64,000 nucleotides of DNA from a virus. Below are positions 1-64,000 of the stretch, in pieces. How positions within the stretch are numbered: the first letter of the stretch is position 1; every line of letters starts with the position of its first letter. Made by a program: the position numbers and the translations under genes. The notes under the pieces were generated by a model, which worked only from the letters and a program-made list of their open reading frames with translations, ran no database searches and had not been told where the DNA came from. The DNA lies in IMG/VR virus record IMGVR_UViG_3300010396_000002, positions 1 through 64,000 of that record; one strand, written 5' to 3'.

Positions 1-464
1 AGCACATAGTGCAGCGACTTCTCGAACTGCACGCCGCGTGCGCCGAGCGCGTAGTTGCGCGGGCCCTGTGGCCACTGCGCGGTGTACCAATACTCGAACC
101 CAGGCGCCTCCGCAGGGTTGAGCTGAGCCGTCGTGAAGCCGTAGAGCTGGGTCACCCCATCCGCGGCGTAGGCCGCCGGCGTGATCCAGCTCACGGTGAT
201 CTCGGGGTCGCCGTTCGTCCCTTCGATGTGCGGTGGCTGGACAGAGCCACCAGGGCCGGGCGGGAAGACGTGCCCGATCACGAGGTCAGGCAGCGGCGCT
301 GCTACACCCGTCCCGATGCGATGCCCCCCGTCTGCCGCGGTCCAGAGCTGGGAGCGAAGCACCAGGGGTACTTGGTGCATCCCCACGAACCCCACGAACC
401 CCCGCAAGATGGCGAGCATGGGGCGGAGGATCGGGGGGAGCAGCCCACGGGGCGGCTCCGCCAT
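1..464 (-). CDS. Partial structural-region protein, 3' end outside window
   Basis: An open frame begins with ATG at 464, preceded by GGAG about ten bases upstream, and runs off the left edge with no stop. The 154 visible residues start MAEPPRGLLPPIL and include a hydrophobic stretch near residues 10-30, then a beta-rich region with many W, Y and P. It lies 14 bases after the glycine-rich gene and is probably co-transcribed with the head genes. I do not recognise the family; a tail or baseplate component is only a guess from position. Confidence 0.7.
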   Translation of the reverse strand, partial: MAEPPRGLLPPILRPMLAILRGFVGFVGMHQVPLVLRSQLWTAADGGHRIGTGVAAPLPDLVIGHVFPPGPGGSVQPPHIEGTNGDPEITVSWITPAAYAADGVTQLYGFTTAQLNPAEAPGFEYWYTAQWPQGPRNYALGARGVQFEKSLHYV

Positions 465-478
465 CGCTCATCTCCAGG

Positions 479-2338
479 TCAGGGCAGGACGTGGATCAGG
501 CCCGTCGGCGCCGCGTTGTTGATGTGCCCGTTCACGCACGTCGTCAGGTTCGTGGCGAGCGTCTCCGAGGAGCCGAGGTCCGTCGCCGTTGCCGCCGTCG
601 AGGTGTTCACGACGTCGTTCACGATGTGGAGCTGGTTGCCGCTGACCGACTGGCTCAGGTGCGCGTTGAGCGCCGTCTGGCAGGCGTTCAGGAGCGCGTT
701 CGCCTGGCTCTGCGTCGCCGGCTGCGTGACCGCTGCCACCAGCGTGAAGGCCGCACCGGCGGTGAGCCCGAGGCTCGCCAGGATGTCGCTGTCGCCGGAG
801 ACCACGGAGGCGGAAGGCACGGGCTGGCCAGCGCCGGTCGTCGCGTTCGTGACGATCTGCACCTGCCCGCCGACCACCTGAGCGTAGCCGCCGGTGACAT
901 CGGTCGGCAGCGCCGCGGTGATGGCCGCAGCGAAGAGAGCCGCCGTGTTCTCGGTGCCGGCGAAGGAGAAGGAGACCTGCTTCGGCCCCTGGATCGTGTT
1001 GAACTGGAGCGTCAGCTTGTGGGTCGAGTTGACCGCCGCGAACGTGCCGCCCGAGCCGGTGATCTGCGCCGGCAGCTTCATCGACTGCGTGACCGGCAGG
1101 AGCGGCGACAGGGTGGCGTACGAGATCAACGCGGCGTTCGTCGTGTCGGCCGCAACGTGCGCGCCGCCCGAGTGCGGCTGACCCGTGAGCGGCGCGTCGG
1201 CGAACATGACCAGCATGACCGAGCGGATGTTCTCGGCCGCGGTGACGACCTGCGCCAGCGTGGTCGGCGTCGGCGCCGTCACCTGGATGGCCGACGCGAA
1301 GACCGGCGCCTGCGGGTTGGTCGGGATGCTGGTCGAGTTCGGCGTCACGTCGTAGTGCGCGTAGGACGACATACCGGGGGTCAACACGTTGCCGGTCGAC
1401 CCCGCCGTGCCCGCCGTGCCACCGAGCGCTGCGGTGCCGCCCGCGCCGCCCGCTGCCGTGATGCTGCCCGTGCCCGACCGCTGGCGGGCGTAGACCACCA
1501 CGGTGCCACCGCCACCGCCACCGCCACCGCCGGCGTCGTGAGCCGTCGAGACCCCGTTCCCGCCGGCTCCACCGTCCGCGCTGATCTTGCCGTTGTTCAC
1601 GAGGATGTTGGTGGCCATGATGAGGACGCCACCGCCACCGCCGCCACCGCCGCCACCAGCGTCCGCGTTGTCGCCGCCACCGCCGCCACCGCCCGACCCG
1701 CCGCCGAACTGGCTGAAACCAGAGGCCCCGAAGGTGCCGCCCGAGAGCAGGTTGATGAGCCGGCGTGACGTACCCTTGGATGCCGCGAGAGCGGTCCAGG
1801 TGCCCGCGGTACCACCGAGGTCACCGCCCGAAGCCTGGCCACCAGCGCCACCGCGCCCGGTCCCGCCAGGGAAACCCGCCGCCTCGTTGGTGCCGTTGCT
1901 GCCTGCGGCTGCGCCCGACCCGCCCGCGCCGCCCGCAGTCCCGCCGAGCAGCGAGCCGGTGGCGCCCGCCGTGCCGGCCGTGCCGCCGGTGCCCGCAGAG
2001 CCGTTGCCGCCCGCGCCGCCGTTGTTGCTGATCTTGCCCGTGGCCGCGACCGTCGTCGTGCCCTGTACGAAGGGGCCCTCGAAGCCGGCCATGTTGAGCG
2101 TCACGCCGGCGTTGATGGTGAGGCTGGTGAAGTTGAGATCCTTCGCCGCCGTATAGACGCTGCCGGAGGGCACCATGCCAGCCACGGTCGTGGTGCCGTC
2201 GAGCACGGCCGCGCCATCGCTGCCATCGCCGAGGAAGTCGGTCGATGGGTCGCTGCGCGCCGCCTGGCGAAGGTTGGCGTTCATGGCGACGAGCAGCGCG
2301 TAGAGCAGGCCGGGACCGTTCTGGAGGATCATGGGCAT
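479..2338 (-). CDS. Glycine-rich phage structural protein, possible adhesin
   Basis: A 619-residue protein. Residues 1-90 are ordinary and include a beta-solenoid-like stretch. Residues about 100-330 are dominated by Gly-Gly and Gly-Ala-Gly runs with long poly-Gly blocks flanking DNAD and HDA segments. The C-terminal half is Thr/Ala/Val-rich. Poly-Gly layers of this kind form the polyglycine-II host-binding tip of T4-like S16 gp38 adhesins (established knowledge), so receptor binding is a reasonable inference. It is the third gene after the capsid gene, which could equally suit a head decoration or fibre protein. The complementary strand shows long proline-rich shadow frames, which I ignore. 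Confidence 0.75.
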   Translation of the reverse strand: MPMILQNGPGLLYALLVAMNANLRQAARSDPSTDFLGDGSDGAAVLDGTTTVAGMVPSGSVYTAAKDLNFTSLTINAGVTLNMAGFEGPFVQGTTTVAATGKISNNGGAGGNGSAGTGGTAGTAGATGSLLGGTAGGAGGSGAAAGSNGTNEAAGFPGGTGRGGAGGQASGGDLGGTAGTWTALAASKGTSRRLINLLSGGTFGASGFSQFGGGSGGGGGGGDNADAGGGGGGGGGGVLIMATNILVNNGKISADGGAGGNGVSTAHDAGGGGGGGGGTVVVYARQRSGTGSITAAGGAGGTAALGGTAGTAGSTGNVLTPGMSSYAHYDVTPNSTSIPTNPQAPVFASAIQVTAPTPTTLAQVVTAAENIRSVMLVMFADAPLTGQPHSGGAHVAADTTNAALISYATLSPLLPVTQSMKLPAQITGSGGTFAAVNSTHKLTLQFNTIQGPKQVSFSFAGTENTAALFAAAITAALPTDVTGGYAQVVGGQVQIVTNATTGAGQPVPSASVVSGDSDILASLGLTAGAAFTLVAAVTQPATQSQANALLNACQTALNAHLSQSVSGNQLHIVNDVVNTSTAATATDLGSSETLATNLTTCVNGHINNAAPTGLIHVLP

Positions 2339-2362
2339 GGCGAAAGTCCTGTGGTGATGGCG

Positions 2363-2821
2363 CTACGTGGCGCCGTGCGGGTTCGGGGAACGATCCCGGT
2401 ACATCTGAGAGAACGGCGTGGTGACCGTCGCGCCAAAGGCGTCGACGAGCGGCGAAGCGTCGAGGATGGTGGCCATGCGGAAGATGAGCCGGCGCCCCTC
2501 GGCGCAGAGCATCACGCGACCACGGGCAGGGTCGATCCGCGCCTCGTCGGCCGAGCCCATCATTGCCACCTGCCACTGCATCGTGAGCGCCGACTCGATC
2601 GACATGAGGCCGTTCGGTGGCGCCGTGCCGACGACCGGGTAGGCGAGGAGCCCTAGGAGCCGGCGTACCTCGTTCTCGGTGTCCTGGGTCGGCATGATGC
2701 CGCCCTGCCCGTCGCCGATCATCTGGATGCGGTCGATCTGCGAGTCGTAGCGCGGCTCGGTATGACCCGGCGGCCACCCCATGTACGCCCTGATGGCGAC
2801 GCGCTCCGGCTCGGTGATCAT
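2363..2821 (-). CDS. Hypothetical head-module protein
   Basis: 152 residues starting MITEPERVAIRAYMGWPPG. It is mainly helical with a mid-protein glycine turn and no catalytic motif that I can see. It lies 24 bases upstream of the glycine-rich gene and 55 bases after the preceding gene, in the same direction as portal, scaffold and capsid. In tailed phages this slot often holds head-tail connector or head completion proteins (inference from order only). Confidence 0.75.
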   Translation of the reverse strand: MITEPERVAIRAYMGWPPGHTEPRYDSQIDRIQMIGDGQGGIMPTQDTENEVRRLLGLLAYPVVGTAPPNGLMSIESALTMQWQVAMMGSADEARIDPARGRVMLCAEGRRLIFRMATILDASPLVDAFGATVTTPFSQMYRDRSPNPHGAT

Positions 2822-2876
2822 GTCGACGACGGGCCCTCTTCAGGCGGTACTGATGACGGGTCGGAGAGCCCCTCGG

Positions 2877-3494
2877 CTACTCGGCGCCGCCCGCGCCGGC
2901 GGGCACTCCTTTTGGGCCCGCCGTCTTCTTCTCCGGCTGAGCCGGAGCGGCCGGGGGCATGGCAGTCTGCGCCTCGATCTTCTCGAGCCTGGCCAGGAGC
3001 GCGGCCATGGTCTTCTCCTGCTCCGCCGTCTTGGCCTTCAGGGCTGCGTTCTCGATTTCGAGCGCGGAGGGCTCGGGCTTCGACTGCGCCTTGAGCTGGG
3101 CCTCCAGCTCCGCTTGCTTCGCGAGAAGGACCGCCATTGCGTCGACCTTGCCGCCGGCGGTCACGCCGGTCTCGAGCATGATCTTGCGCTCCATGTCGCC
3201 GAGCGCCGAGGCGCGGGCCAGCGCCTCGGCGATCGGGAGCTTCTCCGCGCCCACCTTGGTGAGCTGCGGCGCGATGCCGCCGACGATCTGCCCGCCGCGC
3301 CGCGTCTGGATCGCGTTGTCGTAGATCGACAGGAGCGGCCGCTCCTCCTTCGGCTTGAAGGTGAGCCGATAGTCGCGACCAGGCCCCATGAAGAGGCGCA
3401 CGACCAGATCGTGATCGGTATCGTTCCGCCAGAGCGTGAACTCGAAGTCGGCGGGCATCCCCGGCATTCCGGGCATTGCGGGCGTTTGCATCAT
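2877..3494 (-). CDS. Coiled-coil protein downstream of capsid gene
   Basis: 205 residues. The N-terminal part (about 1-110) is compact and mixed alpha/beta after a repetitive Met/Pro/Gly start. Residues 110-175 form an uninterrupted Glu/Lys/Ala/Leu-rich heptad region, clearly a coiled coil, and the last 30 residues are Pro/Gly/Ala-rich and flexible. Located directly after the major capsid gene. It may be a head-associated or minor structural protein; no family recognised. Two adjacent ATG codons are possible starts. Confidence 0.75.
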   Translation of the reverse strand: MMQTPAMPGMPGMPADFEFTLWRNDTDHDLVVRLFMGPGRDYRLTFKPKEERPLLSIYDNAIQTRRGGQIVGGIAPQLTKVGAEKLPIAEALARASALGDMERKIMLETGVTAGGKVDAMAVLLAKQAELEAQLKAQSKPEPSALEIENAALKAKTAEQEKTMAALLARLEKIEAQTAMPPAAPAQPEKKTAGPKGVPAGAGGAE

Positions 3495-3564
3495 GAGAGG
3501 AGGCTCCTGGGCCAGGTGCTCCTAGCCCCGTCAGTTGAGTCGCGCGCGAATCGGCGCCCCTCGG

Positions 3565-4611
3565 TCACGACTCCGAGATGTCGGAGATGATCGCGACCGC
3601 GTTGGGGCGCTTCACGCGGAGCTGCACGTAGGTGTAGACGTTGTACTTCAGGTTGTTGCCGGTCTGGGCGAGCGGCTGGACGACGATGGGCAGCGTGTAC
3701 TGCCGCTTGAGGTCGAGGCCCATGCGCTGCACGTAGGGGTTCGTCGGCACGCTGGCGACGGGGATGAGCGTGCGCGGGAACACGAGCTCGACCTCGGCCG
3801 TGTTGAACATGAAGAGCAGGCCGGACGGCGCACGCGCGGACCGGACGATCGGCATGTTCGACCAGAAGAGGTCGTTGGTGCCCATCGAGAGCACGGTGGG
3901 CATGGTTCCCGGCGTCATCACGCGCTGGATCGGCGTGAAGAGCCCGGCGTACTTGCGATGCACGTTCGCCGTCGTGAGGATCATGTTCGGCGGGTTGCCG
4001 CCGGCGTTGAAGATCGCGACCTCCGCCTGGCGGAGCAGGTCGTCGGTGAGCGGCCGCGCCACGCCCGAGTTGCCGATCACGTTGCCGGCCCACTGCGAGT
4101 AGGTGCCGCGGTCCAGGCCGGCATACGTGCCCGTGGCGAGCGCCGCGCCACCGTCGAAGCCGACGATGTTCGGGTTGCCAGAGATCGAGTCGGTGCCCGT
4201 ACCGACGTACAGGTCGATGGCGATCTGCTTCGTGATCTGAAGCAGCGAGTCACGGAGCTCGACGTCGACGAGCTGGCGGAGCTCGTCGGGCGAGCCGGTG
4301 GCGTCCGCAGCGAGGATCGCTGCCAGGTCGCTGATCTCGGCCGGGCTCCGGTAGTTGCCGAAGTTGAGGACGGCCGAGGTCTTGGTGGTCTTGTTGTACT
4401 CCGAGGTCTGAACGTCGGAGCCCTCGGCGAAGTACGTCACGGCCTTCGTGCCATCGAAGCGCACGCCCCACGCCACGTTCTTGCCCGAGTCGTTGGGCAC
4501 GACCGGGATGGCGCCAAGCTCGATCGCGTCCATGTTGCGCTGATCGGCGAGCAGCGCCGTGTAAATCTGGGACAGCGTTGCGGTGATCGTGGAAAACGTC
4601 TCGAAGGCCAT
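3565..4611 (-). CDS. Major capsid protein (HK97-like fold)
   Basis: 348 residues, preceded by AGGAG eight bases before ATG. The order scaffold then this gene, the size, and typical capsid features support the call: an N-terminal helical start, an acidic spine-helix region around 90-130, a segment with NPNIVGFDGG near 145, a long stretch ending in PNMILTTANVHRKY near 210, and a beta-rich C-terminus. These resemble HK97-fold major capsid proteins of siphoviruses. It assembles with the scaffold encoded just upstream. No N-terminal delta-domain is obvious, consistent with a separate scaffold. Confidence 0.88.
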   Translation of the reverse strand: MAFETFSTITATLSQIYTALLADQRNMDAIELGAIPVVPNDSGKNVAWGVRFDGTKAVTYFAEGSDVQTSEYNKTTKTSAVLNFGNYRSPAEISDLAAILAADATGSPDELRQLVDVELRDSLLQITKQIAIDLYVGTGTDSISGNPNIVGFDGGAALATGTYAGLDRGTYSQWAGNVIGNSGVARPLTDDLLRQAEVAIFNAGGNPPNMILTTANVHRKYAGLFTPIQRVMTPGTMPTVLSMGTNDLFWSNMPIVRSARAPSGLLFMFNTAEVELVFPRTLIPVASVPTNPYVQRMGLDLKRQYTLPIVVQPLAQTGNNLKYNVYTYVQLRVKRPNAVAIISDISES

Positions 4612-4649
4612 GCTGGCTCCTGTCGTGCGCCGTCAGGCGCGGCTGTGGG

Positions 4650-5543
4650 TCATTCCCCGGGCAGGCCGCCGCCGAGGCGCAACGTTGCGCTGACGGCGTC
4701 CGTCACGTCCTGTTCCCAGGGCCTGGATCCGTTGTTCATGTTGCTGCCGCCGCTCGGACGGCTTCCTCCGCCGCCCGGCTTGCGAGCGGGGATGAAGTGC
4801 TTGGCCTGAGCGGTATCCCGCCACTGCTTCAGGCCCGTAGCGAGATCCTGCTCCTCCTGCTCGTCGCCCTCGCCGGTGACGAAGACCAGGGCCGTGCCCT
4901 TGCCGTTGTCGGAGTAGCGGACGCGCCCTTTGCGCATGAGATGGTCGAAGGCCAGCTCGGCGGAGGTGCCCGCAGGGATCCCGACGTACTCGGTGAGCGC
5001 CTCGAGCGTCCTCTTCTCGAGGGACTGGGCGCGCGACTCCTGCTCCGCCTTCTCGCGGGCCTTCTGCTCCGCGTCGGCGCGCTTCTGGAGGCCGTCGGCC
5101 TTCTTCTTCGCCTCTTCCGCCTCCTTCTTGAGGGCGGCCTGCTCCTGCTCGAACTGCTTCAGGCGCTGCATGAAAGGATGGTTGTCGGGCAGATCCGGGA
5201 TGGTCTCGGCGGCGACCGCTCCCGCGCCGCCTCCCTGCGGTTTGGCCGCGCCGCCACCGCCAGCGATCAGCTCCTTGACGCGCGCCTCGTAGGTCTGGAG
5301 GCTCTCGCCGCTCTTCTTCTCGACGTCGGCGAAGATGCTCTCGCGAAGCTTGGCCTCGCGCTCCTCCATCTCCTTCGCGAAGCTGGTTTTGAGCTCCTTC
5401 GCGCGCCCCGTGAACGCCTTGTTGAGCCAGGCGTTGGCCGCCTCCTCCGACTCGAAGGTGAAGGGCTTCGCCTCTCCGCCTCCGCCTTCCTTGTTGGCCT
5501 TCGCCGCGAGCTCTGCCGGGGTCGGCGTCTTCGTATCTGCCAT
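4650..5543 (-). CDS. Capsid scaffolding protein
   Basis: 297 residues, AGGTG before ATG. The composition is typical of a scaffold: very rich in Glu, Lys, Ala and Gln, with coiled coils at about 55-95 and 125-185, low-complexity glycine linkers at about 95-115 and 255-270, and a short basic C-terminal segment. It sits immediately upstream of the major capsid gene, the standard place for scaffold in tailed phages. No protease motif is visible, so maturation cleavage would need another gene. Confidence 0.85.
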   Translation of the reverse strand: MADTKTPTPAELAAKANKEGGGGEAKPFTFESEEAANAWLNKAFTGRAKELKTSFAKEMEEREAKLRESIFADVEKKSGESLQTYEARVKELIAGGGGAAKPQGGGAGAVAAETIPDLPDNHPFMQRLKQFEQEQAALKKEAEEAKKKADGLQKRADAEQKAREKAEQESRAQSLEKRTLEALTEYVGIPAGTSAELAFDHLMRKGRVRYSDNGKGTALVFVTGEGDEQEEQDLATGLKQWRDTAQAKHFIPARKPGGGGSRPSGGSNMNNGSRPWEQDVTDAVSATLRLGGGLPGE

Positions 5544-5673
5544 GTGTCACCTGTTGCGCGTAGGGCCGCAACCGCCCTGTCCGTGAGGGTGGATCCCTGT
5601 CCACGATCGGCGTGGATGCCGTGCTCTCGGTGCTGCGTGCCGGTCCGTCGAGCCGTTTCGGCCCGGCAAAGTC

Positions 5674-6264
5674 TCAGTCGTCGCCGCTGGTGCCGCCGCC
5701 CATCAGCTTGTAGACGTGCATCACGACGGCGTATGGCTCGTCGTACTCGTCCCAGTGCGGCATCACCGCTTCCTTGGCTCGCTCCCAGGTGTCCTCGTCG
5801 TCGATGAACGAGGGCGGGTTGTCGTCCCGGTCCGCGTTCTTTGGGTCCTTGTCGACCCATGCCTGCTCGTGCGGGGCGAGCGGAGGGAGCGCGTCCTCGT
5901 CGACCTGTGGCGCTGGCGGCGGGGGAGGGACGCTGCCACCGCTCGAGGACTCGATGCGCGACAGGCCGCCCTTCTGAGCGTTGTGCATGTCCATCCAAGG
6001 GCCTTCCTTGGTGGGCACGTCGAGCACGAAGCCGATCGGGTCGCGGCCGAGCTGCTCATCGGCAAGCACGCGATGATGCCCGTCGGCGACGTGATGCACA
6101 CCATCTGGTGTCTGAACGAAGACGCTCGGCTTGAGCTCGCCGCCTCCTTGCACCGTCCTCACGAAGTGAGCGACACGGTCTGGCTCCGCCGTAGCGGTCC
6201 ACTTCGCACGGCCCGACATGTCGATCTCGTCGAACGGGACGACCTTGGGTCCTCTCCAGCCCAT
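5674..6264 (-). CDS. ParB/sulfiredoxin-like domain protein in head module
   Basis: 196 residues. The N-terminal about 95 residues carry the motif HHVADGHHRVLA (57-68), the signature loop of the ParB/Srx fold. A proline-rich linker follows (112-130). The C-terminal 45 residues contain WERAKEAVMPHW and end AVVMHVYKLMGG, a helical pair seen at the C-termini of phage head-associated proteins. Its ATG overlaps the stop of the Dps-like gene (TGATG), implying coupled translation. The ParB fold may act as a nuclease or nucleotide-binding switch; its role in a head operon is unknown. One of three ParB-like proteins in this window. Confidence 0.8.
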   Translation of the reverse strand: MGWRGPKVVPFDEIDMSGRAKWTATAEPDRVAHFVRTVQGGGELKPSVFVQTPDGVHHVADGHHRVLADEQLGRDPIGFVLDVPTKEGPWMDMHNAQKGGLSRIESSSGGSVPPPPPAPQVDEDALPPLAPHEQAWVDKDPKNADRDDNPPSFIDDEDTWERAKEAVMPHWDEYDEPYAVVMHVYKLMGGGTSGDD

Positions 6265-6944
6265 CAGACCCTCAGCGTCCCGTCGGCGTCGGTGGTGATC
6301 TCGGAGGCGTCGGTCCCGAACCGCGACGCGCGCGCAGCCTGCGAGGCTGCCTGCGCCGCGCCCATCGGATCGCTCCGAACCCAGGCGAGCGCCTCGGACG
6401 GGAAGTCCTCCTCGAGCTGGGCATAGACGCGCTCGGTGACCTCGGAGGATGTCGGAAGGCCAGCGCCGACCTTCCAGGACCAGACCGCGAGCGCCTGCTG
6501 GACGTTCATCACCTCGTTGGCGAGGGTGTGCGCCTTGACGCTCTCGAGCGCCTCGATCGCGTCGCCGCAGAAGCCCATCACCTGGTCGATGCGGTTGCAC
6601 ACCAGGTAGCCGAGCACGGGGAAGGTGAGAATCCCCTTCGGCCACGGCCGGAGACGGGTGCCCTGGGCGAGTTCCTCGACGGAGCCCGAGGACTCGGCCC
6701 CGAGCGCCTCCACCATCTCGGTGACCTTGTCGGCCTGGTCGACGAGGTCGTGGTACACGTCGTCGAGCAGCTTGTGGTTCGCCACCGCGTCGCACGAGCG
6801 CACGTTGTGATGCGCGCGCGTAACGCCGAGCTGGAGCGCTTGGAGATCGATCCCGAGCTGGTCCAGCACCGCGACCGCCTGCCGGCGTGCGTCGTCGCCG
6901 AGGTACGACCAAGGCGATGGGCGGAGAGGGGAGATGATCGGCAT
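6264..6944 (-). CDS. Dps-like ferritin-fold protein
   Basis: 226 residues. Residues 40-85 reproduce the Dps ferroxidase helix pair with exact spacing: H45, H57 (+12), D61 (+4), D72 (+11), E76 (+4), followed by ALG at 80-82. The same pattern in Listeria Dps is H31, H43, D47, D58, E62. A C-terminal helix near 138-165 (ANEVMNVQQALAVWSWKVG) matches the last Dps helix. Dps proteins oxidise and store iron and may coat DNA. It lies 9 bases downstream of portal and upstream of ParB-like, scaffold and capsid genes, an unexpected place. It is longer than usual Dps (about 160-180 residues) because of a C-terminal extension of about 55 residues. Confidence 0.75.
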   Translation of the reverse strand: MPIISPLRPSPWSYLGDDARRQAVAVLDQLGIDLQALQLGVTRAHHNVRSCDAVANHKLLDDVYHDLVDQADKVTEMVEALGAESSGSVEELAQGTRLRPWPKGILTFPVLGYLVCNRIDQVMGFCGDAIEALESVKAHTLANEVMNVQQALAVWSWKVGAGLPTSSEVTERVYAQLEEDFPSEALAWVRSDPMGAAQAASQAARASRFGTDASEITTDADGTLRV

Positions 6945-6953
6945 CGGTCAGGG

Positions 6954-8786
6954 TCAGGCTGCGGCTTGCTTCGCGGGAGGCTGAGGCGGCTGCGGAGGCG
7001 TCTTCGCGCCAGGCGGAGGTGGGGGGGGCGCAGCGGGCGCCTTCGCCTTCCCAGGTGGAACGGGCGGTGCCGGAGGCGTTGGGGGCTTCGGGCCCGCCGG
7101 CGGGGTTGGTGCGCCACCGGGCGGAGGCTGCTGCGCGAGCGCCGCGGCGGCTGCCGTTGCGGCTGCGGCGTCCGCCTCAGCCTTCTCGATCGCGGCCACG
7201 GTCTCTGCGCGGACCTGGGCCTGCGTCTCCGGGGTGAGTCCGGGGAGCAGCTTCAGGTAGGCGCGCATCACGAACTCGACCTTGGCAGTCTTCGAGAAGA
7301 ACGTGATGCCGACGCCAGGGCCCGGCATCGCCGGCAGCGCGCGAATGAGCTCGTCGATGACGGAAGCGCGGTCCTCCTCCGGGTCGAACGAGTCGAGGCC
7401 GTGGACGACCCACTTCACGTCCTCCTCGCGCGCGGTCGAGAGGATCGTGTAGATGCGCCGCGCCGCGTCCCGGAAGATAGCGCCGAGCGCCTTCAGGACC
7501 ACGCAGAAGTCGCCGTTGTCCTCGGCCTTGCTCTCGCCGCTCCGCCCGAGCGCCGTGCTGGTGTTCGAGATCGACGAGGCCATGCGCCCGGAGCACCGGA
7601 AGATTTCGTCGACGAGATCCTTGAGCTGGCCATCGACGACCGTGAAGGCATCGGTCGGCGGACTGATGAACCGGAGGTCATCCCCCGCCACCATGGCCTT
7701 CCAGCCCTTGGACTCGTAGTCCTTCTTCGGGTCGTTGCCACGGGTCGGGTCCTCGGCTTGCTGCGCGGGGATGGGCCCCTGGAAGGCTCCCGTCTGCGGG
7801 CCCAGGAAGGCTACGGGCAGGACGAAGAGCGCCTTGATCTGGCTCGCGAGCAGGCAGGATCGGCGCTGCCAGAGCTCCCGGCACATCGGTCCGATCACGT
7901 TCCCGATCCAGAGCGGCTTCGGAAGCTTGATCTCGACGATTGGGATCTCGGCGAACGTCGTCTCTACGGGCCCCTCCTTGACCGGCACGTCGGCGTCGGC
8001 GTTCGGTGGCCCCTTCTTCTCATCGATCTCGATCTCGTACAGCGACCAGGAGACCTTGCCGGTCTCCGGGTCGCGCACCCAGATGCGATACTCCTCGAAC
8101 GTCTTGGCCGGCTCCTCCGGAGTCGGGTGCCGCACCACGGTGCGCTTGACGATGCACCAGGCGAACTTGCCGACCGAGAAGCGCACCCGGAGCGGCTGGC
8201 CATTGCTGTCGTTGCCGAGGTCCGCCGCCCTCGTGAACTGCGACGCATACTCCCACGAGGTCAGCTCCTCGACGGGCATCTCGTAGACGTACGGCTGGTC
8301 GACGCCAGACGCGTCGGAGTCGGCGCGTGTGCCCTCGTCACCGGCCGGCGGGAAGTCACAGGCGACGAGTGCTTTGCCCTTCACCAGCGCGGTCGTGAAG
8401 GCCTGCTGGAGCACGCCGGGGAACGCGCACCCCTGAAGGTCGGCGTCCTTGGCGAAGCCCTGCCAGACGTCGGGCTCTGGCAGCGTGCCAGGGGTGTTCG
8501 GATCGTCGGCGTCGCCGGCTGGAACCACCGTCAGCGGCTGCGCGAACGCGGCCGCCGAGTACATGTTGACGATCTGCCCGAAGTATCCGGGATAGCTCGC
8601 GATGGCGAGCCGGTCGTTGTACCGCTTGCCGTTCTCACCATCGACCTGCGGTAGATACTCCTTCGCCTTCTCGAGGATCTGGAATCCGCCCTGGTACAGG
8701 TCGTCGCAGACCGACCACGTCGCCGCGTCGTACCCACGATCCGTCTTCGTGGCGGCCGTCGTGGCTGCGAGCAGCTTGTATTTCAT
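6954..8786 (-). CDS. Phage portal protein
   Basis: 610 residues from ATG at 8786 (MKYKLLAATTAATK). The frame is open for another 103 codons upstream, but that part is Arg/Ser-rich shadow-like sequence, so I prefer the internal ATG although its ribosome site is poor. The body has portal-like features: an N-terminal wing helix, a long central region with the helical stem around 350-460, and SRG-type loops. The last 85 residues are almost pure Pro/Ala/Lys, a disordered tail. It heads the Dps-like, ParB-like, scaffold, capsid run, the normal position for portal. TerL is about 27 kb away. Confidence 0.85.
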   Translation of the reverse strand: MKYKLLAATTAATKTDRGYDAATWSVCDDLYQGGFQILEKAKEYLPQVDGENGKRYNDRLAIASYPGYFGQIVNMYSAAAFAQPLTVVPAGDADDPNTPGTLPEPDVWQGFAKDADLQGCAFPGVLQQAFTTALVKGKALVACDFPPAGDEGTRADSDASGVDQPYVYEMPVEELTSWEYASQFTRAADLGNDSNGQPLRVRFSVGKFAWCIVKRTVVRHPTPEEPAKTFEEYRIWVRDPETGKVSWSLYEIEIDEKKGPPNADADVPVKEGPVETTFAEIPIVEIKLPKPLWIGNVIGPMCRELWQRRSCLLASQIKALFVLPVAFLGPQTGAFQGPIPAQQAEDPTRGNDPKKDYESKGWKAMVAGDDLRFISPPTDAFTVVDGQLKDLVDEIFRCSGRMASSISNTSTALGRSGESKAEDNGDFCVVLKALGAIFRDAARRIYTILSTAREEDVKWVVHGLDSFDPEEDRASVIDELIRALPAMPGPGVGITFFSKTAKVEFVMRAYLKLLPGLTPETQAQVRAETVAAIEKAEADAAAATAAAAALAQQPPPGGAPTPPAGPKPPTPPAPPVPPGKAKAPAAPPPPPPGAKTPPQPPQPPAKQAAA

Positions 8787-8941
8787 GGGCGGTCGGAAGA
8801 GGGTGGGTAGGGCAAGCCGGGCTGTCTCCAGCCCGTGGTGCGATGGGGCGTCGCTGGAACTCGCGTCTGACCCACGGTGCAGCGACGCTCGCTGGGCGCT
8901 CGTCTGCCGCGCCCGAGAAATCGCACGGTTTTCGGGCAGAT

Positions 8942-8968
8942 CCTTGTCGTTTCTTGTCGGATCGACAG
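8942..8968. repeat. CTTGTCG tandem repeat with inverted CGACAGG
   Basis: Two CTTGTCG copies ten bases apart are followed by CGACAGG, giving both direct and inverted half-sites. The cluster sits between the divergent portal and HTH genes, the usual place for an autoregulatory operator. Operator function is inference. Confidence 0.4.
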
Positions 8969-9046
8969 GCGCAAGATCCGCTGGGTCCGAGGCTCGACGC
9001 GACCGTGCACGCGCGTCTCGCGTCGCCGATCCGCGGCATGTCGTGC

Positions 9047-9064
9047 TACCGTGCCCTCGGACGA
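9047..9064 (+). promoter_or_regulatory. Putative promoter -10 and GGACGA leader element
   Basis: TGCTACCGT (-10 hexamer TACCGT at 9047-9052) is followed six bases later by GGACGA. The same arrangement precedes several other genes here (near 11703, 17059, 29219 and 42120). It would drive the HTH and nuclease pair. Confidence 0.5.
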
Positions 9065-9093
9065 TGGGGCGCCGCTGGCGCCGAGGAGCGTGC

Positions 9094-9372
9094 ATGGCCA
9101 GGCCGATCGGGTTCCGCGAAGGGGTTCAAGCCGTTCTCGATGCGAGGGACATGACGCGCGCCGATCTCGCCAAGCGCATGGGCGTCTCCGCTGCCCGCGT
9201 GACCCAAGCCCTCGCCCCCGATGCGAACCCAACGATCGCGACCATGGCAGCAATCTCCTCGGCGCTGGATCTCGAGGTGCACGTGCTCCTCCTCCGGCGT
9301 CGCGGGTCATGCCTGCTCGGTTCGTGGGACCCGAGCCCCGCTCGCGAGCCAGCGCTCGGCCTTGCCGCGTGA
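9094..9372 (+). CDS. Small XRE/Cro-type helix-turn-helix regulator
   Basis: 92 residues; ATG follows GAGGAG by six bases. Residues 8-66 form a compact Cro/C1-type HTH: ADLAKRMGVSAARVTQAL is the turn-helix part, with helix 3 near SAARVTQALA. The last 20 residues are basic and probably disordered. It overlaps the nuclease gene by GTGA, suggesting a two-gene transcript. It could be a repressor of the divergent region, or an antitoxin-like partner of the following nuclease; the sequence does not decide this. Confidence 0.8.
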   Translation: MARPIGFREGVQAVLDARDMTRADLAKRMGVSAARVTQALAPDANPTIATMAAISSALDLEVHVLLLRRRGSCLLGSWDPSPAREPALGLAA

Positions 9373-10034
9373 GCGAGGACGAGCTCAGACCGCCCATCAT
9401 CGCCTGGCTCCATGAGGCCGGGTTCGACCCAGGCGTGTTCCAGGAGGTCGAGATCCGCGGCGACATCGCCGACATGGTAGCGGTCGCTGGCCCACGGCTC
9501 GCCGTCGTCGAACTGAAGCTTCAGCTCTCGTTCGAGCTGCTCCACCAAGCACGACGTTGGCGCGGGCTCGCGCACCAGGTCTTCGTCGGCGTCCCCTATG
9601 CGCGACCGAGTGAGGGACGGCGCATGGCCTTCGACGTGTTCGACACCTACGGGATCGGGGTGCTCGAGGTCACCGAGGGGCGCTGGAGTGGGCAGACCGA
9701 CGTCGAGGAGCGGGTACGGCCTGCGTTCAATCGGAACGCGCGCACCGACATGATCCGCCGCAAGCTCTGCGAGGAGCAGAAGACGTTCGCCGCAGCAGGC
9801 TCACCGACTGGTCGGCGCTGGTCCCCCTTCAAGGCGACCTGCAAGCGGGTCGCCGACTTCGTGCGGGAGCATCCCGGGGCCACGCCGCGAGAGATGATCG
9901 AGGAGCTGGGCAAGCTCCACTACGCCAGCGACGCCGGCGCGCGGTCCAGGCTCCTCGCGTTGATCCGCCGCGGCGTCGTCGACGGGGTGCGCCTCGAGCA
10001 GGACGGCCGCCGCTGGCGGCTCTACCCGGTCTAG
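9369..10034 (+). CDS. PD-(D/E)xK nuclease-like protein with C-terminal winged helix
   Basis: 221 residues from GTG at 9369, coupled to the HTH gene by GTGA. Residues 28-52 read GDIADMVAVA then LAVVELKL, the D...ExK core of PD-(D/E)xK nucleases (D32 or D35, E48, K50), with a following helix LHQARRWRGLAHQVFVGVP typical of the fold. Residues about 150-221 look like a winged-helix DNA-binding domain. Such proteins resolve or cleave DNA, or act in restriction; the substrate here is unknown. Its stop shares bases (CTAG) with the stop of the convergent gene. Confidence 0.7.
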   Translation: MSEDELRPPIIAWLHEAGFDPGVFQEVEIRGDIADMVAVAGPRLAVVELKLQLSFELLHQARRWRGLAHQVFVGVPYARPSEGRRMAFDVFDTYGIGVLEVTEGRWSGQTDVEERVRPAFNRNARTDMIRRKLCEEQKTFAAAGSPTGRRWSPFKATCKRVADFVREHPGATPREMIEELGKLHYASDAGARSRLLALIRRGVVDGVRLEQDGRRWRLYPV

Positions 10035-10339
10035 AGCTTCGCCAGGGCCTGCCCGTACCAGGCGTCGACGGCGTCGCTGCTCTCGCCCTCATGGTAGTGC
10101 TTCCGCATCGCCTCGCTCTGGAGGTCGTACACCTGCCGGCGCACCGTCTCTTCGGCCTGCGGCCCTTCGCGGGCAACCCGCGCCCGGATCGCCGCTTCGA
10201 CGATGGTCTGCCAGCGAGCGTTCTGCGCGGCGATGCGCGCCTCCTCCTCGCGGTGTCGCGCCGCTTCGGTCTCCTCGAGCAGCGCTTCGATGTCGGCGCG
10301 GAGCTTGGCGATCTCTGCGGCTCGATCCTCCTCGCTCAC
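10031..10339 (-). CDS. Small coiled-coil hypothetical protein
   Basis: 102 residues from GTG at 10339, which overlaps the upstream stop (GTGA). Residues 1-40 are a strongly charged coiled coil (EEDRAAEIAKLRADIEALLEE), followed by a helical segment rich in Arg and Gln. The convergent nuclease gene shares its stop codon bases. Function unknown. Confidence 0.7.
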   Translation of the reverse strand: MSEEDRAAEIAKLRADIEALLEETEAARHREEEARIAAQNARWQTIVEAAIRARVAREGPQAEETVRRQVYDLQSEAMRKHYHEGESSDAVDAWYGQALAKL

Positions 10340-10707
10340 CGGCGCTTCGCCTTGCCGCGCTTGCGATCCTTGGCGCGCTCGCTCAGCCGCTTCAAGCCGA
10401 GAGGCTTCTTGCGGAGGTCGAGCCAGCGAAGGAACTCCCAGTCCGTCGTGGTGACGACGCAGCCCTTCTCGTCCCCTAGGATCGGGCACATCGGGTCGGC
10501 ATGGGCGAGATCGGAGAGGTGCTGCCGGCTAGTCGGGCCTCCATGCTTCGCCGAGAATGGAACGATCTCCTTCCAGCCGACGAGCTGCTTCGGGGCCGGT
10601 GGCTGATACGAGACGATGTGCGGCGTCGGCACGAGCATCTGCCACGGGCTCGCCATCGGCGCCGGTACCACGGCGAGCGTCAACGTGACGAAGCCCGTTT
10701 GGATCAC
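10336..10707 (-). CDS. Hypothetical protein
   Basis: 123 residues from GTG at 10707, overlapping the stop of the preceding gene. A hydrophobic N-terminus (VIQTGFVTLTLAVVPAP) is followed by a Trp/Pro-containing core and a strongly basic tail (ERAKDRKRGKAKRR) that could bind nucleic acid. The middle of a three-gene minus operon. Not recognised. Confidence 0.65.
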   Translation of the reverse strand: MIQTGFVTLTLAVVPAPMASPWQMLVPTPHIVSYQPPAPKQLVGWKEIVPFSAKHGGPTSRQHLSDLAHADPMCPILGDEKGCVVTTTDWEFLRWLDLRKKPLGLKRLSERAKDRKRGKAKRR

Positions 10708-11657
10708 CGGCCACCCACGAGCGAGGCGACGCGAGACCGCGCCGGCTTGGGCTTGGTATGCGCGATTAGGTCGGCCTCGCGATCGGCTTGCAGTTCTTGT
10801 CGCAGCTCCCGATACCCCTTCGCGCTGAGCTTCCCCTTGGCACGGAGCCTTCCGTACACGGGGTCTTTCAAGCGCTCCTTCTCGTAGAGCTTGCGGGCCT
10901 CCTTGGTCAGTCGCTCCGCCTCGCGCTGGAGCGCTCCCACCGCTGCGCCATCTCCGCTCTCGACGAGCCTGACCAGGAACCGCTCGCGCGGGGAAAGCAT
11001 CCGCAGCGGACGCTCTGGAGTGTCGACCTCCTCGACGGTGACGGCAATGACCCGGGCTAGCCCACGGATGCACAACGAAGAGACCCTGCGGGCGCACCGC
11101 GCCGCATCGCCGCAAGCGGCCTCCCCCGTTGCCCATGTCGCCGACGAATGCTGGTCGCCTCGGTCCGTGCAGGCATAGGTACTGAGACACGACGCGTCGC
11201 GCCCTGGCGCCGGCATCTTCTTCGGTTCGGGCTCTTGCGGCGGGGCGATGCTTCCGCAGAGCAAGAGAACGACGCCGAGGTGCTGGCCGAACTCCTCATC
11301 GACCAGCGTTCCCTTCCCCCGGTACCCCTCCGCCTCGTCGATCAGCCGGGCCCACGGGGTGCAGCCATAGGCGGCCTCCAAGATGTCGACCCACTGCGGG
11401 CCGGCAGCGTCACGTGGAGGCAGGGCATGCAGCGCCTGCCTCATCATGTTCGCGTGCCGGAGCGCATCGCGGCGATGATCGAGCCGGGAGACCATCCTAC
11501 GGTCGGGGTCCGGCGACCCTCCGGCGCCTCCCTGCGCGATGGCGGTGAACGTCGCCCAGCTTGAGCAGAGGCCGGAATCTCGCTCGACGGATGCGAAAAG
11601 AGCGGTCAGCTCATCCTGAGTATGGTCCGGATCTCGGCCGCGACGCCCCTCGCGCAT
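10704..11657 (-). CDS. Hypothetical 317-residue protein
   Basis: First gene of a three-gene minus operon, convergent with the HTH-nuclease pair. Residues 1-120 are mixed; a cysteine-containing Pro-rich section covers about 125-190; residues 225-300 form a charged helical region (EAERLTKEARKLYEKERLKD) likely to be coiled or RNA/DNA-binding. The start at 11657 is uncertain because later in-frame starts exist. Its promoter region overlaps that of the divergent methyltransferase. No family recognised. Confidence 0.6.
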   Translation of the reverse strand: MREGRRGRDPDHTQDELTALFASVERDSGLCSSWATFTAIAQGGAGGSPDPDRRMVSRLDHRRDALRHANMMRQALHALPPRDAAGPQWVDILEAAYGCTPWARLIDEAEGYRGKGTLVDEEFGQHLGVVLLLCGSIAPPQEPEPKKMPAPGRDASCLSTYACTDRGDQHSSATWATGEAACGDAARCARRVSSLCIRGLARVIAVTVEEVDTPERPLRMLSPRERFLVRLVESGDGAAVGALQREAERLTKEARKLYEKERLKDPVYGRLRAKGKLSAKGYRELRQELQADREADLIAHTKPKPARSRVASLVGGR

Positions 11658-11702
11658 GCCCGGAGCATACGGGATCGCGGGCGTTTGTGCAGGGCGTTCT
11701 GC

Positions 11703-11722
11703 TAGGCTGCTGGCCGGACGAC
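11703..11722 (+). promoter_or_regulatory. Putative methyltransferase promoter with GGACGAC element
   Basis: TGCTAGGCT (-10 TAGGCT at 11703-11708) is followed seven bases later by GGACGAC (11716-11722), then AGGAGGAG before the ATG at 11753. This matches the leadered promoter pattern seen elsewhere in the window. Confidence 0.5.
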
Positions 11723-11752
11723 ACGCTCCCGACTTCGGGCGCAGGAGGAGCC

Positions 11753-12763
11753 ATGCCCGCCACCCTCATCCGCGGCGACTGCCGCGCCATCCTCCCTACG
11801 CTCGGCGTAGGCCGTTTCCGGTGCTGTGTGACGTCGCCGCCGTACTGGAAGCAGCGCCAGTACCTGCCCGACAGCCACCCCGACAAGGCGCTCGAGATCG
11901 GGCAGGAGGCAACGCCGGAGGCATACGTCGAGGCGCTGGTCGACGTCTTCGGGCTGGTGCGTGAGGCGCTCACAGACGACGGGACGCTCTGGATCAACAT
12001 CGGGAGCGGCTACGCACGCAAGTCGACCAGCGGTACGCTCATCGGCTCGACACTGGAGGGGTCACAGCGCTCCCAACTCGCCTACCGCGGGTCGAGACCG
12101 GGGAAGACCTCCGGAGTACGGGCCACGCGCGCAGGCAAGCAGGGCCGGTGCATCGGCGTGCCCTCTGGCTTCAAGGACAAGGATCTGCTCCCCTTCCCGT
12201 GGATGCTCGGACTCGCGCTCCAGCGTGACGGCTGGTACCTGCGCGCCGACAACATCTGGGCGCCGGCCTCGGCGATGCCCGAGAGCGTCACCGACCGGCC
12301 CACGCACGCCCACGAGTACGTGCTGCTCCTGAGCAAGTCGCCCCGCTACTTCTACGACGCCGACGCGGTGAGGCAGGCGCACCGGATGAAGCCGCAGCGC
12401 CGCCCGACGGGGAAGGCTCCGTTCGTGCGGCCTGGCAAGCCAGACCAGACATGGAGCATGTCGACGCGCTCCGAGCCAGGCATCGACGGCCATCCATTCG
12501 GCCGCAACCTCCGCACGGTCTGGGACGACATCGACACGGAGCCCAGCGACGGCGGCCACGTCGCGCCGATGCCGCGAAAGCTCGCCCGGCGCTGCATCCT
12601 CGCCGGGTCCGCCGCCGGCGACCACGTCCTCGACCCGTTTGGTGGCTCCGGAACGGTCGGCCGCGTTGCCGAAGAGGAGGGGCGGCGCGCTGTCCTCATC
12701 GACCTCGACGAGAGGGCCATCGAGCAGGCACATGGCGCCACGGCGCAGTGCGGGCTGTTCTAG
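11753..12763 (+). CDS. Site-specific DNA methyltransferase (beta class, SPPY)
   Basis: 336 residues; ATG follows AGGAGGAG. The catalytic motif TSPPY is at 27-31 and the AdoMet-binding motif DPFGGSGT at 294-301, the beta-class order of amino-MTases. SPPY, rather than DPPY, is more usual in N4-cytosine enzymes, though N6-adenine members exist. A conserved RTVWDD block lies near 254-259. No restriction partner is adjacent, so it is most likely an orphan phage enzyme that marks its own DNA against host restriction (inference). Confidence 0.85.
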   Translation: MPATLIRGDCRAILPTLGVGRFRCCVTSPPYWKQRQYLPDSHPDKALEIGQEATPEAYVEALVDVFGLVREALTDDGTLWINIGSGYARKSTSGTLIGSTLEGSQRSQLAYRGSRPGKTSGVRATRAGKQGRCIGVPSGFKDKDLLPFPWMLGLALQRDGWYLRADNIWAPASAMPESVTDRPTHAHEYVLLLSKSPRYFYDADAVRQAHRMKPQRRPTGKAPFVRPGKPDQTWSMSTRSEPGIDGHPFGRNLRTVWDDIDTEPSDGGHVAPMPRKLARRCILAGSAAGDHVLDPFGGSGTVGRVAEEEGRRAVLIDLDERAIEQAHGATAQCGLF

Positions 12764-12765
12764 CC

Positions 12766-13038
12766 GTGATCCAGCTCCTGCTCTTCCCTGCCTTCGAGGC
12801 TGCGCTGGCCTTCGAGCACTGGCTAGACAGGGCGCGAGGCAGGGACCGGCGTAGCCCGGCTCGAGGCTGGCTACTCCGGCAGATCGGCGCGAGCCGGTGT
12901 CAGTTCCTGTGCCGCTTCCTGCCCAAGGACCAGCGCTGGCCCGCCATCGGCGACAACGACGGGAAGCCCATCTGCGAGCACTGCTCGCGAGCGATGGCCG
13001 ACCACGACTTCGACCCCGGGAAGCCGGAGAGCGGGTAG
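12766..13038 (+). CDS. Small cysteine-containing hypothetical protein
   Basis: 90 residues from GTG at 12766, three bases after the methyltransferase stop. A hydrophobic N-terminus (IQLLLFPAFEAALAFEHWL) is followed by a basic stretch and a C-terminal CEHC pair, perhaps a half zinc site. Probably co-transcribed with the methyltransferase. Not recognised. Confidence 0.6.
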   Translation: MIQLLLFPAFEAALAFEHWLDRARGRDRRSPARGWLLRQIGASRCQFLCRFLPKDQRWPAIGDNDGKPICEHCSRAMADHDFDPGKPESG

Positions 13039-13048
13039 GGCCGTTCAT

Positions 13049-13159
13049 CAGCGACATGACCTCGACGGCGAGCAGGATGGGGCAGCCGGCCTGCTCCTGC
13101 CTCCACGCCAGCCACGCCGCGGCGTCGGCCTCGAGCGCCTGGAGCTGCTCGCGGGTCAT
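13049..13159 (-). CDS. Possible small gene with unresolved 3' end
   Basis: An ATG at 13159 overlaps the stop of the upstream membrane-protein gene (ATGA) and opens a natural-looking helical sequence (MTREQLQALEADAAAWLAWR). After about 37 codons the frame runs antisense through the convergent gene and methyltransferase with no stop until 12062, which is not credible. Another frame has TGATGA within this segment, so an indel could have removed the true stop. The end given is approximate. Confidence 0.3.
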
Positions 13160-13542
13160 CGAGATCCGAGACGGCGGGCGAGGTCGAGGACGTGGGAGTG
13201 CGGCCGCATGTTCGGGCAGCCAGCGATTCCGCAGGCGCCACGCGGCCCCGGAGGATGCGGCCGCACGCCGGCGCGGATGGTTGCCTCGATCCGGACAGTG
13301 CGCTCACGCGTCACATGCAGTGGCTCGACGCGTTGTTTCGACGACGGCGGCTCCGCCCGCGGCCCATCCGGGTTTGGGCCCGTCGACGGCGGCTCCTCCT
13401 CGGCTACCTGGGCCGGCGGTGCGACGCCATGCGGTTCGACCACGGGCGGCGGGAGTAGCCCGCTTGCCTTGGCGAGGAGGATGGTGAGCAGGCAGCCGGC
13501 GAGCATCCCCCCGGCAAGCACCAGAAAGAGCCAGTGGATCAT
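13156..13542 (-). CDS. Membrane-anchored Pro-rich protein next to endolysin
   Basis: 128 residues. One strong transmembrane helix at about 3-27 (FLVLAGGMLAGCLLTILLA), then a proline-rich stalk (30-70) and a basic C-terminal part with two cysteines. Its ATG overlaps the endolysin stop. Position after a CHAP endolysin suggests a lysis accessory protein such as a holin or spanin-like protein, but it lacks the coiled coil usual for spanins. Confidence 0.65.
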   Translation of the reverse strand: MIHWLFLVLAGGMLAGCLLTILLAKASGLLPPPVVEPHGVAPPAQVAEEEPPSTGPNPDGPRAEPPSSKQRVEPLHVTRERTVRIEATIRAGVRPHPPGPRGACGIAGCPNMRPHSHVLDLARRLGSR

Positions 13543-14162
13543 GCGCCTGGTCCGTCGAGGCTGATCACGCCCACCAGCGGCTCGTTCTCGTCGTACAGGG
13601 TCCTGGTCTCGCGCGAGACCGCGTTGTTGCTGTTGCCGCTGATGACCACGTAGCTGAGCCCCCCGGTCGAGACGCTCTCCACGATGGCAACGTGCCCCTC
13701 CCCGCCGTTCCTCGGGTCGTGCCCGGCCCTGCCGAAGATCGCCAGCATCCCCGGAGCTATCGTCGCCATCCCGCTCTTGATCGCGGTGACGTCGAACCAG
13801 GTCTTGGTCTCCTTCGCGTCGACGACGAGCTCGGAGACGGCGGCCCGGTACCCAACCGGGGGGATGTCCCACGGGTGAATCGGCTTTGGCCATGCCAGCG
13901 CGTCGGGCTCGAAGTCCTGCGTGCGCCCCGAGGCCCACGCCGACCAGATGCACCAGGAGGCGAAGCTTGCACACCATTCCGCCGCGGTGAGGCCGAGGAG
14001 CGAGCCGTGTCTGACGCAGTGGGACAGGTACTCGCGGACCTCGGGCCCCGTGTTCGAGCCGAAGGGCTCCTCCTTCACGCCGGCGGCGAGCGCGGCCTGA
14101 GCACGCGCCAGAGCGGCAAGGCCGAGGGATGGGGGAGCGGCTACGGGGTCGCTGGTCGTCAT
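13539..14162 (-). CDS. CHAP-domain endolysin (cysteine amidase/peptidase)
   Basis: 207 residues from ATG at 14162. The domain runs from about 38 to 205: a Gly/Asn entry (FGSNTGPEVREYL), nucleophile Cys in AEWCASFASW (C64), histidine in GEGHVAIVES (H157), and a polar residue in ISGNSNNAV near 176. This Cys-His-Asn/Glu set is typical of CHAP/NlpC-like peptidoglycan hydrolases that cut stem peptides or the amide bond. No signal peptide, so a holin would be needed for export. Neighbouring membrane proteins support a lysis cassette. Confidence 0.82.
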   Translation of the reverse strand: MTTSDPVAAPPSLGLAALARAQAALAAGVKEEPFGSNTGPEVREYLSHCVRHGSLLGLTAAEWCASFASWCIWSAWASGRTQDFEPDALAWPKPIHPWDIPPVGYRAAVSELVVDAKETKTWFDVTAIKSGMATIAPGMLAIFGRAGHDPRNGGEGHVAIVESVSTGGLSYVVISGNSNNAVSRETRTLYDENEPLVGVISLDGPGA

Positions 14163-14254
14163 GTCGATCCTCCTGGTCGTCCGCCCTACGCGGCACCGAA
14201 ACCCATCGGCTTGCGGTTCCTCGTCGGTCCCGCCGTTGGGCCTCTTGGCCAGAG

Positions 14255-14620
14255 CTACTGCGCGACCGCCTCGGCGTATGCCTTGGCGGCGAGCTGCTTC
14301 GCCTCCTCGACCTCGTCCGGCCAGCACCAGCACATCCCGAGGAACGGCTGGCTCTGGCATCGGCCGTAGGTCACGGAGGGCGAGTGCTCGATCTGACGGC
14401 CGTACGGATCGGTCTTCGACTGGTCCGCCACGAACACGACGTTGCAGCAGGGGGTCCAGAGCGGAGAGGTGACCCCGCGGTCCCTCTGCGCCTGCTCCCA
14501 GGCTGCGACGCTCTGACCATCCGGTCCGCCGTGGAACCAATTGGTCACCAGCGCCTCGTGCGCGATGCGGTAGCTGTCGAAGAAGATGACCGAGCAGCCG
14601 ATCTTGAACGCTCTCTCCAT
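14255..14620 (-). CDS. Cysteine/tryptophan-rich hypothetical protein
   Basis: 121 residues, with a TGATACCCT -10-like element some 60 bases upstream on its own strand. Contains CC at 58-59 and a CWCW cluster near 97-100 before a helical alanine-rich tail. It lies between the endolysin and hydrolase genes. No family recognised. Confidence 0.65.
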   Translation of the reverse strand: MERAFKIGCSVIFFDSYRIAHEALVTNWFHGGPDGQSVAAWEQAQRDRGVTSPLWTPCCNVVFVADQSKTDPYGRQIEHSPSVTYGRCQSQPFLGMCWCWPDEVEEAKQLAAKAYAEAVAQ

Positions 14621-14676
14621 GGTGCCTTGCCTTCCGCGGCTACGATGCCGCGCAGGGCGGACGCACCCGGAGGGTA

Positions 14677-15402
14677 TCACGCGCCTTGGGGCTGGGTCGA
14701 CGGCGGAGCCTCGGCGGCCAGCCAGGGGACCAGGAACCGCTTCGCGACATCGGGGAGGACGACCTTCACCTGGTGGATGTGGGCCGGGCCGTCGATGTTC
14801 GCGCTCGGGCTCGAGACCACCGTGAAGTCGCCGAGGCTCGCTTCGCCGCCTGGCCCTGGGGGCGTCAGGCCGGCACGCTCGCAGAGCATCGCGGCCGTGT
14901 GCGTAGTGCTCTCGTATCGCTGCCCCGCGGGCAGGTTCTCCATGTACTGCATGGCAGTGTGCGTCACGATCAGGAGTGAGCCGCTCCCGAGCTTCGCGCG
15001 GTCCACCATCGCGTACCAGGGGGCCATCTGGGCGGGGAGCGGTGGGACCGAGCCGGAGATCCCGTCGAGGGCCACGGCGCCCGAGATGATCTCGTGGTCG
15101 TCGGACCGGAGCTGCTCGCGGACGGCCTGACACCCCGCACTCCAGCCCATGAGGACGATCTTGCCGACCTCGAACTCCCCGCAGTGCTCGTGGGCGAAGG
15201 CGACGACGTCCTCGATCGGGTCGACCCCGCCGTGACCAGGCGCGGCCGCGAAGCGCCCGTGGGCATCGTCGAGATCCTGGAGGAGGCAGACGTCCTCCCC
15301 CAGGATCTCGGGGAGGTCGGTCTCCACGTGGAGGGTGTCGCAGAAGTACCCGAGGATGATGTGTCTGCGCGGGCCGGTGCCTGCTTGGACGAGCTGGAGC
15401 AT
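14677..15402 (-). CDS. Alpha/beta hydrolase-fold protein
   Basis: 241 residues. A nucleophile elbow GWSAG (86-90, Ser88) follows a hydrophobic strand (KIVLMGWSAG) and precedes a helix, the classic alpha/beta hydrolase layout. D115 in VALDGISGS and a late histidine (HIHQVK, near 212) could complete the triad. An esterase acting on cell envelope lipids, like mycobacteriophage LysB, is possible given the endolysin about 0.5 kb downstream, but an unrelated esterase or lipase role is equally open. Confidence 0.65.
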   Translation of the reverse strand: MLQLVQAGTGPRRHIILGYFCDTLHVETDLPEILGEDVCLLQDLDDAHGRFAAAPGHGGVDPIEDVVAFAHEHCGEFEVGKIVLMGWSAGCQAVREQLRSDDHEIISGAVALDGISGSVPPLPAQMAPWYAMVDRAKLGSGSLLIVTHTAMQYMENLPAGQRYESTTHTAAMLCERAGLTPPGPGGEASLGDFTVVSSPSANIDGPAHIHQVKVVLPDVAKRFLVPWLAAEAPPSTQPQGA

Positions 15403-15415
15403 GTCCAGGAAGGTA

Positions 15416-15543
15416 TCACTCCTCGGGGTAGGCGATCTCGGCCGTCTTGTCGTGCAGCCACACCGCCCACCACGCGTCTCCCGTCAGGAAGAGCAGCGGG
15501 TGGGCGATGCAGTTGTGCAGTAGCGGACTTGAGCGAGGCTCAT
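15416..15543 (-). pseudogene. Small HN-x-x-AHPL family gene, frameshifted by one base
   Basis: ATG at 15543 overlaps the upstream stop (ATGA) and reads MSLAQVRY. The next frame then gives LHNCIAHPLLFLTG and ends EIAYPEE plus stop at 15416. The HNxxAHPL motif is a widespread short phage protein. The span is 128 bases, exactly one short of 43 codons, and one added base after the Tyr codon restores a 42-residue protein. As written the first frame stops early. Either a real mutation or an assembly deletion. Confidence 0.6.
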
Positions 15544-15755
15544 CGCGACGGGTAGACGATGAAGGTGAACGTCGGGCACGTGCAGGGCCAGTCGATGCCG
15601 GCCGCGAGCGGCAGACGCTTGCGAGGGCAGTCGTCGCTGTGGCGCGCGCGCTCCTGCTCCAAGCACTCGGCGAGCAGCTTCGGATCCGGGCGCGTCTCCC
15701 CGATCCAGACGTCGCCGAGCGAGATCGGCTGGAGGCCAGGCGACTCGATGTTCAT
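15540..15755 (-). CDS. Short cysteine-containing hypothetical protein
   Basis: 71 residues (MNIESPGLQPISLGDVW), with overlapping ATGA junctions on both sides. Four cysteines, including CTC near the C-terminus. Lies in the operon between a membrane protein and the HNxxAHPL gene. Unknown function. Confidence 0.65.
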   Translation of the reverse strand: MNIESPGLQPISLGDVWIGETRPDPKLLAECLEQERARHSDDCPRKRLPLAAGIDWPCTCPTFTFIVYPSR

Positions 15756-16366
15756 GCCTTCGGCTCCCCGGTCACGGTGACCTTGAGCGGCTCCGACGCG
15801 GCGAGCGCCTTGGCGGCGACCGGCGCCGTCGGCGAGCCCACGAGCGAGATCCCCACGTGCCCGATCCCGAGCGCGAGGATCCCCGCCGTCACCCCCTTGC
15901 CGATGGCAGTTGCGATGTCGTCTCCTCCGAGGAGCGCCGTGCACGTCCCCTGTGCCAGCCCCACGACCCCGCCGACCACCATGGGCCAGCGCCCCGGCAA
16001 CGACGTCCAGAGGGGTTTCACCCGAGGGTCCAAGGCGAGCCCGGCGAGGCCACCGACGAGCGGCGCCAGGTGGGTCAGGAAGGGCAGCCAGCCCGGACCG
16101 CCGACCACGGGCACGGTCTGCGCATAGGCCGGCGACGCACAGGCGAGGAGCGCGACGACGCCGAGGGTGGCGCCGGTGGTTCCACGACGTGCGCCGGCGA
16201 CGAGGAGCACGAGCCCAGCCCCGAGCAGGAGCGCGATCGTCGCGATGGCGATGCCCACGTCGAGGTTCGACGGCACCGGCTCGAGGACGGAGCTGTCGGG
16301 CACGACGTCGGCGAAGGCCGTAGAGGCGAAGAGGAGAGCGGATAGGGCGAGCAGGAGCTTGACCAT
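15752..16366 (-). CDS. Multi-pass membrane protein with signal-like N-terminus
   Basis: 204 residues. The N-terminus (VKLLLALSALLFASTAFA) looks like a cleavable signal peptide; further hydrophobic segments lie at about 37-58, 68-84, 92-110, 128-148 and 155-178. A GTGTACGCT -10-like element precedes it by a few bases, so the transcript may be nearly leaderless. A holin role is possible from its place upstream of the endolysin, but it is large for one. Confidence 0.65.
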   Translation of the reverse strand: MVKLLLALSALLFASTAFADVVPDSSVLEPVPSNLDVGIAIATIALLLGAGLVLLVAGARRGTTGATLGVVALLACASPAYAQTVPVVGGPGWLPFLTHLAPLVGGLAGLALDPRVKPLWTSLPGRWPMVVGGVVGLAQGTCTALLGGDDIATAIGKGVTAGILALGIGHVGISLVGSPTAPVAAKALAASEPLKVTVTGEPKA

Positions 16367-16384
16367 GGAGCCAAGCGTACACGA

Positions 16385-17056
16385 TCAGCCCGGCGGGGGC
16401 TGAGGGGCCGCGTCGAGCGCCTTCTTCCGGAGCTGGATGAGCTTCGGCGGCGCCGGTTCCTTCTTCTCGCACTTGTCGGCGCGATAGGTCCGGCAGATGT
16501 CGGGGCGGTCCTTGTAGATCGTGCACCAGCCGGTCTCCTGGTCGAGGAAGACGCAGGCCATCGGCACCGCGTCCCCTTCGTACTTCGCCGTGCCGGCCCC
16601 CTTGTACGGCACGCGCTTGAGCTTGCCCACGTAGCCGGCAGGGTTTGGTTGAGGGAGAAGCTCGACCGCGGAGCGAGCGGTCCGCTTGCCCATCCGCGCG
16701 AAGTCCACGGCGTTGACCCCCACCAACTCGAAGACGCGCGCGCAGCACGCGCTGGTGCACTCCGCGCAGATCGCCTGCGAGTCGAGCAGCACGCCGCGCT
16801 CCTTCACCCATCGCAGCATGGCGTTGTTCACCTCCGCGACAGCCTGGCGCAGGTATTCGGGCTGCCGGGGGGAGTCGAGGCGGGCCGTCTCCGTCAACTC
16901 GCTGATGCCGGCGCCGGCGTGAGGCACGTTGAATGTCACGGTCGCCGTCTGCCCGGGGGCGTCGATCGTGACGGCGGCGAGGTCGATGAGCTCGAGCTTG
17001 GAGAGGGTGTCGTCCTTGGTCATGAGGACCGACTGTATGACAGTGCGCCGAGCCAT
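16385..17056 (-). CDS. YkgJ-type cysteine-cluster protein
   Basis: 223 residues. The second half has the YkgJ/Fe-S-oxidoreductase-like cysteine pattern: CAECTSACC near 97-105, a cysteine in ACVFLD, CTIYKDRPDICRTY near 178-191, and a following Cys. Proteins with this cluster bind zinc or iron, and some are linked to protein or tRNA modification. ATG at 17056 has GGAAGG five bases upstream; ATG at 17023 is an alternative that would leave the divergent promoter outside the gene. A second YkgJ-type gene is at 19675, which is unusual for a phage. Confidence 0.7.
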   Translation of the reverse strand: MARRTVIQSVLMTKDDTLSKLELIDLAAVTIDAPGQTATVTFNVPHAGAGISELTETARLDSPRQPEYLRQAVAEVNNAMLRWVKERGVLLDSQAICAECTSACCARVFELVGVNAVDFARMGKRTARSAVELLPQPNPAGYVGKLKRVPYKGAGTAKYEGDAVPMACVFLDQETGWCTIYKDRPDICRTYRADKCEKKEPAPPKLIQLRKKALDAAPQPPPG

Positions 17057-17078
17057 GCTACCTTCCGGTTCGGACGAC
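17033..17078 (+). promoter_or_regulatory. Promoter for the 17.1-21.6 kb operon, with operator-like -35
   Basis: CTGTATGACAG (17033-17043) supplies a TGACA-type -35; 15 bases later lies TGCTACCTT (-10 TACCTT at 17059-17064), then GGACGAC at 17072-17078. The same operator-to--10 spacing occurs before the gene at 54674, which supports a shared regulated promoter design. Confidence 0.6.
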
Positions 17079-17114
17079 TACCGGCGCGCCGCTGCGCGAC
17101 CGAAGGAGGATCCC

Positions 17115-17672
17115 ATGCCCACGAACATCCGTACGCTCAGGACCGAGGCGAAGACCGCGCTGACGGAGATGGCGAAGCGCCTCGTCGCACTCGCCGACGA
17201 GACCGGAGACCTCGTCACCGAATCGCGCCGCATCCTGCTTCTTACCAACGACCCCGGGCTCTGGCCGCATGCAATGGTCGAAGGCCCCAGCACCGATCAT
17301 CGCGCACTCGACCGCGCCCTTTCGATCGTCGGGGAGGTGAGCAGTTTCCTGGACAACTGGGCCGACTGCTCGCGGGACCGGAGGCCGACCCCGCAGGAGC
17401 AGTCGGAGGCGTACGGCAACGCGGCCGCGCTCGCGCGTGATCTGGCGAAGTTGTTGGACAAGAGGGGGCTCGTCGGTCGAAGCCAGATCGTCAACGACGC
17501 AGCGCCGTTGCTGGAGGAGCGTCGCCAGGAGCTGTTCGAGCAGGAGGAGCCGGAGCGCGACCGGCGCGGGCGAGAGTTCGCCGAGAACTTCCTGGAGCCC
17601 GCCGTCCAGGCGACCAGCGCCGCGGTCAAGGCCCTCTGCGCGCTCGCCGACGCGCTCTGCACGGAGGCGTGA
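17115..17672 (+). CDS. Hypothetical helical protein
   Basis: 185 residues; ATG preceded by AAGGAGGA. Almost entirely helical, with amphipathic repeats (1-35, 60-85) and an acidic C-terminal region around 140-155 (EEPERDRRGREF). First gene of a long plus operon. No motif recognised. Confidence 0.75.
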   Translation: MPTNIRTLRTEAKTALTEMAKRLVALADETGDLVTESRRILLLTNDPGLWPHAMVEGPSTDHRALDRALSIVGEVSSFLDNWADCSRDRRPTPQEQSEAYGNAAALARDLAKLLDKRGLVGRSQIVNDAAPLLEERRQELFEQEEPERDRRGREFAENFLEPAVQATSAAVKALCALADALCTEA

Positions 17673-17674
17673 CC

Positions 17675-17980
17675 ATGGGCATGTCGATGAACGTCGTCGG
17701 CATCAAGCCGGCCGATGAGAAGTACCAGCGAATGATCTCCGCACGTGACGCATGCCGTGCCGCCGGCGTTCCGATCCCCGAAGAGGTTCGCGACTTTTTT
17801 GGTGGGGATCCAGACGAGGCCGACCCGAGCGGCGTCACGATCTACTTCAAGCCGGGCGCGTCGTACCCGCCCCACGTCGGCGTTGTCCCCTACCAGTATG
17901 GCGAACGCCAAGGCTTCGAGGTCGACCTGCGAAGCCTCGACCCCGACATCAAGATCCTGCGCTTCTACTGCGCCTGGTGA
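17675..17980 (+). CDS. Hypothetical protein
   Basis: 101 residues from ATG at 17675 (GGAGG seven bases upstream; GTG at 17669 is an alternative that overlaps the previous stop). A helical N-terminal half is followed by a beta-rich end (VTIYFKPG, VGVVPYQYG, ILRFYCAW). Not recognised. Confidence 0.7.
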   Translation: MGMSMNVVGIKPADEKYQRMISARDACRAAGVPIPEEVRDFFGGDPDEADPSGVTIYFKPGASYPPHVGVVPYQYGERQGFEVDLRSLDPDIKILRFYCAW

Positions 17981-17989
17981 GGAGGGACC

Positions 17990-18475
17990 ATGCCCGACAT
18001 CGAGAAGATGAGCGAAGAGGAGATCCACAAGCACCTGGCCCAGCGCGCAGAGACGAGCGCACTGGCAGCCACACGCGAAGCCGGTGAGCGCTACGCCGCC
18101 ACCCACCCCGTCGTGGGTCGGTGGCGGGTCACCACGGAGGGGGACGTCGAAGGGAGAACCACGCGCGACCTCGGCGTGCATGTTGGCCACGTCGCCGACA
18201 TCGCGGCCACGCTCGCACCGCTGGTGCACTATGGGCTCGACTTCAGGCCGGAGCCAGAGCCGAAGACGCCGACGCTGCGCGGAGGCGCGGACATCTCCGT
18301 CGCCGTTCACGTTCCAGACGCTGGGTCCGCGTTCGATCAGATGACCCCGGAGCACCGGGCCGTCTTCGCCCGCGCCTGGTTCAGCCAGGCCACGGCAAAG
18401 CACGTCGTCACGCTGGAGGTCCGCGAGAGCAACCACTATGGCTGCGTGCTGCTGCGCATGAGGCCCATCCGATGA
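17990..18475 (+). CDS. Hypothetical protein
   Basis: 161 residues; GAGGAGGGACC precedes the ATG. A helical N-terminus (1-40) and a beta-rich C-terminal half ending NHYGCVLLRMRPIR. Overlaps the next gene by ATGA. Function unknown. Confidence 0.7.
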   Translation: MPDIEKMSEEEIHKHLAQRAETSALAATREAGERYAATHPVVGRWRVTTEGDVEGRTTRDLGVHVGHVADIAATLAPLVHYGLDFRPEPEPKTPTLRGGADISVAVHVPDAGSAFDQMTPEHRAVFARAWFSQATAKHVVTLEVRESNHYGCVLLRMRPIR

Positions 18476-18945
18476 GCACCATGGATCCACGGATCGACCC
18501 TTCGCGATACCTGCGCAACTCCGCGATCGAGGACTTCCGCACCCACCAGCGCCACCATCGCCGCAGCCTCATCTTCGGCGCGCTGATGGCCGCGTTCTGC
18601 GGCTACTCCACCATCTTGAGCGCGCAGCGCGATCCGTGGTGGGCCGGTGGCGTCAAGACACTGATGGTGCTCACCATCGCCGTCGTGGTCGTGCGCGACG
18701 TGATCACGGGTCGCCGGGAGTCGCGCATGCTCCTCCGGCGGGCCGTGATCGCCGTCCTCCGCGCCGACGGCCCGGCCTATGGCCTCGAGCTCCGCGAGAA
18801 GATCGGCATCGGCGCCTCGATCTACCCGTACCTCTGGGAGATCGAGGCCGAGGGCCTCGTGACGAGCGAGGAGCGCGAGGGGCTGCCCTGTCGAGGCGGA
18901 CGACCGCGTAGGTACTACCGGCTCGCCGAGAAGGGAGGCTCGTGA
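18472..18945 (+). CDS. Membrane-anchored PadR-like winged-helix protein
   Basis: 157 residues. A basic N-terminus, two hydrophobic segments (about 32-50 and 60-76), then a PadR-type winged helix from 85: RAVIAVLRADGPAYGLELRE, YPYLWEIEAEGLV, and the wing RRYYRLAEKG. In PadR proteins these elements bind operator DNA as a dimer. The fusion to membrane helices would hold the DNA-binding domain at the inner membrane, reminiscent of membrane-bound one-component regulators. Coupled by ATGA to both neighbours. Confidence 0.7.
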   Translation: MSTMDPRIDPSRYLRNSAIEDFRTHQRHHRRSLIFGALMAAFCGYSTILSAQRDPWWAGGVKTLMVLTIAVVVVRDVITGRRESRMLLRRAVIAVLRADGPAYGLELREKIGIGASIYPYLWEIEAEGLVTSEEREGLPCRGGRPRRYYRLAEKGGS

Positions 18946-19457
18946 TGGGCGCACACCTCACGCCCCAGGGCAAGTTCAAGAGCGACAAGTACCCCGAATG
19001 TCCCGAGGGCAAGGTCCCGCTGAGCACCAAGTTCGCCCGCGTCGGTGTCGCCGTTCTCGTCCGCCGCGGTGACGGGGCCCTCCTCATGGAGCTTCGCAAG
19101 GGGGCCCACGGCGCAGGAACGTGGAGCGTGCCCGGCGGCAAGCTCGAGCGCGGCGAGTCTGTCCTCCAGTGCGCGGCACGCGAGCTTCTGGAGGAGACCG
19201 GCCTCGCGCCAGCGGGCATCCGAGAGACCGGGGTCTACACCCTCACCCACTTCGAGGGCGGCGACTCCTGGGTCACGCTCTACTGCTGCGTCGATCTTCC
19301 CGGCTACCCGGTCGCGCAGGTCACCGAGCCGGAGAAGTGCGCGGAATGGCGGTGGGTGCCGTGGGTGCCGCCCGGCCCTGCGCCGGAGACGCTGTTCTCG
19401 TGCTTCGCGAGCCTCATGCGCGTCGCGCACCCGTGGACGCTTGGGAGGAACCGATGA
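18942..19457 (+). CDS. NUDIX hydrolase
   Basis: 171 residues. The Nudix box is intact at 66-88: G66, E72, then RELLEETGL with E81, E84 and E85 as metal ligands. A short N-terminal module (KFKSDKYPECPEGKVPLSTK, 11-30) resembles a small motif seen alone in other phage proteins, so this looks like a fusion. NUDIX enzymes hydrolyse nucleoside diphosphates linked to another group, such as oxidised nucleotides, NAD or capped RNA ends; the substrate cannot be read from sequence. Confidence 0.88.
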   Translation: MMGAHLTPQGKFKSDKYPECPEGKVPLSTKFARVGVAVLVRRGDGALLMELRKGAHGAGTWSVPGGKLERGESVLQCAARELLEETGLAPAGIRETGVYTLTHFEGGDSWVTLYCCVDLPGYPVAQVTEPEKCAEWRWVPWVPPGPAPETLFSCFASLMRVAHPWTLGRNR

Positions 19458-19678
19458 TCGACGACGATGATGTCCGTGACTTCGCGCTGCTCAGCAACCC
19501 GCAGACCAAGCTCGGAGCGATCCTCACGCTCATCGTGCTGGTCGTGCTCGCCGTGATCGCGAGCATGAACGATGACGAGTGCGCGCAGCGGACGTGCCCC
19601 GCTGGGCAGACGCCGAAGCTGATGAAGCACGAGTGCCTGTGCGTCACGATCGCGAAGGAACCTGGCGCAAGGCCATGA
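19454..19678 (+). CDS. Single-pass membrane protein with Cys-rich end
   Basis: 74 residues: acidic start (MIDDDDVRDF), one transmembrane helix at about 20-37 (GAILTLIVLVVLAVIASM), then a short domain with four cysteines (C43, C48, C61, C63), probably disulphide-bonded outside the membrane. ATGA overlaps on both sides. Confidence 0.7.
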   Translation: MIDDDDVRDFALLSNPQTKLGAILTLIVLVVLAVIASMNDDECAQRTCPAGQTPKLMKHECLCVTIAKEPGARP

Positions 19679-20106
19679 TCACGCACCGGGAACGCCAGAA
19701 GCTCCAACAGATCCGCTTGCAGGTCTATGGCGCCGTCCCTCGCGTCGTCTGCAAGGGGCTCTGCACCGCAGCCTGTGGCCCGCTCTTCATGTCGATGCTC
19801 GAGGCCAAGCAGATCGAGGCGGTGAGCGGCAAGGCCCCGCACGTGACCGAGGATGGGACCTGCGGGCACCTCGTCGCCGGCCGATGCTCGGTCTACGAAC
19901 ACAGGCCCACCGTGTGCCGGATGTACGGGGCGGCGGACGGCCAGATGGTCTGCCCGCACGGCTGCGAGCCGCAGCGCAGGCTCACCAAGCCGGAGGCCAC
20001 CGTGCTCGCCGCCACCGCGGAGAAGCTTGGCGGCGGCCGCGCCGTCAGCATCGGTGGCCTCGAGTACCTGGAGCGTCGCGTCGCCGAGATGCACGGCTCC
20101 GACTGA
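19675..20106 (+). CDS. YkgJ-type cysteine-cluster protein (second copy)
   Basis: 143 residues. Cysteines are arranged as CKGLCTAACGP (26-36), CGHL and CSVYEHRPTVCRMYG (63-85), then CPHGC: the zinc/iron-chelating YkgJ pattern with the conserved YxxRPxxCR core. Same family as the gene at 16385 but clearly diverged and shorter. It lies in an operon with NUDIX and radical SAM genes, so a modification role is possible (inference). Confidence 0.78.
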   Translation: MITHRERQKLQQIRLQVYGAVPRVVCKGLCTAACGPLFMSMLEAKQIEAVSGKAPHVTEDGTCGHLVAGRCSVYEHRPTVCRMYGAADGQMVCPHGCEPQRRLTKPEATVLAATAEKLGGGRAVSIGGLEYLERRVAEMHGSD

Positions 20107-20117
20107 CCCGCGCGCGA

Positions 20118-20160
20118 CTGTCACACAGTCGCTTGACCCATCCCGATCGCTGTGTGACAG
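20118..20160. promoter_or_regulatory. Inverted pair of CTGTCACACAG operator motifs
   Basis: CTGTCACACAG at 20118-20128 and CTGTGTGACAG at 20150-20160 face each other, 32 bases start to start, in the only sizeable gap of the operon, upstream of the lipoprotein gene. They could act as an operator or, as RNA, pair into a hairpin. Confidence 0.65.
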
Positions 20161-20202
20161 TCGTCCAAGGCGTCGATCTTGCGATGCCCGAGGGAGATCA
20201 TC

Positions 20203-20451
20203 ATGAACGTTCGCCATGTCATCGCGGTTGGTGTTGTCTCGGCTTTGCTTGCGCTCACCGTAGCCTCGGGCTGCTCGTCGTCGACGACCAACCCTGGCTG
20301 CCAGACGTCGGCCTGCTCCAACCCAACCTGCCCGTCAGGATGCGTCGCGGATCCGTACACCTACCTCGGTCAGTCGTGGTGGGAGTGCGATCCGGACGGG
20401 AGCGGCGACACCACCGCGGATAGCTGCCCGACGTGTGCGGCGTGCCAGTGA
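20203..20451 (+). CDS. Small cysteine-rich lipoprotein
   Basis: 82 residues; GAGGGAG precedes the ATG. Signal peptide (VIAVGVVSALLALTVASG) with lipobox TVASGC, so Cys24 would be lipidated. The mature part is Ser/Thr-rich with eight more cysteines. Phage lipoproteins of this size often exclude superinfecting phage or form outer-membrane spanins; neither is proven here. Confidence 0.78.
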   Translation: MNVRHVIAVGVVSALLALTVASGCSSSTTNPGCQTSACSNPTCPSGCVADPYTYLGQSWWECDPDGSGDTTADSCPTCAACQ

Positions 20452-20636
20452 GGCGCGAGATCGGCGACGTGATGCAGTGCGAGGCGCATGACCTCGTGCG
20501 GACCGAGGACGACGCGGTCGACATCCGCTGCCCCAACATGGGCCGGGTCATCCGCGAGCGGGACGAGTTCGGGCACGCCAGGCTCCGCGCCGTGTGCATG
20601 GCGCATGGGCTCGCGAGCGCGATGACCGTCAACTAG
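20448..20636 (+). CDS. Small hypothetical protein with Cys pair
   Basis: 62 residues from GTG at 20448, overlapping the lipoprotein stop (GTGA). Contains CEAH near 11 and CPNM, then CMAH, so three Cys and two His could bind a metal. Ten bases before the radical SAM gene. Confidence 0.65.
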   Translation: MRREIGDVMQCEAHDLVRTEDDAVDIRCPNMGRVIRERDEFGHARLRAVCMAHGLASAMTVN

Positions 20637-20645
20637 GATCTGCCC

Positions 20646-21632
20646 ATGCGGGTCCTCCTCCTGCACCTCGACGGTAAGCTCCCGAACCTTGCCCTGATGC
20701 GTCTCGCCGCGCATCACCGGGGCCTCGGCGACGAGGTCGTGCTGCGTCATGCTCCAACGGAGCGCGCCGTCGAGCCGGAGATTGGGGACGCCTTCGACCG
20801 GGTGTTCGCCTCGGCAATCTTCGAGCGCACGCGCCCGGTCGCTGAACGGCTTCGCGCCATCCGGCCCGACGCCATCATCGGGGGCACGGGCTGGGATCTG
20901 CGCGCGACGCTCGAGGACGTCGGCGTGCCGTCGCGAGGCCCGCTCGACTACAGCGTCTACCCGCGCTTCGCGGCATCGGTCGGCTTTACCCAGCGTGGAT
21001 GCCGCCTCCGGTGCGAGTTCTGCGTTGTCCCTCGCAAGGAGGGCGCCGCGCGCGAGGAGAACACCATCGCCAACATCTGGCGCGGCGAGCCGCACCCGCG
21101 CCATGTGCTCCTGCTCGACAACGACTTCTTCGGCGTGCCGGGCTGGCGCGACCGCATCGATGAACTGCGCTCGGGCGGCTTCCGGGTCTGCTTCTCCCAG
21201 GGCATCAACGCCCGCATGTTGAGCGAGGAGGCCGCGCTCGCACTGGCCTCGGTCGACTACCGCGACGACTCGTTCAAGGCGAAGCGCATCTACACGGCAT
21301 GGGACAGCCGCGAAGACGAGGGCGTGCTCTTCCGAGGGCTCGATCGGCTCGCCGTGGCCGGCGTGAAGCCCGATCACGTCATGGTCTACATGCTCATCGG
21401 CTTCTGGGGCGGCGAGACGCACGCGGACCGTGAGCATCGGCGCCAGCGCCTCCGCGCATGGGGGGCGCGCCCGTACCCGATGCCCTACCACCGCACGCCG
21501 GAGCTGCTCGGCTACGCACGCTGGGTCATCGGCGCGTACGACAAGGGCATCCCGTGGGCCGACTGGGTGGCGGCGCGGTACCAGCCCGCGGGGCTCGGCG
21601 ACCGCTCTGGCGCGCAGGAGAAGCTGTTCTAG
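20646..21632 (+). CDS. Radical SAM enzyme
   Basis: 328 residues. The [4Fe-4S] motif CxxxCxxC is present as GCRLRCEFC (C119, C123, C126). The preceding 100 residues form a Rossmann-like module similar to the cobalamin-binding-like N-terminal part of many radical SAM proteins, though no DxHxxG is seen. The later part carries the usual barrel strands (HVLLLDNDFF, VCFSQGINARML). Substrate unknown. It ends the operon; its stop shares bases CTAG with the stop of the convergent lipoprotein gene. Confidence 0.88.
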   Translation: MRVLLLHLDGKLPNLALMRLAAHHRGLGDEVVLRHAPTERAVEPEIGDAFDRVFASAIFERTRPVAERLRAIRPDAIIGGTGWDLRATLEDVGVPSRGPLDYSVYPRFAASVGFTQRGCRLRCEFCVVPRKEGAAREENTIANIWRGEPHPRHVLLLDNDFFGVPGWRDRIDELRSGGFRVCFSQGINARMLSEEAALALASVDYRDDSFKAKRIYTAWDSREDEGVLFRGLDRLAVAGVKPDHVMVYMLIGFWGGETHADREHRRQRLRAWGARPYPMPYHRTPELLGYARWVIGAYDKGIPWADWVAARYQPAGLGDRSGAQEKLF

Positions 21633-21961
21633 GGGCAGGCGTCGACCGCGGCACAGGACGGCGCGGCGATGCGGCAGGCGAGGTCGTAGCGGGCGATCCC
21701 GTTCTGGGTCGCCTCGCACCTATCCAGGCAGGTCTTGCCCTCGGGAGAGGGCTTCGCGCCGGGGCATCCCCCATCGGGAACGAGCGCCAGCAGGTGGGCG
21801 CAGTACACCGCGCAGGGCGTCATGCCGTCGGGCACGGTGACCACTGCGGGGGAGGGCTTGCCGGCGGCCGGCGCGCTCGAGGATGGCGACGGCGCAGCGC
21901 CGCGTGCAGGGCAGCCGGCGCAGCCAGCAACGAAGAGCAGGAGCAGAACGGAGCGGATCAC
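21629..21961 (-). CDS. Lipoprotein, cysteine-rich
   Basis: 110 residues from GTG at 21961, overlapping the previous stop. Signal peptide (SVLLLLFVAG) with lipobox VAGC (Cys14), a Ser/Pro/Ala-rich linker, then a domain with about nine cysteines, likely disulphide-rich in the periplasm or at the cell surface. Last gene of a minus operon. Confidence 0.72.
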   Translation of the reverse strand: MIRSVLLLLFVAGCAGCPARGAAPSPSSSAPAAGKPSPAVVTVPDGMTPCAVYCAHLLALVPDGGCPGAKPSPEGKTCLDRCEATQNGIARYDLACRIAAPSCAAVDACP

Positions 21962-22431
21962 GGGGCCTCCTTGGCGGCGATGTTGGCCTCGAGCGCAGGG
22001 CACCCGGGGACGCAACCCCAGGCGCTGACGTCGCCGACCTCCGCGCTCGTCGCCGGCGACGCGCACCCGGGGTGGTGACCGAAGGCGGGCACGCGCGCGC
22101 TGTTCGGCGGCCAGTCGCGCGTCTCGGCCACGATGCGCTGACCGTACGCCTCGACGAGGCCCTTGAGCTTGAACGCGTCCTCCTTTGACAGGCACGGCAC
22201 GTACTGGTCATCGGCGGGGTTCGGTCCGTCGAAGCTCAGGCCCCAGTGCGTTCCGGTTTCGTCGACGTTCTCGGTCACGAGCAGAGCGCCGATGGTGACG
22301 GGATCGACGTCGCCGATGGAGAACGAGCGCTGGATGGACGCCATCCTGTGGGTGCAGAAGAGCGTCGTCGCGCCGCACTGCTCGCACGGCAGAAGCATCG
22401 GCGGGGGCATCGGGTGCGCGGGCGGCATCAC
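21958..22431 (-). CDS. Hypothetical protein with Cys pairs
   Basis: 157 residues. N-terminal CEQC near 16-19 and C26 with H28 suggest a small zinc site; the centre (40-110) is beta-rich; the C-terminal region has four more cysteines. ATGA junction with the protease gene upstream. Not recognised. Confidence 0.68.
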   Translation of the reverse strand: MMPPAHPMPPPMLLPCEQCGATTLFCTHRMASIQRSFSIGDVDPVTIGALLVTENVDETGTHWGLSFDGPNPADDQYVPCLSKEDAFKLKGLVEAYGQRIVAETRDWPPNSARVPAFGHHPGCASPATSAEVGDVSAWGCVPGCPALEANIAAKEAP

Positions 22432-23336
22432 GCGCCTCCCCTCTGGAACATGGGCACGCGCTTCACGATCGTGAGCTGCGTTCCCACGTCAAGCACGTAG
22501 CCATGGCTGAACCAGACGTACGCGAACGGGCCCTCGCCCCAGCTCATGTGCACCTTGAACGAGATCGAGCCGTCGGCCTCGGTCCGGTGCCCGACGATGT
22601 GGAGAGCGTGCCCGCCGACCACCTGCTTCGGCGACGGCGCATCGACCGCCACGTTCGGGTCGAATGCCTCGTCGCAGAACGGCTGGCTCACGTTCACCCC
22701 GATGAGGGGGCTGTGCTTGTCGACGGCGAGCGCGTGCACGAGGTCGAGCAGACGCTGGTCCTGGCTCTCATCGTCGATGCCGAGCACGACGAGCTCGCCG
22801 CGGTTGTCGAAGCCGAGCCGCTCGGCCTCCTGGTCGGGCCGGAGCCGGTACTTGCACGTCGGCCCGTCGTTCGCCGGGTCGTAGCTCGGGTCGTATGGCC
22901 ACGCGCTCTCGGGCGGCAGGCCCATGGCACTGATCCCCGCGCACACAGAGGCGTGCGAGGAGCCGGCGTCGCTGTCCTGCCTCTGGAACTGCGCCATGAA
23001 GGTGCCGCTGGCGCCGGCGACGCTCATGTAGTCGTAGTAGCGGCCCCAGAAGTAGAGGGCGTACGCCGATGAGCGCACGACATTCTGCCTTGCCTGCTCG
23101 AGGTTGGCGCCGCCGACGACGAGCGCGGCCACGTCGCCGTTGATGATCGCCTGCGATGTCGAGACGCCCGTGCACTGCCCAAGCGGGCCTTGGTCCGCCG
23201 TGCCGAGCACGTCGAAGGACGAGATGTCGCTCGTCGGCGGGAGGCCGGTGAGCAGCGCGCCCCGGGGGGCCTGGTACCGCTTCGTGGTGCGCTGCGCCGG
23301 CTTGTCGCGCAGCCAGCCGAGGCCGCGGGCGCTCAT
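22428..23336 (-). CDS. Papain-like (C1A) cysteine peptidase
   Basis: 302 residues from ATG at 23336. The oxyanion and nucleophile motif [11 protein letters not shown] (Q54, C55) matches the C1 pattern; the catalytic His lies in [10 protein letters not shown] (H243); SWGEG (265-269) corresponds to the NSWG motif, here with Ser in place of the usual Asn. Between them lie a Cys-containing helical domain and a beta domain. No signal peptide or propeptide is visible. Possible roles are head protein processing, cleavage of a host target or lysis; location gives no answer. Papain-like enzymes are uncommon in phages. Confidence 0.72.
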
Positions 23337-23683
23337 GCTGCCCTCGGATCGTCGGCGACGAGATCGCCCGTAGCGGACATGTAGCAGACACGCTGGCAGC
23401 GGTCGCAGAACGCGTCCTCGTCGGAGTTGATTGTGCGGGCGACGAGCTCGTCGTCCTGGTGGCAGAACGGGCAGAGACCAGCAAGCGCTGCCCGCGCCTC
23501 GTCGTCGGCCGGGTCGTAGGTGCGCGCGAAGATGTCGGGCTTGCACGGGTACTGCTCGCCCTTCACCCCGGTGATGATCCAGTCCCCAGGTTCGGCGCGC
23601 ATGGTGCCTTCCAGGGTCTGGATCTCTTCGGCCACGACCGCGCGCCGCGCCTCGATCACGACCGGCTTCTTGCGGAACTTCAT
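23333..23683 (-). CDS. Conserved phage [12 protein letters not shown]-type protein with zinc motif
   Basis: 116 residues. The first 62 residues ([12 protein letters not shown] ... [20 protein letters not shown]) belong to a short protein family common in phages of many hosts. The remainder adds a Cys-rich module, CPFC near 71-74 and CDRC near 93-96, probably a zinc ribbon. Function unknown despite wide conservation. Confidence 0.75.
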
Positions 23684-24042
23684 CGGGCACCTCCAGCGAG
23701 GTGCAGCGCCATCACCGGCGGCCGCGAGACGTCCGTGGTGCCGTCGGGGTACCGGCCGGCGAAGGCGCGCTTCGCGGCGTGCCAGTCGGTGCCGGAGTAG
23801 ACCAGTTCCGCCGTGAGCTGGATCCGATGGCGCATCTCCGGCGAACCGGAGGGCAGCGGCCGGAGCCACCTGTCCTTCTCGTCGGTGCCCGTCTCCGTGG
23901 GCCAGCGGTAGACCTCCCACCGCGCCGGCAGGAGCGGGCCCCAGACGCGGAGGAGCTGGTGATGTCCGTGGAAGTCCTCCTGCGCGAAGCCGAACGGCGC
24001 GAGCCCGACGACGCGCAGCCAGCGGATGATGCGGTCCATCAT
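23680..24042 (-). CDS. Hypothetical protein
   Basis: 120 residues, Trp-rich, starting [19 protein letters not shown]. Contains HGHH near 25-28. ATGA junctions on both sides place it inside the minus operon. No family recognised. Confidence 0.65.
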
Positions 24043-24374
24043 GCGCCTCCCTTCTCGGCGGGCTCGTCGTCGAGCGGCATGACCTTGACGCGCCCCATGC
24101 CGCGGCAGAACGAGCACGGCGTCGGTGGCGTGTGCTCGCTGGTCCCGTCACCGTGCCAGACCGACCGGCCGTCGAGGTGATGCCCGAGGCCATGGCAGTA
24201 CGGGCACGGCACGCCGCGCGCCACCGGGTCATCCTCGACGCGCCGGATGATGCCGGGCGGCTTGCTGAAGCCCGCCAAGGATGTGGTCTGGCGAAGCTCC
24301 GACTCGAAGAGACGGCGCGCGGCAGATGACGCGTCGACGAGAGCCCCCTCCAGGTGAGCCGGGAGATGGTTCAT
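24039..24374 (-). CDS. Small protein with DnaJ-type CxxCxGxG zinc fingers
   Basis: 111 residues. Two CxxCxGxG repeats, CPYCHGLG (57-64) and CSFCRGMG (88-95), form one DnaJ-like zinc finger. An N-terminal helix (1-35) precedes them. No J domain is present, so it is not a chaperone; small proteins of this type occur in phages, perhaps as adaptors. Confidence 0.75.
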
Positions 24375-24952
24375 CGACGCACCCCCCTGGCCCTGACCTG
24401 CTGCTCCCGGATGATCGCCCGCTTCTCGGCGGCCAGGATCAGCGCGTGGAGCTCCGGGCAGGCCCACTGGTGGAGCGGGTCGCCGGGGATCGGGGTTGCG
24501 ACGCAGTGCGGGTCAACCTTGAAGTGGGCGTGCCGACGCGGGGCAGCAGCCAGCACGGGAGCGCCGGCGTCCGTGAGCGCACCGCCATCGGGCACGCTCG
24601 CGACGGGAGCTGGCGCGCCGGCGTCGACGGGCTCGACCGTCTCGGCGGCGACGATCTCCTGCTCCACGGCTGGGCAGATCAGCGCGATCAGCCCGCTGAA
24701 GGGGCCGACGAAGGGCACCGGCGCGAGGTCCGGTCCGAGGCTGGCGCAGAGCGGTCCGGCAATCGCGTTTGCCTCGACGGCTTCGGCTAGCGAAAGACGG
24801 CAGGCCGCGGCGCCGACGGCGAGCACCACGGCGGCCAGGGTGACGTGGACCCAGAAGGGCCACCGATGCGGGGTGACCTCACGCGGGCGAGGGGCAGGGA
24901 CACGGTAGGGGGACGGCACATGGTCCTTTCCGGCGCGCGTGAGGGCGCGCAC
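24371..24952 (-). CDS. Single-pass membrane protein with Ala/Pro-rich periplasmic part
   Basis: 193 residues. Basic N-terminus, one transmembrane helix at about 32-51 (FWVHVTLAAVVLAVGAAACR), then an alanine-rich region and a C-terminal part with Cys and His residues. A TACGTT -10-like element (minus strand, 24964-24959) precedes it. The transposon inserted about 20 bases further upstream, close to where its -35 should be. Confidence 0.65.
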   Translation of the reverse strand: MRALTRAGKDHVPSPYRVPAPRPREVTPHRWPFWVHVTLAAVVLAVGAAACRLSLAEAVEANAIAGPLCASLGPDLAPVPFVGPFSGLIALICPAVEQEIVAAETVEPVDAGAPAPVASVPDGGALTDAGAPVLAAAPRRHAHFKVDPHCVATPIPGDPLHQWACPELHALILAAEKRAIIREQQVRARGVRR

Positions 24953-24984
24953 AGCCGGAACGTACCATGTGCCCGCCCTGGGCG

Positions 24985-24992
24985 GGATCAGG
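24985..24992. repeat. Left 8-bp target-site duplication of the transposon
   Basis: GGATCAGG directly abuts the left terminal inverted repeat; the identical 8 bases abut the right end at 28231-28238. An 8- or 9-bp duplication is typical for IS1-family insertion. Confidence 0.85.
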
Positions 24993-25035
24993 GGTAGTGC
25001 CCTAATTTGCCTCCGAGTGCCCTAATTAGGGCAGG
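24993..25035. repeat. Left terminal inverted repeat of the element
   Basis: Begins GGTAGTGCCCTAATT, then after ten bases has the perfect palindrome TGCCCTAATTAGGGCA, ending GCAGG. The complement of the right end starts with the same 15 bases and ends with the same TTAGGGCAGG. Confidence 0.8.
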
Positions 25036-25131
25036 ATCCACGCATCCGGGCGCATGCTGCAAGCGCCGCCCCGAGCCGTTAGCGCGACCCGGGGCGACTT
25101 GACGCAACCTCATACCCCGAGGGTACGCCCG

Positions 25132-25455
25132 ATGCTCAGACTCGTTCATCCGCCTCCGGGCGGCAACGGCTCCCCTGCGCCCGCTCGGCGCAAGGGCCGT
25201 CCGTCGCCCGCTCTCTCCCTCACGCCCGACGAAGCGCGCGCGGTCCGTGCCGCAGCCCACAACATCGCCCGCTCTCACTTCGGCACCCTGCGCAAGCTCG
25301 CCGCCGCGCTGGGGGTCTTGCCGAACACGCTCACGCGCAAGGACAAGCGCCCCTCCCCGGGGCTTGCGGTCGCGCTTGCTCGCGTCTCGGGCCTCTCTGT
25401 CGACGTCGTGCTCGGGCGCTCCGGGCTCGCCTCCCTGCCCGGGGGTGCGTCATGA
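25132..25455 (+). CDS. HTH regulator, transposon passenger
   Basis: 107 residues from ATG at 25132 (GAGGG nine bases upstream); an in-frame ATG at 25054 would add 26 residues but has a weaker site. Residues 45-100 form a Cro/C1-like HTH (FGTLRKLAAALGVLPNTLTR, then LAVALARVSGLSVDVVLGR). The N-terminal part is Pro/Gly/Arg-rich. The palindromes of the left end lie just upstream, so it may regulate itself and transposition. Overlaps the next gene by ATGA. Confidence 0.72.
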   Translation: MLRLVHPPPGGNGSPAPARRKGRPSPALSLTPDEARAVRAAAHNIARSHFGTLRKLAAALGVLPNTLTRKDKRPSPGLAVALARVSGLSVDVVLGRSGLASLPGGAS

Positions 25456-25676
25456 GCGAGCGTGTTCCTGCGAGCGCCTTCTGCGAGCTGACGATCGTTG
25501 ACCTTGAAGGACGCGTCCGGGTCTGCGGCGGGCTTGCGGTCACGACCCGCACCGTCAACGGGCGACGGTGCTTCGTCTGCGCTGCGTGCGCTCCCTGCCG
25601 TGACAAGGGCGAGATCCGCAAGGCCGTGCCGATCAAGCTCCCGCCCCCGAAGGGGCCGCCTCGGAGGCGCCGATGA
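25452..25676 (+). CDS. Small Cys-containing protein, transposon passenger
   Basis: 74 residues. Cysteines at 11 and 25 and in CFVCAACAPC (40-49), followed by a basic Pro-rich tail (KLPPPKGPPRRRR). Could bind a metal through the CxxCxxCxxC-like row. In an operon with the HTH gene. Confidence 0.65.
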   Translation: MSERVPASAFCELTIVDLEGRVRVCGGLAVTTRTVNGRRCFVCAACAPCRDKGEIRKAVPIKLPPPKGPPRRRR

Positions 25677-25864
25677 ACGCCGCACGAGACGACGGGCACT
25701 GTCACGGGCCCGAGTGCTTCCGCAACGACGGCGAGCCCGTCGACGTGTGCGCGTGCGACTGCGATCGGTGCGTCGCCGCGCGCGAAGCCTTGCTCCGTGA
25801 GCAGGGCGAAGCCGACGAGCACGGCGACCCTTGCGGCTGCGGCTGCGGCGGGCCCTGCCTGTAG
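25673..25864 (+). CDS. Very cysteine-rich small protein, transposon passenger
   Basis: 63 residues with two Cys-rich ends: CHGPEC and CACDCDRC in the first half, CGCGCGGPC at the C-terminus, separated by a charged helix. Eleven cysteines in 63 residues suggest a metallothionein-like or zinc-binding role. Last gene of the three-gene plus operon; nine bases separate it from the convergent transposase. Confidence 0.65.
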   Translation: MNAARDDGHCHGPECFRNDGEPVDVCACDCDRCVAAREALLREQGEADEHGDPCGCGCGGPCL

Positions 25865-25873
25865 CTCCCCGCC

Positions 25874-27016
25874 TCACTCATCCTCCCCGAACAGCGACAA
25901 CTGCGACCCGAGCGGCGGCAACGGCTTCGCCGCCCGGGGGCGCCACGCCAGCAAGTCCAGTTGCCCGCTCGCGTCTGCCTGCGGAGGCATCGGCGCGGCC
26001 GGTGCAGGCTCGACGGGCGGAGGGCTCGGCGGAGCGGGTGCAGGGCCCCCAGGCGTCGAGGGCACGACGCGAAGGAAGCCCCGGCCCGACGGGAGCGGGC
26101 GAGCCGTCGTGACGGGCTCCCGGTAGGCGAGCGGCTTCGCCCGAGGCTTCTCCCCGGCAGGCTCGTCCAGCGCAAGCACCATCAGCTCTTCCACGCTCCA
26201 CACGTGATCCGTGATGCCAGCGGCCATCGCGGATGTCTCGCGCATCTCGCGCGGCGTGCGAGGGATCCAGCACAGGTTCCGGTACACGTACTGCAAGTCG
26301 ACCGCTGCGGCGTGCCGGTCAACGCGCTTCGAGAAGCACAGCGTGCGGCGCACAAGGCGACTGTTCCAACAGCGATTCGTCCCGTTGCCGCGCTCGATCG
26401 CGAACGTCGTCGCAGCGTCGAGATCGGGAGCACCGAAGATCACGCGCTTCTCAATGAAGCTGACGCCGCTCCCGGGGGAGAACTTCTCAGCAACGCCCGT
26501 GCGGCCTCCGCCTCGCGCGGATAGGCGTTTGACTTGCTGCGCGTAATCGACACCGTATCCGAAGTGCTTCGCGATCGGTTTGACGTATAGCTCGCATCCG
26601 TCGGTTGTGATCTGCGGCATCGTCGACAGACGCGAGCGCGCATCGGCGACAACGATATCAGCGCTCTCAGCATCACGCTTCCCGACGTGCCATGCCACAG
26701 TCAGACGCGACGTCCGGCAGAGTGCCGCCCACGACCACTGCTCACCTGACGTCGACTCGTCATGACGGGACGGGTCAAGGTTCGGTTGACGAACGCCACA
26801 CCATGAGTGCTGTTCGTCTAGGTCAAGGTACGAACATGCGATGTCACGCACGAGCCTGTCATGTAGGCGAGCACAGCCGACTCCGACCGCGAAGCCGAGG
26901 CGACCGATCGTGTCCTGATGACATCCGGTCAACCGAGACGTTGCCCGGTTGCCGTTGCCGTTGACGAGCGCTGTCAAAACCTCGACGCGCTTCTCGTGCG
27001 CGAGCACGTTCGCCAC
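25874..27016 (-). CDS. IS1-like DDE transposase with clamp-motif tail
   Basis: About 380 residues from GTG at 27016; the frame is open to ATG 27148, but family resemblance starts at VANVLAHEKRVEVLTALVNG. An N-terminal HTH (about 1-45) is followed by the catalytic core: D67 in LDEQHSW, D139 in TTDG and E208 in IERGN, then the LxxxVxRxxxxFSKRVDRHA helix typical of IS1-like enzymes. The final about 85 residues are Pro-rich and contain GQLDLL and, four residues from the end, QLSLF, both like beta-clamp binding motifs. It catalyses transposition of the 24993-28230 element. Confidence 0.8.
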   Translation of the reverse strand: MANVLAHEKRVEVLTALVNGNGNRATSRLTGCHQDTIGRLGFAVGVGCARLHDRLVRDIACSYLDLDEQHSWCGVRQPNLDPSRHDESTSGEQWSWAALCRTSRLTVAWHVGKRDAESADIVVADARSRLSTMPQITTDGCELYVKPIAKHFGYGVDYAQQVKRLSARGGGRTGVAEKFSPGSGVSFIEKRVIFGAPDLDAATTFAIERGNGTNRCWNSRLVRRTLCFSKRVDRHAAAVDLQYVYRNLCWIPRTPREMRETSAMAAGITDHVWSVEELMVLALDEPAGEKPRAKPLAYREPVTTARPLPSGRGFLRVVPSTPGGPAPAPPSPPPVEPAPAAPMPPQADASGQLDLLAWRPRAAKPLPPLGSQLSLFGEDE

Positions 27017-27535
27017 AGGGGAGCCCTTGCCTTGCCAAGGCCGTAGGGGCATCCTCCGGATGCGGACGTCGGGCGCCCCTAGCGCTCGGCACTCTGTGAC
27101 CCCGGCGGCGCTTGCAACACCGTCGGGGTCTTCTGCTTCGGGGGACATCCCCGAAAGCAGGGCTAGGATCGCACGGTAGAGCGCGGGAAGCAGGGGAAAG
27201 AGGCGAGCGGGCGGACATTACGGGTCCGCTCGGGGCGAGACGGAAGGGGCGGGGAGGAGGACTCCCGCGGACGGGCGCGGGGGCAACGCATCCGCCCGCG
27301 GGCACGGTCCTAGCAAGATAGAACGGCCCCCGTCTTGCTTTTCAGCACCGAATGCACCGTTCTGAGCCCTCCGCGAAGTCCGCTACGCACACCCCCGCCC
27401 CCCTCGCTGCGCCCGATGTTGCGGCGCAGCAAGAAAGCGCCCCGAGGCGGAGGCGATTCGGTCAGGTCATCTGGGAGCCGGTGAAACCGTGGAGATTGAG
27501 TGCGCTCGTATTGCCGGGCGGCACGCGCCTCGTCT
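27017..27535. other. Intergenic part of the transposon
   Basis: About 500 bases upstream of the transposase. An open frame at 27352-27576 (plus, 74 codons, Pro/Arg-rich) is possible but unconvincing. A hairpin AGCAAGA...TCTTGCT followed by TTTT lies near 27312-27343 and may be a weak terminator. No other gene seen. Confidence 0.5.
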
Positions 27536-27823
27536 TCACTTCATCCACGGGAGATGAGCCGCATCAAAAAGCATGACGTGCGAGCAGAAGTTACAGCGGA
27601 ACACGAGCATCGGAAACGTCTCACTCGCGCTCGCAGTGTTGCTCGCAGGATCGAAAGTCGGCGGTGCGATCATGCCGATGTATTGAATCTGCGATTCAGC
27701 GGCCCTGTTCTCGACGCACGCATTGCAGTTGTGGAACAACTCGTTCCCCTGCCCCCATGCCTCGTACTCCGCCTTCTGTTTGTCGGAGAGATTCTTCGGG
27801 TCGGTCATTGCGAATATCCCCAC
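27536..27823 (-). CDS. Small zinc-ribbon-like protein, transposon passenger
   Basis: 95 residues. CNAC near 34-37 and CNFC near 78-81 could make a four-Cys zinc ribbon. The first ATG gives MGIFAMTDPKNLSDKQKAEYEAW; the internal ATG at codon 6 is an equal candidate. Composition is less GC-rich than neighbouring phage genes. Not recognised. Confidence 0.65.
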   Translation of the reverse strand: MGIFAMTDPKNLSDKQKAEYEAWGQGNELFHNCNACVENRAAESQIQYIGMIAPPTFDPASNTASASETFPMLVFRCNFCSHVMLFDAAHLPWMK

Positions 27824-28186
27824 CCGACCGCTTGACGGATCGATACACTTCGGGCACCATGCCCTCCGTACGGCTCATCGCTGTTCCCGGTCCGTCTGCT
27901 GGGTCGGTCTCGTCGGTCCTGTTCGAGCAGGACCGACGGCTTTTATACGCCCGGAACGGGGGATCAGCAAGCACGGCGCGTGCCTGCCCTTTCGCGCAGC
28001 GTTGCGCGCGCGGGAAGCATGACGCGGCGGCGCCCGTCAACCCCCGCCGTGCCCTGCCCGGACACGGTACGGCCGAGGCGACACGGACCGCGGCGAGCTA
28101 CCCCGCGCCCTCCCCGACCGTGCTCCCTGCCTCGCCGCCCCGCGTCATGCCCGACGGACCGGAGGCGATCCCCCGGGGGTAGGGCG
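27824..28186. other. Intergenic right part of the transposon
   Basis: About 360 bases. A frame from ATG 27859 (plus, about 107 codons) is open but becomes Arg/Ala/Pro-rich and shadow-like after 35 codons, and it contains the terminator hairpin at 27911, so I do not call it. Otherwise no gene seen. Confidence 0.5.
27911..27945 (+). terminator. Rho-independent terminator-like hairpin
   Basis: An 11-bp perfect stem, CGTCGGTCCTG and CAGGACCGACG, with loop TTCGAG is followed by GCTTTTA. Strong by shape on the plus strand; it could stop transcription leaving or entering the element. Confidence 0.65.
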
Positions 28187-28230
28187 CCTGCCCTAATTTG
28201 AGGCGCGCTTGCCCTAATTAGGGCACTACC
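28187..28230. repeat. Right terminal inverted repeat of the element
   Basis: Ends TGCCCTAATTAGGGCACTACC; the complement begins GGTAGTGCCCTAATT as at the left end and also contains the 16-bp palindrome TGCCCTAATTAGGGCA. Confidence 0.8.
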
Positions 28231-28238
28231 GGATCAGG
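28231..28238. repeat. Right 8-bp target-site duplication
   Basis: GGATCAGG, identical to 24985-24992. It overlaps the stop codon of the gene at 28234-28713, so the insertion left that reading frame complete. Confidence 0.85.
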
Positions 28239-28713
28239 GAGGGGGAAGCATCACGTCGGCGGCGGTGACCGTCACCACGTAGTCGAGCACGTAGGGGACC
28301 TGGCTCTCGATGTAGTCGGCGCCATCCGCGTACTCCTCGACGAGGCCGTAGAACGGCGGGAGCATTCGGCCGGGCCTGTCCCCGGTCTTCGCATACGGCG
28401 AACGGAGCACCAGTTCTACCTTCGGCCAGTGGAGCAGGTGGACGCATGCTTCACTGCCGAGGGCGCGCGCGATCTCCGCCATGATCCCGGCGAGCAACGA
28501 CCCCAGTTCGGAGCCGTCGGGCGTGACCCCGCGGAAGCACTTCCACTGGTACGCCTTCTCGGGCTTCACCGGGAACAGCACGCGCCCCGTCCCGTCGACA
28601 GCCGGGAACACGTTCGACGTCCGCGGGTCCGCCTTCGGGTCGAGCACCGGCGGGCGCCCGAGCACTCGCCGCCACGCATCGTCCACGACCTTCTGGGCTT
28701 GTTCCTGGTTCAT
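28234..28713 (-). CDS. Hypothetical phage protein beside the transposon
   Basis: 159 residues with a GTGGTACTGT -10-like element about 60 bases upstream. A helical N-terminus, a central alpha/beta region, and a beta-rich end finishing LPPP. Its stop codon lies inside the transposon target duplication, so the protein is probably unaffected. Before insertion it would have been followed closely by the gene at 24952. Confidence 0.7.
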   Translation of the reverse strand: MNQEQAQKVVDDAWRRVLGRPPVLDPKADPRTSNVFPAVDGTGRVLFPVKPEKAYQWKCFRGVTPDGSELGSLLAGIMAEIARALGSEACVHLLHWPKVELVLRSPYAKTGDRPGRMLPPFYGLVEEYADGADYIESQVPYVLDYVVTVTAADVMLPPP

Positions 28714-28778
28714 CTGTCCTCGCTTTCGTGCTCCCGGGTGGTGTTCGTCCCGGGCGCTTGCGAGGACAGTACCACGGG

Positions 28779-29135
28779 TCAGGCAGGGAGCGGCTCGACG
28801 TCACCCCCGCCGCCATCGACGCCCAGCGGGATGATCCGCTCGCCGAGTTCGTGCGGGCTCCTGGTGCCAGGCTCCGGGACGGAGGACCCGTCGAACACCA
28901 TGCCGGTCCGCAGGCCGCCCTCACGCCGGAGGGCAGCGATGTCCTCCGCGTGCTTCTCGGGGTCGTCGCCCAGAATGGCGCCGGTCTCCGGGTCCCTGTG
29001 CAGGAAGAAGATCGGGCGGCCGTCGAGTCCGACGAAGGCGATCCAGCTCTTGTCGGCCGGTTCGATGTACCCGGCCCAGCCGGTGGCCTTCGGGTGCTTG
29101 TAGCGCGTGACGTGGATCGACTGCATTTCAGGCAT
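28779..29135 (-). CDS. Hypothetical protein
   Basis: 118 residues from ATG at 29135 with AAGGAG upstream. The N-terminal 50 residues look like a small beta-barrel (SIHVTRYKH, WAGYIEPADKSWIAFVG), followed by a charged helix (DDPEKHAEDIAALRREGG). Divergent from the operon at 29270. Confidence 0.7.
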   Translation of the reverse strand: MPEMQSIHVTRYKHPKATGWAGYIEPADKSWIAFVGLDGRPIFFLHRDPETGAILGDDPEKHAEDIAALRREGGLRTGMVFDGSSVPEPGTRSPHELGERIIPLGVDGGGGDVEPLPA

Positions 29136-29190
29136 GAGGGGGCTCCTTTCGAGGTGGAGCGCTCCGCTCATCCCGCGACGCGCGAGAGCC

Positions 29191-29239
29191 AGCCTACCAT
29201 CAGCCGGGACGTTGGTGCTAGCCTCCGGGTCTGGACGAC
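29191..29239. promoter_or_regulatory. Back-to-back divergent promoters
   Basis: A minus-strand -10 (TAGGCT, bases 29196-29191) for the gene at 29135 lies beside a plus-strand -10 (TAGCCT, 29219-29224) with GGACGAC at 29233-29239 for the gene at 29270. Their -35 regions must overlap, so the two genes are likely controlled together or exclude each other. Confidence 0.5.
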
Positions 29240-29269
29240 ACCGGCGCGACGGCGCCGAGAGGAGGACCC

Positions 29270-29905
29270 ATGTCCGACGAGAAGAAAGAGGTACCGCTGC
29301 GCGCGGCGGAACTGCACCTGCTTGCCAAGAACGCCCATGCCTTCGCACGAACCGGCGACCCAGAGAGGAACGTCGAAGCGCGCGCCTGGTGGATGCGGCT
29401 CATCGGCGAGGCCTGGAGGCTCCGGGCCAAGGTCCGGTACCAGGCGCAGCGCATCCGGGATCTGGAAGGCGGCACCACGACCGACGCCATCATCAAGAAG
29501 CACGAGCGAGCGCTGAGCGCGATCGATCGCGAGAAGCTCGCCAAGTACCCCGGCTGGCTCGACGAAGCGCTGCGCGTCGGCAAGGAAGCGGCGGCGAAGT
29601 GCGAGGCGCTCGAAGCCGACCTGAAGGAAGCGCGCGAGGCGATGGCGGTCGTCCGCGAGGTCTCCGACTGCCCCATCGGCACCGACATGCGGGCGCACAT
29701 CGTGACCATGGTCAGAGAGATTGACCGGGCGCGGGCAGGCCAACCGATCGCAGAGCCGCTCCTCGCCGAGCTGCACGAGATGGCGCAGACCTGGGACCAG
29801 CGCGGGACGCCATCCGAGTCGTGCGTTCACGAGCTCTACGACTGGGTGAGCCGGATGCGGACGCAGACCACTGCCACGCGCGATGCTGCCGCGGAGAAGG
29901 AGTAG
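29270..29905 (+). CDS. Helical, coiled-coil hypothetical protein
   Basis: 211 residues; AGGAGGACCC before ATG. Nearly all helix: about 15-60 amphipathic, 75-135 a charged coiled coil (REKLAKYPGW ... KCEALEADLKEAREAM). First gene of a plus operon. Not recognised. Confidence 0.72.
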   Translation: MSDEKKEVPLRAAELHLLAKNAHAFARTGDPERNVEARAWWMRLIGEAWRLRAKVRYQAQRIRDLEGGTTTDAIIKKHERALSAIDREKLAKYPGWLDEALRVGKEAAAKCEALEADLKEAREAMAVVREVSDCPIGTDMRAHIVTMVREIDRARAGQPIAEPLLAELHEMAQTWDQRGTPSESCVHELYDWVSRMRTQTTATRDAAAEKE

Positions 29906-29908
29906 GCC

Positions 29909-30268
29909 ATGCCCAACGACCCGACCGACCACCGCGAGCCATTCGCTGGGCACTTCTTCGGCATCTTCAACGTCGAAGGAGCCGACCCGGAGCCCCTGGC
30001 GCTGTTCAACACCAAGGCCCTAGCCGACGGCTTCCTCGAAGCCTGCCGCAAGCTCCCCGAGGACCACGACGATCACCTCGACGAGCACCACCATGTCTTC
30101 CCGGCGGATCTCGTGGGCGTCTGGTGGAACAGCTACGACCCGTACCCGCGCGCCGAGCCGCTCTCGGCCGAGGAGACGATCCGAGCGTACGAAGGCAACG
30201 TGGTCGACTCATGGGGCGATGGTGGCGGAGCCCTGGGGGAGTGCATGCCAGGAGGGACAACGCCGTGA
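29909..30268 (+). CDS. Small acidic hypothetical protein
   Basis: 119 residues, with a His/Asp-rich patch (EDHDDHLDEHHHVF, about 51-64) that might bind metal, and Trp-rich beta strands after it. GTGA-linked to the ATP-grasp gene. Confidence 0.7.
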   Translation: MPNDPTDHREPFAGHFFGIFNVEGADPEPLALFNTKALADGFLEACRKLPEDHDDHLDEHHHVFPADLVGVWWNSYDPYPRAEPLSAEETIRAYEGNVVDSWGDGGGALGECMPGGTTP

Positions 30269-30789
30269 ACGTCGCCTGCCTGTCCTACTGGTTCCCCAAG
30301 CTCGCCGCGACCGGCGTCCCGGTGCCGGAGACCCGGATCGTCACCACGGACCTTCCCCTGTGCATGCTGCTCGACGGGCCCGAGCAGAAAGACGTCAGGC
30401 TCGAGGACTGGCAAGCGTTCGTCGCGGAGGTCCGCAGCGCCGCGAAGGAGATCGGCGGCTTCCCCTGCTTCCTGCGGACCGGGCACGGCAGCGGCAAGCA
30501 CGACTGGCGGACGACCTGCTACGTGCGTGACCCCAACGCGCTCGGGCAGCACATCTTCAACCTGGTCGAATGGAGTGAGATGGTCGACGTGTTCGGCCTG
30601 CCCACCAAGGTCTGGGCGGTCCGCAAGCTGCTCCCGCTCCTGTCCTCGTTCACGGCCTTCGACGGCTTCCCGGTCAACGTCGAGCGCCGCTACTTCATCG
30701 AGGGAGCAAGGTCCGGTGCTGGCACCCCTACTGGCCGCCCGAATCCATCGACGGGCACACCGAAGACCCGGACTGGCGCCGAAAGCTGA
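30265..30789 (+). CDS. ATP-grasp-like protein, N-terminal part before a frameshift
   Basis: Starts GTG at 30265. About 145 residues look like the phage ATP-grasp-type family: CFLRTGHGSGKHDWRTTCYV, an acidic block, VWAVRKLLPL and FPVNVERRYFIEG. The frame then turns Gly/Pro/Arg/Thr-rich and stops at 30789, while the true C-terminus continues in another frame from 30702. ATP-grasp enzymes ligate a carboxylate to an amine or thiol using ATP. As written this product lacks the C-terminal metal-binding strands. Confidence 0.65.
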   Translation: MNVACLSYWFPKLAATGVPVPETRIVTTDLPLCMLLDGPEQKDVRLEDWQAFVAEVRSAAKEIGGFPCFLRTGHGSGKHDWRTTCYVRDPNALGQHIFNLVEWSEMVDVFGLPTKVWAVRKLLPLLSSFTAFDGFPVNVERRYFIEGARSGAGTPTGRPNPSTGTPKTRTGAES

Positions 30790-30983
30790 CCGGGCTCAAC
30801 GCGTCCTGCCCCGAAGAGGTCGAGCACCTCACCGCGCTTTCCGAGCGCGTCTCCGCCGCCATGAAGGGGGCCTGGTCGCTGGACTGGGCGTTCGCCACGG
30901 ACGGCACCTGGTACGCGATCGACATGGCGCCGGCGGCTTCGTCCTTCCACTGGCCGGGCTGCCCTGCCGCGGACAAGCCGTGA
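30702..30983 (+). pseudogene. ATP-grasp-like protein, C-terminal part in shifted frame
   Basis: From 30702 the -1 frame reads GSKVRCWHPYWPPESIDG, then a helical section, then WSLDWAFATDGTWYAIDMAP and ends at 30983. This matches what should follow RRYFIEG in the family. The whole gene 30265-30983 is 719 bases, one short of 240 codons, so one base appears lost near 30702. The next gene starts GTG at 30980, overlapping this stop, which confirms that 30983 was the natural end. Confidence 0.65.
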
Positions 30984-31399
30984 CCAGCCCCATCGAAGCC
31001 CTGATCGACCGGACCAACTTCACGTGCGCGCTCTGCCGCAAGCAGGCCGGCACGTGCGACTGCTGGATCTCGTGCCGCTGCGGCCGGCACCGGGAGCGCG
31101 GGGAGCCGTGCAACAACTGCGGGGCCAAGCCGAAGAAAGGCGAGGGGCGCGCACGCCCCGAGTCGGAGGTGCTCGGCGAGGAGCTTGCCCAGGAGGACTG
31201 GACCGTCAGGGTCGAGCGCCTCGCCGAGGAGGTAGAGGTACTCACCAGCTCCCATGACGCGCCCCTGATGCGCGCGCTGGCCACCGCGGTGAAGCGCCTC
31301 AAGGAGCAGGACGTCGACGCGGCCGACTGGTTCCTGGACGAGGCCGCCATGCAGATCCTCGAGATCCGGGCCAAGCTCCGCCCGCTCAAGCCGGAGTAG
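30980..31399 (+). CDS. Cysteine-rich N-terminal, helical C-terminal hypothetical protein
   Basis: 139 residues from GTG at 30980. Nine cysteines in the first 45 residues (CALCRKQAGTCDCW, CRCGRHRERGEPCNNCG) suggest two zinc sites; the remainder is helical and charged. Last gene before a new promoter at 31422. Confidence 0.7.
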   Translation: MTSPIEALIDRTNFTCALCRKQAGTCDCWISCRCGRHRERGEPCNNCGAKPKKGEGRARPESEVLGEELAQEDWTVRVERLAEEVEVLTSSHDAPLMRALATAVKRLKEQDVDAADWFLDEAAMQILEIRAKLRPLKPE

Positions 31400-31421
31400 C
31401 CACGCCCGCCCGGCCCAGTGG

Positions 31422-31427
31422 TACCCT
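31422..31427 (+). promoter_or_regulatory. Putative -10 element (GTGGTACCCT)
   Basis: TACCCT preceded by GTGG, identical to the -10 of the gene at 54674. It lies 31 bases before the start at 31459, with AAGGAGGA between. Confidence 0.45.
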
Positions 31428-31458
31428 CTCGGCGCCCTCAACCAGAAGGAGGACCTTC

Positions 31459-31764
31459 GTGCCCACCGAACCACCGCCCGTCAAACAGCCGTTCGTGGAT
31501 GCCGTCAGCGCCGACGGCTACAACTTCGACCACAACTGTCTGGTCGATGCCGCCAACAACCTCGTCTTCCCGCTCGTGAACAGCGACACGCATGCGTGGA
31601 GCCTCGGGACCAACGGCTACAAGCTCAGCGACGTGACCTACCTGACGCTCAAGGGAGCCATCGCCCAGACCGATGGCTCCTACATCGACACGAACAACAA
31701 GCGCTGGTGGCTCGAGCCGAACAGCCCGAGCTCGGGCTGGTGCCAGAACGTCGCCTGGTCCTGA
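31459..31764 (+). CDS. Small beta-rich hypothetical protein
   Basis: 101 residues from GTG at 31459 with AAGGAGGA upstream. Rich in Asn, Thr, Ser, Tyr and Trp, with alternating hydrophobic residues typical of a beta-sandwich or virion-surface protein. Function unknown. Confidence 0.7.
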   Translation: MPTEPPPVKQPFVDAVSADGYNFDHNCLVDAANNLVFPLVNSDTHAWSLGTNGYKLSDVTYLTLKGAIAQTDGSYIDTNNKRWWLEPNSPSSGWCQNVAWS

Positions 31765-31767
31765 CCC

Positions 31768-32466
31768 ATGGAACGGGCGAGGGTCGTCTGCTACGTCGCC
31801 CAGGTGCTCGCCAGCGCGAGCGCCGGCGCCCTCGCCCGGTCCATCCCTCGCCATCGCCCCATCACTGGCCTGCTCCTCGGCGGCCTTCTCTGCGACCTCG
31901 GCCTCCTGAGCGGGGCGCTGCCCTTCCGGCTCGAGGTCGCGCTCGGCACCGTCTACCCGTGGGCCGTGCTCGGCGTCGACCTCGTCGTGCTCGACCCGTT
32001 CAACTTGAACAAGGGGCGCCAGAAGTTGAACAGGACCACGGTCCACCGCGGCGATCTTCGCTCTTCCTGTTCGTTCAACTTGAACGTCCGCCCCACTCGG
32101 CTGAACACCGCTCTCTGCGCCGCCTACCTTGGCTACCTCGCCGGCCTCCTCGGGCTCGGCCTCCGAGGCGCTGCCCTCTCATGGGCCTACGCCGTCGCCC
32201 AGGCCGGGCTCGCGATAGCTCTCATCGTCATCGTTGCCCGCTGGAGGTCGACTCGGTCGAGAGGCCGACGGCCGACGGTCACGGAGGCGTGCGCGGTCAT
32301 CTGCGCAGCCGCCGAGATCGCCAACGCGGCGGGGCCGTACCTTCACCTGCCGCAGACATGGGCCCTCGGGAGGGTGACCTACGTCTGCTGCTTCCTCGCG
32401 CTGACGGCAGTGCAGGGGGCCGGGACATGGACCACCTTGTTCGAGCAGGATCTGCGTGGCTGCTGA
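31768..32466 (+). CDS. Multi-pass membrane protein with a hydrophilic insert
   Basis: 232 residues. Hydrophobic helices at about 8-24, 33-50, 55-76, 112-132, 135-157, 172-190 and 198-215. Between the third and fourth lies a hydrophilic stretch (78-108) containing FNLN twice, 25 codons apart; at the DNA level these are two copies of GTTCAACTTGAAC. The insert interrupts otherwise membrane-like sequence. No known family; a holin-like or superinfection exclusion role is only a guess. Confidence 0.65.
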   Translation: MERARVVCYVAQVLASASAGALARSIPRHRPITGLLLGGLLCDLGLLSGALPFRLEVALGTVYPWAVLGVDLVVLDPFNLNKGRQKLNRTTVHRGDLRSSCSFNLNVRPTRLNTALCAAYLGYLAGLLGLGLRGAALSWAYAVAQAGLAIALIVIVARWRSTRSRGRRPTVTEACAVICAAAEIANAAGPYLHLPQTWALGRVTYVCCFLALTAVQGAGTWTTLFEQDLRGC

Positions 32467-32738
32467 CTCACCTGTGGCTGCTCTACATCGTCTTCGGGCT
32501 GTGGGTCGTCGCGCTCCTCGCGTGGACGGTGCTCCTGCTCTACGCTTACCCGGTAGCCCGGCGACGCGAACGCCTTGCACGTGATCGCGAACGCCTTGCG
32601 TTCGAGGCCCAGAAGGCAGCGGAACGCGCTACCATCTTTCACCTGGAAGCCGCGGACCGGGCCTCACGGACCGAACGCGCGCTCGAGGCACTGATTTTGC
32701 GAGGGCGCTGGTTCGGGCGCCCTCAGGGGGGCTCGTGA
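32427..32738 (+). CDS. Membrane protein with charged coiled tail
   Basis: 103 residues. One or two transmembrane helices at about 12-42, then a Glu/Arg/Ala-rich coiled segment (44-95). It overlaps the end of the previous gene by 40 bases in another frame, so the start is somewhat uncertain. Confidence 0.65.
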   Translation: MDHLVRAGSAWLLTHLWLLYIVFGLWVVALLAWTVLLLYAYPVARRRERLARDRERLAFEAQKAAERATIFHLEAADRASRTERALEALILRGRWFGRPQGGS

Positions 32739-33016
32739 TGTCGAACGAGGTGCTTGTGCTGTACCTAGTCGTCGGGCTGACGGTGATCACGCTGGTCCTG
32801 CTCGTGCTCCAGGGCGTCACGCTCGGGATCGTTCTCGGCATGAGGCGGCGGGAGCAGGACCGTGGAAGCGCTCCGCCGAAGCCGCCGCCGGCGAAGGGCA
32901 GGACGCTGCTCACGGCACGGTTCACCGCGGCTGGGGTGCGGGAGTCGGATCCAGAACCGGAGCCACCGTCGAGGCCGGCGCGTCTTCCTGCACCCCCGAT
33001 GCTTCGGGCTCGGTAG
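32735..33016 (+). CDS. Single-pass membrane protein
   Basis: 93 residues with a long hydrophobic helix at about 6-35 and a Pro/Arg-rich tail. ATGA start. Its 3' end overlaps the convergent gene at 32922-33143 by 95 bases; both frames look coding in their non-overlapping parts. Confidence 0.6.
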   Translation: MMSNEVLVLYLVVGLTVITLVLLVLQGVTLGIVLGMRRREQDRGSAPPKPPPAKGRTLLTARFTAAGVRESDPEPEPPSRPARLPAPPMLRAR

Positions 33017-33143
33017 CCTTCACGGCGGGGATCCCGGTCGGGGTCAGGCGCCGGACGCCGGCGTTGAGGCGCCGGAGCAGCTCCAGGGTGGTGGTCGGAG
33101 ACCCGTCGCACTGGATGCTCGCATCGGCGATGTGCTGGCTCAT
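32922..33143 (-). CDS. Small hypothetical protein
   Basis: 73 residues. ATG overlaps the stop of the gene at 33140 (ATGA). Residues 1-45 look folded (DASIQCDGSPTTTLELLRRL), the tail is Pro/Ala/Glu-rich. Converges with, and overlaps, the plus gene ending at 33016. Confidence 0.6.
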   Translation of the reverse strand: MSQHIADASIQCDGSPTTTLELLRRLNAGVRRLTPTGIPAVKATEPEASGVQEDAPASTVAPVLDPTPAPQPR

Positions 33144-33652
33144 TTGAGCTTCTCCTTGATCTCCTTCAGCCCGTCGTGGAGGAACCTGAGCGTCGTCAAG
33201 GCCTCCACGAGCTGGCGCTGTATCTCCCCGCGCGTTCGGCGCTCTTCGTCGCGCTCCCCCTCGAGACCATCGAGCCTACTGTGGGCCCCGCCGAGCTGCT
33301 TGACGAGGTCATCGATCTGATGCGTCACCTCGTCGACTTGGCGCTGCATGGCCTCGATCGTCGAGAGGCTCGGGAAGGAGCCCGAGAGCCGCCTCGTCTC
33401 GTTCCGCTGCTCGCGCCAGAGCTGGTAGGCGCCGGAAATTTCTCTGCCAACGTAGGTCTCGAGCTCGGCGAAGCGCGTCTCGATGGCCTGGTTCGACGCC
33501 GCCGTCGCTGCTGCTGTCGCTGCTGCCTTGTCCTTCGGCCTTGAGATGAACGCGGAGAGCACCTGGCCCACCATGGCGAGCGAAGCGACGCCGATCGCCA
33601 CGTAGGCTGGGACCTGAGATGCCGCTGTCGCGGCGACGGTAGGATCGGCCAC
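33140..33652 (-). CDS. Membrane-anchored coiled-coil protein
   Basis: 170 residues. A hydrophobic helix at about 14-37 (VPAYVAIGVASLAMVGQVLSA) is followed by a long coiled coil (45-165). This TM-plus-coiled-coil plan fits inner-membrane spanins or phage tether proteins. An AGAGTACCTT -10-like element precedes the start. Confidence 0.68.
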   Translation of the reverse strand: MADPTVAATAASQVPAYVAIGVASLAMVGQVLSAFISRPKDKAAATAAATAASNQAIETRFAELETYVGREISGAYQLWREQRNETRRLSGSFPSLSTIEAMQRQVDEVTHQIDDLVKQLGGAHSRLDGLEGERDEERRTRGEIQRQLVEALTTLRFLHDGLKEIKEKLK

Positions 33653-33673
33653 GGATCTGGAAGGTACTCTAGG

Positions 33674-34015
33674 TCACCCGTCCCTGTCGAACACGCATCG
33701 GGGCGGGGTTGCCCCGCCGGGATGTTCGCTCTTGAAGAGGGCCAGGTGGTAGGGGTGCTGGCGGTTCGCCCAGAAGCGGGCGCAGTTGCCCAGGAAGACG
33801 TCGCGCTCGGGGAGCACGGTCACCGCCTCATGGTCGGGGACCAGCCGGTAGAGCAGTTCGTCATCCAGGAAGCAGCGATCGTTGCCGCGCGCGTCTCGGT
33901 GGGCTCGGATCCCAGCGCGGAGCTTGCGGACCTCGAGCGCGAGCAGGACAACGGCGACGAGCAGCACGCCGAATGCCATGATGGCGAGCGCCATGGGCAC
34001 GGCGTTGTCGGGCAC
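33674..34015 (-). CDS. Single-pass membrane protein
   Basis: 113 residues from GTG at 34015 (GAGGG five bases upstream); ATG at 33994 is an alternative. Transmembrane helix at about 8-27, then a charged soluble part with a Trp/His/Tyr-containing end. Follows the next gene with one base between stop and start. Confidence 0.6.
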   Translation of the reverse strand: MPDNAVPMALAIMAFGVLLVAVVLLALEVRKLRAGIRAHRDARGNDRCFLDDELLYRLVPDHEAVTVLPERDVFLGNCARFWANRQHPYHLALFKSEHPGGATPPRCVFDRDG

Positions 34016-34016
34016 G

Positions 34017-34535
34017 TCAGCCCTCGCGCCGAACGAACCCGCTCCAGCCGTCGGCTTCGCTCGCCCTGCGGGCGGCGCGCAGCATGGTGAGGTGCTCGTC
34101 GGGCACCGGCTGTGGCGGCAGGCGCGCCGCGATGAACGCCCCCCTGTCGACGGGAGAGCCCCCGTCATCGAACTTGGTGAAAGGCCCGATCATCTCGGTC
34201 ACGAGCATGGCGACCGAACCATCGATCTGCTCGATGCGCGGCCCCGTCGTGACCATGGCGACGCCACAGCACTGGGCGCCATCGCTGTTCCGCGTGATGC
34301 AGTAGGAGACCGGCTCGGTCCGCAGGAAAGCCGCCTCGGGGTCCACCTCCCCCTCGGTTTTCTTGTGCAGGATCAAGTCACCGAACAGGACGTGGCGGCA
34401 CATCTCTCCGTCGACCAGCCTAGCGCCGGTCTCGAAGCGTACGTTGTTGATCCGCAGCCCCCCCGTACCCTGTCTCTCGCTGTAGAGCTCCAGGAAGAAG
34501 CACTCGCTCAGCATCCCCTTGACCTTGTCGTTCAT
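34017..34535 (-). CDS. Hypothetical protein, probably leaderless
   Basis: 172 residues from ATG at 34535 (MNDKVKGMLSECFF). A minus-strand -10, TACCGT (34547-34542), ends only six bases before the ATG, so the mRNA likely starts at or near the start codon. Mixed alpha/beta; no motif recognised. Confidence 0.68.
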   Translation of the reverse strand: MNDKVKGMLSECFFLELYSERQGTGGLRINNVRFETGARLVDGEMCRHVLFGDLILHKKTEGEVDPEAAFLRTEPVSYCITRNSDGAQCCGVAMVTTGPRIEQIDGSVAMLVTEMIGPFTKFDDGGSPVDRGAFIAARLPPQPVPDEHLTMLRAARRASEADGWSGFVRREG

Positions 34536-34926
34536 GCCCAGACGGTACCACAAAAGCCGACAGCCCCCGGGTGGGTGCCCCAGGGCCGTGGCTGCCGCGT
34601 CTCTTGTTCCGTTCCTGGGGTCAGCCAGGGGCGCGGCTACGGGTCCGGGTTTAGAGGTAGTGGGCTCCGGTCAACCACTCATCTCAGCGAGCATGCCGTA
34701 TCGGTTCGACGAAGCAGCCCCAGTGGGCCGAGCGAGGTTCCACCGTAACACGTGGTGCCGCCCCCATGGAAGCCAAGAGCCCCGCTCCCGAGGGGAGGGG
34801 GCTCCTGGTTAGCCCAGCTTGGTCGGTACCTGGGACCGGCCTGTCGCCTCTGCCGAGGGGTCTTACTTCGCGGGGCCCCTTCGGTCAGAACTGCCGGCGC
34901 GACCCGGCCTAAAGCTGGCGCTGAGC
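34536..34926. ncRNA. Structured non-coding region, candidate RNA
   Basis: About 390 bases with no credible gene on either strand but rich in nested inverted repeats: CCGTGGCTGCCGCG (34586) with CGCGGCTACGG (34632), enclosing CCTGG/CCAGG (34614/34625); GAGCCCC (34777) with GGGGGCTC (34797). A weak tRNA-like fold (acceptor GGGGCTC/GGGCCCC) near 34797-34880 lacks a T-arm. It lies just downstream of the GIY-YIG gene and upstream of the leaderless gene. Strand unknown; an RNA function is inference. Confidence 0.35.
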
Positions 34927-35739
34927 CTAAGGCGTCGGCTGGCGCGGGGTCAAGCCAGCGGCGCGTCTCTCGTGCGCTGCCCGGAGCGAGGCGCTTTTCT
35001 TCGTTGCTGTCGCAGCGCGCTCCTCTTGGGTCTTTGCAGCCATCGTCGCCACGGCCTTCGCTCGGCCCTTGAGCGAGATCGCGCGGCGCTCCTCCGGCGT
35101 CTGCGCCGCCTTGCGCGCCTTCGCAGCTTCGGACATCCGACGCCGTGTCTCGTCGCCGATCGAACCTGGCCCGTCGCCCCCCTTGGTCCCGTTGTAGCCA
35201 AGCGAAGGATCATCAGAACCGAAGTGCTCGACCCACCACGACTCGGCATCGTTCGCCGCGCCCTGACCCTCAACCTCTTCGAGCACTTCGGGAGCAAAGG
35301 CGTTGGCACCGTGCTTCGCCATTGCAAGGTGAAGCCGAAACGTCGGGCGCGGCTGCCGTGCGTGTGACAGGTGCTCCAACCATCTTGCGCCGAGCTTGCG
35401 CCGCGTGATGCCGACGTAGCGCTTCTGGTCCGGCGCATGCGTTACGCAGTAGACGATGAAGCGTCCCTGCGCGCTCGCCTGCATCTTGTCTCGCCGGGCG
35501 TCCCTCGTCGCCGTCCTAGTCTCATTGTGGCAACTTGGGCATGCGGCGACATGCCCTTCTTTTGATACCTTGCGCAACGCGCACAAGCTTCGCACGAGTT
35601 CGACACCGCAGACGCAGCGACAGAGCCAGAAGCGTCCGCTCGCACGCGCGCCAGCGGGTCGCTCCGCTGGCCGGAGCGCGGTCAGCTTGCCGAAGACATC
35701 GCCCGTAACGTCGTGAGCACGACGGGTCCTGTGATCCAC
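34927..35739 (-). CDS. GIY-YIG homing endonuclease-like protein
   Basis: 270 residues. The GIY-YIG core spans about 92-180: FIVYCVT (94-100) and YVGIT (108-112), Arg in LGARWLEHLSHAR, and a late SWWVEHFG with the catalytic Glu region. The first 75 residues carry Cys residues (C40, C42, C44, C67, C70) of a zinc module common in homing enzymes, and the C-terminal 90 residues are Lys/Arg/Ala-rich, a likely DNA-binding arm. A GTGATACGCT -10-like element precedes it. It lies 12 bases from the end of terL, a frequent homing neighbourhood. Confidence 0.8.
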   Translation of the reverse strand: MDHRTRRAHDVTGDVFGKLTALRPAERPAGARASGRFWLCRCVCGVELVRSLCALRKVSKEGHVAACPSCHNETRTATRDARRDKMQASAQGRFIVYCVTHAPDQKRYVGITRRKLGARWLEHLSHARQPRPTFRLHLAMAKHGANAFAPEVLEEVEGQGAANDAESWWVEHFGSDDPSLGYNGTKGGDGPGSIGDETRRRMSEAAKARKAAQTPEERRAISLKGRAKAVATMAAKTQEERAATATKKSASLRAAHERRAAGLTPRQPTP

Positions 35740-35750
35740 GCCTCAGCGTA

Positions 35751-37739
35751 TCACGCGAGCGGCGCTGGCGATCGGTAGGCTTGCGGCGGCATCGGCCGGC
35801 TCAGGATGGCCCATGCAATCGCTGCCGTGATGATCAGGTCGTCGTTGGCGCCGCTCTTCGCTCGGGCCTTCCCCCAGGCATCGACCACGAAGCTCCGGCA
35901 CTCCTCGAGCACCATGAGATCGGGCGTGCTCCACGCGCCCTGCCGATGATCCTGTTCGAGCAACGACAGCGCGCCCTCGCGACTCGGCCCCGAGGTGAGC
36001 CAGCCGTAGTGGCCGTCATGGTCCGTCCAGATGTGCGGGTAGCCGCACTGCCCGGCGCGGCCCCATGTCACGATCTTGGCGGCGAGTTCGGCCGACATGA
36101 TCGCTGGACCGAGATCCTTCGACGGCAGCACGCCGGCGATCATGCGTAGGTCGTGCGGGGCCGCTGAGATCGGGAAGCCGACCTTGGTGGCCGCCAGCGC
36201 GCCAGCTTCGTCGAGCAGAACGCCCGACAGCATGTCCGGCCGTACCAGCTCGTCGATGGCCGAGCAGCCCATGTTGTTGCGCTCGAGAGCGATGATCGCC
36301 TGGTTGAAGCGCAGTGCGAGCGCGACGGCGAGCCGGCCAAGCTCCTTCGGCTTCACCTGCCCATGCAGCGTAGCGACATGGCGCGGCTGCTCCCCGGCCT
36401 TCGTGACGCGCGTCCAGACCTGGAGCGCGGCGGGGTCGCCCCCTTCGCCGCCCGACGTGTCGCCTACCACGATGTAGAGCTGCTTCGGGTTGACGTCCTC
36501 GAAGATGCGCAAGCCGTACTGGGCCCCGCCACGGACCATCCGTAGCGACTTGTATGGGCGCTTCACGTCGTTCCATGCCTTCTCTTTCCTGGTCGCCTCC
36601 GCGATGAGGTGCTCGGTGATGTCCTTGTCGAGGTAGCACTCCCCCGACGCGATGAAGCAGGTGATCGGGTCGGTTGGCAGCTCCTTGTCGACGCGCATCA
36701 GCGTCTTCGCGCGCACCTGTGCCCGGAACCACTTTAGGTACTCCTGGACGACGCGGACGCGGTCTGGCTCGTCGGCGAACTTCTCGTTGAGCAGCGTCCA
36801 GCACTGCTCCTCGCGCACGCGACGCGCCTCGATCGACTGCTGGTCCGGCGTGCACGTCTCGCCTTCCTCGAGCGTGAGCCGGCGTCCAGGCAGCTCGAAC
36901 CAGGGGAAGAAGTGAGGGGTGAACTCGTCGCCCTCCGGCGATGTCGCGCGCTTCCACAGGCGGTGGAAGTATGGCCCGCCGCGAGGGTCGTTCTCGCTCG
37001 TCGAGACACCGCTCGGCGTCGTCTCGATCGTGACCTCGGTCGCCGGCGCTGGCGCCGTCACGGAGTTGAGCACGGAGTCCATCGTTGCAGCCGCGACCTC
37101 CCAGAACGCGATCTCGGTGCAGTGCAAGCGGTGCGTCGTGCCGCCACGGCCCTTCTTGTCGGCGGTCTGCTCGCTGGCGCCGGCCTCGAGCACCTCCAGG
37201 ATGCCGCCTCCGGCGATGGTAGCGAGTTGCCAGCGCCCCTTCGTGCTCGCGCGTGCTTGAAGCGGCACGCTAAGGCCCTTGCGCTGGAGGCTCTCCAGCA
37301 TGAGCTGCACCACGCGCGCGAAGTCGTGCTGCATCTCATGGTCGGACGACGTCTGGCAGACGACGCGGACCGAGACGCCCGGATGCACCAGCCAGAACCA
37401 GAGGTCCCGCGCGAGCTCGACCGTCGACATGCCGAGCTTCCTGGCCTTCAGCACGACGTCTCGCCCGGTGCGCGCTCGGTTGAACCGACGCTGTAGGTCC
37501 GTGAGCACCAGTGGTACCGGGCGCCCAGGGCGCTCGCCGTTAGGCCCGGCCTCCGCTGCGGGGACCTCGAGCTGCTCGCAGAACGCCTCGAAGTCGTCGC
37601 TGTACGTCGCCCGCAGGTGAGCCAGCGTCGAGAGCGGCTTCGTGTCGGCGACGGCGTTCGCGGCGAGCGCGTCGAGCCAGACGGACGACTCGGCTGGCAG
37701 GACCCGGACGACGGAAGCGGCTGCGGCGCGGCGGGGCAT
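35751..37739 (-). CDS. terL: Terminase large subunit
   Basis: 662 residues. ATPase: Walker A-like KARKLGMST (98-106) and Walker B ending LHCTE (E209). Nuclease: D427 in IVVGDTSGG, E486 in ALERNNMG, and a late acidic pair in ANDDLIITAAIAW near 645, the RNase H-like metal-binding set. It packages DNA into the prohead through the portal. It is encoded about 27 kb from portal rather than beside it, and no small terminase was recognised nearby. Confidence 0.9.
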   Translation of the reverse strand: MPRRAAAASVVRVLPAESSVWLDALAANAVADTKPLSTLAHLRATYSDDFEAFCEQLEVPAAEAGPNGERPGRPVPLVLTDLQRRFNRARTGRDVVLKARKLGMSTVELARDLWFWLVHPGVSVRVVCQTSSDHEMQHDFARVVQLMLESLQRKGLSVPLQARASTKGRWQLATIAGGGILEVLEAGASEQTADKKGRGGTTHRLHCTEIAFWEVAAATMDSVLNSVTAPAPATEVTIETTPSGVSTSENDPRGGPYFHRLWKRATSPEGDEFTPHFFPWFELPGRRLTLEEGETCTPDQQSIEARRVREEQCWTLLNEKFADEPDRVRVVQEYLKWFRAQVRAKTLMRVDKELPTDPITCFIASGECYLDKDITEHLIAEATRKEKAWNDVKRPYKSLRMVRGGAQYGLRIFEDVNPKQLYIVVGDTSGGEGGDPAALQVWTRVTKAGEQPRHVATLHGQVKPKELGRLAVALALRFNQAIIALERNNMGCSAIDELVRPDMLSGVLLDEAGALAATKVGFPISAAPHDLRMIAGVLPSKDLGPAIMSAELAAKIVTWGRAGQCGYPHIWTDHDGHYGWLTSGPSREGALSLLEQDHRQGAWSTPDLMVLEECRSFVVDAWGKARAKSGANDDLIITAAIAWAILSRPMPPQAYRSPAPLA

Positions 37740-37743
37740 GGGC

Positions 37744-38004
37744 TCAGGAGCCTTCCTTGCCAGCGTCCATCGCCTTGTGGAGCTTGTAGAGCAGGCGCGA
37801 GACGCCGGCGACGAGAGACCAGTACGTGCCGTGCCAGCCGCAGTCAGCGGTCGATGGCGTCTCGACCACGTAGGCGAAGCCGGTCAGCTTGCCGGCCTTC
37901 GCCTCGGCGAGCAGCGTCTCCAGGCAGTTCACGATGCGCTGGTCGGGCGCGAGGCGGCGCTCCTCGAGCACCACCACCTCGCGCGGAGCCTCGTCGCCCA
38001 TCAC
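37744..38004 (-). CDS. Small hypothetical protein upstream of terL
   Basis: 86 residues, alpha/beta, ATGA-linked to the preceding gene and four bases before terL. A position often taken by the small terminase subunit, but size and sequence give no support for a DNA-binding HTH. Confidence 0.65.
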   Translation of the reverse strand: MMGDEAPREVVVLEERRLAPDQRIVNCLETLLAEAKAGKLTGFAYVVETPSTADCGWHGTYWSLVAGVSRLLYKLHKAMDAGKEGS

Positions 38005-38264
38005 CAGACCCCGTACGTCTCGTGCTCGTTCTCAACCGCTAGCAGGCGCACGAGGCCGTACCGCGCCGGCTTCGGCAGACCGAGGCCGTGCTTCCGATCG
38101 ATCGCGGCCTGGACGGGCGCGCGCTGGCCACAGGCAGGGCAGCGCTCTGCGACCGCCATAAACGCGTCGAGGTCGGAGGTCACCTCGCCGATGGCGCCGA
38201 CACCGCACGAGAAGGCCAGTTCGCCGGCGCGAAGCGACAGGAGGCGCGGCGAGAAGTGCGTCAT
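38001..38264 (-). CDS. Small protein with CPAC motif
   Basis: 87 residues; ERCPACGQRAPV near 41-52 suggests half of a zinc ribbon. Overlapping ATGA junctions on both sides. Confidence 0.65.
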   Translation of the reverse strand: MTHFSPRLLSLRAGELAFSCGVGAIGEVTSDLDAFMAVAERCPACGQRAPVQAAIDRKHGLGLPKPARYGLVRLLAVENEHETYGVW

Positions 38265-38704
38265 GGCTTTGTCAGCCTCGCCGCAGCGGCCTCAGCCTCG
38301 TCGTACGGCGTCGGGCATCCCTCAGCGTATTCGGCCGAGAACGTGATGCGGCCGGTGATGTTGATGACCCCGGGCAGCTTGGACGCACGCCGCAGCATGC
38401 AGTTGGCGCAGAGCACACCGGCGTCGGCCGGATGGATCGCCAGCCACTGCGCCTTCGGGATGAGCAGCGACAGCGCCATCGCGGCGTCATAGTCCGTGCC
38501 GCAGTCGAGGCATCGGACCGAACCGCTCCCTTGGTCGACGGCGGATGCGCGCTCAGCCGCGCCCTGCCTGCGCTGCTCTTCGGCCAGGTCGAGGATCGTC
38601 TGCGGTTGCTTGACGTGGAGCTTGGCGGCCTTCTCCACGAGGTCGGCGGCGCTCCGCTCGAAGCGTGCCGCGGCCATGAGGTGATCGCGGGCCTTCTGGT
38701 TCAT
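38261..38704 (-). CDS. Hypothetical protein with two CxxC motifs
   Basis: 147 residues. A helical N-terminal 60 residues, then CLDC (65-68) and CANC (98-101), which could bind one zinc, and an acidic helical end. Not recognised. Confidence 0.65.
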   Translation of the reverse strand: MNQKARDHLMAAARFERSAADLVEKAAKLHVKQPQTILDLAEEQRRQGAAERASAVDQGSGSVRCLDCGTDYDAAMALSLLIPKAQWLAIHPADAGVLCANCMLRRASKLPGVINITGRITFSAEYAEGCPTPYDEAEAAAARLTKP

Positions 38705-39078
38705 GTGATGACACCACCGGAGGTCTGCGCCGGAATCTGCACGATGACGCCGAAGACCTCGGCCAGCTTCTCCAGGTCGGCGCCCGTCGCCTTCAGCGGG
38801 TTGGCGGCATCCTCGGCGCGCTGAGCCGCACGACGCGCGCGTTCCATGTTGCGGCGCCAGCTAGGGCTGACCTTGTCCATGATCCGAAGCCGGAGCGCGC
38901 TAGAGAGCTCGCCGGGCAGGGCCACTACCCCGAAATAGGCGGCTCGCCGCTCCAGTTCGACGCGGACTGCCCACCGGCGCTGGCAGCGGTTGCGAGGCCT
39001 CCAGGACTCTCGGTCGTACCGCGGGCCCTTGCGGAAGGGACGCCCGCCCGGAATCCTCGTGCGCTTCTGGTGCGTCAT
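38701..39078 (-). CDS. Basic helical hypothetical protein
   Basis: 125 residues, strongly basic at the start (KRTRIPGGRPFRKGPRYDRE) and helical around 60-115. Could bind nucleic acid. Two genes before the possible small-terminase slot; a terminase small subunit is possible but unproven. Confidence 0.62.
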   Translation of the reverse strand: MTHQKRTRIPGGRPFRKGPRYDRESWRPRNRCQRRWAVRVELERRAAYFGVVALPGELSSALRLRIMDKVSPSWRRNMERARRAAQRAEDAANPLKATGADLEKLAEVFGVIVQIPAQTSGGVIT

Positions 39079-39284
39079 GACGCCGCCCTCCCATGCGCGA
39101 GGCCGAGCTTGTACCAGTGAACGGCCTGGCTGTCGGCCTCGCCGGTGCAGTTCGAGCAGCGGTACCGCTTCCGGAGCACCTTCTCCGGGGTGATGTCGAC
39201 GAAGTCGTGACCCGAGCACCCGTCGAGCTTGGCGCCGTTCGCCTTCGTCTGCTCCCAGAGCGCGCGTGCCTCTTCGCGGGTCAT
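39075..39284 (-). CDS. Small zinc-motif protein
   Basis: 69 residues from ATG at 39284, which overlaps the upstream stop (ATGA). CSGHDF and YRCSNCTGEADSQA give C, H and CxxC ligands, a likely zinc finger. Confidence 0.62.
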   Translation of the reverse strand: MTREEARALWEQTKANGAKLDGCSGHDFVDITPEKVLRKRYRCSNCTGEADSQAVHWYKLGLAHGRAAS

Positions 39285-39577
39285 CGGCATCGGTCGGGTC
39301 CTTGCGCGGGCGGGACGCTGACCTCGATCATGCACGATGCGAAGTCGACCTTGCTCGTCGCCCCGCGGCCCGGGAAGAAGCGCTCCACCTGCGCGGCGAG
39401 ACGCTGGGGAGTCATCAAGTGCGGGTCCACCGGCTGCATCCAGGGAGGCGGGTCGGCCGCCATGCCCTTCGGGTAGAGCGCCTTCAGCTCCGAGCGCAGG
39501 GCCTCGAGCTGGTAGACGTCGCCGAAGCGGCGCACGTGCTCCTCGGCGAACCGCGCGCGCTCCGCGGCGGTCGTCAC
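39281..39577 (-). CDS. Small hypothetical protein
   Basis: 98 residues, helical N-terminal half (AAERARFAEEHVRRFGDVY) and Pro-rich centre. In the minus run of tiny genes. Confidence 0.62.
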   Translation of the reverse strand: MTTAAERARFAEEHVRRFGDVYQLEALRSELKALYPKGMAADPPPWMQPVDPHLMTPQRLAAQVERFFPGRGATSKVDFASCMIEVSVPPAQGPDRCR

Positions 39578-39765
39578 GGCTCCCTCACCAGCCGCCCCAT
39601 TGGCGGAAGCGGCACACCGGCGGCTGCCATCGCATCCTCGTGCCGCGCGAGGTCGATGGCAGCGTCCCAGATCCCGTGCCGGTCGCGCGTCTCGACCTTG
39701 AGGATCAGGTAGTCCTCCAGAACACGGTGATGGCGCTGCATATCCTCGGCCGACGGAGTCGTCAT
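39574..39765 (-). CDS. Small hypothetical protein
   Basis: 63 residues, ATG overlapping the preceding stop. Helical with several His and Arg residues. Unknown. Confidence 0.58.
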   Translation of the reverse strand: MTTPSAEDMQRHHRVLEDYLILKVETRDRHGIWDAAIDLARHEDAMAAAGVPLPPMGRLVREP

Positions 39766-40064
39766 GCTGCCCACCGTCGGCCGGCGGCGAGCCCGGCCTC
39801 GAACATGGCCACGAGGACGCGGAGGCTGGCTGCCGTCTCGTCGTCGCAGCGGTCCACGACCACGCACGCCCAATCGGTCGGCGCGTTCGTGCGCTTCGCC
39901 TCCTCGGCCGAGGCCAGGCGCACGTGGAGGTCGCGTGCCGCCTTCGACGCGGTGTCGAGCTGCACGACCAGTGAGATCATGTCCCGCCGGCCCTCGGGTG
40001 GGCGCGATGCGAGCCGGACCGGGCACGGTGTAGCGGCTTCAGCCGCCGTCGTCCTTGGCGTCAT
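39762..40064 (-). CDS. Small hypothetical protein, probably leaderless
   Basis: 100 residues. A minus-strand -10, TACGCT (40077-40072), ends seven bases before the ATG within GGTACGCTGCCGGGC, almost identical to the region before the gene at 54674. It therefore starts a transcript running towards terL. Helical; unknown function. Confidence 0.65.
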   Translation of the reverse strand: MTPRTTAAEAATPCPVRLASRPPEGRRDMISLVVQLDTASKAARDLHVRLASAEEAKRTNAPTDWACVVVDRCDDETAASLRVLVAMFEAGLAAGRRWAA

Positions 40065-40096
40065 GCCCGGCAGCGTACCAGACCGAGCGCCGGCGG

Positions 40097-40285
40097 TCAG
40101 CGCGCAGCGCGGCTCTTGAACGCCGCGACGGTGGCGGCGAACAGGAAGGCCATCTCCGTGAGCTGCGGTTCCTTGCGCACGCCTTCGTCCCAGAGCTCGC
40201 GCCGCTGGACCTCGACGAGCTTCTGCTCCTCGGCCGAAAGCTTTGAGTCCGCCGGCCATGCCATCGGCACGTACGTATCCGGCAT
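40097..40285 (-). CDS. Small helical protein
   Basis: 62 residues; a charged helix (SAEEQKLVEVQRRELW) followed by a hydrophobic C-terminal helix (EMAFLFAATVAAF), possibly membrane-associated. Confidence 0.58.
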   Translation of the reverse strand: MPDTYVPMAWPADSKLSAEEQKLVEVQRRELWDEGVRKEPQLTEMAFLFAATVAAFKSRAAR

Positions 40286-40287
40286 GG

Positions 40288-40443
40288 CTACTTGTCGTCG
40301 TCCTCGGGAGGCTTGCCCTTCAGCTCCTCGCCGACCCAGTCCTTGGCCCACGTGATCAGGAACTCGGCGAGGCACAGGAAGGCGTAGGCCATGCCGAGCA
40401 GGACCAGCACGCCGCGGCTGTGACGCTTCGGGGGCTTCGTCAT
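40288..40443 (-). CDS. Tiny single-pass membrane protein
   Basis: 51 residues: basic start, hydrophobic helix at about 11-33 (GVLVLLGMAYAFLCLAEFLI), acidic tail. Overlaps the preceding stop by ATGA. Confidence 0.58.
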   Translation of the reverse strand: MTKPPKRHSRGVLVLLGMAYAFLCLAEFLITWAKDWVGEELKGKPPEDDDK

Positions 40444-40664
40444 CGGGTGACCAGGACCAGCGCGACAGCCGCGACGAACGCGACCACGATGGCGACGGTC
40501 CACCATGCAGCACGCACCCGCCGCTGACGGCCCTTCGCCTCGGCATCGAACCAGGCCACGTCGGTGTCGAACGCCTGGACGACGCGCGCCTGTACCGGCG
40601 GCACCTCCGGGAAGCCGGCAGGCTCGCCTCGATCGACCGTGCCCGGCTTCCGGTAGGTGTCCAT
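40440..40664 (-). CDS. Small C-terminally anchored membrane protein
   Basis: 74 residues; soluble N-terminal part and a strong transmembrane helix at about 53-73 (AWWTVAIVVAFVAAVALVLV). Confidence 0.6.
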   Translation of the reverse strand: MDTYRKPGTVDRGEPAGFPEVPPVQARVVQAFDTDVAWFDAEAKGRQRRVRAAWWTVAIVVAFVAAVALVLVTR

Positions 40665-40668
40665 CCAG

Positions 40669-40860
40669 CTACGCCTCGATCTCGGCCTGGTAGGCGAGCG
40701 CCGGCGCGCCGCAGGTGCAGTGCATGCACCCGTCGACCGGGTTGTGCTCGGCGATCGGGTGCTGGCAGCGGCCACATGCACCAGCGCCCACCGCGGCGAA
40801 CTGCTTCGCCGCCAGCGCTGCGCGGTCGATGACCTCGGGGGTCGTGGTGGTGGTGTTCAT
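40669..40860 (-). CDS. Small zinc-ribbon-like protein
   Basis: 63 residues; GGAGGAG before ATG at 40860. CGRC (29-32) and CMHCTC (45-50) make a likely zinc ribbon. First gene after the operator pair at 40955. Confidence 0.65.
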   Translation of the reverse strand: MNTTTTTPEVIDRAALAAKQFAAVGAGACGRCQHPIAEHNPVDGCMHCTCGAPALAYQAEIEA

Positions 40861-40954
40861 GGTGCTCCTCCGGCGGGTCCTCTTGCTGCGCCTCTTGCCC
40901 AGCGACCCGCCCACACCGGGCACCGTAACCGCTGTTTGGCGGCTTGTCGAGGCA

Positions 40955-40987
40955 CTGTGTGACAGCGCTCGGGCGCGTGTGTGACAG
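40955..40987. promoter_or_regulatory. Two direct CTGTGTGACAG-type motifs
   Basis: CTGTGTGACAG at 40955-40965 and GTGTGTGACAG at 40977-40987, 22 bases apart and in the same orientation, in the gap between genes ending at 41034 and starting at 40860. Confidence 0.65.
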
Positions 40988-41033
40988 CGGGGTCAGGTCG
41001 CCGGAGCGGTCGGGAGCTTGGGCGGAGACTACG

Positions 41034-41258
41034 TCAGGCCGGAACGCGGTACCAGAGCGAGAGCGCGGTGAGCGAGATGCACCTGCCCGCCCACCCATGA
41101 CGACAGTTCTGGAGGGTCGCCATGCCCGTCGCTTCGTTGAAGCTCCGGAGCTTGTAGCGGTGCCACGGAGCCGAGCAGCGTTCGGACTGGAACTGGACGT
41201 ACTCGGCGCCGACCTCGGGCAGCGTGTGCCCGACCTCCGGCGGGTAGTGGCAGGCCAT
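41034..41258 (-). CDS. Small Trp/Tyr/Cys-containing protein
   Basis: 74 residues; ATG overlaps the previous stop (TGATG). Contains four Cys and two His (MACHYPPE, CSAPWHRY, NCRHGWAGRC). Unknown. Confidence 0.6.
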   Translation of the reverse strand: MACHYPPEVGHTLPEVGAEYVQFQSERCSAPWHRYKLRSFNEATGMATLQNCRHGWAGRCISLTALSLWYRVPA

Positions 41259-41488
41259 CAGAAGACCTCGACGACCCGCGCGTCTCTGTTGCCCGGATCG
41301 TTCCGCAGCAACCACCCACTGGCGTCCTCGCGGGTCTCGAAGGCCTTCACGTCCTCGTAGCGGGGATCGACGCGAGCCGCTGACGCCCATCGCCAGAGGA
41401 GCCCACCACGGCTCTCCGTCAGCACGAAGTCACCGATGAAGGTGGACTCCTCGACGCGCCAGCGCGGGACAGGGGAGACGGTCAGCAC
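41258..41488 (-). CDS. Small hypothetical protein
   Basis: 76 residues from GTG at 41488, overlapping the stop of the upstream gene. Beta-rich with WRVEESTFIGDFVLTESRGG, then a helix. Its frame is open without stops back to ATG 41872, which is relevant to the duplication described there. Confidence 0.58.
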   Translation of the reverse strand: MLTVSPVPRWRVEESTFIGDFVLTESRGGLLWRWASAARVDPRYEDVKAFETREDASGWLLRNDPGNRDARVVEVF

Positions 41489-41766
41489 TCGTCGCCCGTC
41501 TCGGTCAGGTAGAGGTGCACCAGTTCGAGCTTGTCGGTGGACATGCCGTCGAGACCCCAGCCCTTCCGCTTCGCCGCGGCCAGCGCCCGCTTCTGCTCGG
41601 CGACGGGGTAGCTCTGGATCTCCGCGATGAGGTCCGCCCGCCGCTTCATCTGCCAGAGCGCGGTCTCCACCTTGCTCTCCGCCGCCGAGAGCGCACGTGG
41701 GAGCTCGGTGTGAGGCACGCCGGGGAAGGCGTCCCAGATCCGTTGCTGGATCTCGGCCGCATCCAT
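41482..41766 (-). CDS. Helical hypothetical protein
   Basis: 94 residues (MDAAEIQQRIWDAFPGV), mostly helical with an amphipathic charged centre. May once have been the C-terminal part of a longer protein with the ATG at 41872; see the 7-base duplication at 41766-41780. Confidence 0.65.
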   Translation of the reverse strand: MDAAEIQQRIWDAFPGVPHTELPRALSAAESKVETALWQMKRRADLIAEIQSYPVAEQKRALAAAKRKGWGLDGMSTDKLELVHLYLTETGDEC

Positions 41767-41872
41767 CTTGCGTCTTGCGTGCGTCGACGGGGATCCGCTT
41801 GGTCACCCCGTTGTGCGTGATCTCGATCCAGTCGTGCGCCGGGGTGAGGGCCGTCGGAACAACGATGCCCAT
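41764..41872 (-). CDS. Possible N-terminal piece of a split gene
   Basis: ATG at 41872 opens MGIVVPTALTPAHDWIEITH, a natural beta-type sequence, three bases after the upstream stop. After 36 codons it has no stop and runs as a shadow of the next gene. A tandem TCTTGCG duplication (forward strand) lies exactly at the junction; removing one copy fuses this frame to the gene at 41766. Confidence 0.45.
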
Positions 41873-41874
41873 CG

Positions 41875-42075
41875 TCAGTACCCCGCCACGATCCAGCCGA
41901 TGCTGACGAGCAGGATCGCGAGGCCGTAGAGAGCCAGCGCCAAGCTGGTGCGGCGGGTCGTGACCTGCACGTACCCCATCGGGCGCATGTAGACCTGACG
42001 GGAGCGCTTGATCATCTGGAAGAGCGCGACGAGCGCGATGAAGGCGGCGATGATGAGCAGGATCTTGGTAGCCAT
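41875..42075 (-). CDS. Small two-helix membrane protein
   Basis: 66 residues; hydrophobic helices at about 4-21 and 44-65 with a basic loop between, the layout of a small class II-like holin. GGAGGACCC precedes the ATG. The transglycosylase gene lies directly upstream (42126-42734), so a holin role is plausible. Confidence 0.65.
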   Translation of the reverse strand: MATKILLIIAAFIALVALFQMIKRSRQVYMRPMGYVQVTTRRTSLALALYGLAILLVSIGWIVAGY

Positions 42076-42105
42076 GGGTCCTCCACGCGGCACACGGCCG
42101 CGGCT

Positions 42106-42125
42106 GTCGTCCAGCGCCGATGGTA
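42106..42125 (-). promoter_or_regulatory. Putative promoter -10 and GGACGAC leader element
   Basis: On the minus strand CTGATACCAT (-10 TACCAT, 42125-42120) is followed seven bases later by GGACGAC (42112-42106), then GGAGGACCC and the ATG at 42075. Confidence 0.5.
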
Positions 42126-42734
42126 TCAGAGCCCGACAGCGGCGGTCTTCTGGATGTCGCCATAGAGCGAGCGCGCGGCCGCTCGGACGGTGAGCAGATC
42201 GCAGACCCCGCCGGCGAAGGCGGCAAGCTGTTCCGACGGCGGCAAGGCCGCGCAGACCTGGCGGCTGTGCCGGATCCTGCTGAGCGCTACCCTAGCCTGC
42301 GCGCGCCGGTCGCCGCGAAGGTGGCGCGCCCTCTTGAGCTGCCAGAGCCCCTCGGACGTCTGCTGCCGGCCATCCCAGTCGCACCAATGGTCGCCCGGGG
42401 CCTGGTAGCAAGCGCCGAGGTCCACGTCCCTCCGCAGCCCGCTCTCGTGCCTCGCGACGCCCACCATGTCCCTGGCATAGAGCTGGGCCTGCCAGGCGTT
42501 CCCCTTCGCCGCCTCGGTTGCCACGGCCGCAACGTCGGCCGCGATGCTCTGGTAGCGGGCCAGCGCCTGCTCCGGCGTCTCCTCGAACCCGGGGATCTGC
42601 CGGTGCTTCTCGGGCGGCGAGAGCCTGAGCATCGCGACGAGCACCCGCTGCTCGAGGGTGGGTTCGTCGGCGGTCAGGTGAGCCGGCGAGAGCAGGACCA
42701 GGAGCGCGAAGAGGGTCAGGAAGATGGTTCGCAT
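42126..42734 (-). CDS. Exported lytic transglycosylase-like (SLT) protein
   Basis: 202 residues. Signal peptide about 1-22 (IFLTLFALLVLLSPAHLTA). The SLT-type core has the catalytic Glu in ARHESGLRRD (E97) and GLWQLKRARH near 130-139 in the place of the usual GLMQ motif. Two cysteine-containing loops suggest a periplasmic enzyme. It would cleave peptidoglycan glycan strands during entry or lysis. Second wall hydrolase besides the CHAP protein. Confidence 0.72.
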   Translation of the reverse strand: MRTIFLTLFALLVLLSPAHLTADEPTLEQRVLVAMLRLSPPEKHRQIPGFEETPEQALARYQSIAADVAAVATEAAKGNAWQAQLYARDMVGVARHESGLRRDVDLGACYQAPGDHWCDWDGRQQTSEGLWQLKRARHLRGDRRAQARVALSRIRHSRQVCAALPPSEQLAAFAGGVCDLLTVRAAARSLYGDIQKTAAVGL

Positions 42735-42772
42735 GGCCACGCTCTTAGCACGATCCGTAGAGCCTGGAGCTA

Positions 42773-42831
42773 CTGTCACACAGTCGGCTTGCCCACGACG
42801 GCTCACTGTGTGACACTCGGACCTGGACGAC
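42773..42831. promoter_or_regulatory. Operator pair and leader of the 42.9 kb operon
   Basis: CTGTCACACAG (42773-42783) and CTGTGTGACAC (42806-42816) face each other, 33 bases apart. The second overlaps the expected -10 position, and GGACGAC follows at 42825-42831 before AGGAGGACCC and the ATG at 42865. Confidence 0.6.
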
Positions 42832-42864
42832 AGCCAGCGCCGCCGCGCGCTGTGAGGAGGACCC

Positions 42865-43158
42865 ATGCCCGATCGAAGAGAAGAACCGCTGCCCACCTGG
42901 GCAACGCGCGTCATTAGCCGCACGGAACGCCACAGCACTGGCGTGAGCTACGCCGTCCTCGTCGAAGACGACGACGCCACGGACGCGCACGGCATCGGTC
43001 TCGGCGAGGGCCGCCGCTTGGCCATCTGGACCACCGAGGTGTTCTTCGGCGCGACCGACTCGCACTGCTCCGGCGGGGTCGCGTTCGTCATGGCGGCACG
43101 CGAGCAGGACCGCATCGCGACCGAGACCTGGGCCCGCCTCTCACGCGGGGAGGGCTGA
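42865..43158 (+). CDS. Small hypothetical protein
   Basis: 97 residues; AGGAGGACCC before the ATG. Beta-rich with an acidic loop (VEDDDATDAHG). First gene of a long plus operon controlled by the operator pair upstream. Confidence 0.7.
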   Translation: MPDRREEPLPTWATRVISRTERHSTGVSYAVLVEDDDATDAHGIGLGEGRRLAIWTTEVFFGATDSHCSGGVAFVMAAREQDRIATETWARLSRGEG

Positions 43159-43162
43159 GCCG

Positions 43163-43534
43163 GTGCCCCGCGAGATCATCGGCTACGTCGTCAAGGTCGG
43201 CGACGAGTACGCCGACAACGACGGCTGGACCACGTACAACAAGACCAGGCGCTTCCAGACGACCGACAAGACAGCGGCCGACAGGCTCCGGCAGAGAGCA
43301 GCAGACAAGCGCGCGTTGGGCGCGGCGAACGTGGCCCGGGTCGTGCTCGTCGTGCGCCATCCGCGCGTCGAGTACGCAACCACGCACGCCGAGTACCGTT
43401 GGGACAGGGAGGACAAGTCGTACGACGCCCCCGACCCGGTGCCGCCGGAGGGCGATGGCTGGGAACTCAAAGCAATGGCCATGGACGGAGGGCTCGTGCT
43501 CTTCGCCTGGTCCAGGACCGTGAAAGGGAAGTGA
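43163..43534 (+). CDS. Small hypothetical protein
   Basis: 123 residues from GTG at 43163. Mixed alpha/beta with a basic helix (KTAADRLRQRAADKRALG). Unknown. Confidence 0.68.
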   Translation: MPREIIGYVVKVGDEYADNDGWTTYNKTRRFQTTDKTAADRLRQRAADKRALGAANVARVVLVVRHPRVEYATTHAEYRWDREDKSYDAPDPVPPEGDGWELKAMAMDGGLVLFAWSRTVKGK

Positions 43535-43536
43535 TC

Positions 43537-44490
43537 ATGGGACGCTCTGCAACGGACCGCATGCGAGACGGAGGCGTAGAGGCGAAGAAGGGTTCTGTCG
43601 TCCTCGTGCCGATCGACGACATCTGGGCGCCGCCTGTCGGGCACCCGCTCTGGCACCCGCGGGCTGCTGACCCGATCGACGAAGAGCTCGCCGCCGACAT
43701 CACGAAGCACGCCGAGGTGAAGAAGCCGATCGTCGTCCGCGACGATGGCGAGGTGAAGGGCAAGCGGCGCCTGACCCTGCTCGACGGGGCGAGGCGCACG
43801 ACCAACGGCAAGGAGGCCCAGCGCAGGCTCCGAGCCTCCGGCGCCCTGAAGAAGTCCACGGACAACCCCAAGGCGCTCTTCTACGTGCAGGTGGAGTTCT
43901 TCAAGGGGAGCGACGCGGAGTTCCTCCTCGAGCGCCTCCGCAGGAACAAGGAGGACCCGCTGAAGAAGGCCGACCGCGCCTCCGTCCTGGCGGCGACGGT
44001 GAAGCAGCTCAGCGCGCCCGGGATCGCAGCCCCGCTCGACGCCATCGTGGATGCGATGCCCAAGGGCGTCGGCAAGCGCGAGGTCGAGTCCCTGATGGAC
44101 TGGGACAACCTCGTCGCGCGCTGCAAGGAGCGCTTCGATGCCGGGGCCCCGCTGGTGTACCTCCGCAACGTGCTCGACGCGGCTCGGGACGAGCAGGAGC
44201 GCACCCTCTCCGTGCTGGAGGAGTCCGGCGCGAAGACCGCGGCCACCGCGACCAGGGCCCTGCGGAAGACGGCGCCGGCGACGACGGCCCCGGCCTACAA
44301 GATGCGCCCCAGCAAGCAGGTCGTCGCGTTCCGCGAGAAGCTGGAGGAGCACACGGCGACCTACGGCGACGCCAAGGTCAGCGCGGTCCGGTTCATCGCG
44401 TTCCTGCATGGCGACGACACCGCGCTCGACGCCTACCCTTCGGTGAAGCAGGCGGCCATCGACGCTGGCCTCGTGAAGGCGGAGGAGTAG
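43537..44490 (+). CDS. ParB-like DNA-binding/nuclease domain protein
   Basis: 317 residues. The N-terminal domain (20-130) has the ParB/Srx layout: VLVPIDDIW, ADITKHAEVKKPIVVR, and the signature TLLDGARRT (about 81-89), then FYVQVEFF and LLERLRRNKEDPLKKAD, matching the helix after the ParB box. The middle (145-210) looks like the HTH region of ParB (AAPLDAIVDAMPKGVG). The C-terminal half is helical. Could act in partition, replication control or DNA modification. No ParA is nearby. Confidence 0.75.
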   Translation: MGRSATDRMRDGGVEAKKGSVVLVPIDDIWAPPVGHPLWHPRAADPIDEELAADITKHAEVKKPIVVRDDGEVKGKRRLTLLDGARRTTNGKEAQRRLRASGALKKSTDNPKALFYVQVEFFKGSDAEFLLERLRRNKEDPLKKADRASVLAATVKQLSAPGIAAPLDAIVDAMPKGVGKREVESLMDWDNLVARCKERFDAGAPLVYLRNVLDAARDEQERTLSVLEESGAKTAATATRALRKTAPATTAPAYKMRPSKQVVAFREKLEEHTATYGDAKVSAVRFIAFLHGDDTALDAYPSVKQAAIDAGLVKAEE

Positions 44491-44493
44491 ACC

Positions 44494-44706
44494 ATGGCCA
44501 CGCTCATGCTCATCTGGCTCATCCTCAAGATGGTGCTCGCGGTCCTCGCGACGCTGTCCTTCGTGACCCTCTGCATCGTCGCCAAGCAGAGCCTGCTCTC
44601 CATCGGGCGGCTCGCCGACTCCATCCGGGTCAACGTGCTGCCTGCTGGCAACGTCTCGTCCAAGCTCTGGGACGCCTTGCTCGAGTGCCTCCGGAGGCAC
44701 GGATGA
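44494..44706 (+). CDS. Small membrane protein
   Basis: 70 residues; hydrophobic helix at about 5-30 (MLIWLILKMVLAVLATLSFVT), then a soluble tail. Four bases after the ParB-like gene. Confidence 0.62.
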   Translation: MATLMLIWLILKMVLAVLATLSFVTLCIVAKQSLLSIGRLADSIRVNVLPAGNVSSKLWDALLECLRRHG

Positions 44707-45614
44707 GCGAAAAGACCTGCCAGGTACACAGCGGAAAGGACGTCCCATGTGGAGCACCGGCAACGCACTACACCGAGCTGCCAGCAACGGGCCCCTGGTT
44801 CGCGTGCGCTGACTGCGCCGAGAAGACGCCGCTGACGTGGACGGGGCTGCGAGGCCTCTCGTGGCGCCCGCTCAGCGAGCTGGTGGTGTTCGTGCCGGAG
44901 CAGCCCTACCCGCTGACCCTCTGCGTGCCGATGCCTGATGCTGAGCGCTGCGAGAAGTGCGGTGGGCAGCAGTTCGTCAAGCTCGAGGTGACGCGCTCGG
45001 ACTGGCGCGCCGACTCGGACTACCAGCACGCCGCGATGTGCCCGACCCTGTTCTGCCCGCACAACAAGCGCTTGGGGGCGGAGACGTGCGAAGCGTGCCG
45101 CGCCGAGGACGACCGTTGGCGGAACTCCGGCAGCGCGCTCCGCGCGCTCTGCGGCGACCTCGCCTATGCGCTCGACGAGGCGGGCACGCACTACCCCACC
45201 GACCGGCTCCGGATGGCGGAGGAGCGCGGCTACGACCGGGACGACTGCCTTGCCGAGCTTCGCGAGGTGAACGGCGGCTGGCCCGAGGCGCTTTACGCGA
45301 TCCCCACCGACCTCGGGCGCCGTGTCCGCAGAGCGCTCGGCATCCCGGGGCCGCTGGCGTTCCTCGCCGTCGGGCAGGAGCGGTTCGAGGACGTGCTCGC
45401 CAACGCCCACGCGTTCAACTTCCGCGGTGTCGCCAGGGAGTTCAAGGACGCCACCCTGGAGGGCCCGGCAGCGGTCCTGAAGCTGCTCCACAGCCTCGCC
45501 GAGGATCGCCGCTTCATCTGCGGTTCTTCGTGGGGTGAGCGGAGGGCCGAAGCCCGCCTCGGCATCGCCTGGCGGGCGTACCGAGCCTGGCGCAGAGAGC
45601 AGGTGCAGCCGTGA
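44703..45614 (+). CDS. Cys-rich multidomain hypothetical protein
   Basis: 303 residues from ATG at 44703 (ATGA). N-terminal zinc-like part (C5, C15, C34, C37), then CEKCGG near 81-86, then CPHN and CEAC near 116-130, suggesting up to three zinc modules; the second half is helical and acidic. Unknown. Confidence 0.68.
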   Translation: MSEKTCQVHSGKDVPCGAPATHYTELPATGPWFACADCAEKTPLTWTGLRGLSWRPLSELVVFVPEQPYPLTLCVPMPDAERCEKCGGQQFVKLEVTRSDWRADSDYQHAAMCPTLFCPHNKRLGAETCEACRAEDDRWRNSGSALRALCGDLAYALDEAGTHYPTDRLRMAEERGYDRDDCLAELREVNGGWPEALYAIPTDLGRRVRRALGIPGPLAFLAVGQERFEDVLANAHAFNFRGVAREFKDATLEGPAAVLKLLHSLAEDRRFICGSSWGERRAEARLGIAWRAYRAWRREQVQP

Positions 45615-45826
45615 ACGACGCGACCACGGTCATCGTAGACGGCGCAACCTGGTGTGCGTGGCTCGACACGGGGCCGGAGGGCATGCCGCGCGTGAACGTG
45701 ACGAAGGATGGCGTGCCCGTCTATGTGAGGTGGGATCGATCTACGCTACATGGGCGCCAGTCGCAGCCGATCCCGTCGGAGTTGACGGAAGCGTTCCGCG
45801 AAGCGCTGAACGGTGGCCGATCATGA
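45611..45826 (+). CDS. Small beta-type protein
   Basis: 71 residues from GTG at 45611 overlapping the previous stop. Alternating strands (TTVIVDGATWCAWLD, VNVTKDGVPVYV) and a C-terminal helix. Unknown. Confidence 0.62.
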   Translation: MNDATTVIVDGATWCAWLDTGPEGMPRVNVTKDGVPVYVRWDRSTLHGRQSQPIPSELTEAFREALNGGRS

Positions 45827-46440
45827 TCGGCCCCATCCCGCACCCCGAGAGGTCAGCCGCGCCCGCGGTCGCCGTCGTCAGCCCCTCCGCGCTCGCGCCG
45901 CCCAAGCCTCTCGTCGATGACGGCTGGCGCATCTTCGCCGACGAGATCCGTCAGTTCGACGCCGACGGGGACGAGATCCCCGACTGGGACGACGCCTTCC
46001 CGATCTACGGCGAGATCGATCCGCACCTGTTGCCGGTCGGCTGCAACGCCTACATCACGACGGGGAAGAAGAACCCCACATCACGCCAGTACGTCTGGCT
46101 CCGGATCGACTGCATCGGCGACGGGCCCGAGGATGTCGGCGAGCGCTGGATCGGTCGACGCGACGACTACCACGACGAAGAACTCCGCGAGAGCGGCTGG
46201 ACGCACATCCTCGACCTCGCTTGGGATCAGGACTGGGACGCTTGGATGCTCCGCGAAGGCATCGCGCCGGGCCAGGAGTTCCTCGTCGACATCGAGGCGA
46301 CGTACACCAAGTCGTGGACGGACTACGGTTACGAGTACGACGTCGAGTTCGCCGTCGAGATCGTCGCCAGGGCCCCGCGCTCGCCGGCTGAGGTCGTGGC
46401 GCAGTGGGTCGGCGCGCTGCCGGAGGTCGTACGGCTATGA
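45823..46440 (+). CDS. Acidic hypothetical protein
   Basis: 205 residues. Very acidic, Trp- and Asp-rich (DADGDEIPDWDDAF, DLAWDQDWDAWM). The DADGDEIPD segment resembles a calcium-binding loop. ATGA junctions on both sides. Confidence 0.68.
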   Translation: MIGPIPHPERSAAPAVAVVSPSALAPPKPLVDDGWRIFADEIRQFDADGDEIPDWDDAFPIYGEIDPHLLPVGCNAYITTGKKNPTSRQYVWLRIDCIGDGPEDVGERWIGRRDDYHDEELRESGWTHILDLAWDQDWDAWMLREGIAPGQEFLVDIEATYTKSWTDYGYEYDVEFAVEIVARAPRSPAEVVAQWVGALPEVVRL

Positions 46441-46913
46441 GCGTCCCGGCGTCGTTTCGCTGCTCGATCTGCAAAGAGTGGGCGGAGATGAAAGACTTCA
46501 CCGACGGGAAGTCGTTCTGCGAGAGGTGCTGGCTGAAAGAGAGGATCACGCCGATCCTAGACCCGCGCTGCAAGGATGAGGTGCGCTGGCTCCTCGAGCG
46601 CATGCTGCCCCACTACCTCGTTCCAGTGCCTCGTGAGTCGTTGCTTCTGTTCTCATTGCGCCGCATGCCCATCGGCTACGAAAAGGCACCAGAGGCCATC
46701 CGCTGCGATGCACGGCTCTACCGCTGCCCAGCGATCGAGTGGGCAGGCAGCGTCGCCTGCACAGACTGGGACGTGCCCAGGCTCGAGGAGCAGCTCCGGT
46801 TCGCCGGCATCGCGATCCTGTTCGTCGAGGTGCTGGCGGAGCTACACGGGCGCGGCAGGGGCAACGCGCTCGCCCGGCTCGTCGACGCCGTCGCGGACCA
46901 CAAGGAGGCGTGA
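46437..46913 (+). CDS. Hypothetical protein with N-terminal zinc finger
   Basis: 158 residues. CSICKEW and FCERCW (about 9-32) form a likely four-Cys zinc finger; the rest is helical with an amphipathic C-terminus. In the same operon. Confidence 0.66.
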   Translation: MSVPASFRCSICKEWAEMKDFTDGKSFCERCWLKERITPILDPRCKDEVRWLLERMLPHYLVPVPRESLLLFSLRRMPIGYEKAPEAIRCDARLYRCPAIEWAGSVACTDWDVPRLEEQLRFAGIAILFVEVLAELHGRGRGNALARLVDAVADHKEA

Positions 46914-46915
46914 CC

Positions 46916-47455
46916 ATGAAGATCGACCACCATCGAGGACTTGACCTCATCTCGATCGTCGACTTCGACAAGCTTCTGCGCTTCTCCGAGGCCGAGAGCA
47001 AGCGCGCGCTCGAGCAGGTGGAGCAAGCCTACGGCAGAGACGTGCGGGAGCGCGTAGAGCGCGAGTGCATCACCATGGCGCTCAGCCGCCCGCGCCGTTC
47101 GGGCTGGATCACCGGGCTTCATCGGTGGCAGGACATCGCCGCGGAACGCTTCAAGGCGGCCCTGTGCGCCGGCGACCCCGAGGCCAACGCCATCGCCGCG
47201 CTGATGATCTTCGTCTGGCGCCTGCCGCCGACGCACGGTCGAGACTTCCGGCCGTCGTGCCGAGCCGTGAAGGCCGAGAAGTACATCGGCCACGGTGGTC
47301 GTGAGATGGTCGAGATGACGCTCGACTGCGGGCACCCGATCAGGCCCAAGGGCGTGCTCGGCCGCTGGAGCAATCGCTCCTGGCACCAGGGGCGTCTCCT
47401 CCGCTGCTTGGCCTGCCATGCGCGGAGCCTACCGCCCGTCCTGGTCGGGCTATGA
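46916..47455 (+). CDS. Hypothetical protein with C-terminal Cys/His sites
   Basis: 179 residues; GGAGG seven bases before ATG. Helical N-terminal 100 residues; the last 45 include LDCGHPIRPKG and CLACHAR, a probable zinc site. ATGA link to the next gene. Confidence 0.66.
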   Translation: MKIDHHRGLDLISIVDFDKLLRFSEAESKRALEQVEQAYGRDVRERVERECITMALSRPRRSGWITGLHRWQDIAAERFKAALCAGDPEANAIAALMIFVWRLPPTHGRDFRPSCRAVKAEKYIGHGGREMVEMTLDCGHPIRPKGVLGRWSNRSWHQGRLLRCLACHARSLPPVLVGL

Positions 47456-47640
47456 AGCGGCCCCCGGTGCCGGAAGGCGGCTGGCAGAACTGCCGCTGCC
47501 CGTCATGCCTGTGCGTGCTGCGCGGCGTACCGATCCCGCCCGGAGTGACCTGCCCGGCACCATCGCTCGCCGAGCTAGAACCGTTCCCCGCCCTTGGCGC
47601 TCTCGCCATCATGATGCGAGGCCCCGAGCGCGGCCCCTGA
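47452..47640 (+). CDS. Small Cys-rich protein
   Basis: 62 residues with CRCPSCLC near 14-21 and another Cys at 34. Its 3' end overlaps the convergent gene at 47575-47811 by 66 bases. Confidence 0.58.
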   Translation: MKRPPVPEGGWQNCRCPSCLCVLRGVPIPPGVTCPAPSLAELEPFPALGALAIMMRGPERGP

Positions 47641-47811
47641 CGGCTCCGGCCTCGCGAGCATCTCGGCGAGCTCGTCCTGGGTGAAGATCATCGGGAGCGC
47701 GCACTGTCCAGGGGGCGGCTCCGGGATCGGCGGGCGCGTGAAGGCCAGGAACCAGGCACAGTACGAGCAGACGTCGGGACCGTTCGGGTCGCGTGGGCAG
47801 ACGAGCTTCAC
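47575..47811 (-). CDS. Small Cys-containing protein
   Basis: 78 residues from GTG at 47811 overlapping the previous stop (GTGA). CSYC near 15-18 and a conserved-looking FTQDELAEML helix. Converges with the plus operon and overlaps its last gene. Confidence 0.58.
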   Translation of the reverse strand: MKLVCPRDPNGPDVCSYCAWFLAFTRPPIPEPPPGQCALPMIFTQDELAEMLARPEPSGAALGASHHDGESAKGGERF

Positions 47812-48155
47812 CGCGACACCTGCGCCAAGGACGTTGGAGCATGCACCGTCCAGTGCAACCAGGCCTGCATGCACGCTCGCCAGTAGTTGACGTCCCGGAC
47901 CATCATCGTCCTGTTCTGGGCTGCCAGGATCTGCTCTTGATCTGCGGCTCGCTCGTGCACGAGGTGTTCGACCGGCCATGGCGCCTTGAAGAAAGGGAGG
48001 GCCTTCCGGAGGGCGACCCTCGCGTCATGCACCTCGGGCGGTGGCCAGAGGCATCTGTCGGCGTCCTTCGCTGTCAGCAGCGTCAGGAGAGCGTCCAGGG
48101 CCAGATGGATGGCGCGGGCGGCTTCCTGCGGGTTGGTCGGGTTGGTGTCGTCCAT
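47808..48155 (-). CDS. Hypothetical protein
   Basis: 115 residues starting MDDTNPTNPQEAARAIHLAL. Helical throughout. The start is directly preceded by GGACCGGGC and the operator at 48171, so it belongs to the same regulon as the divergent gene at 48242. Its first residues (MDDTN) match those of the gene at 54674, hinting at a shared start region. Confidence 0.66.
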   Translation of the reverse strand: MDDTNPTNPQEAARAIHLALDALLTLLTAKDADRCLWPPPEVHDARVALRKALPFFKAPWPVEHLVHERAADQEQILAAQNRTMMVRDVNYWRACMQAWLHWTVHAPTSLAQVSR

Positions 48156-48170
48156 GCCCGGTCCGATGCG

Positions 48171-48236
48171 CTGTCACACACCCTGGTCGCGCACTGTGTG
48201 ACAACTTGCGGATCCCCCTGCTGCACTGTATGACAG
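48171..48236. promoter_or_regulatory. Three operator motifs between divergent genes
   Basis: CTGTCACACAC (48171), CTGTGTGACAA (48194) and CTGTATGACAG (48226), spaced 23 and 32 bases. The last ends six bases before the ATG at 48242, so bound protein would block that start. Confidence 0.7.
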
Positions 48237-48241
48237 TGGTC

Positions 48242-50008
48242 ATGGCGAGAGCGAAGAAGCCTGAGAAGCAGGCGGCCGCAGTCGTGCGCAAGCGGCCGAT
48301 CCTGTCGTGCACGGTGAGCCCCGAGGTCCGAGCCAAGATCGACGAGCAGGCCGAGGCGGAGGAGAAGACCGTCGCGGACGTGGTCGACGCGAGGCTCCGG
48401 ATCGGGTTCGGGATGGACTGCCCAGCGGCCCCCGTAGAGGCGCTCCCGCCCGACGTCGAGGAGGACATCGTCGACCGGGGCCGCGCGACCGGGCACGACC
48501 GGCTGACAACCATCGCGGAGCTGGTGCGGCTCGGGTTCCTCTACAACCGGCGGATGCTCGAGACGCTCGACGAGGGCGTGAAGCTGGCGACGCGCCCTCC
48601 GCCGCCAGGTGTACCGGCCGAGATCGGTTGGCACCGGCGCGAGGCCGACGCGCGGGTGCTCGGCAGCCTCCGCGGCAAGCTCGACCTTCCGGAACTGGAG
48701 GACGGCGAGGCTGAGGGCGGGTACCGCGAGGTCGACGTCGCGTTGCACCAGCACGCGGCCACGAAGTATGCCGAGGCCGCTGGTGGCGTCGCCTGCGTGC
48801 TCTGCGGCGCGCCCGTTCCGGAGTTCCCGGTGCAGCGGTCCTGCACGAAGGCGCGCTCGAAGGGCCAGACCTGCATGCGGTTCTGGGCCTGGATCCGCCC
48901 GAACAAGGAGACGGAGGCCTACGACGTCACGAAGATCGCCGAGACGATGGGCGGCCGCGCATGCCTCGTCGGCACCCGCATGCCCGTCTCCACCGTCATC
49001 TCCTGGCACGAGCAGGGCGGGTGCGCCGAGGTCCGCCAGCAGTACCCGCACCTGACCGAGGAGCAGATCCACGTCGCGCTCGCCTACGCCGAGGCGTTCC
49101 CGGAGGAGATCGCCGCAGAGCTCGGCCACTGGCCCAAGCACGTCGAGTACCCGCTCTGCGCGTGCGAGCGGTGCCAGACGCTGTACGGCCCCAACTACCG
49201 CGGGCACTGCATGTGCGACGCGACGGGCGAAGATGGGCGGTCCTTCCTCGACAAGGTCGGAACGCGGATCGCAGAGGCTCCGGCATGCTGCCATGCAACA
49301 TGGAAAGATGGCCGCTGGTGCCACCATCCGAAGTGCGTTCATGGGGACGAGAAGCCTCCGCGTCCGCCGCTCATCGTCGAGGTGCCCACGCTGCTGTCGC
49401 TAGTCCGCGACCAACTCCCCAAGCACGGTGCACCGTCGCGCGAGGACGTCGTGGCCGAGGCCCAGGAGCGACTCCGCCGAGCCAATGCGGACCGTCTGGC
49501 CAACGAGTCGACCGACAACGGGGCGACGCATCCTGCCATGATCGACGCCATGCGCCGGAAGGGCCTGCTCAAGACCGCCGACGAACTGGCGGCGATCCCC
49601 GTCGTGCACGTCACCGCCGGCCCCCATGCACAGCAGGAGATGGCTGCCCTCCGCGCGAGGGGAGTCCTCTTCACCTCCGACGAGCCAGAGCAGGACGGAG
49701 CCGACCGAGTCGGGGCCGTGCTCGACGGGGAGCCCGCATCGGGGGCCAGGACGCTGGTGCTGACCGAGCCCCTCGTCTACCAGACCACCACCGTCGACAT
49801 CGACGGCGAGGGCAAGACCACCACCACGATCGACCCGCGGCCCGTCGTGGACTTCGTGCCCGATGCGGGCCAGCAGGACTTCTACGCCGAGGAGCCCTTC
49901 GTCGAGCGCCGGGTCGTCGACTACGACGCCGACCCTCGGCGAGGCCGTGGCGAGCCTCCGCCGGAACCGAAGCCTGACCAGCGTCGTCGGCGCGGGAGGC
50001 GGGGGTGA
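48242..50008 (+). CDS. Large protein with RHH-like start and DUF433 domain
   Basis: 588 residues. Residues 18-56 resemble a ribbon-helix-helix (ILSCTVSPEVRAKIDEQAEA), with a second helical pair at 72-105. CVLC and more cysteines follow (185-212). Residues about 228-290 match DUF433: CLVGTRMPVSTVISWHEQGG then YPHLTEEQIHVALAYAEAF. A Cys/His-rich part (about 300-365) and an acidic, Pro-rich tail complete it. DUF433 usually stands alone as a short antitoxin-like or DNA-binding protein; here it sits in a long phage protein with operators at its start codon. Confidence 0.72.
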   Translation: MARAKKPEKQAAAVVRKRPILSCTVSPEVRAKIDEQAEAEEKTVADVVDARLRIGFGMDCPAAPVEALPPDVEEDIVDRGRATGHDRLTTIAELVRLGFLYNRRMLETLDEGVKLATRPPPPGVPAEIGWHRREADARVLGSLRGKLDLPELEDGEAEGGYREVDVALHQHAATKYAEAAGGVACVLCGAPVPEFPVQRSCTKARSKGQTCMRFWAWIRPNKETEAYDVTKIAETMGGRACLVGTRMPVSTVISWHEQGGCAEVRQQYPHLTEEQIHVALAYAEAFPEEIAAELGHWPKHVEYPLCACERCQTLYGPNYRGHCMCDATGEDGRSFLDKVGTRIAEAPACCHATWKDGRWCHHPKCVHGDEKPPRPPLIVEVPTLLSLVRDQLPKHGAPSREDVVAEAQERLRRANADRLANESTDNGATHPAMIDAMRRKGLLKTADELAAIPVVHVTAGPHAQQEMAALRARGVLFTSDEPEQDGADRVGAVLDGEPASGARTLVLTEPLVYQTTTVDIDGEGKTTTTIDPRPVVDFVPDAGQQDFYAEEPFVERRVVDYDADPRRGRGEPPPEPKPDQRRRRGRRG

Positions 50009-50262
50009 GCCTCGCCTCATGGTGGAAGGGCCTCTGGTCAGAGCCGCCGGAGCCGGAGAGCCCAGCGCCTCTTCCGCCGCCAGACCCAGCCGCCTTGGCG
50101 GTGAACGAGGATGGCCAGCTCCAGTTCAGGACCGTGAGCGGGCGCACCGACGTCGCCATCATCCTCCGGCTGCCGGTCACCTTGTCGCGTCGGGAGAGCC
50201 TTCAGATCGCACGCGAGATCCTCGCTGCCCAGGGCCTGGACGCGCCCAAGGACAACGCATGA
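50005..50262 (+). CDS. Small hypothetical protein
   Basis: 85 residues from GTG at 50005 (GTGA). Pro-rich N-terminus, beta strands in the middle (GQLQFRTVSGRTDVAIILRL), C-terminal helix. Unknown. Confidence 0.64.
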   Translation: MSLASWWKGLWSEPPEPESPAPLPPPDPAALAVNEDGQLQFRTVSGRTDVAIILRLPVTLSRRESLQIAREILAAQGLDAPKDNA

Positions 50263-50474
50263 GCAAGCCGATCTACGTCGACGGGGTCCCGCATCGTGTC
50301 CGGCGTGGCAGGCTCGTTCCGATCCCGGTCCGCTGGCTCGGCCAGGTCACCAGCCGGCAGACCATCAACGCGCGAGCGTCGAAGCTGACGCGCAAGCTCC
50401 GGCACCGGATGAAGGCCGACCGCTCCCGCGTGAAGCGCGAGGCGCAGGAGCGGCACGCGCTCGAGGGCTGGTAG
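50259..50474 (+). CDS. Small very basic protein
   Basis: 71 residues, about a quarter Arg/Lys. Beta-like start (KPIYVDGVPHRVRRGRLV) and a basic helix at the end. May bind nucleic acid. Confidence 0.62.
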   Translation: MSKPIYVDGVPHRVRRGRLVPIPVRWLGQVTSRQTINARASKLTRKLRHRMKADRSRVKREAQERHALEGW

Positions 50475-50846
50475 ATGCCGCTTGGCCCGGCTCCTGAAGC
50501 GAACACCAGCGCCGGACGCCGTGTGCATGTGCCGACCGGCAGGACAGCGACGCGGCCGCCACAAGCTGGCCTGTCCCCGCTCCAGCGCGTACCGACCGCC
50601 TCAGGAGCGCGAGTGACCTGGCCGCCTGAGCGGCTCGGCGCGCCACCGTCCGCTGGCGAGATCGAGGCCGTGCTGGCGGCGCTGCGCACCGGGCCGAAGG
50701 CGACGACGGAGATCGCCGTGCCGTGCCTGTCGCTCGCCGATGGGACGAAGGCGGAGATCGCCTGCGACGTCGCGGTGCTGCACTGGTTGTGGAGGCAGAA
50801 GAGGATCGCCTGGGACTGGCAGGCGCAGCGGTGGAAGCTGCCGTGA
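50475..50846 (+). CDS. Hypothetical protein with winged-helix-like C-terminus
   Basis: 123 residues; begins directly after the previous stop. The first 55 residues are Pro/Ala-rich and may not be translated (GTG near 50611 is an alternative start). Residues 58-123 (GEIEAVLAALRTGPKATTEI ... VLHWLWRQKRIAWDW) resemble a small winged helix. Confidence 0.58.
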   Translation: MPLGPAPEANTSAGRRVHVPTGRTATRPPQAGLSPLQRVPTASGARVTWPPERLGAPPSAGEIEAVLAALRTGPKATTEIAVPCLSLADGTKAEIACDVAVLHWLWRQKRIAWDWQAQRWKLP

Positions 50847-50891
50847 AGACGGGGGCTTCCGGATCGGCTCTGCCTGTCCTATCCGGGCCGG

Positions 50892-51233
50892 ATGCCCCGA
50901 ACTGTCCTCGTGGCCGAGTCGGACCGCGATGTCTGCTGCACGCTCGCAGACCTCCTGAGCCTGCACGACTGCGGCGTGATGCTCGCCCATGACGCGATCA
51001 CCGCGCTCCACATCGCGCAGACGTCCGTTCCCTGCCTGGTCCTGTTCGACATGATGCTGCGCGGCGGCCAGGAGTTGCTGCCAGCGCTCGTGCAGACGGG
51101 CGTCCCCGTCGTGACCATGTCAACGTGGGCACGAGACCCGAAACCGGAGGGCGCCGTCGCCCAGCTCGGCAAGCCGTTCGAGCTCGACAAGCTGCTCGCG
51201 TTGGTCGCCCGCTACTGCGGGCCGGAGAGCTAG
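50892..51233 (+). CDS. CheY-like receiver domain protein
   Basis: 113 residues, one REC domain. VLVAESDRDV carries the N-terminal acidic residues (E9, D11), LVLFDMML gives the phospho-acceptor Asp (D53), VVTMS supplies the Ser/Thr switch (about 73-76), and QLGKPFE the conserved Lys (K93). No output domain. It would need a host histidine kinase, so it may tap a host signalling pathway. Its stop overlaps the convergent stop as CTAG. Confidence 0.78.
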   Translation: MPRTVLVAESDRDVCCTLADLLSLHDCGVMLAHDAITALHIAQTSVPCLVLFDMMLRGGQELLPALVQTGVPVVTMSTWARDPKPEGAVAQLGKPFELDKLLALVARYCGPES

Positions 51234-51529
51234 CGGCGGGCGGAGACGAGGGGCGGAAGCTCGTCCTGGTCCTCGAGCGAGGCCAGCCGGCGAGCGCCGC
51301 GAGGGAACGGCGTGAGGAGCGTCGGCGACGCCTGCTGCGCGCCAGGCGTCAGGATGTTGACCAGGTGCTGCGCGGCGGCCGCGTTCTCCCGGATCAGGCG
51401 CTGGAGCACGATCGGGTCGAGCGGGAAGGGGAGCGCAGCAGATCCGCCGGCCTCGGCCAGCATGCGCGCTGCGTCGAGCGCCCGCCGCATCCCGGCCGCT
51501 TCGTCCTTCGGGTAGATGATGGTGCTCAT
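51230..51529 (-). CDS. Small helical hypothetical protein
   Basis: 99 residues; ATG overlaps the stop of the 939-residue gene. Ala/Leu-rich helices and a Pro-rich C-terminus. Unknown. Confidence 0.64.
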   Translation of the reverse strand: MSTIIYPKDEAAGMRRALDAARMLAEAGGSAALPFPLDPIVLQRLIRENAAAAQHLVNILTPGAQQASPTLLTPFPRGARRLASLEDQDELPPLVSARR

Positions 51530-54345
51530 CGGTTGCCACCATGCAGGCCGCGCGCGATGAGGAGCGCCCCAACAACGGCCGAGCATGCCGTGTCCGTGTC
51601 GAAGCGCTGGAAGGTGTCGCGCTGCGGGTCGCCGGCGCTCAGGACCATGTCGCCACCGTTCACGCTGTCCGTGTCTTCGTTGGTCTCCACCCAGACGTAC
51701 TCGACCTTGCCGAACGCCTCGGCGAGGCTCTGCTCGCCGGAGAGCGCGCGCAGCGCCTTGCGACGCTTCATCCGCTCGTCGTAGCGGCCAAGGATGGCGT
51801 ACTCGGCGCCGGTGAGCGTGTCTCCTCGCGCCTCGGATCGCATGTCCTCGTAGGTCTGCACCAGCGGCGGGATCCCGTCCGCGTCCGCGTACCAGAGCAC
51901 CGCCTCGCGGGACATCCAGCGCCCGGAACCACGCCTCGCCTCGTGTTCGTGGAGCCCGTCCAGGCATTCGGCGACGTGATCCACCGTCAGCATGTCCCGC
52001 GGCGGGAAAGGGGGTGCCCCCTCGAGCATGGCGAGGATCGTGCGGCGCCTGACCTCGATCAGCCAGGCAGGGAAGGGGTGCTCGGCCGCATCCTCGGCCA
52101 GGAGGTGCTCGACCTCGCGGGTCACCCAGAGCTCGGACTGGAGGATCGCGACGAGGACCGCGCCCATGTCGACGACGGTCTGCCACCAGAGCGCCTCAGC
52201 GGCCGCGGCGAGCAGCGCGCAGAACGCCGGCATCTGGCTCGCCGCCACGACGAAGCTCACCGCAGGCATGTGATCCATGAGGCTCCGCGTCAGCCGGAAG
52301 CACTTGGCCATGATCTCGACGCCGCCGCTGACGTAGAGCGCGACCTCACCATGCCCGCGCCGCACGCAGAGCACGGGCACGCCGAGCGCCTTGGCAGCGG
52401 TCTGCTCGATGCCATGCACGGTCGGGCCCGCGAACTCGATGGGCGCAGACGGATCGGGCATCTGGAAGGCTCGAGCCGCCCAGTTCGCATGCTCCCCCGT
52501 CGTCGGGTGCCGGACGTTGGCGAGGTGCTCCTGCTCGCAGCTCGTGAAGACCATGCTCGTGAAGACCTCGAGCCCCTGCTCCGTCGGGACCCACCACTTC
52601 GCCACGAACGTGAGCCGCGGGTCGACCTCGCCCCTGTCGTTGAGGCCGTGGTTGACGATGCAGCGGAGCAGGCCCGCCGTGCCGGCCTTGCCTACGCGGA
52701 ACGCGTTGATGCGCGCGAGCGCGGGCTCACCACGGCTGTGCGCCATGATCTGGTTGAACTGCGCGGGCGTCGTCGTCTCGTCGGTAGCGACGACCTGCCA
52801 AGCGACGTGCATGACGCCGGCGACGCTCCGGAGCTGGGCCACGAGCATGCCTTCGGGCTCCAGCTCCGTGCTCAGCGTGCGGAAGTCGAACGCAGCGGAG
52901 GGGGCCGGAGCGTCGAGACGCAGGCTGCCGTCGGGGTCGGCGAGCATGGTGCGCGGCTTCTCGACCAGCTCGGCGGCGATGTGCTTCGCCGCGGTCTTCC
53001 GCGAAGCGACGTACTGCCGGTACGCCGTGCACCGCTCCATGTGGGCGAGCCCAGCGCCCGCGGTTCCCTCGCGTACGGTGCCGCAGGCCGGGCAGACCTC
53101 GACGTTGCCGCGCTCTTCCCAGAAGGCTGGACGGTCCTGCGACGAGCCGCTGGCCACGCATCGGAGCTGCCCGTCGGACGTCTCCACGACCTGGCCAGGC
53201 GTGTATGACGCCGGGCGCGTCTTCCCGGAGCCGTCGCGCACCACCAGCGTGTTCGGCTCGACCTTGCGCCAGCGGTCTGGCTCGGCGCGCACGCTCTCGA
53301 ACGAGAGCCGGCCGCTCGTGCCAATCGTGAAGCACTCGTCGCTGGTGACCTCGCCGAGGACAGCGCTCGAGACGCCCTCCCGCTCACCGGGACGGGCCCG
53401 GATGGCATACTCCCACGTCTCGTCGACGAGCACGTGCCTGCCGTCTTCCAGCGCGACGCCGATGCACTCCCAGTGCTTGACGACGTCCGCTTTGGAGAAG
53501 ACCCAGCCAGGCCTGTCGAAGATGACCTGCTCGCCCGGCGTGCTCATGACCGTGGCGGTCCCGATCTTTGCGCGCCACACCTGATGCTGCGCCGGCTGGA
53601 CCTGGTCCTGCTTCTCCGCCCGCACGTCGATGCGCAGCACGCCGCAGCCGTTGATCTCCTGGCCCTGGGGAAGCACCCACTGCCACTTCGGGTGCTCCAC
53701 GCCTCGGTCGACTGCGCGCACCACGTCGTCGAGCGCTCCGCGCAGCACGCGCAGTCCGGCCTCGCGCGCACAGATCCAGAACGTTCCCTCGGCCTGTGCC
53801 TGTGGCCAGTCATCGCTGGTCATGCGGTGCAGCGTCAGGACGCGCGCGCCCAGCACAGGCCCCACGTCCAAGATCCGAAGCTTGTGCTCGATACAGTGCC
53901 ACACCGCGTCGCGGAGCTTGGCCATGTCTTCGCGTGAGCCGCTCAGCGTGAGCGAGGCGCGCTCGTCCAGCTTGCCGGTGATGCCCCCGGCCTTGGTCCA
54001 CTCGGCGGGCTCGCCCTCGAGCAGTGCCTCCTCAGTCGTGCCGCTCTTGCTCATGTGTGTGACGTGGCACTGCCCCTCGCACGTACGCTCGCCGTCGACG
54101 ATCTTGTAGGTGATCGTCCGAGCCTCGACGAAGGCGTCGTGGAGGCCTTCGTCCCTCCCATTCACGGTGAAGATGATCTTGCGGCTCGCCTTCCCGGGCA
54201 CAGACCACAGACTTCGGGGAGGCCGTGTCCGCTCGCGAGCGCGCCACGTTGCGACCGCGCTGGTCTCGAGGAGCTGCCCGTCGAGGTAGAGCCGCGCCGA
54301 CTCCGCGCACTCCGACTGCTGCTGGCTGTAGTTGGTGTCAGTCAC
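51526..54345 (-). CDS. Very large protein of unknown function (939 residues)
   Basis: The longest gene in the window. No signal peptide. Residues 40-160 are beta-rich; 225-260 and 290-330 contain strand-loop repeats; CPACG near 420 with a later Cys/His (MERCTAYR) suggests a zinc finger; 490-620 is beta-rich with several FTS segments; 700-760 includes a hydrophobic helical stretch (MPAFCALLAAAAEALWW); the C-terminal 150 residues are helical and charged. I see no Walker, polymerase, nuclease or protease motif. ATGA junctions on both sides. Confidence 0.7.
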   Translation of the reverse strand: MTDTNYSQQQSECAESARLYLDGQLLETSAVATWRARERTRPPRSLWSVPGKASRKIIFTVNGRDEGLHDAFVEARTITYKIVDGERTCEGQCHVTHMSKSGTTEEALLEGEPAEWTKAGGITGKLDERASLTLSGSREDMAKLRDAVWHCIEHKLRILDVGPVLGARVLTLHRMTSDDWPQAQAEGTFWICAREAGLRVLRGALDDVVRAVDRGVEHPKWQWVLPQGQEINGCGVLRIDVRAEKQDQVQPAQHQVWRAKIGTATVMSTPGEQVIFDRPGWVFSKADVVKHWECIGVALEDGRHVLVDETWEYAIRARPGEREGVSSAVLGEVTSDECFTIGTSGRLSFESVRAEPDRWRKVEPNTLVVRDGSGKTRPASYTPGQVVETSDGQLRCVASGSSQDRPAFWEERGNVEVCPACGTVREGTAGAGLAHMERCTAYRQYVASRKTAAKHIAAELVEKPRTMLADPDGSLRLDAPAPSAAFDFRTLSTELEPEGMLVAQLRSVAGVMHVAWQVVATDETTTPAQFNQIMAHSRGEPALARINAFRVGKAGTAGLLRCIVNHGLNDRGEVDPRLTFVAKWWVPTEQGLEVFTSMVFTSCEQEHLANVRHPTTGEHANWAARAFQMPDPSAPIEFAGPTVHGIEQTAAKALGVPVLCVRRGHGEVALYVSGGVEIMAKCFRLTRSLMDHMPAVSFVVAASQMPAFCALLAAAAEALWWQTVVDMGAVLVAILQSELWVTREVEHLLAEDAAEHPFPAWLIEVRRRTILAMLEGAPPFPPRDMLTVDHVAECLDGLHEHEARRGSGRWMSREAVLWYADADGIPPLVQTYEDMRSEARGDTLTGAEYAILGRYDERMKRRKALRALSGEQSLAEAFGKVEYVWVETNEDTDSVNGGDMVLSAGDPQRDTFQRFDTDTACSAVVGALLIARGLHGGNR

Positions 54346-54674
54346 GAGCCGCTCCCGTCCGCGGGCACGTCCTCACCGGCCCTCTTCTTCAGTGCGTCGG
54401 CGATCCACTTGTCCCCCTTGGTCAGGTCGTACTCGATGGTCGCGATCAGATCGCGCTTGGTGAAGACCCCGTAGTTGCCGCCGAGTCGTCCTCGGATGCC
54501 ATCGAGCACGCCGTACGTGATCGTCGGCTCCTGTTGGAGGGTCGGCTTCGCGTCGGGACAGAGGGCGCGAGCCTGATCCCCTCCGAGCGCGACGTGCTGC
54601 ACGACGCGTTGGTAGAGTTGGTAGAGTGCCAGCGCCTCGTCGGCGTTCGGCTTGAAGCTGTTGGTGTCGTCCAT
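54342..54674 (-). CDS. Hypothetical protein, probably leaderless
   Basis: 110 residues (MDDTNSFKPNADEALALY). Helical N-terminal half, then a region resembling a small winged helix (ITYGVLDGIRGRLGGNYGVF). The promoter ends seven bases before the ATG. Confidence 0.7.
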   Translation of the reverse strand: MDDTNSFKPNADEALALYQLYQRVVQHVALGGDQARALCPDAKPTLQQEPTITYGVLDGIRGRLGGNYGVFTKRDLIATIEYDLTKGDKWIADALKKRAGEDVPADGSGS

Positions 54675-54681
54675 GCCCGGC

Positions 54682-54713
54682 AGGGTACCACTGCCTGGCG
54701 CGCTGTCATACAG
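54682..54713 (-). promoter_or_regulatory. Operator-type promoter for the gene at 54674
   Basis: On the minus strand: CTGTATGACAG (54713-54703), 15 bases, then TACCCT (54687-54682) inside GTGGTACCCT. Geometry identical to 17033-17064. Transcription would start almost at the ATG. Confidence 0.6.
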
Positions 54714-55245
54714 TCGACGGGAAGACCTCGACCAGTGCGACGACGTGCCGCTCGAGGTTGGCGACGACGTGCGGGAAGTGCTCCCTGAGCGCGGCCAGCA
54801 TCGACGGCGTGTCGTGCTCGCCTTCCATCAGGAAGACGCTGTTGCAGGCCCCGCGCTCGTCGCCCTGGCAGCGGTCCCACCAGGCCAGCGCGGTGAAGCC
54901 GTTGTCGAGGACGTGCCGCAAAAACTGGCCTTGCGGAAGCTCGTCGGCGTCGTAGTGAACGCGCTCGCTCTCCTCCTTGGTGGTGCCCTGGCCCTGCCAG
55001 CAGAGCGCGCCACCGTGCCGCCACCTCCAGCGCTTGGGCGCGAGCGTTCCATCCAGGTGGTGGCGATGGGCGCCGCGCCGATACCACTCCAAGCCATCGT
55101 CGTAGACCGTGCGCCCGCCCGGCGCGTGCAGGAAGTGGCCCGACTGGTTCCAGCACCCGAAGTAGTAGACCTCCCTCCACGCTGTGTGACAGCGCTGGCT
55201 GCACTGTATGACACCCGCTTGCGCTGGTCCACACAGCCGTGTCAT
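54706..55245 (-). CDS. Hypothetical phage protein, start unresolved
   Basis: The recognisable protein starts about VYYFGCWNQSGHFLHAPGG (near 55171) and runs 155 residues to 54706. Proteins with a YYFGCW...GHxL opening are frequent in phages. GGAGGGAGG lies just before, but no ATG, GTG or TTG follows in frame; the nearest in-frame ATG is 55245, which would put three operator copies inside the gene. A base change or indel at the start is likely. Promoter and operators at 55182-55249 presumably belong to it. Confidence 0.6.
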   Translation of the reverse strand: MTRLCGPAQAGVIQCSQRCHTAWREVYYFGCWNQSGHFLHAPGGRTVYDDGLEWYRRGAHRHHLDGTLAPKRWRWRHGGALCWQGQGTTKEESERVHYDADELPQGQFLRHVLDNGFTALAWWDRCQGDERGACNSVFLMEGEHDTPSMLAALREHFPHVVANLERHVVALVEVFPSTV

Positions 55246-55249
55246 ACAG
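55182..55249. promoter_or_regulatory. Three operator motifs upstream of the 54.7 kb gene
   Basis: CTGTGTGACAG (55182), CTGTATGACAC (55204) and GTGTCATACAG (55239), spaced 22 and 35 bases. The RHH gene lies 64 bases further on. Confidence 0.68.
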
Positions 55250-55312
55250 CGCGCTGCTCCCTGTGAAGAAGGCGACGGGCTCCGGGGGCATGGTGCTCCC
55301 GGAGCCATGTCG

Positions 55313-55543
55313 TCAGACCACCAGGATCTCCCGCTCGGTGCCGTCCTCGGCGCGCATGATGATGCGGCAGCGCTGGTCACGGGCGAGGATCAACTCCTCG
55401 TAGAACGTGAGCGCGCGCCGGATCGCCTCCGTCTTGCTGTCAGCCTCCGAGAGCGCCACCACGCGCTCGAGCCTGGCCTTCGTGCGCTCGGGCAGCTCCA
55501 GGCTGAGACGGGTCTTCGGCTCCGTGCTCGCCGGCCGCGGCAT
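55313..55543 (-). CDS. Ribbon-helix-helix (CopG/Arc-type) DNA-binding protein
   Basis: 76 residues. TRLSLELPERTKARLERVVA forms the ribbon and helix A, SKTEAIRRALTFYEELI is helix B with the conserved turn, so residues 10-55 are a full RHH. The short C-terminal part is beta-like (CRIIMRAEDGTEREILVV). RHH dimers bind short repeated palindromes cooperatively, so this is the best visible candidate to bind the CTGTRTGACAG repeats on either side (inference). Confidence 0.8.
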   Translation of the reverse strand: MPRPASTEPKTRLSLELPERTKARLERVVALSEADSKTEAIRRALTFYEELILARDQRCRIIMRAEDGTEREILVV

Positions 55544-57118
55544 CTACGGCACCGCCTTGGCGAGCAGATCCCGCAGAGCGCCGGCGTAGGGAAGGTCGTG
55601 CGCGTCGGCAGGCGCGTGCTCGTCGCAGTAGAAGCAGGAGGAGAACGGGACCTTCTTCGTGGCGATGTTGATCTGCCGCCCATCGGCCATCGCGCAGCCA
55701 CGCTCCGGCTCCGCGGCGCAGGTCGGGAGCGCATCTACCACAGCGCGAAGCTGCCGAACGCGGATGCCGGCATGGACGCCTTCCGCGTTGAGCTTGGCCA
55801 CGTCGCGCTCGAGGCCAGCCGCGAGCGCCTCCGCCTCGATGGCGCGCCGGATCGCTTCATCACGGCCTCCACGCATCTCCGTCGCCTCGCGCAGTGCGTT
55901 GACTGCCCCGGCTTTGGCGGCCACAAGGTCGACCAGGCCCGTCCCATAGACGCCCTCCTCCTTGCAGAGGTCGCACTTGTCGCGGAGGTCGTAGCCGTGG
56001 TGGCAGCGGAGCTGCGCCGCGTACATCTGCTCGATCTTCCGCTCCGCATCCGCGAGCCGGGCGCGCAAGGAGGCGCACTCCGTCTCGGAGTCGTCGGCAC
56101 GGTCCGTCTCGCGCTGGATGTCGGCCTCGGCGCCCGTCTTGTAGCGATCGAACTCGGCGCGCAGGGAGGCGGTGGCGCGGGCGTGCCACATGTCGCGGAT
56201 GTCGATAGCCTCAGCAACACCGGCTGCCGCGCATCGGCCATGGTGGTCCGCATCCGGTCCAGTCCACGCGGGGAAGAGCCGACGGACGAGCGTGTCGCGG
56301 GGCTCCACATCCACCGGCACCAGCAGCGCGGCGAGCTGCGCGATCACATCGCCCCGCTCCCGCTCCGCCCTCTCCCGGGCCGCCCGCTCGTCGAGAGCCC
56401 ACGCCGCGAGGATGGCGCGCGTCACGTCGTCGGTGCAGCAGACGGTCCACTCACCCGCGATCGTCAGGGGACCCACGGGGCTCTGCCATGCATGGGGCTC
56501 GTGCCACCGCCACGGCATCATCCCGCGGTGTCCTTCGTTGGTGACGGCCACCGTCCAGACGTGCGCGCCGTACCCCGGCAGCGCCGTCTTCCCGCGCCAT
56601 ACCTCGCCCGATAGCGCCTCGATCGCCTCCAGGTCGGGCGCCTCCTCGCGCGGGGACGCCAAGCGTGCGGCGCGGGCGCGGTCATAGGCTGCGCGCGCGA
56701 TGGGATTCGCGAGAACCTGCAGACGGGTGGCCTCGAAGTCGGTTGGATCGGGCGCCTCCTCGCCGGGCCCCGGGCACGCTGGATCGCTGCCGAGCTGCGC
56801 GCACAGGACCGAGTGCCCGGCGAGGAAGGCCTCGGCGCGAGCGCCCGCGCCTCGACGGTCGACGTGAGGGTGATGAGCGGGGAGGGGCGCCGGCGGCATG
56901 GTCTCGGCGCCGGTGCACGGTTCGCCGTCTGCGTGAGCACCGCTGCACAGCGGGTGATGCTTGTAAGGGTCCAGCCCTGGGCAGGACACGCCAGGCCCCA
57001 CACCGTGCTCCGCGCAGGCGATGTCGGTCGCGGCAACCCGATGCTTCTCGTTGCTCTGGTCGATGCAGCCCCACGCTGCCACGCGCTTCTCACAGGCGAA
57101 GACCGGCTTAGTCGTCAT
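55544..57118 (-). CDS. Cys/His-rich coiled-coil protein (524 residues)
   Basis: ATG at 57118 (MTTKPVFACEKRVAAWG). Four Cys-containing segments in the first 75 residues, a Pro/Ala-rich middle, a domain with AHVWTVAVTNEG and EWTVCCTDDV (about 190-260), a coiled coil at about 330-390 (RYKTGAEADIQRETDRADDS), then CHHGYDLRDKCDLCKEEG and later CFYCDEH, further zinc-like motifs. Ends with the base before the RHH gene. Unknown function. Confidence 0.68.
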   Translation of the reverse strand: MTTKPVFACEKRVAAWGCIDQSNEKHRVAATDIACAEHGVGPGVSCPGLDPYKHHPLCSGAHADGEPCTGAETMPPAPLPAHHPHVDRRGAGARAEAFLAGHSVLCAQLGSDPACPGPGEEAPDPTDFEATRLQVLANPIARAAYDRARAARLASPREEAPDLEAIEALSGEVWRGKTALPGYGAHVWTVAVTNEGHRGMMPWRWHEPHAWQSPVGPLTIAGEWTVCCTDDVTRAILAAWALDERAARERAERERGDVIAQLAALLVPVDVEPRDTLVRRLFPAWTGPDADHHGRCAAAGVAEAIDIRDMWHARATASLRAEFDRYKTGAEADIQRETDRADDSETECASLRARLADAERKIEQMYAAQLRCHHGYDLRDKCDLCKEEGVYGTGLVDLVAAKAGAVNALREATEMRGGRDEAIRRAIEAEALAAGLERDVAKLNAEGVHAGIRVRQLRAVVDALPTCAAEPERGCAMADGRQINIATKKVPFSSCFYCDEHAPADAHDLPYAGALRDLLAKAVP

Positions 57119-57396
57119 GCGCCACCGCCTTTGGTCGCTCGCCGTCGCTCGAGCGCACGCTGCGCGTCCGCGTCGACAGCGCTCTCCAGCTCCTCGTCTG
57201 GAAGCGTCGCGAGTAGCACCTCCTTGAACGCCTCGAGCACGGTCTTGCCCATGCCCCGATTGCACCGGAAAATGAGAACCAGGCTCTGCGCATAGCCCGC
57301 CTGGTTTGGCCAGAGCGCGAGGATCCTCTCGATCGCCTCTTCGTCGGTCATCGGCGCCCGCTGCCCGAAGCCCTCCCGCTGCCGGTAGTCGTCCAT
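57115..57396 (-). CDS. Small hypothetical protein driven by the repeat region
   Basis: 93 residues from ATG at 57396 with GGAGGAGGG upstream. Helical, with a basic middle (FRCNRGMGKTVLEAFKEV). First gene transcribed leftwards out of the iteron-like array: TTGTGT, 17 bases, TACTGT fits -35/-10 on the minus strand. Confidence 0.66.
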   Translation of the reverse strand: MDDYRQREGFGQRAPMTDEEAIERILALWPNQAGYAQSLVLIFRCNRGMGKTVLEAFKEVLLATLPDEELESAVDADAQRALERRRATKGGGA

Positions 57397-57416
57397 CGCT
57401 TCGTCCCTCCTCCGTA

Positions 57417-57564
57417 CTGTCACACAGTACCGTGGCGTCGTGTATGACACAACCGGCCGGCGCTGTCACACAGTGCGCTCAGTTGCCGCGAGCTCGCTTC
57501 TTCTTCGCTGTCATACAGACCTCCAGCACTCTGTCATACACCAGCCGCAGCCGCTGTCACACAG
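57417..57564. repeat. Iteron-like array of six CTGTCAYACAG motifs
   Basis: Copies start at 57417, 57440, 57463, 57508, 57531 and 57554: intervals of 23, 23, 45, 23 and 23 bases, about two turns of the helix, with one copy-length gap. The first, third, fourth and sixth are exact CTGTCAYACAG; the second (GTGTATGACAC) is inverted and the fifth ends C. The spacers are slightly less GC-rich than the genes. This could be an origin, a partition site or a multi-site operator. Confidence 0.78.
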
Positions 57565-58288
57565 CGGACGGTGGGGCCCCTGAGCCAGGTCCCTGCCCGC
57601 CCTGTCCAGGCGGCTGCGGGACGGGGAGGCCGTGCTTCTGCGCCATGTGGGCCAGGAGCTTCGCTGTCGCCTCCGGTCCAAGGGCCTCCCGGACGCCGGC
57701 CAGGAACACCTCGGACTGGTGCCGGAGCACTTCGGCCTCGGTCACGGAGGGCGGCGGAGCTCCGGGGATGCCGGCCCAGTCGTCTGGGTAGTGCCGCTCG
57801 AGTTGGCGCCGCATCTCGGCCGCGCTGCCCTTCGATAGCTGCTGGAGCATGATGGCCCAGAGGTTGTGGCGGGTCGAATCGACATGCCTCCAGAACTCCA
57901 CAAACGCCTTGAACGGCTGCTTTGCCTTCACGGGGAAGCCGTCGTTCTTGTGGTCGGTGCCCTCCACGAACCAGAACGCCAAGGTCGCCAGGGGCACGCC
58001 TTGCTGCTGGAAGGCTGGATTGCGCTTCGCGCCTTGGATGAAGAGCGACGCCGCCTTGACCACCGCTTGGAAGTCCATGGTGAGCGGGTGGCCGACCTTG
58101 CCATCCTTGGCCTTGAAGGCGGCCTCTAGCTCGCCCCTGAAGTTCTCCTCGTGCTTCTTTTGGGCGGCAAGGATGCCCCTGAACTCCGCGTTGAGGGGAT
58201 CTTCGGGCTTGAACGGGTTCTCGAGGAAGTCTGACCAGTGCGGGTCGGCCTTTCGCTTGCGCTTGGTCTGGCGGGGCTTCTGGGGCAT
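57557..58288 (-). CDS. Hypothetical 243-residue protein
   Basis: From ATG at 58288 (MPQKPRQTKRKRKADPHW). Basic start, then a helical alpha-type body with WSDFLENPFKPED and a Trp/His-rich middle (VEFWRHVDSTRHNLW), and a Pro/Gly-rich tail. Its 3' end touches the repeat array. Not recognised. Confidence 0.7.
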   Translation of the reverse strand: MPQKPRQTKRKRKADPHWSDFLENPFKPEDPLNAEFRGILAAQKKHEENFRGELEAAFKAKDGKVGHPLTMDFQAVVKAASLFIQGAKRNPAFQQQGVPLATLAFWFVEGTDHKNDGFPVKAKQPFKAFVEFWRHVDSTRHNLWAIMLQQLSKGSAAEMRRQLERHYPDDWAGIPGAPPPSVTEAEVLRHQSEVFLAGVREALGPEATAKLLAHMAQKHGLPVPQPPGQGGQGPGSGAPPSAV

Positions 58289-58313
58289 GGCTTCAGGAAT
58301 GCGGGTTTCGGGG

Positions 58314-58847
58314 CTATGTGGCACGCGCGCGCGGCTTCTCGGCCGAGTAGGCGTCTGCCAGGACGAGACGGGAGCGGCAGTTCGAGCAGGTGACCTTGGG
58401 GCGGTCGCGGGTGACGGTTCCGGCGTCGGCGATCCGGATCGCGGCTCGGCCGGAGCAGCACACCGGGAACCCCCGGGTAGCCACGACGATGCCGTGGGCG
58501 GCACTCCTCCACCGCAGGGGGCCGGCGTAGTGGGTTCTCGGGCCGGGCTTGGCCGGTGCGGGGGTCGGTTCGTCGGCGGTCCCCATGCGTTCGTGGAGTC
58601 GGCTGAGCTCGAGGTCGATGCGGGCGGGAGGGAGGCCGGCGGTGGCGAGCCAGTGCCGGAAGCCGTCTTCGGAGAAGAAGGTGAGGGAGGTGAGGCGGTC
58701 GTGGGCGGTGGAGGGGGGGAGGCCCTTGCGGATCTGCTCGGCGACGAGCTGGGCGCCGGAGGCGAAGGCTTCGCGCTCGTGTCGGGGGGTCCAGGTCACG
58801 GGGTCCTCGACGGGCAGGGCGGCCAGCCGCTCGGCCTTCGTGTTCAT
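58314..58847 (-). CDS. Hypothetical protein with Cys sites
   Basis: 177 residues from ATG at 58847 (ATGA). Helical first 90 residues; CC near 131 and CSNC near 156-159 may bind zinc. Unknown. Confidence 0.65.
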   Translation of the reverse strand: MNTKAERLAALPVEDPVTWTPRHEREAFASGAQLVAEQIRKGLPPSTAHDRLTSLTFFSEDGFRHWLATAGLPPARIDLELSRLHERMGTADEPTPAPAKPGPRTHYAGPLRWRSAAHGIVVATRGFPVCCSGRAAIRIADAGTVTRDRPKVTCSNCRSRLVLADAYSAEKPRARAT

Positions 58848-59197
58848 TGGTCGGCCCTCCGGCATCTGCACCAGTCGCACTCAGGCTCGACGTGATGGCA
58901 GCCGTGCACCTTGCCGGAGCGGAGGACACAGCCGGTGCAGCCCTGCGCGTAGGAGCACGGGGTGCCGCACCAGCCGCTCTCGTGAACGGCGGGACGGCCG
59001 CATGGGCAGACGTCCGCGGTCGAGCCCGTCGCCGTGAGCCGGAGAACGGCGGCAGGATCCTTCGCGCGGAGCTGCTCGCCGATCGAGGCGGACGTCGAGG
59101 GACGGTGCTGGAGCATGTCGTAGGTGACGAAGGCCCGGTCGACGGCCTCGCGGCGCATCATGAGGGCGGGGACGTCGACGATGCGGCGTCGGCTCAT
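58844..59197 (-). CDS. Cysteine-rich protein
   Basis: 117 residues. Helical first half; second half has eleven cysteines (CPCGRPAV, CGTPCSYAQGCTGCVL, CHHVEPECDWCRC), probably several zinc sites. ATGA links on both sides. Confidence 0.66.
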   Translation of the reverse strand: MSRRRIVDVPALMMRREAVDRAFVTYDMLQHRPSTSASIGEQLRAKDPAAVLRLTATGSTADVCPCGRPAVHESGWCGTPCSYAQGCTGCVLRSGKVHGCHHVEPECDWCRCRRADQ

Positions 59198-59418
59198 AGT
59201 TGCACCTGGAAGGCGTCGGCGAGCGGCCGGAAGCCTACCCGCTGGCTGAGCATGGCGACGAGCGCACGGCCGTCAGCGGCCAGCTTGACCGTCATGCGGG
59301 CCACGTCGTCAGGGCTCAGGTCGAGCCCGGAGAAGGCGACCGCCGTCATCGTCAGGAGCGAGCCCAGAGACAACAGCGACAGCCGAGGAGACACGCGAGG
59401 CTTGGGTGCGTCGTCCAT
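59194..59418 (-). CDS. Small protein with one hydrophobic segment
   Basis: 74 residues; hydrophobic stretch at about 13-30 (LSLLSLGSLLTMTAVAFSG), possibly membrane-associated, then a helix. Unknown. Confidence 0.6.
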   Translation of the reverse strand: MDDAPKPRVSPRLSLLSLGSLLTMTAVAFSGLDLSPDDVARMTVKLAADGRALVAMLSQRVGFRPLADAFQVQL

Positions 59419-59427
59419 GATCTACCT

Positions 59428-60030
59428 CTACCACGTAGGACCGATCGTTGAGTCACCACGCCCGAGCATCTCCTGTTCGCGACGCTTCTCGTCCGCTGCG
59501 ATGCCCTTCGCGATCTTGTCGAACATGATCTTGGCATAGTCGGGAAACGGCCCCGTCAGCGCATCGACGGGGAGGGAGAGCGACATGCGGCACGGCTTGA
59601 CCTCGGCCGCGTCCATCGGCGCGCGCTCAGGTTCTTGGCGCGGTTCGGGCTCCCACGGCACGACACGGACCGCGACGCACGGAACGCCGCCGGGAATCTG
59701 GCCGCGGTGCGCCAGCGACATCCGGCCCTCAACCCATCGTTCGCCGTCCCATTCGAGCGGAAGTGCTGCGCTCAAGAAGAGCTCGGTCACGCGCCAGACC
59801 CCGACGCGTCCTGGGATCTCCACCGGCTCCCGTGACCTCCCGGCCTCAGCCGCGCGGAAGCGACTTTCGGTCCATGTGCCCTTGCGCTTGGGCACGAAGA
59901 GAATCGGCTCGCGGAAGCCGATCCCCAGGTAGAACCCGTGCTCGTCGTAGTCCTTCACCGCTTCGAGCTTGCCGACGAGCACTTGCTCGACCATGATGTC
60001 TTCCGCAATCTGCTTGATCCAGTCGTTCAT
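59428..60030 (-). CDS. Hypothetical protein
   Basis: 200 residues. Helical start (MNDWIKQIAEDIMVEQVLVG), beta-rich middle with many Glu/Arg, helical end. ATGA link with the preceding gene. Confidence 0.68.
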   Translation of the reverse strand: MNDWIKQIAEDIMVEQVLVGKLEAVKDYDEHGFYLGIGFREPILFVPKRKGTWTESRFRAAEAGRSREPVEIPGRVGVWRVTELFLSAALPLEWDGERWVEGRMSLAHRGQIPGGVPCVAVRVVPWEPEPRQEPERAPMDAAEVKPCRMSLSLPVDALTGPFPDYAKIMFDKIAKGIAADEKRREQEMLGRGDSTIGPTW

Positions 60031-60338
60031 CGTGAGCCCTTGGTCTTGTCCACGACCTTGTGCTTGCCCGCGGCGACGTCGGCGGCGAGCTGCTCCAGCT
60101 TCTTGCGCTGCTTGTCAAAGCTCTTCTTCTTCGCCTCCACCATCTGGAGAACGCGGGCCCGCGCCGCTGCCTCGCCGCGGTGCCAGTCCTTCGGGGCAAG
60201 GCCCAGCGGGTTTGCTTGGCGCCCGCCGATCGGGAAGGCCGTGCTTCCAATGATCTCGACGCGCACCAACTCGATGCCGCGGGCGAGCGCGGACTTGGTC
60301 ACGTAGACGACGGCGATCTCTCGCTCGGCTGTGGGCAT
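60027..60338 (-). CDS. Basic helical hypothetical protein
   Basis: 103 residues from ATG at 60338. N-terminal strand region (REIAVVYVTKSALARGI), then a Lys-rich coiled segment (VEAKKKSFDKQRKKLEQL). The start lies seven bases after an operator copy, so it is probably leaderless. Confidence 0.66.
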   Translation of the reverse strand: MPTAEREIAVVYVTKSALARGIELVRVEIIGSTAFPIGGRQANPLGLAPKDWHRGEAAARARVLQMVEAKKKSFDKQRKKLEQLAADVAAGKHKVVDKTKGSR

Positions 60339-60345
60339 GCCCGTA

Positions 60346-60378
60346 CTGTATGACAGAAGCTGTGCCGCTGTCACACAG
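60346..60378. promoter_or_regulatory. Two operator motifs before the gene at 60338
   Basis: CTGTATGACAG (60346) and CTGTCACACAG (60368), inverted and 22 bases apart. On the minus strand the first reads CTGTCATACAGTACGGGC directly before the ATG, so it covers the likely -10 (TACAGT). Confidence 0.68.
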
Positions 60379-60380
60379 CG

Positions 60381-61076
60381 TCAGGCGTTCGACCACGAAC
60401 CGTTGCGCCACACGAGCGTCGAGGGCCACAGCGCGACGGCCCCCCGCTGCCCTGCTCTCGTCCGGTACTCGTCGATGGTCTCCCCTTCGTTTGGCTTGAG
60501 CAGCTTGAGCCTCCCGCTCTCGTGCAGGACGGCGATCTCGTGGAGTCCGAGCAGACCACCACCTCCAGGCCGGAACCAGCGATGCGGCGGCGTCTGCTCC
60601 TGCGTCCATCCGGCTCCGCGGAGCGCTGCTTCCAGATCGCCGCGCGTCATCTGGCGCCGGATCTCCATAGCCTGCTCGGGCGTCGTCTTGCCATCCAGCA
60701 TTGGAACGGCCGCCTGCGGCGCCTCGTCCTTGTACCCGGGCAGGCAGTCCACTCCCACGGTCGCGACCTTCGCCGGCCTCCAGACCAGCCCGCAGGCAAG
60801 GTTCTGGCAGGCATGGTCCTTATGGGCCTTCGTCGCGAACGCCCCGACGTCGACGTGCTTCGTCCTGCACAACGGGCACCAGAGCAGCATCGGGATCGGC
60901 GCCGCGTCGGTCTTGCGCATGGCGCGATTGAGCCGGTGCACCCAGGCAAACAGCGGCCCCCCGCCGAGGATCTCCAGCACGCGCGCTGCGAGGTCGGTCC
61001 TGCCATCTGCGTACCCGCGGTAGTACGGCTCTGCTTCCGGTGCTCGCTGGTCCGCCGCCTCGCACGCCTTCGTCAC
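60381..61076 (-). CDS. Hypothetical protein with zinc-like Cys sites
   Basis: 231 residues from GTG at 61076, overlapping the previous stop (GTGA). CPLC near 67-70 and C90, C95 could bind zinc; the C-terminus has beta strands (LLGLHEIAVLHESGRL). The frame upstream of this GTG, within the previous gene, also looks coding (DEAHKLEGAAALLNEV), so the two genes may really be one frameshifted gene. Confidence 0.65.
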   Translation of the reverse strand: MTKACEAADQRAPEAEPYYRGYADGRTDLAARVLEILGGGPLFAWVHRLNRAMRKTDAAPIPMLLWCPLCRTKHVDVGAFATKAHKDHACQNLACGLVWRPAKVATVGVDCLPGYKDEAPQAAVPMLDGKTTPEQAMEIRRQMTRGDLEAALRGAGWTQEQTPPHRWFRPGGGGLLGLHEIAVLHESGRLKLLKPNEGETIDEYRTRAGQRGAVALWPSTLVWRNGSWSNA

Positions 61077-61729
61077 CTCGTTGAGGAGAGCCGCGGCCCC
61101 CTCAAGCTTGTGGGCCTCGTCTCCGCGTCGGTCAGCTCGGCGCGCACGGCCTCCTGGTACACGGCAAAGAAGCTGTAGGCCCTCGCGTCGTTCCCCTTCT
61201 GCCAGACCCGGTTCATCGCCGCGTCCACGGCCTTGCGCACGGCCTCGCTCGGCTCGACGGGCGCTGGCGCGGCCTCCTCCGCCGGGGGCTCCTCGTCGTC
61301 GAACCGCGTCAGCGGCCCCTCCAGCTCGAAGTTGGCGAGCTCGCCATCGTCTTGAACGCCCACCATGCGCGCCGTCCCCGTGCACTGCGCGCCGCTGTCC
61401 CGCCTCAGCCGGTACTCGACGTCATTGCCGACGCTTGGCGCGCTAGCTTCGGACGGCAGCGTGAAGCGGATGCGGCGCACCATGACGGCAGGCCCCGGGC
61501 CGGAGCCGCCGGGCACCACGCTGGTCTCGAGCTTCGTGATACGGGTCCGCAGGTGCCCGTCGAGTTCCAGCATCATGCCGGGCTTCGATGGCCCGCTAAT
61601 GCGTTCCCGCAGCGCCTCCACGGTGCGCCCCACACACTCCCTCCAGATGGGGCCCGTGCTCTCTTTCGTGAACTCGTCCCAGACCGCGAGCATGTCGCGC
61701 ACCAGATCATCAAGGCTCTTCTCGCCCAT
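61073..61729 (-). CDS. Hypothetical protein
   Basis: 218 residues from ATG at 61729 with GGAGGAG upstream. Helical acidic start (MGEKSLDDLVRDMLAVWDEF), a beta-rich centre (LRTRITKLETSVV, MVRRIRFTLP), a Pro/Glu linker. The last 15 residues (TRPTSLRGPRLSSTR) look like out-of-frame sequence. Confidence 0.66.
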   Translation of the reverse strand: MGEKSLDDLVRDMLAVWDEFTKESTGPIWRECVGRTVEALRERISGPSKPGMMLELDGHLRTRITKLETSVVPGGSGPGPAVMVRRIRFTLPSEASAPSVGNDVEYRLRRDSGAQCTGTARMVGVQDDGELANFELEGPLTRFDDEEPPAEEAAPAPVEPSEAVRKAVDAAMNRVWQKGNDARAYSFFAVYQEAVRAELTDAETRPTSLRGPRLSSTR

Positions 61730-61770
61730 GGGCTGCTCCTCCACGGCGTCGTCCAGTCGCCGTGAGCCCG

Positions 61771-61799
61771 AGGCTACCACGAGAGGGGCATGGTAGGCT
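61771..61799. promoter_or_regulatory. Divergent -10 elements
   Basis: Minus -10 TAGCCT (61776-61771, in GTGGTAGCCT) for the gene at 61729 and plus -10 TAGGCT (61794-61799, in ATGGTAGGCT) for the gene at 61807. The plus -10 ends seven bases before its ATG, suggesting a leaderless transcript. Confidence 0.5.
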
Positions 61800-61806
61800 C
61801 ACGCGC

Positions 61807-62195
61807 ATGGACGACCCCTTCCGCGTGAGGCCACACGCGTGCATCGTGTACGCAGTGAAGCGACCGCGTGCCACTGGACGCTTCGATGCGCAGTACAACC
61901 TCGTACGCGAGGACGTGCTCACCTACGTGAGCGGCGGCGAGCTCTACGAGCAGGAGGCGGCATGGTTCCGTGAGCACGGCTCCGTCGAGCAACAGGAGGA
62001 GCAGCGGGCTCGGGCGGAATGGGAACGCGACGGCACCGCACCGCTGGCGCGCGGTCAGCGGGCTCGAGCCCGGAGACCTCCGGGTGCTGCTCGCCAAACC
62101 CTGGCTTCGCCTGCGCGCTGACGCACTTCGCAGGGTTCGAGGGGGACGACATCCGCGCCGTCCGCCTCGGGCTCGTCCCATGGGAGCGCGGCTAA
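61807..62195 (+). pseudogene. Small gene frameshifted by one base
   Basis: ATG at 61807 gives about 78 natural residues (MDDPFRVRPHACIVYAVKRP ... RARAEWERDG), then the frame becomes Arg/Ala/Pro-rich and stops at 62121. The -1 frame continues with PNPGFACALTHFAGFEGDDI and ends VPWERG at 62195, where the stop shares bases with the convergent ParB-like gene stop. Total 389 bases, one short of 130 codons. A single lost base near 62045-62085 explains it. Confidence 0.62.
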
Positions 62196-63337
62196 CTCTT
62201 CAGCGTCAGGGCCTCGACCGCCTGAGTAGCGTACCCAAGCGCTGCCACACGGTCCTCTTCGGCGATCACCCGCTTGTCGCCATCCTTGATGGGGGCGAAG
62301 ACCTCGAGCCCGAGCCGCAGACACCGGATCCCGATGTCTTCGGGCCGGCTGTTCTTGTCGGTCGCCCTGGTCGCCAGGAAGTCGAGGTTGCTCTGGAGGT
62401 AGAGCGCGCCGTCGATGTACCCGACCTCGCCGTAGGTCGTCACGGGAACCGAGAGGCAGTCGGCCGCCGCCACGGCCGTGTCCGGCGAGTCGAAGACCAT
62501 GACCAGGAAGTAGGAGGTCAGATCGCGCGTCGCAAACGCCTTCTTCAGGTTCACCTGCCGTTCGTTGGCCTTCTCCATCGCCGCGGAGAGCGCCATCGTG
62601 TCCTCGCCCTTCTTCAGGGCCTCGCCGGTCGCGCCAAACATCTGGTAGAGCGCGGTCGTGTCGAAGCCGATCGCCTTCTGCTTCACGCCGGGGCGCTTTA
62701 CCAGCGTGCCCAAGAGGGCCATGTCCCATCCGCCCTGGGACGCCGCGTTGTTGAGCGCGATCATGATCTCGATGTGCTTGTCCTCGTCGACGTCGATTAC
62801 CGAGACGTTGACCAGGTAGGCCCGCCCGCTCTTGCTCGTCTTGTCGAGCACCTTCATGCGCTGGTGCCCGGCCACCATGCCGAGCGGCTTGCCGTCGGTC
62901 CAGAGGCGCTTGTTCCAGACGATGGATGGCTCCACGAGCCCGTTCTCCACGATGCTGTCGGTCAGGAGCTGAAGGCCCTCGATGGAGATCCAGCGTGGGT
63001 TCTGCGCGTTCCCATCGCCGAGGATCCGACGATCCATCTCGACGATCTCATACCCTTTGTCGAGATGATGGTGCTGGACGTCCTCCGACCCGATCGCAGG
63101 GAGCACGGCCTTCTTCGTGACGCCGGCGCGCTGCACCGAGCACGTCTCCGCGCACGGAACCTTCGGCAGCGCCTTGCACTCCGGGCACTCGTCGGCAAGG
63201 GTCGGCTTCTTCTTCCGCCTGCCGCGTGGCGCCGGGCAGTTGACATGGCATTCGACGGTGGGCGCGCTGCCGCAGTTCGGGCACCCGTCCTTGATCGTCA
63301 GCTTCTTCCCCGTCGCCTTCGCGGACGTGTCGCCCAT
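62192..63337 (-). CDS. ParB-like protein with N-terminal zinc motifs
   Basis: 381 residues from ATG at 63337. N-terminal Cys motifs CPNCGS and CHVNC, then CPEC and CAETC (about 19-70) suggest two zinc knuckles. The ParB-like domain follows: YEIVEMDRRIL, LVEPSIVWNKRLW, and the signature GMVAGHQRMKVL (about 153-164), then VIDVDEDKHIEIMIALNN. The C-terminal half is helical. Directly downstream of the PAPS-reductase-like gene (16 bases), a pairing seen in many phages. Confidence 0.75.
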   Translation of the reverse strand: MGDTSAKATGKKLTIKDGCPNCGSAPTVECHVNCPAPRGRRKKKPTLADECPECKALPKVPCAETCSVQRAGVTKKAVLPAIGSEDVQHHHLDKGYEIVEMDRRILGDGNAQNPRWISIEGLQLLTDSIVENGLVEPSIVWNKRLWTDGKPLGMVAGHQRMKVLDKTSKSGRAYLVNVSVIDVDEDKHIEIMIALNNAASQGGWDMALLGTLVKRPGVKQKAIGFDTTALYQMFGATGEALKKGEDTMALSAAMEKANERQVNLKKAFATRDLTSYFLVMVFDSPDTAVAAADCLSVPVTTYGEVGYIDGALYLQSNLDFLATRATDKNSRPEDIGIRCLRLGLEVFAPIKDGDKRVIAEEDRVAALGYATQAVEALTLKS

Positions 63338-63353
63338 GGCCGCGGAGCGTAGC

Positions 63354-64000
63354 CTACGCGGTGATCGAGTAGAAGCGACGCCGGGCCACGACGCTGAAGG
63401 CGAACGGGAAGTAGTGGCAGAGCTTCTCGAAGTCGCGGGGGAACGTGTCGTAGAGCCAGAGCAGGCTCGGCGTCGACAGGTCGATCCCCGTCGCATTGCG
63501 GCCGGAGCTCACCGGCATCGGGATGCCGTTGGCGGCAAGAAACGCCTCGACGTCGACGCGAAGCCACTTCTCGATCGGATGGAACACTTCCTGGTACTGG
63601 ACGGCCTTCAGGTTGCGGCGACGCCACATCGAGTCGGAGGCCTTCGCGCCGGTCAGCACGAGCGGGATGCCGGTATCCCCCAGGACGAGGTCGTAGCAGT
63701 CCCGGAGGGTCCACTCTGGAACCGCAGCCAGCACATCCTCCGATGCCGGCGGCCGATACACACCGTTGCGGATGAGGCGCGAGAGTAGCCAGTGGGGGTA
63801 CTGGAGCACCTTGAAGCCCCAGCGACGCTCGGCTTCCGCGAGCGCCGTGTCGACGCACTCGAGGTTTGGCACGAGGTACATGAAGAAGCCGACGACGTGC
63901 TCGAAGGTCCGCACGGCGAGCTGGGCGATGACCCGACTGTCCTTGCCGTCGCTGTAGCTCACCAGCGCCTGCGACTTGCCTGTGCGGGCGATGACGTGCT
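63354..64000 (-). CDS. PAPS reductase-like PP-loop protein, 5' end outside window
   Basis: The frame continues past the right edge. PP-loop motif SYSDGKDS lies at the visible N-terminus (about 13 codons in), preceded by ALV. Later ETxG-like features include VLGDTGIPLVLTGAKASDSM and an ending near HYFPFAFSVV. PAPS-reductase/DndC-type enzymes activate substrates with ATP at this loop and act in sulphur transfer. No Cys pair for sulphate reduction is visible, so a nucleotide-modifying role is likelier (inference). Confidence 0.72.
   Translation of the reverse strand, partial: HVIARTGKSQALVSYSDGKDSRVIAQLAVRTFEHVVGFFMYLVPNLECVDTALAEAERRWGFKVLQYPHWLLSRLIRNGVYRPPASEDVLAAVPEWTLRDCYDLVLGDTGIPLVLTGAKASDSMWRRRNLKAVQYQEVFHPIEKWLRVDVEAFLAANGIPMPVSSGRNATGIDLSTPSLLWLYDTFPRDFEKLCHYFPFAFSVVARRRFYSITA

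What the first reader, a model, noticed from the sequence alone, without database searches (positions are those of the whole stretch)
6264..6944. Dps-like protein inside the phage head operon
All five ferroxidase-centre residues are present with exact Dps spacing (H45, H57, D61, D72, E76), yet the gene sits between portal and scaffold genes. It could load iron, protect packaged DNA, or have been recruited as a structural head protein. A C-terminal extension of about 55 residues is not seen in ordinary Dps.
Basis: partly seen in the sequence, partly recalled or inferred. Interest (0 to 1): 0.75.

Follow-up and report, generated by a model that had tools for sequence, protein, structure and literature searches.

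The report
Phage Dps mini-ferritin in head operon
A large uncultured tailed phage carries, right after its portal gene, a gene for a genuine Dps-type iron-oxidising cage protein with an unusual tail, and other uncultured phages turn out to place Dps next to, or fused to, capsid-building genes several times over, which suggests that some phages protect their DNA from iron damage while heads are built and possibly inside them.

Summary
ORF 6264-6944(-) encodes a 226-aa Dps homologue (PDB Dps E 8e-8; NCBIfam PRK09448 8.5e-13) with all five ferroxidase ligands in exact spacing. It follows the portal gene and precedes a weakly ParB-like gene, the scaffold and the capsid gene. AlphaFold2 gives a confident Dps fold, including the short BC helix. 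All 5 ligands are kept, against 11 of 29 other conserved columns, so selection seems to have kept the iron site. The last ~64 residues form an acidic, weakly helical extension without detected homologues. Two relatives that reach past the portal carry MuF there and no Dps, so the position is not conserved in this lineage.

A few lineages place them in head modules: directly after two unrelated portals, between TerS and TerL in T4-like phages (19 loci), and fused to a capsid maturation protease. I found no report of this. In the named phages examined, Dps lies elsewhere, mostly near nucleotide-metabolism genes.

Best reading: a working mini-ferritin made late with head proteins, limiting iron/peroxide damage to phage DNA. 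Whether it enters the virion is undetermined (about one in three). New variant of a known kind.

The parts
6264..6944 (-). Dps-like gene, 226 aa
6462..6896 (-). Dps four-helix core, residues 17-161 (helices 17-46, 53-80, BC helix 89-95, 108-135, 139-161)
   Evidence: AlphaFold2 pLDDT about 91-98 over nearly all of this stretch; Foldseek to Dps crystal structures, TMt 0.80-0.92
6717..6812 (-). ferroxidase ligands: H45 6810-6812, H57 6774-6776, D61 6762-6764, D72 6729-6731, E76 6717-6719
6267..6458 (-). acidic C-terminal extension, residues 163-226, no detected homologue
6954..8786 (-). portal gene, directly upstream (9 bases between portal stop and Dps start)
   Evidence: phrog_145 6e-25; junction sequence
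5674..6264 (-). weakly ParB-like gene overlapping the Dps stop codon (TGATG)
   Evidence: phrog_1033 E 0.004; sequence
4650..5543 (-). head scaffolding protein gene
   Evidence: phrog_206 1e-8
3565..4611 (-). major capsid protein gene
   Evidence: SU10_MCP 1.9e-8, NF033394 7e-36

Best explanation
The gene encodes a functional Dps-type mini-ferritin. SHOWN by computation: Dps sequence homology, Dps fold with the BC helix, all five ligands in register, location directly after the portal in the head cluster. INFERRED: it assembles as a 12-subunit cage with iron centres at subunit interfaces, is made late together with portal, scaffold and capsid, and oxidises Fe(II) with peroxide or oxygen and stores it as mineral, so that Fenton damage to phage DNA is limited while genomes are being packaged. 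It would act mainly as a soluble cage in the infected cell. DNA binding of the classic kind is unlikely to be central, since there is no lysine-rich tail.
For: Homology to Dps. AlphaFold2 model with pLDDT about 91-98 through the core and the short BC helix; the best PDB matches listed are all Dps structures, rmsd 1.2-2.4. Against 37 bacterial Dps, 5/5 ligand columns are kept versus 11/29 other columns conserved at 85% or more (Fisher p 0.016). Intact frame, closely spaced with portal and downstream gene. Tail and baseplate genes and a 123-base direct terminal repeat point to an intact, probably complete virus genome. Acidic protein, pI 4.7, with no lysine in residues 1-16 or 163-226.
Against: No biochemical or expression data. 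The Trp next to the first ligand, invariant in the 37 bacterial Dps compared, is His46 here. Nearest relatives do without the gene. The structure model was built with an alignment of Dps proteins, so it is not independent of the homology. Late expression is inferred from gene order only.
Confidence: 0.52

Rival explanations
1. Capsid cargo: the cage or its subunits are taken into the prohead (through the C-terminal extension, the portal or the scaffold) and sit with the packaged DNA, protecting it from iron and peroxide in the virion or on entry. It remains catalytic.
For: Position directly after the portal, where the two relatives that reach past the portal carry the minor head protein MuF/SPP1 gp7. 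Dps directly follows two further unrelated portals, L118 and L222. A capsid maturation protease-Dps fusion after portal and MuF in L104, and viral structure-library entries named prohead protease that match the fold. Acidic C-terminal extension not seen in the other Dps compared.
Against: L118 has a DNA methyltransferase in the same portal-capsid gap, so such gaps also take non-structural passengers. L118 and L222 Dps lack the extension. Head adjacency in 4-5 of about 21-27 Dps lineages is not clearly above a rough chance estimate. No virion proteomics.
Confidence: 0.33
2. Structural recruitment: the Dps fold has become a non-catalytic head or assembly protein.
For: Location, long branch (5.2 changes per site), extra C-terminal segment.
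Against: All five iron ligands are kept while other conserved positions drift. Relatives build heads without it.
Confidence: 0.07
3. Neutral passenger: a host dps gene captured by chance, without function for the phage.
For: Absent from the relatives checked.
Against: Very diverged from the bacterial Dps in the tree (best 28% over 145 columns) yet intact and with ligands kept, which points to long residence under selection.
Confidence: 0.08

Closest known systems
Bacterial Dps, e.g. Deinococcus radiodurans Dps2 (PDB 2c2j, 6tgt) and Agrobacterium tumefaciens Dps (1o9r)
   Same: Fold, ligand pattern, short BC helix
   Different: About 23-28% identity; Trp beside the first ligand replaced by His46; acidic extension of about 64 residues; encoded in a phage head cluster
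Phage-encoded Dps of named phages (Grimontviridae-type podoviruses, Streptomyces Stanwilliamsviridae, Lactobacillus, Synechococcus; PHROG 3636)
   Same: Stand-alone Dps-family gene in a tailed phage
   Different: In the named phages examined it lies outside head modules, mostly near nucleotide-metabolism or replication genes, and is shorter; the window protein does not group with them in the tree, though its placement is unsure
Uncultured-virus Dps in head modules: L118 and L222 (portal then dps), T4-like TerS-dps-TerL (19 loci), L104 capsid protease-Dps fusion
   Same: Dps with the same ligand spacing inside or fused to the head/packaging module
   Different: Portals with no BLAST similarity to this one, and no long C-terminal extension
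DpsL (Dps-like with bacterioferritin-type centre, P. aeruginosa PA4880, PMC11150526)
   Same: Dps-type subunit fold
   Different: DpsL iron ligands lie within each subunit, bacterioferritin type; the window protein has the Dps ligand pattern
Encapsulin ferritin-like cargo (Myxococcus EncB/EncC, PMC9321382)
   Same: Ferritin-superfamily iron enzyme associated with an HK97-fold shell (analogy only)
   Different: Host-encoded compartment and different cargo proteins; no targeting peptide was tested here

Membership tests
Dps (mini-ferritin) | Sequence homology to Dps | tested here: met
   PDB Dps E 8e-8; NCBIfam PRK09448 8.5e-13, but under that model's equivalog cut-off; PHROG 3636 2e-7
Dps (mini-ferritin) | Five ligands of the inter-subunit ferroxidase centre in H-x11-H-x3-D-x10-D-x3-E spacing | tested here: met
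   H45, H57, D61, D72, E76
Dps (mini-ferritin) | Four-helix bundle with a short helix in the B-C loop (feature named in PMC11150526) | tested here: met
   Helices and BC helix 89-95; Foldseek top matches are Dps
Dps (mini-ferritin) | 12-subunit cage, iron oxidation and mineral core | not testable with these tools
   Needs expression and assay
Dps (mini-ferritin) | DNA binding through a lysine-rich N- or C-terminal tail (not universal in the family) | tested here: not met
   No lysine in residues 1-16 or 163-226; C-terminal extension pI 4.2, charge -6
DpsL (bacterioferritin-type centre) | Intra-subunit bacterioferritin-type ligands with ExxH motifs (motif from general knowledge) | tested here: not met
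   No ExxH motif in the translation, by reading
Virion or head-internal protein | Present in purified virions | not testable with these tools
   No proteomics for this uncultured virus
Virion or head-internal protein | Conserved at the same head position in related phages | tested here: not met
   L002 (portal 46%, capsid 71% in alignments) and L090 (portal 45%) have MuF after the portal; a Dps profile finds nothing in L002, L003, L004, L090, L091 or L092. Only two relatives reach past the portal, so this is a small sample

The most novel reading that the evidence does not exclude
Several unrelated tailed phages carry a catalytic Dps mini-ferritin as a head-module protein that is packaged in or on the virion (by position after the portal, by a special C-terminal extension, or by fusion to the capsid protease), giving the packaged genome its own iron and peroxide defence.
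Probability: 0.28. Interest if true: 0.82.

Novelty: new variant of a known kind. Interest (0 to 1): 0.52.

Why it matters
Phage Dps genes have been explained as helping the host cell tolerate oxidative stress during infection (PMC8008677, PMC6669764). Placement in head modules in several unrelated phages, and fusion to a capsid maturation protease, raises a different and testable idea: that some phages defend the DNA being packaged, or the virion itself, against Fenton chemistry. It also gives concrete loci for virion proteomics.

Tried and rejected
Close relatives of the Dps gene in IMG/VR by sequence: none; of the portal as a single query: none. tblastn of the protein in named phages: none. 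Size-matched genes in the related record MW202476 (229 and 196 aa between portal and scaffold) looked like orthologues but are not homologous. A first tblastn of L002 was void because the locus file was not found; it was replaced by a Dps profile search. A MuF-like hit at 35715 (+) was rejected as a short match on the strand opposite the terminase. PF04233 (MuF) and PF03237 (terminase) found nothing in this genome; the terminase was found as window 35751-37739 by PHROGs. Similarity of the C-terminal extension to other proteins of this phage: none credible. Structure of the ParB-like neighbour alone failed, pLDDT 40. A viral-collection Dps with 62% identity to a bacterial one (L097) lies beside an integrase gene and resembles Methylobacterium Dps, so it is probably host DNA flanking a prophage. 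In the phage 7-7-1 paper the hits for 'Dps' mean decoration proteins. Tree placement is unresolved because of the long branch.

Full report
OBSERVATION. The window is the first 64 kb of a 155,559-base IMG/VR virus record. Its ends carry a 123-base direct repeat, which suggests a complete genome. ORF 6264-6944 (-) gives a 226-aa protein. phmmer against PDB sequences finds Dps proteins first, E 8e-8, aligned in register through the ferroxidase region. NCBIfam Dps model PRK09448 scores E 8.5e-13, below its equivalog cut-off, and PHROG 3636 (named DNA binding protein; it also matches the Dps half of L104) E 2e-7. Pfam Ferritin is below threshold (E 0.11), which shows how diverged the sequence is.

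CONTEXT. On the minus strand the order is portal (6954-8786), Dps, a weakly ParB-like gene (5674-6264, TGATG overlap), scaffold (4650-5543), major capsid (3565-4611). Tail sheath, tape measure, baseplate hub and wedge genes lie on the same strand at the other end of the record, consistent with one late cluster in a contractile-tailed phage if the genome is circular or permuted. The terminase (35751-37739) is about 27 kb from the portal.

FOLD. AlphaFold2 with an alignment of 37 bacterial Dps gives pLDDT about 91-98 through nearly the whole core, four long helices and the short BC helix 89-95. Foldseek against PDB returns Dps structures throughout the list shown, TMt 0.80-0.92. The alignment was made of Dps proteins, so this supports but does not independently prove the homology. 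The last 64 residues are weakly helical, pLDDT about 53-79, charge -6.

IS THE IRON SITE UNDER SELECTION? Of 34 columns conserved at 85% or more in the bacterial set, the phage protein keeps 5 of 5 ligand positions and 11 of 29 others (one-sided Fisher p 0.016). Caveat: the bacterial set was collected with motifs that include residues around the first two ligands, so conservation there is partly by construction; D72 and E76 are free of this. The Trp after the first ligand, present in all 37, is His46 here.

RELATED PHAGES. Relatives by portal or capsid are few: L002 (capsid 71%, portal 46%), L090 and L091 (portal 44-45%); L092 is the same contig as L002. In L002 and L090 the gene after the portal is MuF/SPP1 gp7-like; L091 ends just after the portal. 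A Dps profile finds nothing in L002, L090, L091, L092 or in the more distant L003 and L004. So the head position is not conserved in this lineage, on the evidence of two genomes that reach it.

SURVEY. All were Dps by HMM. Three head-module arrangements appear. (a) Portal directly followed by dps: L118, with lambda-family portal E 1e-88, then dps, a DNA methyltransferase and a protease-capsid protein; and L222, with a portal at E 1e-6. Stop and start codons overlap in both. (b) TerS directly before dps in 19 T4-like loci, with TerL directly after it in 16 and the locus ending there in the other 3. These loci are related to each other and count as one or two origins. (c) L104: portal, MuF, then one 401-aa protein whose N-terminal part matches actinophage capsid maturation proteases (E down to 6e-10) and whose C-terminal part is Dps. 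The viral structure library also lists three proteins named prohead protease and one named ParB/Sulfiredoxin with this fold; I could not read their sequences. The portals of the window, L118, L222, L104 and L150 show no BLAST similarity to each other, so these are separate arrangements.

HOW STRONG IS THE PATTERN? Clustering the 120 proteins gives 21-27 lineages at 40-50% identity, of which 4-5 have a head-module member. My rough estimate, not computed with a genome model, is that chance placement could give about two, so enrichment is suggestive only. L118 also shows that the portal-capsid gap accepts a non-structural gene. The protease fusion is the strongest hint of a virion role, because that protease normally works inside the prohead (established knowledge), but it concerns a different phage. 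In the named phages examined, dps lies outside head modules: among nucleotide-metabolism or replication genes in 7-11, Privateer, Aeromonas 4_4572 and Bas86; near ThyX or glycosyltransferase genes in the Streptomyces phages; near thymidine kinase in Lb338-1; near a porin gene in S-SRM01; beside sulfate adenylyltransferase in S-EIVl.

LITERATURE. Phage Dps genes are known and were read as protection of the host against oxidative stress (PMC8008677, PMC6669764). Searches for Dps with virion, capsid or prohead protease found no report of a head-module or virion Dps. The library lacks most subscription journals, so absence is not proof.

VERDICT. A real Dps family member, probably catalytic, encoded with the head proteins. 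Mechanism: most likely a soluble late-infection iron/peroxide sink protecting phage DNA (0.52); capsid cargo (0.33); neutral passenger (0.08); structural recruitment (0.07). Novelty: new variant of a known kind.

Noticed in passing
L150, L103, L128 and 16 further loci: T4-like uncultured phages with dps directly after TerS (gp16), and before TerL (gp17) wherever the locus reaches that far.
   Followed up: partly
L104:809-2014: Capsid maturation protease-Dps fusion, 401 aa, after portal and MuF genes.
   Followed up: partly
L146:9030-11648: 872-aa protein with an N-terminal Dps domain and a long lysine-rich, repetitive remainder of unknown function.
   Followed up: no
L118:3945-4631: DNA methyltransferase gene between dps and the protease-capsid gene.
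   Followed up: no
window 34927-35739 (-): GIY-YIG endonuclease gene next to the terminase gene (PF01541, 2.7e-5), possibly a homing endonuclease.
   Followed up: no
window 35751-37739 (-): Diverged terminase large subunit about 27 kb from the portal; missed by Pfam.
   Followed up: no
window 9369-10034 (+): Gene on the opposite strand just upstream of the portal, strong match to PHROG 12193 of unknown function (E 4e-26).
   Followed up: no
record ends: window 1-123 and the last 123 bases of the 155,559-base record (L009): 123-base direct terminal repeat, suggesting a complete genome.
   Followed up: no
L002:5945-6733 and L090:13905-14456: Repetitive protein built of SSLTVLASTNKSLASAADSSLTV-type repeats downstream of the portal in relatives.
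   Followed up: no

Follow-up and report, generated by a model that had tools for sequence, protein, structure and literature searches.

An 11-bp motif, CTGTRTGACAG, recurs in an uncultured phage (record IMGVR_UViG_3300010396_000002; 155,559 bp, 155.6 kb), raising the questions of what its copies do and which protein recognizes them. A sequence-only reading of the window, the whole stretch analyzed here (64,000 bp, positions 1–64,000 of the record), had listed about 22 copies, and we recovered every one of its motif coordinates. The exact motif occurs 14 times in the window and 16 times in the whole record, and its reversed control pattern has 0 matches. For the degenerate form STGTRTGACAS, 21 copies were found in the window, versus 0.12 expected and a maximum of 1 in dinucleotide shuffles, which rules out chance or low complexity. 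Adding CTGTGTGACAA at 48194 brings the totals to 22 sites in the window and 25 in the record. The motif is not genome-wide: three copies lie at about 116.9 kb (116881, 116904, and 116936), and the other 22 of the 25 sites are confined to 17–60 kb. The sites in the window are as follows.

17033–17043, plus strand: single site CTGTATGACAG, between divergent g19 (minus) and g20 (plus), 9 bp from the g19 ATG
20118–20128, minus strand: site CTGTGTGACAG, paired with 20150 at 32 bp
20150–20160, plus strand: site CTGTGTGACAG, preceding a small lipoprotein-like ORF that starts at 20203
40955–40965, plus strand: site CTGTGTGACAG, 94 bp upstream of g58 (minus)
40977–40987, plus strand: site GTGTGTGACAG, 22 bp from site 40955
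42773–42783, minus strand: site CTGTGTGACAG, 38 bp upstream of g62 (minus)
42806–42816, plus strand: site CTGTGTGACAC, 48 bp upstream of a plus-strand gene at 42865
48171–48181, minus strand: site GTGTGTGACAG, 15 bp upstream of a minus-strand gene starting at 48155
48194–48204, plus strand: site CTGTGTGACAA, one flank mismatch
48226–48236, plus strand: site CTGTATGACAG, 5 bp before the g71 ATG
54703–54713, minus strand: single site CTGTATGACAG, 28 bp upstream of the g77 (minus) ATG
55182–55192, plus strand: site CTGTGTGACAG, upstream of g78 (minus)
55204–55214, plus strand: site CTGTATGACAC
55239–55249, minus strand: site CTGTATGACAC
57417–57427, minus strand: six-site array, site 1, CTGTGTGACAG, immediately 5' of the g81 Shine-Dalgarno
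57440–57450, plus strand: six-site array, site 2, GTGTATGACAC
57463–57473, minus strand: six-site array, site 3, CTGTGTGACAG
57508–57518, minus strand: six-site array, site 4, CTGTATGACAG, 45 bp from site 3
57531–57541, minus strand: six-site array, site 5, GTGTATGACAG
57554–57564, minus strand: six-site array, site 6, CTGTGTGACAG
60346–60356, plus strand: site CTGTATGACAG, over a leaderless -10 of g85
60368–60378, minus strand: site CTGTGTGACAG, 22 bp from site 60346

The sites group into 10 clusters, two of which are single sites. As the earlier reading had proposed, most copies lie between genes: with coding assignments from a home-made gene caller, 17 of 24 site centers are non-coding compared with 18% of the genome (P 2e-8), so copies are not equally frequent inside genes. 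The remaining centers fall within the final codons of genes or within gene starts that are doubtful or called too long. All 10 clusters lie upstream of a gene. Where the start can be clearly assigned, the distance to the start codon is 5–94 bp, and the sites often overlap a -10 or sit immediately 5' of a Shine-Dalgarno. For example, TATGAC in site 48226 lies 7 nt before the g71 ATG, like the -10 of a leaderless gene, and the reverse strand of site 60346 reads CATACAGT followed by 6 nt and the g85 ATG. At site 54703, ATGACA is 16 bp upstream of TACCCT (extended -10 TGGTACCCT), which is the -35 position. Many near-identical sites in promoter regions, far above chance, are the mark of dispersed operators, and this is the pattern observed here.

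The sites are also paired. There are 14 adjacent pairs no more than 60 bp apart, versus 0.8 expected under random intergenic placement, which makes cooperative binding plausible. Neighbor spacings, including site 48194, are 22 (three times), 23 (six times), 32 (three times), 33, 35, and 45 bp; thus, the proposed values of 22–23 or 32–33 bp apply to most pairs. Sites 42773 and 42806 form the 33-bp pair in a divergent promoter region, and the 45 bp between sites 3 and 4 of the array correspond to two 22.5-bp steps with one slot empty. The helical phasing of the spacings is significant in this phage (P about 1e-5). Each site is itself a near-palindrome, STGT-NNN-ACAS. Neither the 3-bp spacer nor the variability of the pair spacing fits a LexA site, although the CTGT/ACAG half-sites are reminiscent of the SOS box; this phage also encodes no LexA. 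The geometry also resembles GntR/FadR-type operators (GTNNNAC), a candidate that we rejected because no GntR protein is among the Pfam families listed, although a host GntR is possible.

The array and its regular 22.5-bp step, together with the ParB-like proteins encoded by this phage, would suit centromere-like or replication iterons, with the 57.4-kb array as the main site, the dispersed copies as auxiliaries, and a ParB-like or Rep protein as the binder. We consider this the least likely of the explanations, since most sites are pairs upstream of genes and the related phage described below lacks such an array. Tyrosine integrase (PF00589) and ParA (PF13614) gave 0 matches in either phage, and the lack of a ParA match led us to reject a partition site.

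Only one related phage was found, G002 (162.8 kb), whose terminase is 65% identical. Searches for a third family member with the terminase, the tail sheath, h121, and an alignment of g71 and h121 returned G002 as the only close relative, and the genome, plasmid, and named-phage collections contained distant terminases only. The phage belongs to a large phage group without a close cultured relative. STGTRTGACAS is absent from G002, but this phage has its own intergenic, paired network: 45 copies of STGCTAGACAS (TGCTAGACA) versus 0.18 expected, with CTGCTAGACAG as the counterpart of CTGTGTGACAG. This motif shares the outer STG...CAS shape, is intergenic in 38 of 45 copies, and forms 17 close pairs. 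Its pair spacings are 19–20 and 23–25 bp, and the placement at whole helical turns, clear in the window phage, is weak here (P 0.003–0.035). The G002 sites are mostly pairs and single sites, without a six-site array. Because a related phage has an independent network with a different motif, the earlier proposal of a single protein that acts sequence-specifically at many dispersed positions is strengthened. A paired-motif scan of other viral contigs returned 22 other stretches; these were local repeats in contigs of different composition, arguing against a motif common to other viral contigs, and the dispersed network was absent from the three other contigs checked further.

In G002, variants CTGTTAGACAG and TGCTAGACT occur upstream of h52, h112, h113, h143, and h146, and the TGCTAGACT variants constitute the extended -10 of leaderless genes. 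In this phage, 22 of 26 gene-proximal sites point toward the gene and 4 away (P 5e-4), probably because the site doubles as an extended -10 element. Both this bias and the extended -10 would also be expected if the motifs were promoter elements or activator boxes of middle genes, like T4 MotA boxes, at which a phage factor at -35/-10 recruits polymerase; RTGACA and TAGACA likewise resemble the -35 TTGACA. In the window phage, however, gene-proximal sites are mixed in orientation, with 8 pointing toward the gene and 4 away (P 0.39), distances to the start codon vary from 5 to 94 bp, and the motif does not resemble a -10 in any fixed register. Such boxes would not predict six-site arrays or inverted pairs, and we regard this explanation as improbable.

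Two proteins of the window phage are candidate binders.

48242–50008, plus strand: g71, 588 aa, with an N-terminal RHH-like domain (about aa 14–58) and a DUF433 domain (aa 230–283, Pfam E 4e-13)
55313–55543, minus strand: g79, a 76-aa RHH_1 (CopG-type) protein, third gene of the g81-g80-g79 operon

The promoter of g71 carries three motif sites. The N-terminus of g71 is homologous to h121 of G002 (E 6e-8), and both genes have three copies of their respective motif upstream, the last one 5 or 7 bp before the ATG. No other gene pair shared by the two phages has sites in both. One such pair is compatible with chance (P 0.44); three sites in both phages are rarer, at about 0.01 as a rough product from counts. 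No Pfam RHH hit was obtained for g71, and a PDB sequence search with the g71/h121 alignment gave no credible match. In low-confidence AlphaFold models of g71 and h121 (pLDDT 52 and 68), the helices match the RHH topology, with two helices at the expected places and no strand in the monomer. Almost every top hit of h121 in a Foldseek search of the PDB is an RHH protein (VapB, CopG-DNA, NikR, CdbA, MazE, and Arc), and no hit is below E 0.49. The RHH protein RelB recognizes palindromes built from [A/T]TGT[A/C]A hexads, its dimers sharing one face of the DNA (PMC2812701), and the TGT-NNN-ACA motif is close to these hexads. In the same neighborhood, G002 codes for h123, a DNA-binding protein of the LexA type and a possible binder in that phage.

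The Pfam match of g79 to RHH_1 is significant (E 8.9e-6; 25.9 bits versus a 20.5 cut-off). Among the 25 of 27 families listed in a Pfam scan of 150 window-phage proteins, RHH_1 (g79) and PadR (g23) are the only classic regulator DNA-binding domains; GntR, TetR, and XRE are not among them, nor is GntR among the 25 of 39 families listed for G002. As the only clear RHH_1 protein in the genome, encoded in the operon behind the largest array and missing from G002 together with STGTRTGACAS, g79 could be the binder, autoregulating its operon through the six sites and repressing other promoters. However, an equivalent network exists in G002, which has no g79 homologue; a 45% identical homologue occurs in an unrelated contig (G001) where the motif is absent; and the array is located 1.9 kb ahead of g79, not at the start of this gene. 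We therefore see g79 as a doubtful binder and give g71 about an even chance, the rest falling to some other protein.

We consider it fairly probable that the repeats are dispersed operators that overlap promoters and are all recognized by a single regulator encoded by the phage. This regulator is most likely a repressor, and its most likely identity is the RHH domain of g71. One dimer would bind each STGT-NNN-ACAS near-palindrome, and a distance of two or three helical turns between sites would allow neighboring dimers to cooperate. With dimers bound, the -35/-10 region or the start of transcription would be covered in about ten phage transcription units, including that of the regulator. The binding module would be the ribbon-helix-helix N-terminal domain of g71, or of its homologue h121 in G002, and the DNA-contacting strand would have diverged between the two phages in step with the operator. 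Among the strand residues, R18 and S22 of g71 align with S and A in h121.

A few temperate phages are known to have dispersed-operator networks, and the present one is a clear case, from sequence alone, in a large phage group without a close cultured relative. With two motif versions and a homologous candidate regulator in two related phages, it provides a natural experiment in which the specificity of a regulator and that of dozens of its sites have changed together, if the candidate is the binder. Tentatively, a large GC-rich phage family may run a regulon through an RHH protein, here fused to DUF433, on paired short palindromes, with the recognition strand and all 25–45 operators having switched together; in one phage the operator copies the extended -10, so that operator and promoter would be the same bases.

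The likeness to L5 stoperators proposed earlier extends to dispersed, short, intergenic sites. L5, of the cluster A mycobacteriophages, has more than 20 dispersed sites, and motif and repressor drift together among related phages (PMC6550527); the repressor gene is proposed to be under the control of one of the repressor sites. L5 sites are 13 bp, asymmetric, predicted to bind a monomer, and strikingly correlated in orientation with transcription; the stoperators among them lie in short intergenic spaces and are proposed to halt elongation (PMC9283540, PMC6550527). Many L5 sites are outside promoters (PMC9283540), whereas the present sites are at promoters, near-palindromic, and mixed in orientation. 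Stoperators in the strict sense, at which a repressor bound within an operon halts the elongating polymerase and maintains lysogeny, would fit the dispersed, short intergenic sites and the divergence of the sister phage's site, as among cluster A phages (PMC6550527). They are nevertheless very unlikely: the near-palindromes have no fixed orientation in the window phage, they lie at promoters and not in short gaps inside operons, and integrase and ParA were not found. Serine integrases were not among the families listed in the Pfam tallies of both phages, and no temperate genes were found in the window phage. A role in lysogenic immunity is thus not indicated.

By analogy, the closest parallels to the proposed operators are the P1 C1 operators and the SPbeta SPBRE sites. 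P1 has 22 dispersed operators, through which one repressor turns down many lytic genes and its own promoters (PMC8546580). However, the P1 operator is 17 bp and asymmetric (ATTGCTCTAATAAATTT), whereas the present sites are 11 bp, near-palindromic, and paired, and P1 is a plasmid prophage, while temperate genes were not found here. SPBRE is a short repeat of a large phage genome, where it occurs in many promoter regions; it was first seen in silico and later shown to be the operator of the master repressor MrpR (PMC10516654). It differs as a 15-bp motif with a tyrosine-recombinase-like binder in a lysogen, the candidate binder here being an RHH protein. RelB/CopG-type operators share the TGT/ACA half-sites, and their one dimer per 12-bp palindrome, same-face neighbors, and autoregulation (PMC2812701) would have counterparts in the arrangement proposed here. 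In contrast, RelB palindromes abut with no spacing allowed, whereas the present centers are 22–23 or 32–33 bp apart, and RelB controls one operon. Finally, the SAS/ESAS repeats of cluster K lie near the start codons of a gene subset, and ESAS are inverted repeats with variable spacing and a lineage-specific consensus, which we count as a likeness (PMC3203893). SAS, however, are 13-bp, asymmetric, and tied to translation starts, whereas the present sites are at promoters, often before the Shine-Dalgarno.

The window contains 21 copies of STGTRTGACAS, against 0.12 expected, and CTGTGTGACAA, the one-mismatch copy at 48194, brings the total to the 22 counted by the sequence-only reading; three further copies lie outside the window at 116881-116946. 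The motif set is sharp, since weight-matrix scoring yields hardly any sites of middling score. The motif is a near-palindrome, S-TGT-NNN-ACA-S, whose symmetry is broken only by the central RTG/CAY. The sites fall into ten clusters, of which two hold one site each, four are pairs, three are triples (48194 included) and one is a six-site array. By our own gene calls, 17 of 24 site centres are non-coding, compared with 18% of the genome (P 2e-8). Additionally, 14 close pairs were observed versus 0.8 by chance, with spacings consistent with two and three helical turns. The earlier description of mostly intergenic sites, often paired at near-whole helical turns, is borne out.

Genes were called with a small codon-model script; the calls are approximate, with a few starts corrected by eye. 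The record beyond the window was covered as loci L001-L005. A 123-bp direct repeat common to both ends of the 155,559-bp record suggests a complete, circularly assembled genome, the GC content of which is 69%.

Every cluster precedes at least one gene; wherever the gene start is clear, the distance to the start codon is 5-94 bp. Putative promoters, assigned by sequence only, carry an extended -10, for example TGNTANCCT; in leaderless genes this element precedes the ATG by 6-7 nt, and in the others a Shine-Dalgarno leader follows it. The relevant features of the window phage are as follows.

57417-57564, six-site array with steps of 23, 23, 45, 23 and 23
48242-50008, gene g71, TATGAC 7 nt before the ATG, overlapping the motif; 5 bp between the last site and the ATG
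Gene g85, CATACAGT 6 nt before the ATG, overlapping the motif
Gene g19, CATACAGT 8 nt before the ATG, overlapping the motif
Gene g81, motif immediately 5' of GGAGGAGG
Gene g77, motif ATGACA 16 bp upstream of TACCCT within TGGTACCCT, spaced like a -35

Given these five gene arrangements, the motif sites overlap the putative core promoters. No known function was found for the genes behind the sites. Two of them, 47808-48155 (-) and 54342-54674 (-), have a common start region, MDDTN, as well as CCGGGCATGGACGACACCAAC, which suggests a duplicated promoter-start module.

A single phage relative was identified, IMGVR_UViG_3300035695_000001 (G002; 162,811 bp, terminal repeat of 127 bp), with a 65% identical terminase and a largely kept order of structural genes. 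No window-phage motif sites were found in G002. An unbiased word count revealed 45 copies of TGCTAGACA versus 0.18 expected. The corresponding STGCTAGACAS sites are 84% intergenic (P 2e-24) and frequently paired, 19-25 bp apart, and the variants CTGTTAGACAG keep the same outer shape. Unlike in the window phage, the gene-proximal copy is oriented toward the gene (22 of 26, P 5e-4). Moreover, the four copies of TGCTAGACT are each positioned like the extended -10 of leaderless genes, and in G002 the same bases appear to serve as both operator and -10 element.

In both phages, three motif copies directly precede the start of a ribbon-helix-helix (RHH)-like gene, g71 and its G002 homologue h121 (85 residues, 32%, E 6e-8), the last site lying 7 bp before the h121 start. 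This is the only gene pair common to both phages with sites in both. One such pair is compatible with chance (P 0.44), while three sites in both phages are rarer (about 0.01, a rough product). AlphaFold predicted, at low confidence, an extended segment followed by two helices in g71/h121, and Foldseek matches of the h121 core were mostly RHH proteins, but all at E >= 0.49; g71 also contains a DUF433 domain. RelB, an RHH protein, recognises [A/T]TGT[A/C]A hexads arranged as palindromes, and its dimers occupy one face of DNA (PMC2812701); the TGT/ACA half-sites match this kind of recognition. The alternative candidate, g79, whose operon lies behind the six-site array, clearly belongs to the CopG-type RHH proteins (E 8.9e-6). 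No g79 was found in G002, where a LexA-type DNA-binding protein, h123, is encoded near h121. Collectively, the sites are, on balance, probably promoter operators of a candidate phage RHH regulator.

In its working, this layout may resemble the 22 dispersed operators of P1 C1 (PMC8546580) and the SPbeta SPBRE sites, which lie in promoters and are bound by the master repressor MrpR (PMC10516654). In cluster A mycobacteriophages, repressor and sites drift together (PMC6550527), and the same co-drift would be a likeness here. However, cluster A stoperators are asymmetric and follow the orientation of transcription, and a monomer is predicted to bind them (PMC9283540); the window phage does not show these hallmarks. 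The proposal of a single phage protein acting cooperatively at dispersed sites is correct in outline, but its specific model, the stoperators of mycobacteriophage L5, is incorrect. Integrase and ParA were searched for, and neither was found; the regulator may serve either lysogeny or the timing of lytic genes.

Among other viral contigs, a 32-kb one (L033; 60% GC over the part read) contains only two GTGTCATACAS copies, a pair 23 bp apart at 1974-2007, immediately 5' of a gene start. IMGVR_UViG_3300031712_000006 (about 34573-35660) carries at least 13 copies of CCACCTACTCATAATCGGATCAACAC, mostly ~72 bp apart, a CRISPR-array-like spacing, as well as a g79 homologue containing an internal stop codon. 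Loci L012-L032 (46-56% GC; e.g., L012:5824, L019:12124) contain local direct repeats, GTGTCACACAG-ACACC, near short palindromes; this repeat, common to several contigs, differs from the motif and looks unrelated.

Within the window, a second palindrome, TGCCCTAATTAGGGCA, occurs at 24999-25033 and 28190-28225, 3.2 kb apart, each copy accompanied by a half-site, AAATTAGGGC, 20-21 bp off. The copies flank a stretch of lower GC, where good gene calls are few, and look like operators of another regulator or borders of an inserted element. Finally, the window and L001-L004 encode DNA-modification proteins, namely DpdA (deoxypurine in DNA; Pfam E 2e-85), Mom, a number of methyltransferases and PAPS-reductase-like proteins.
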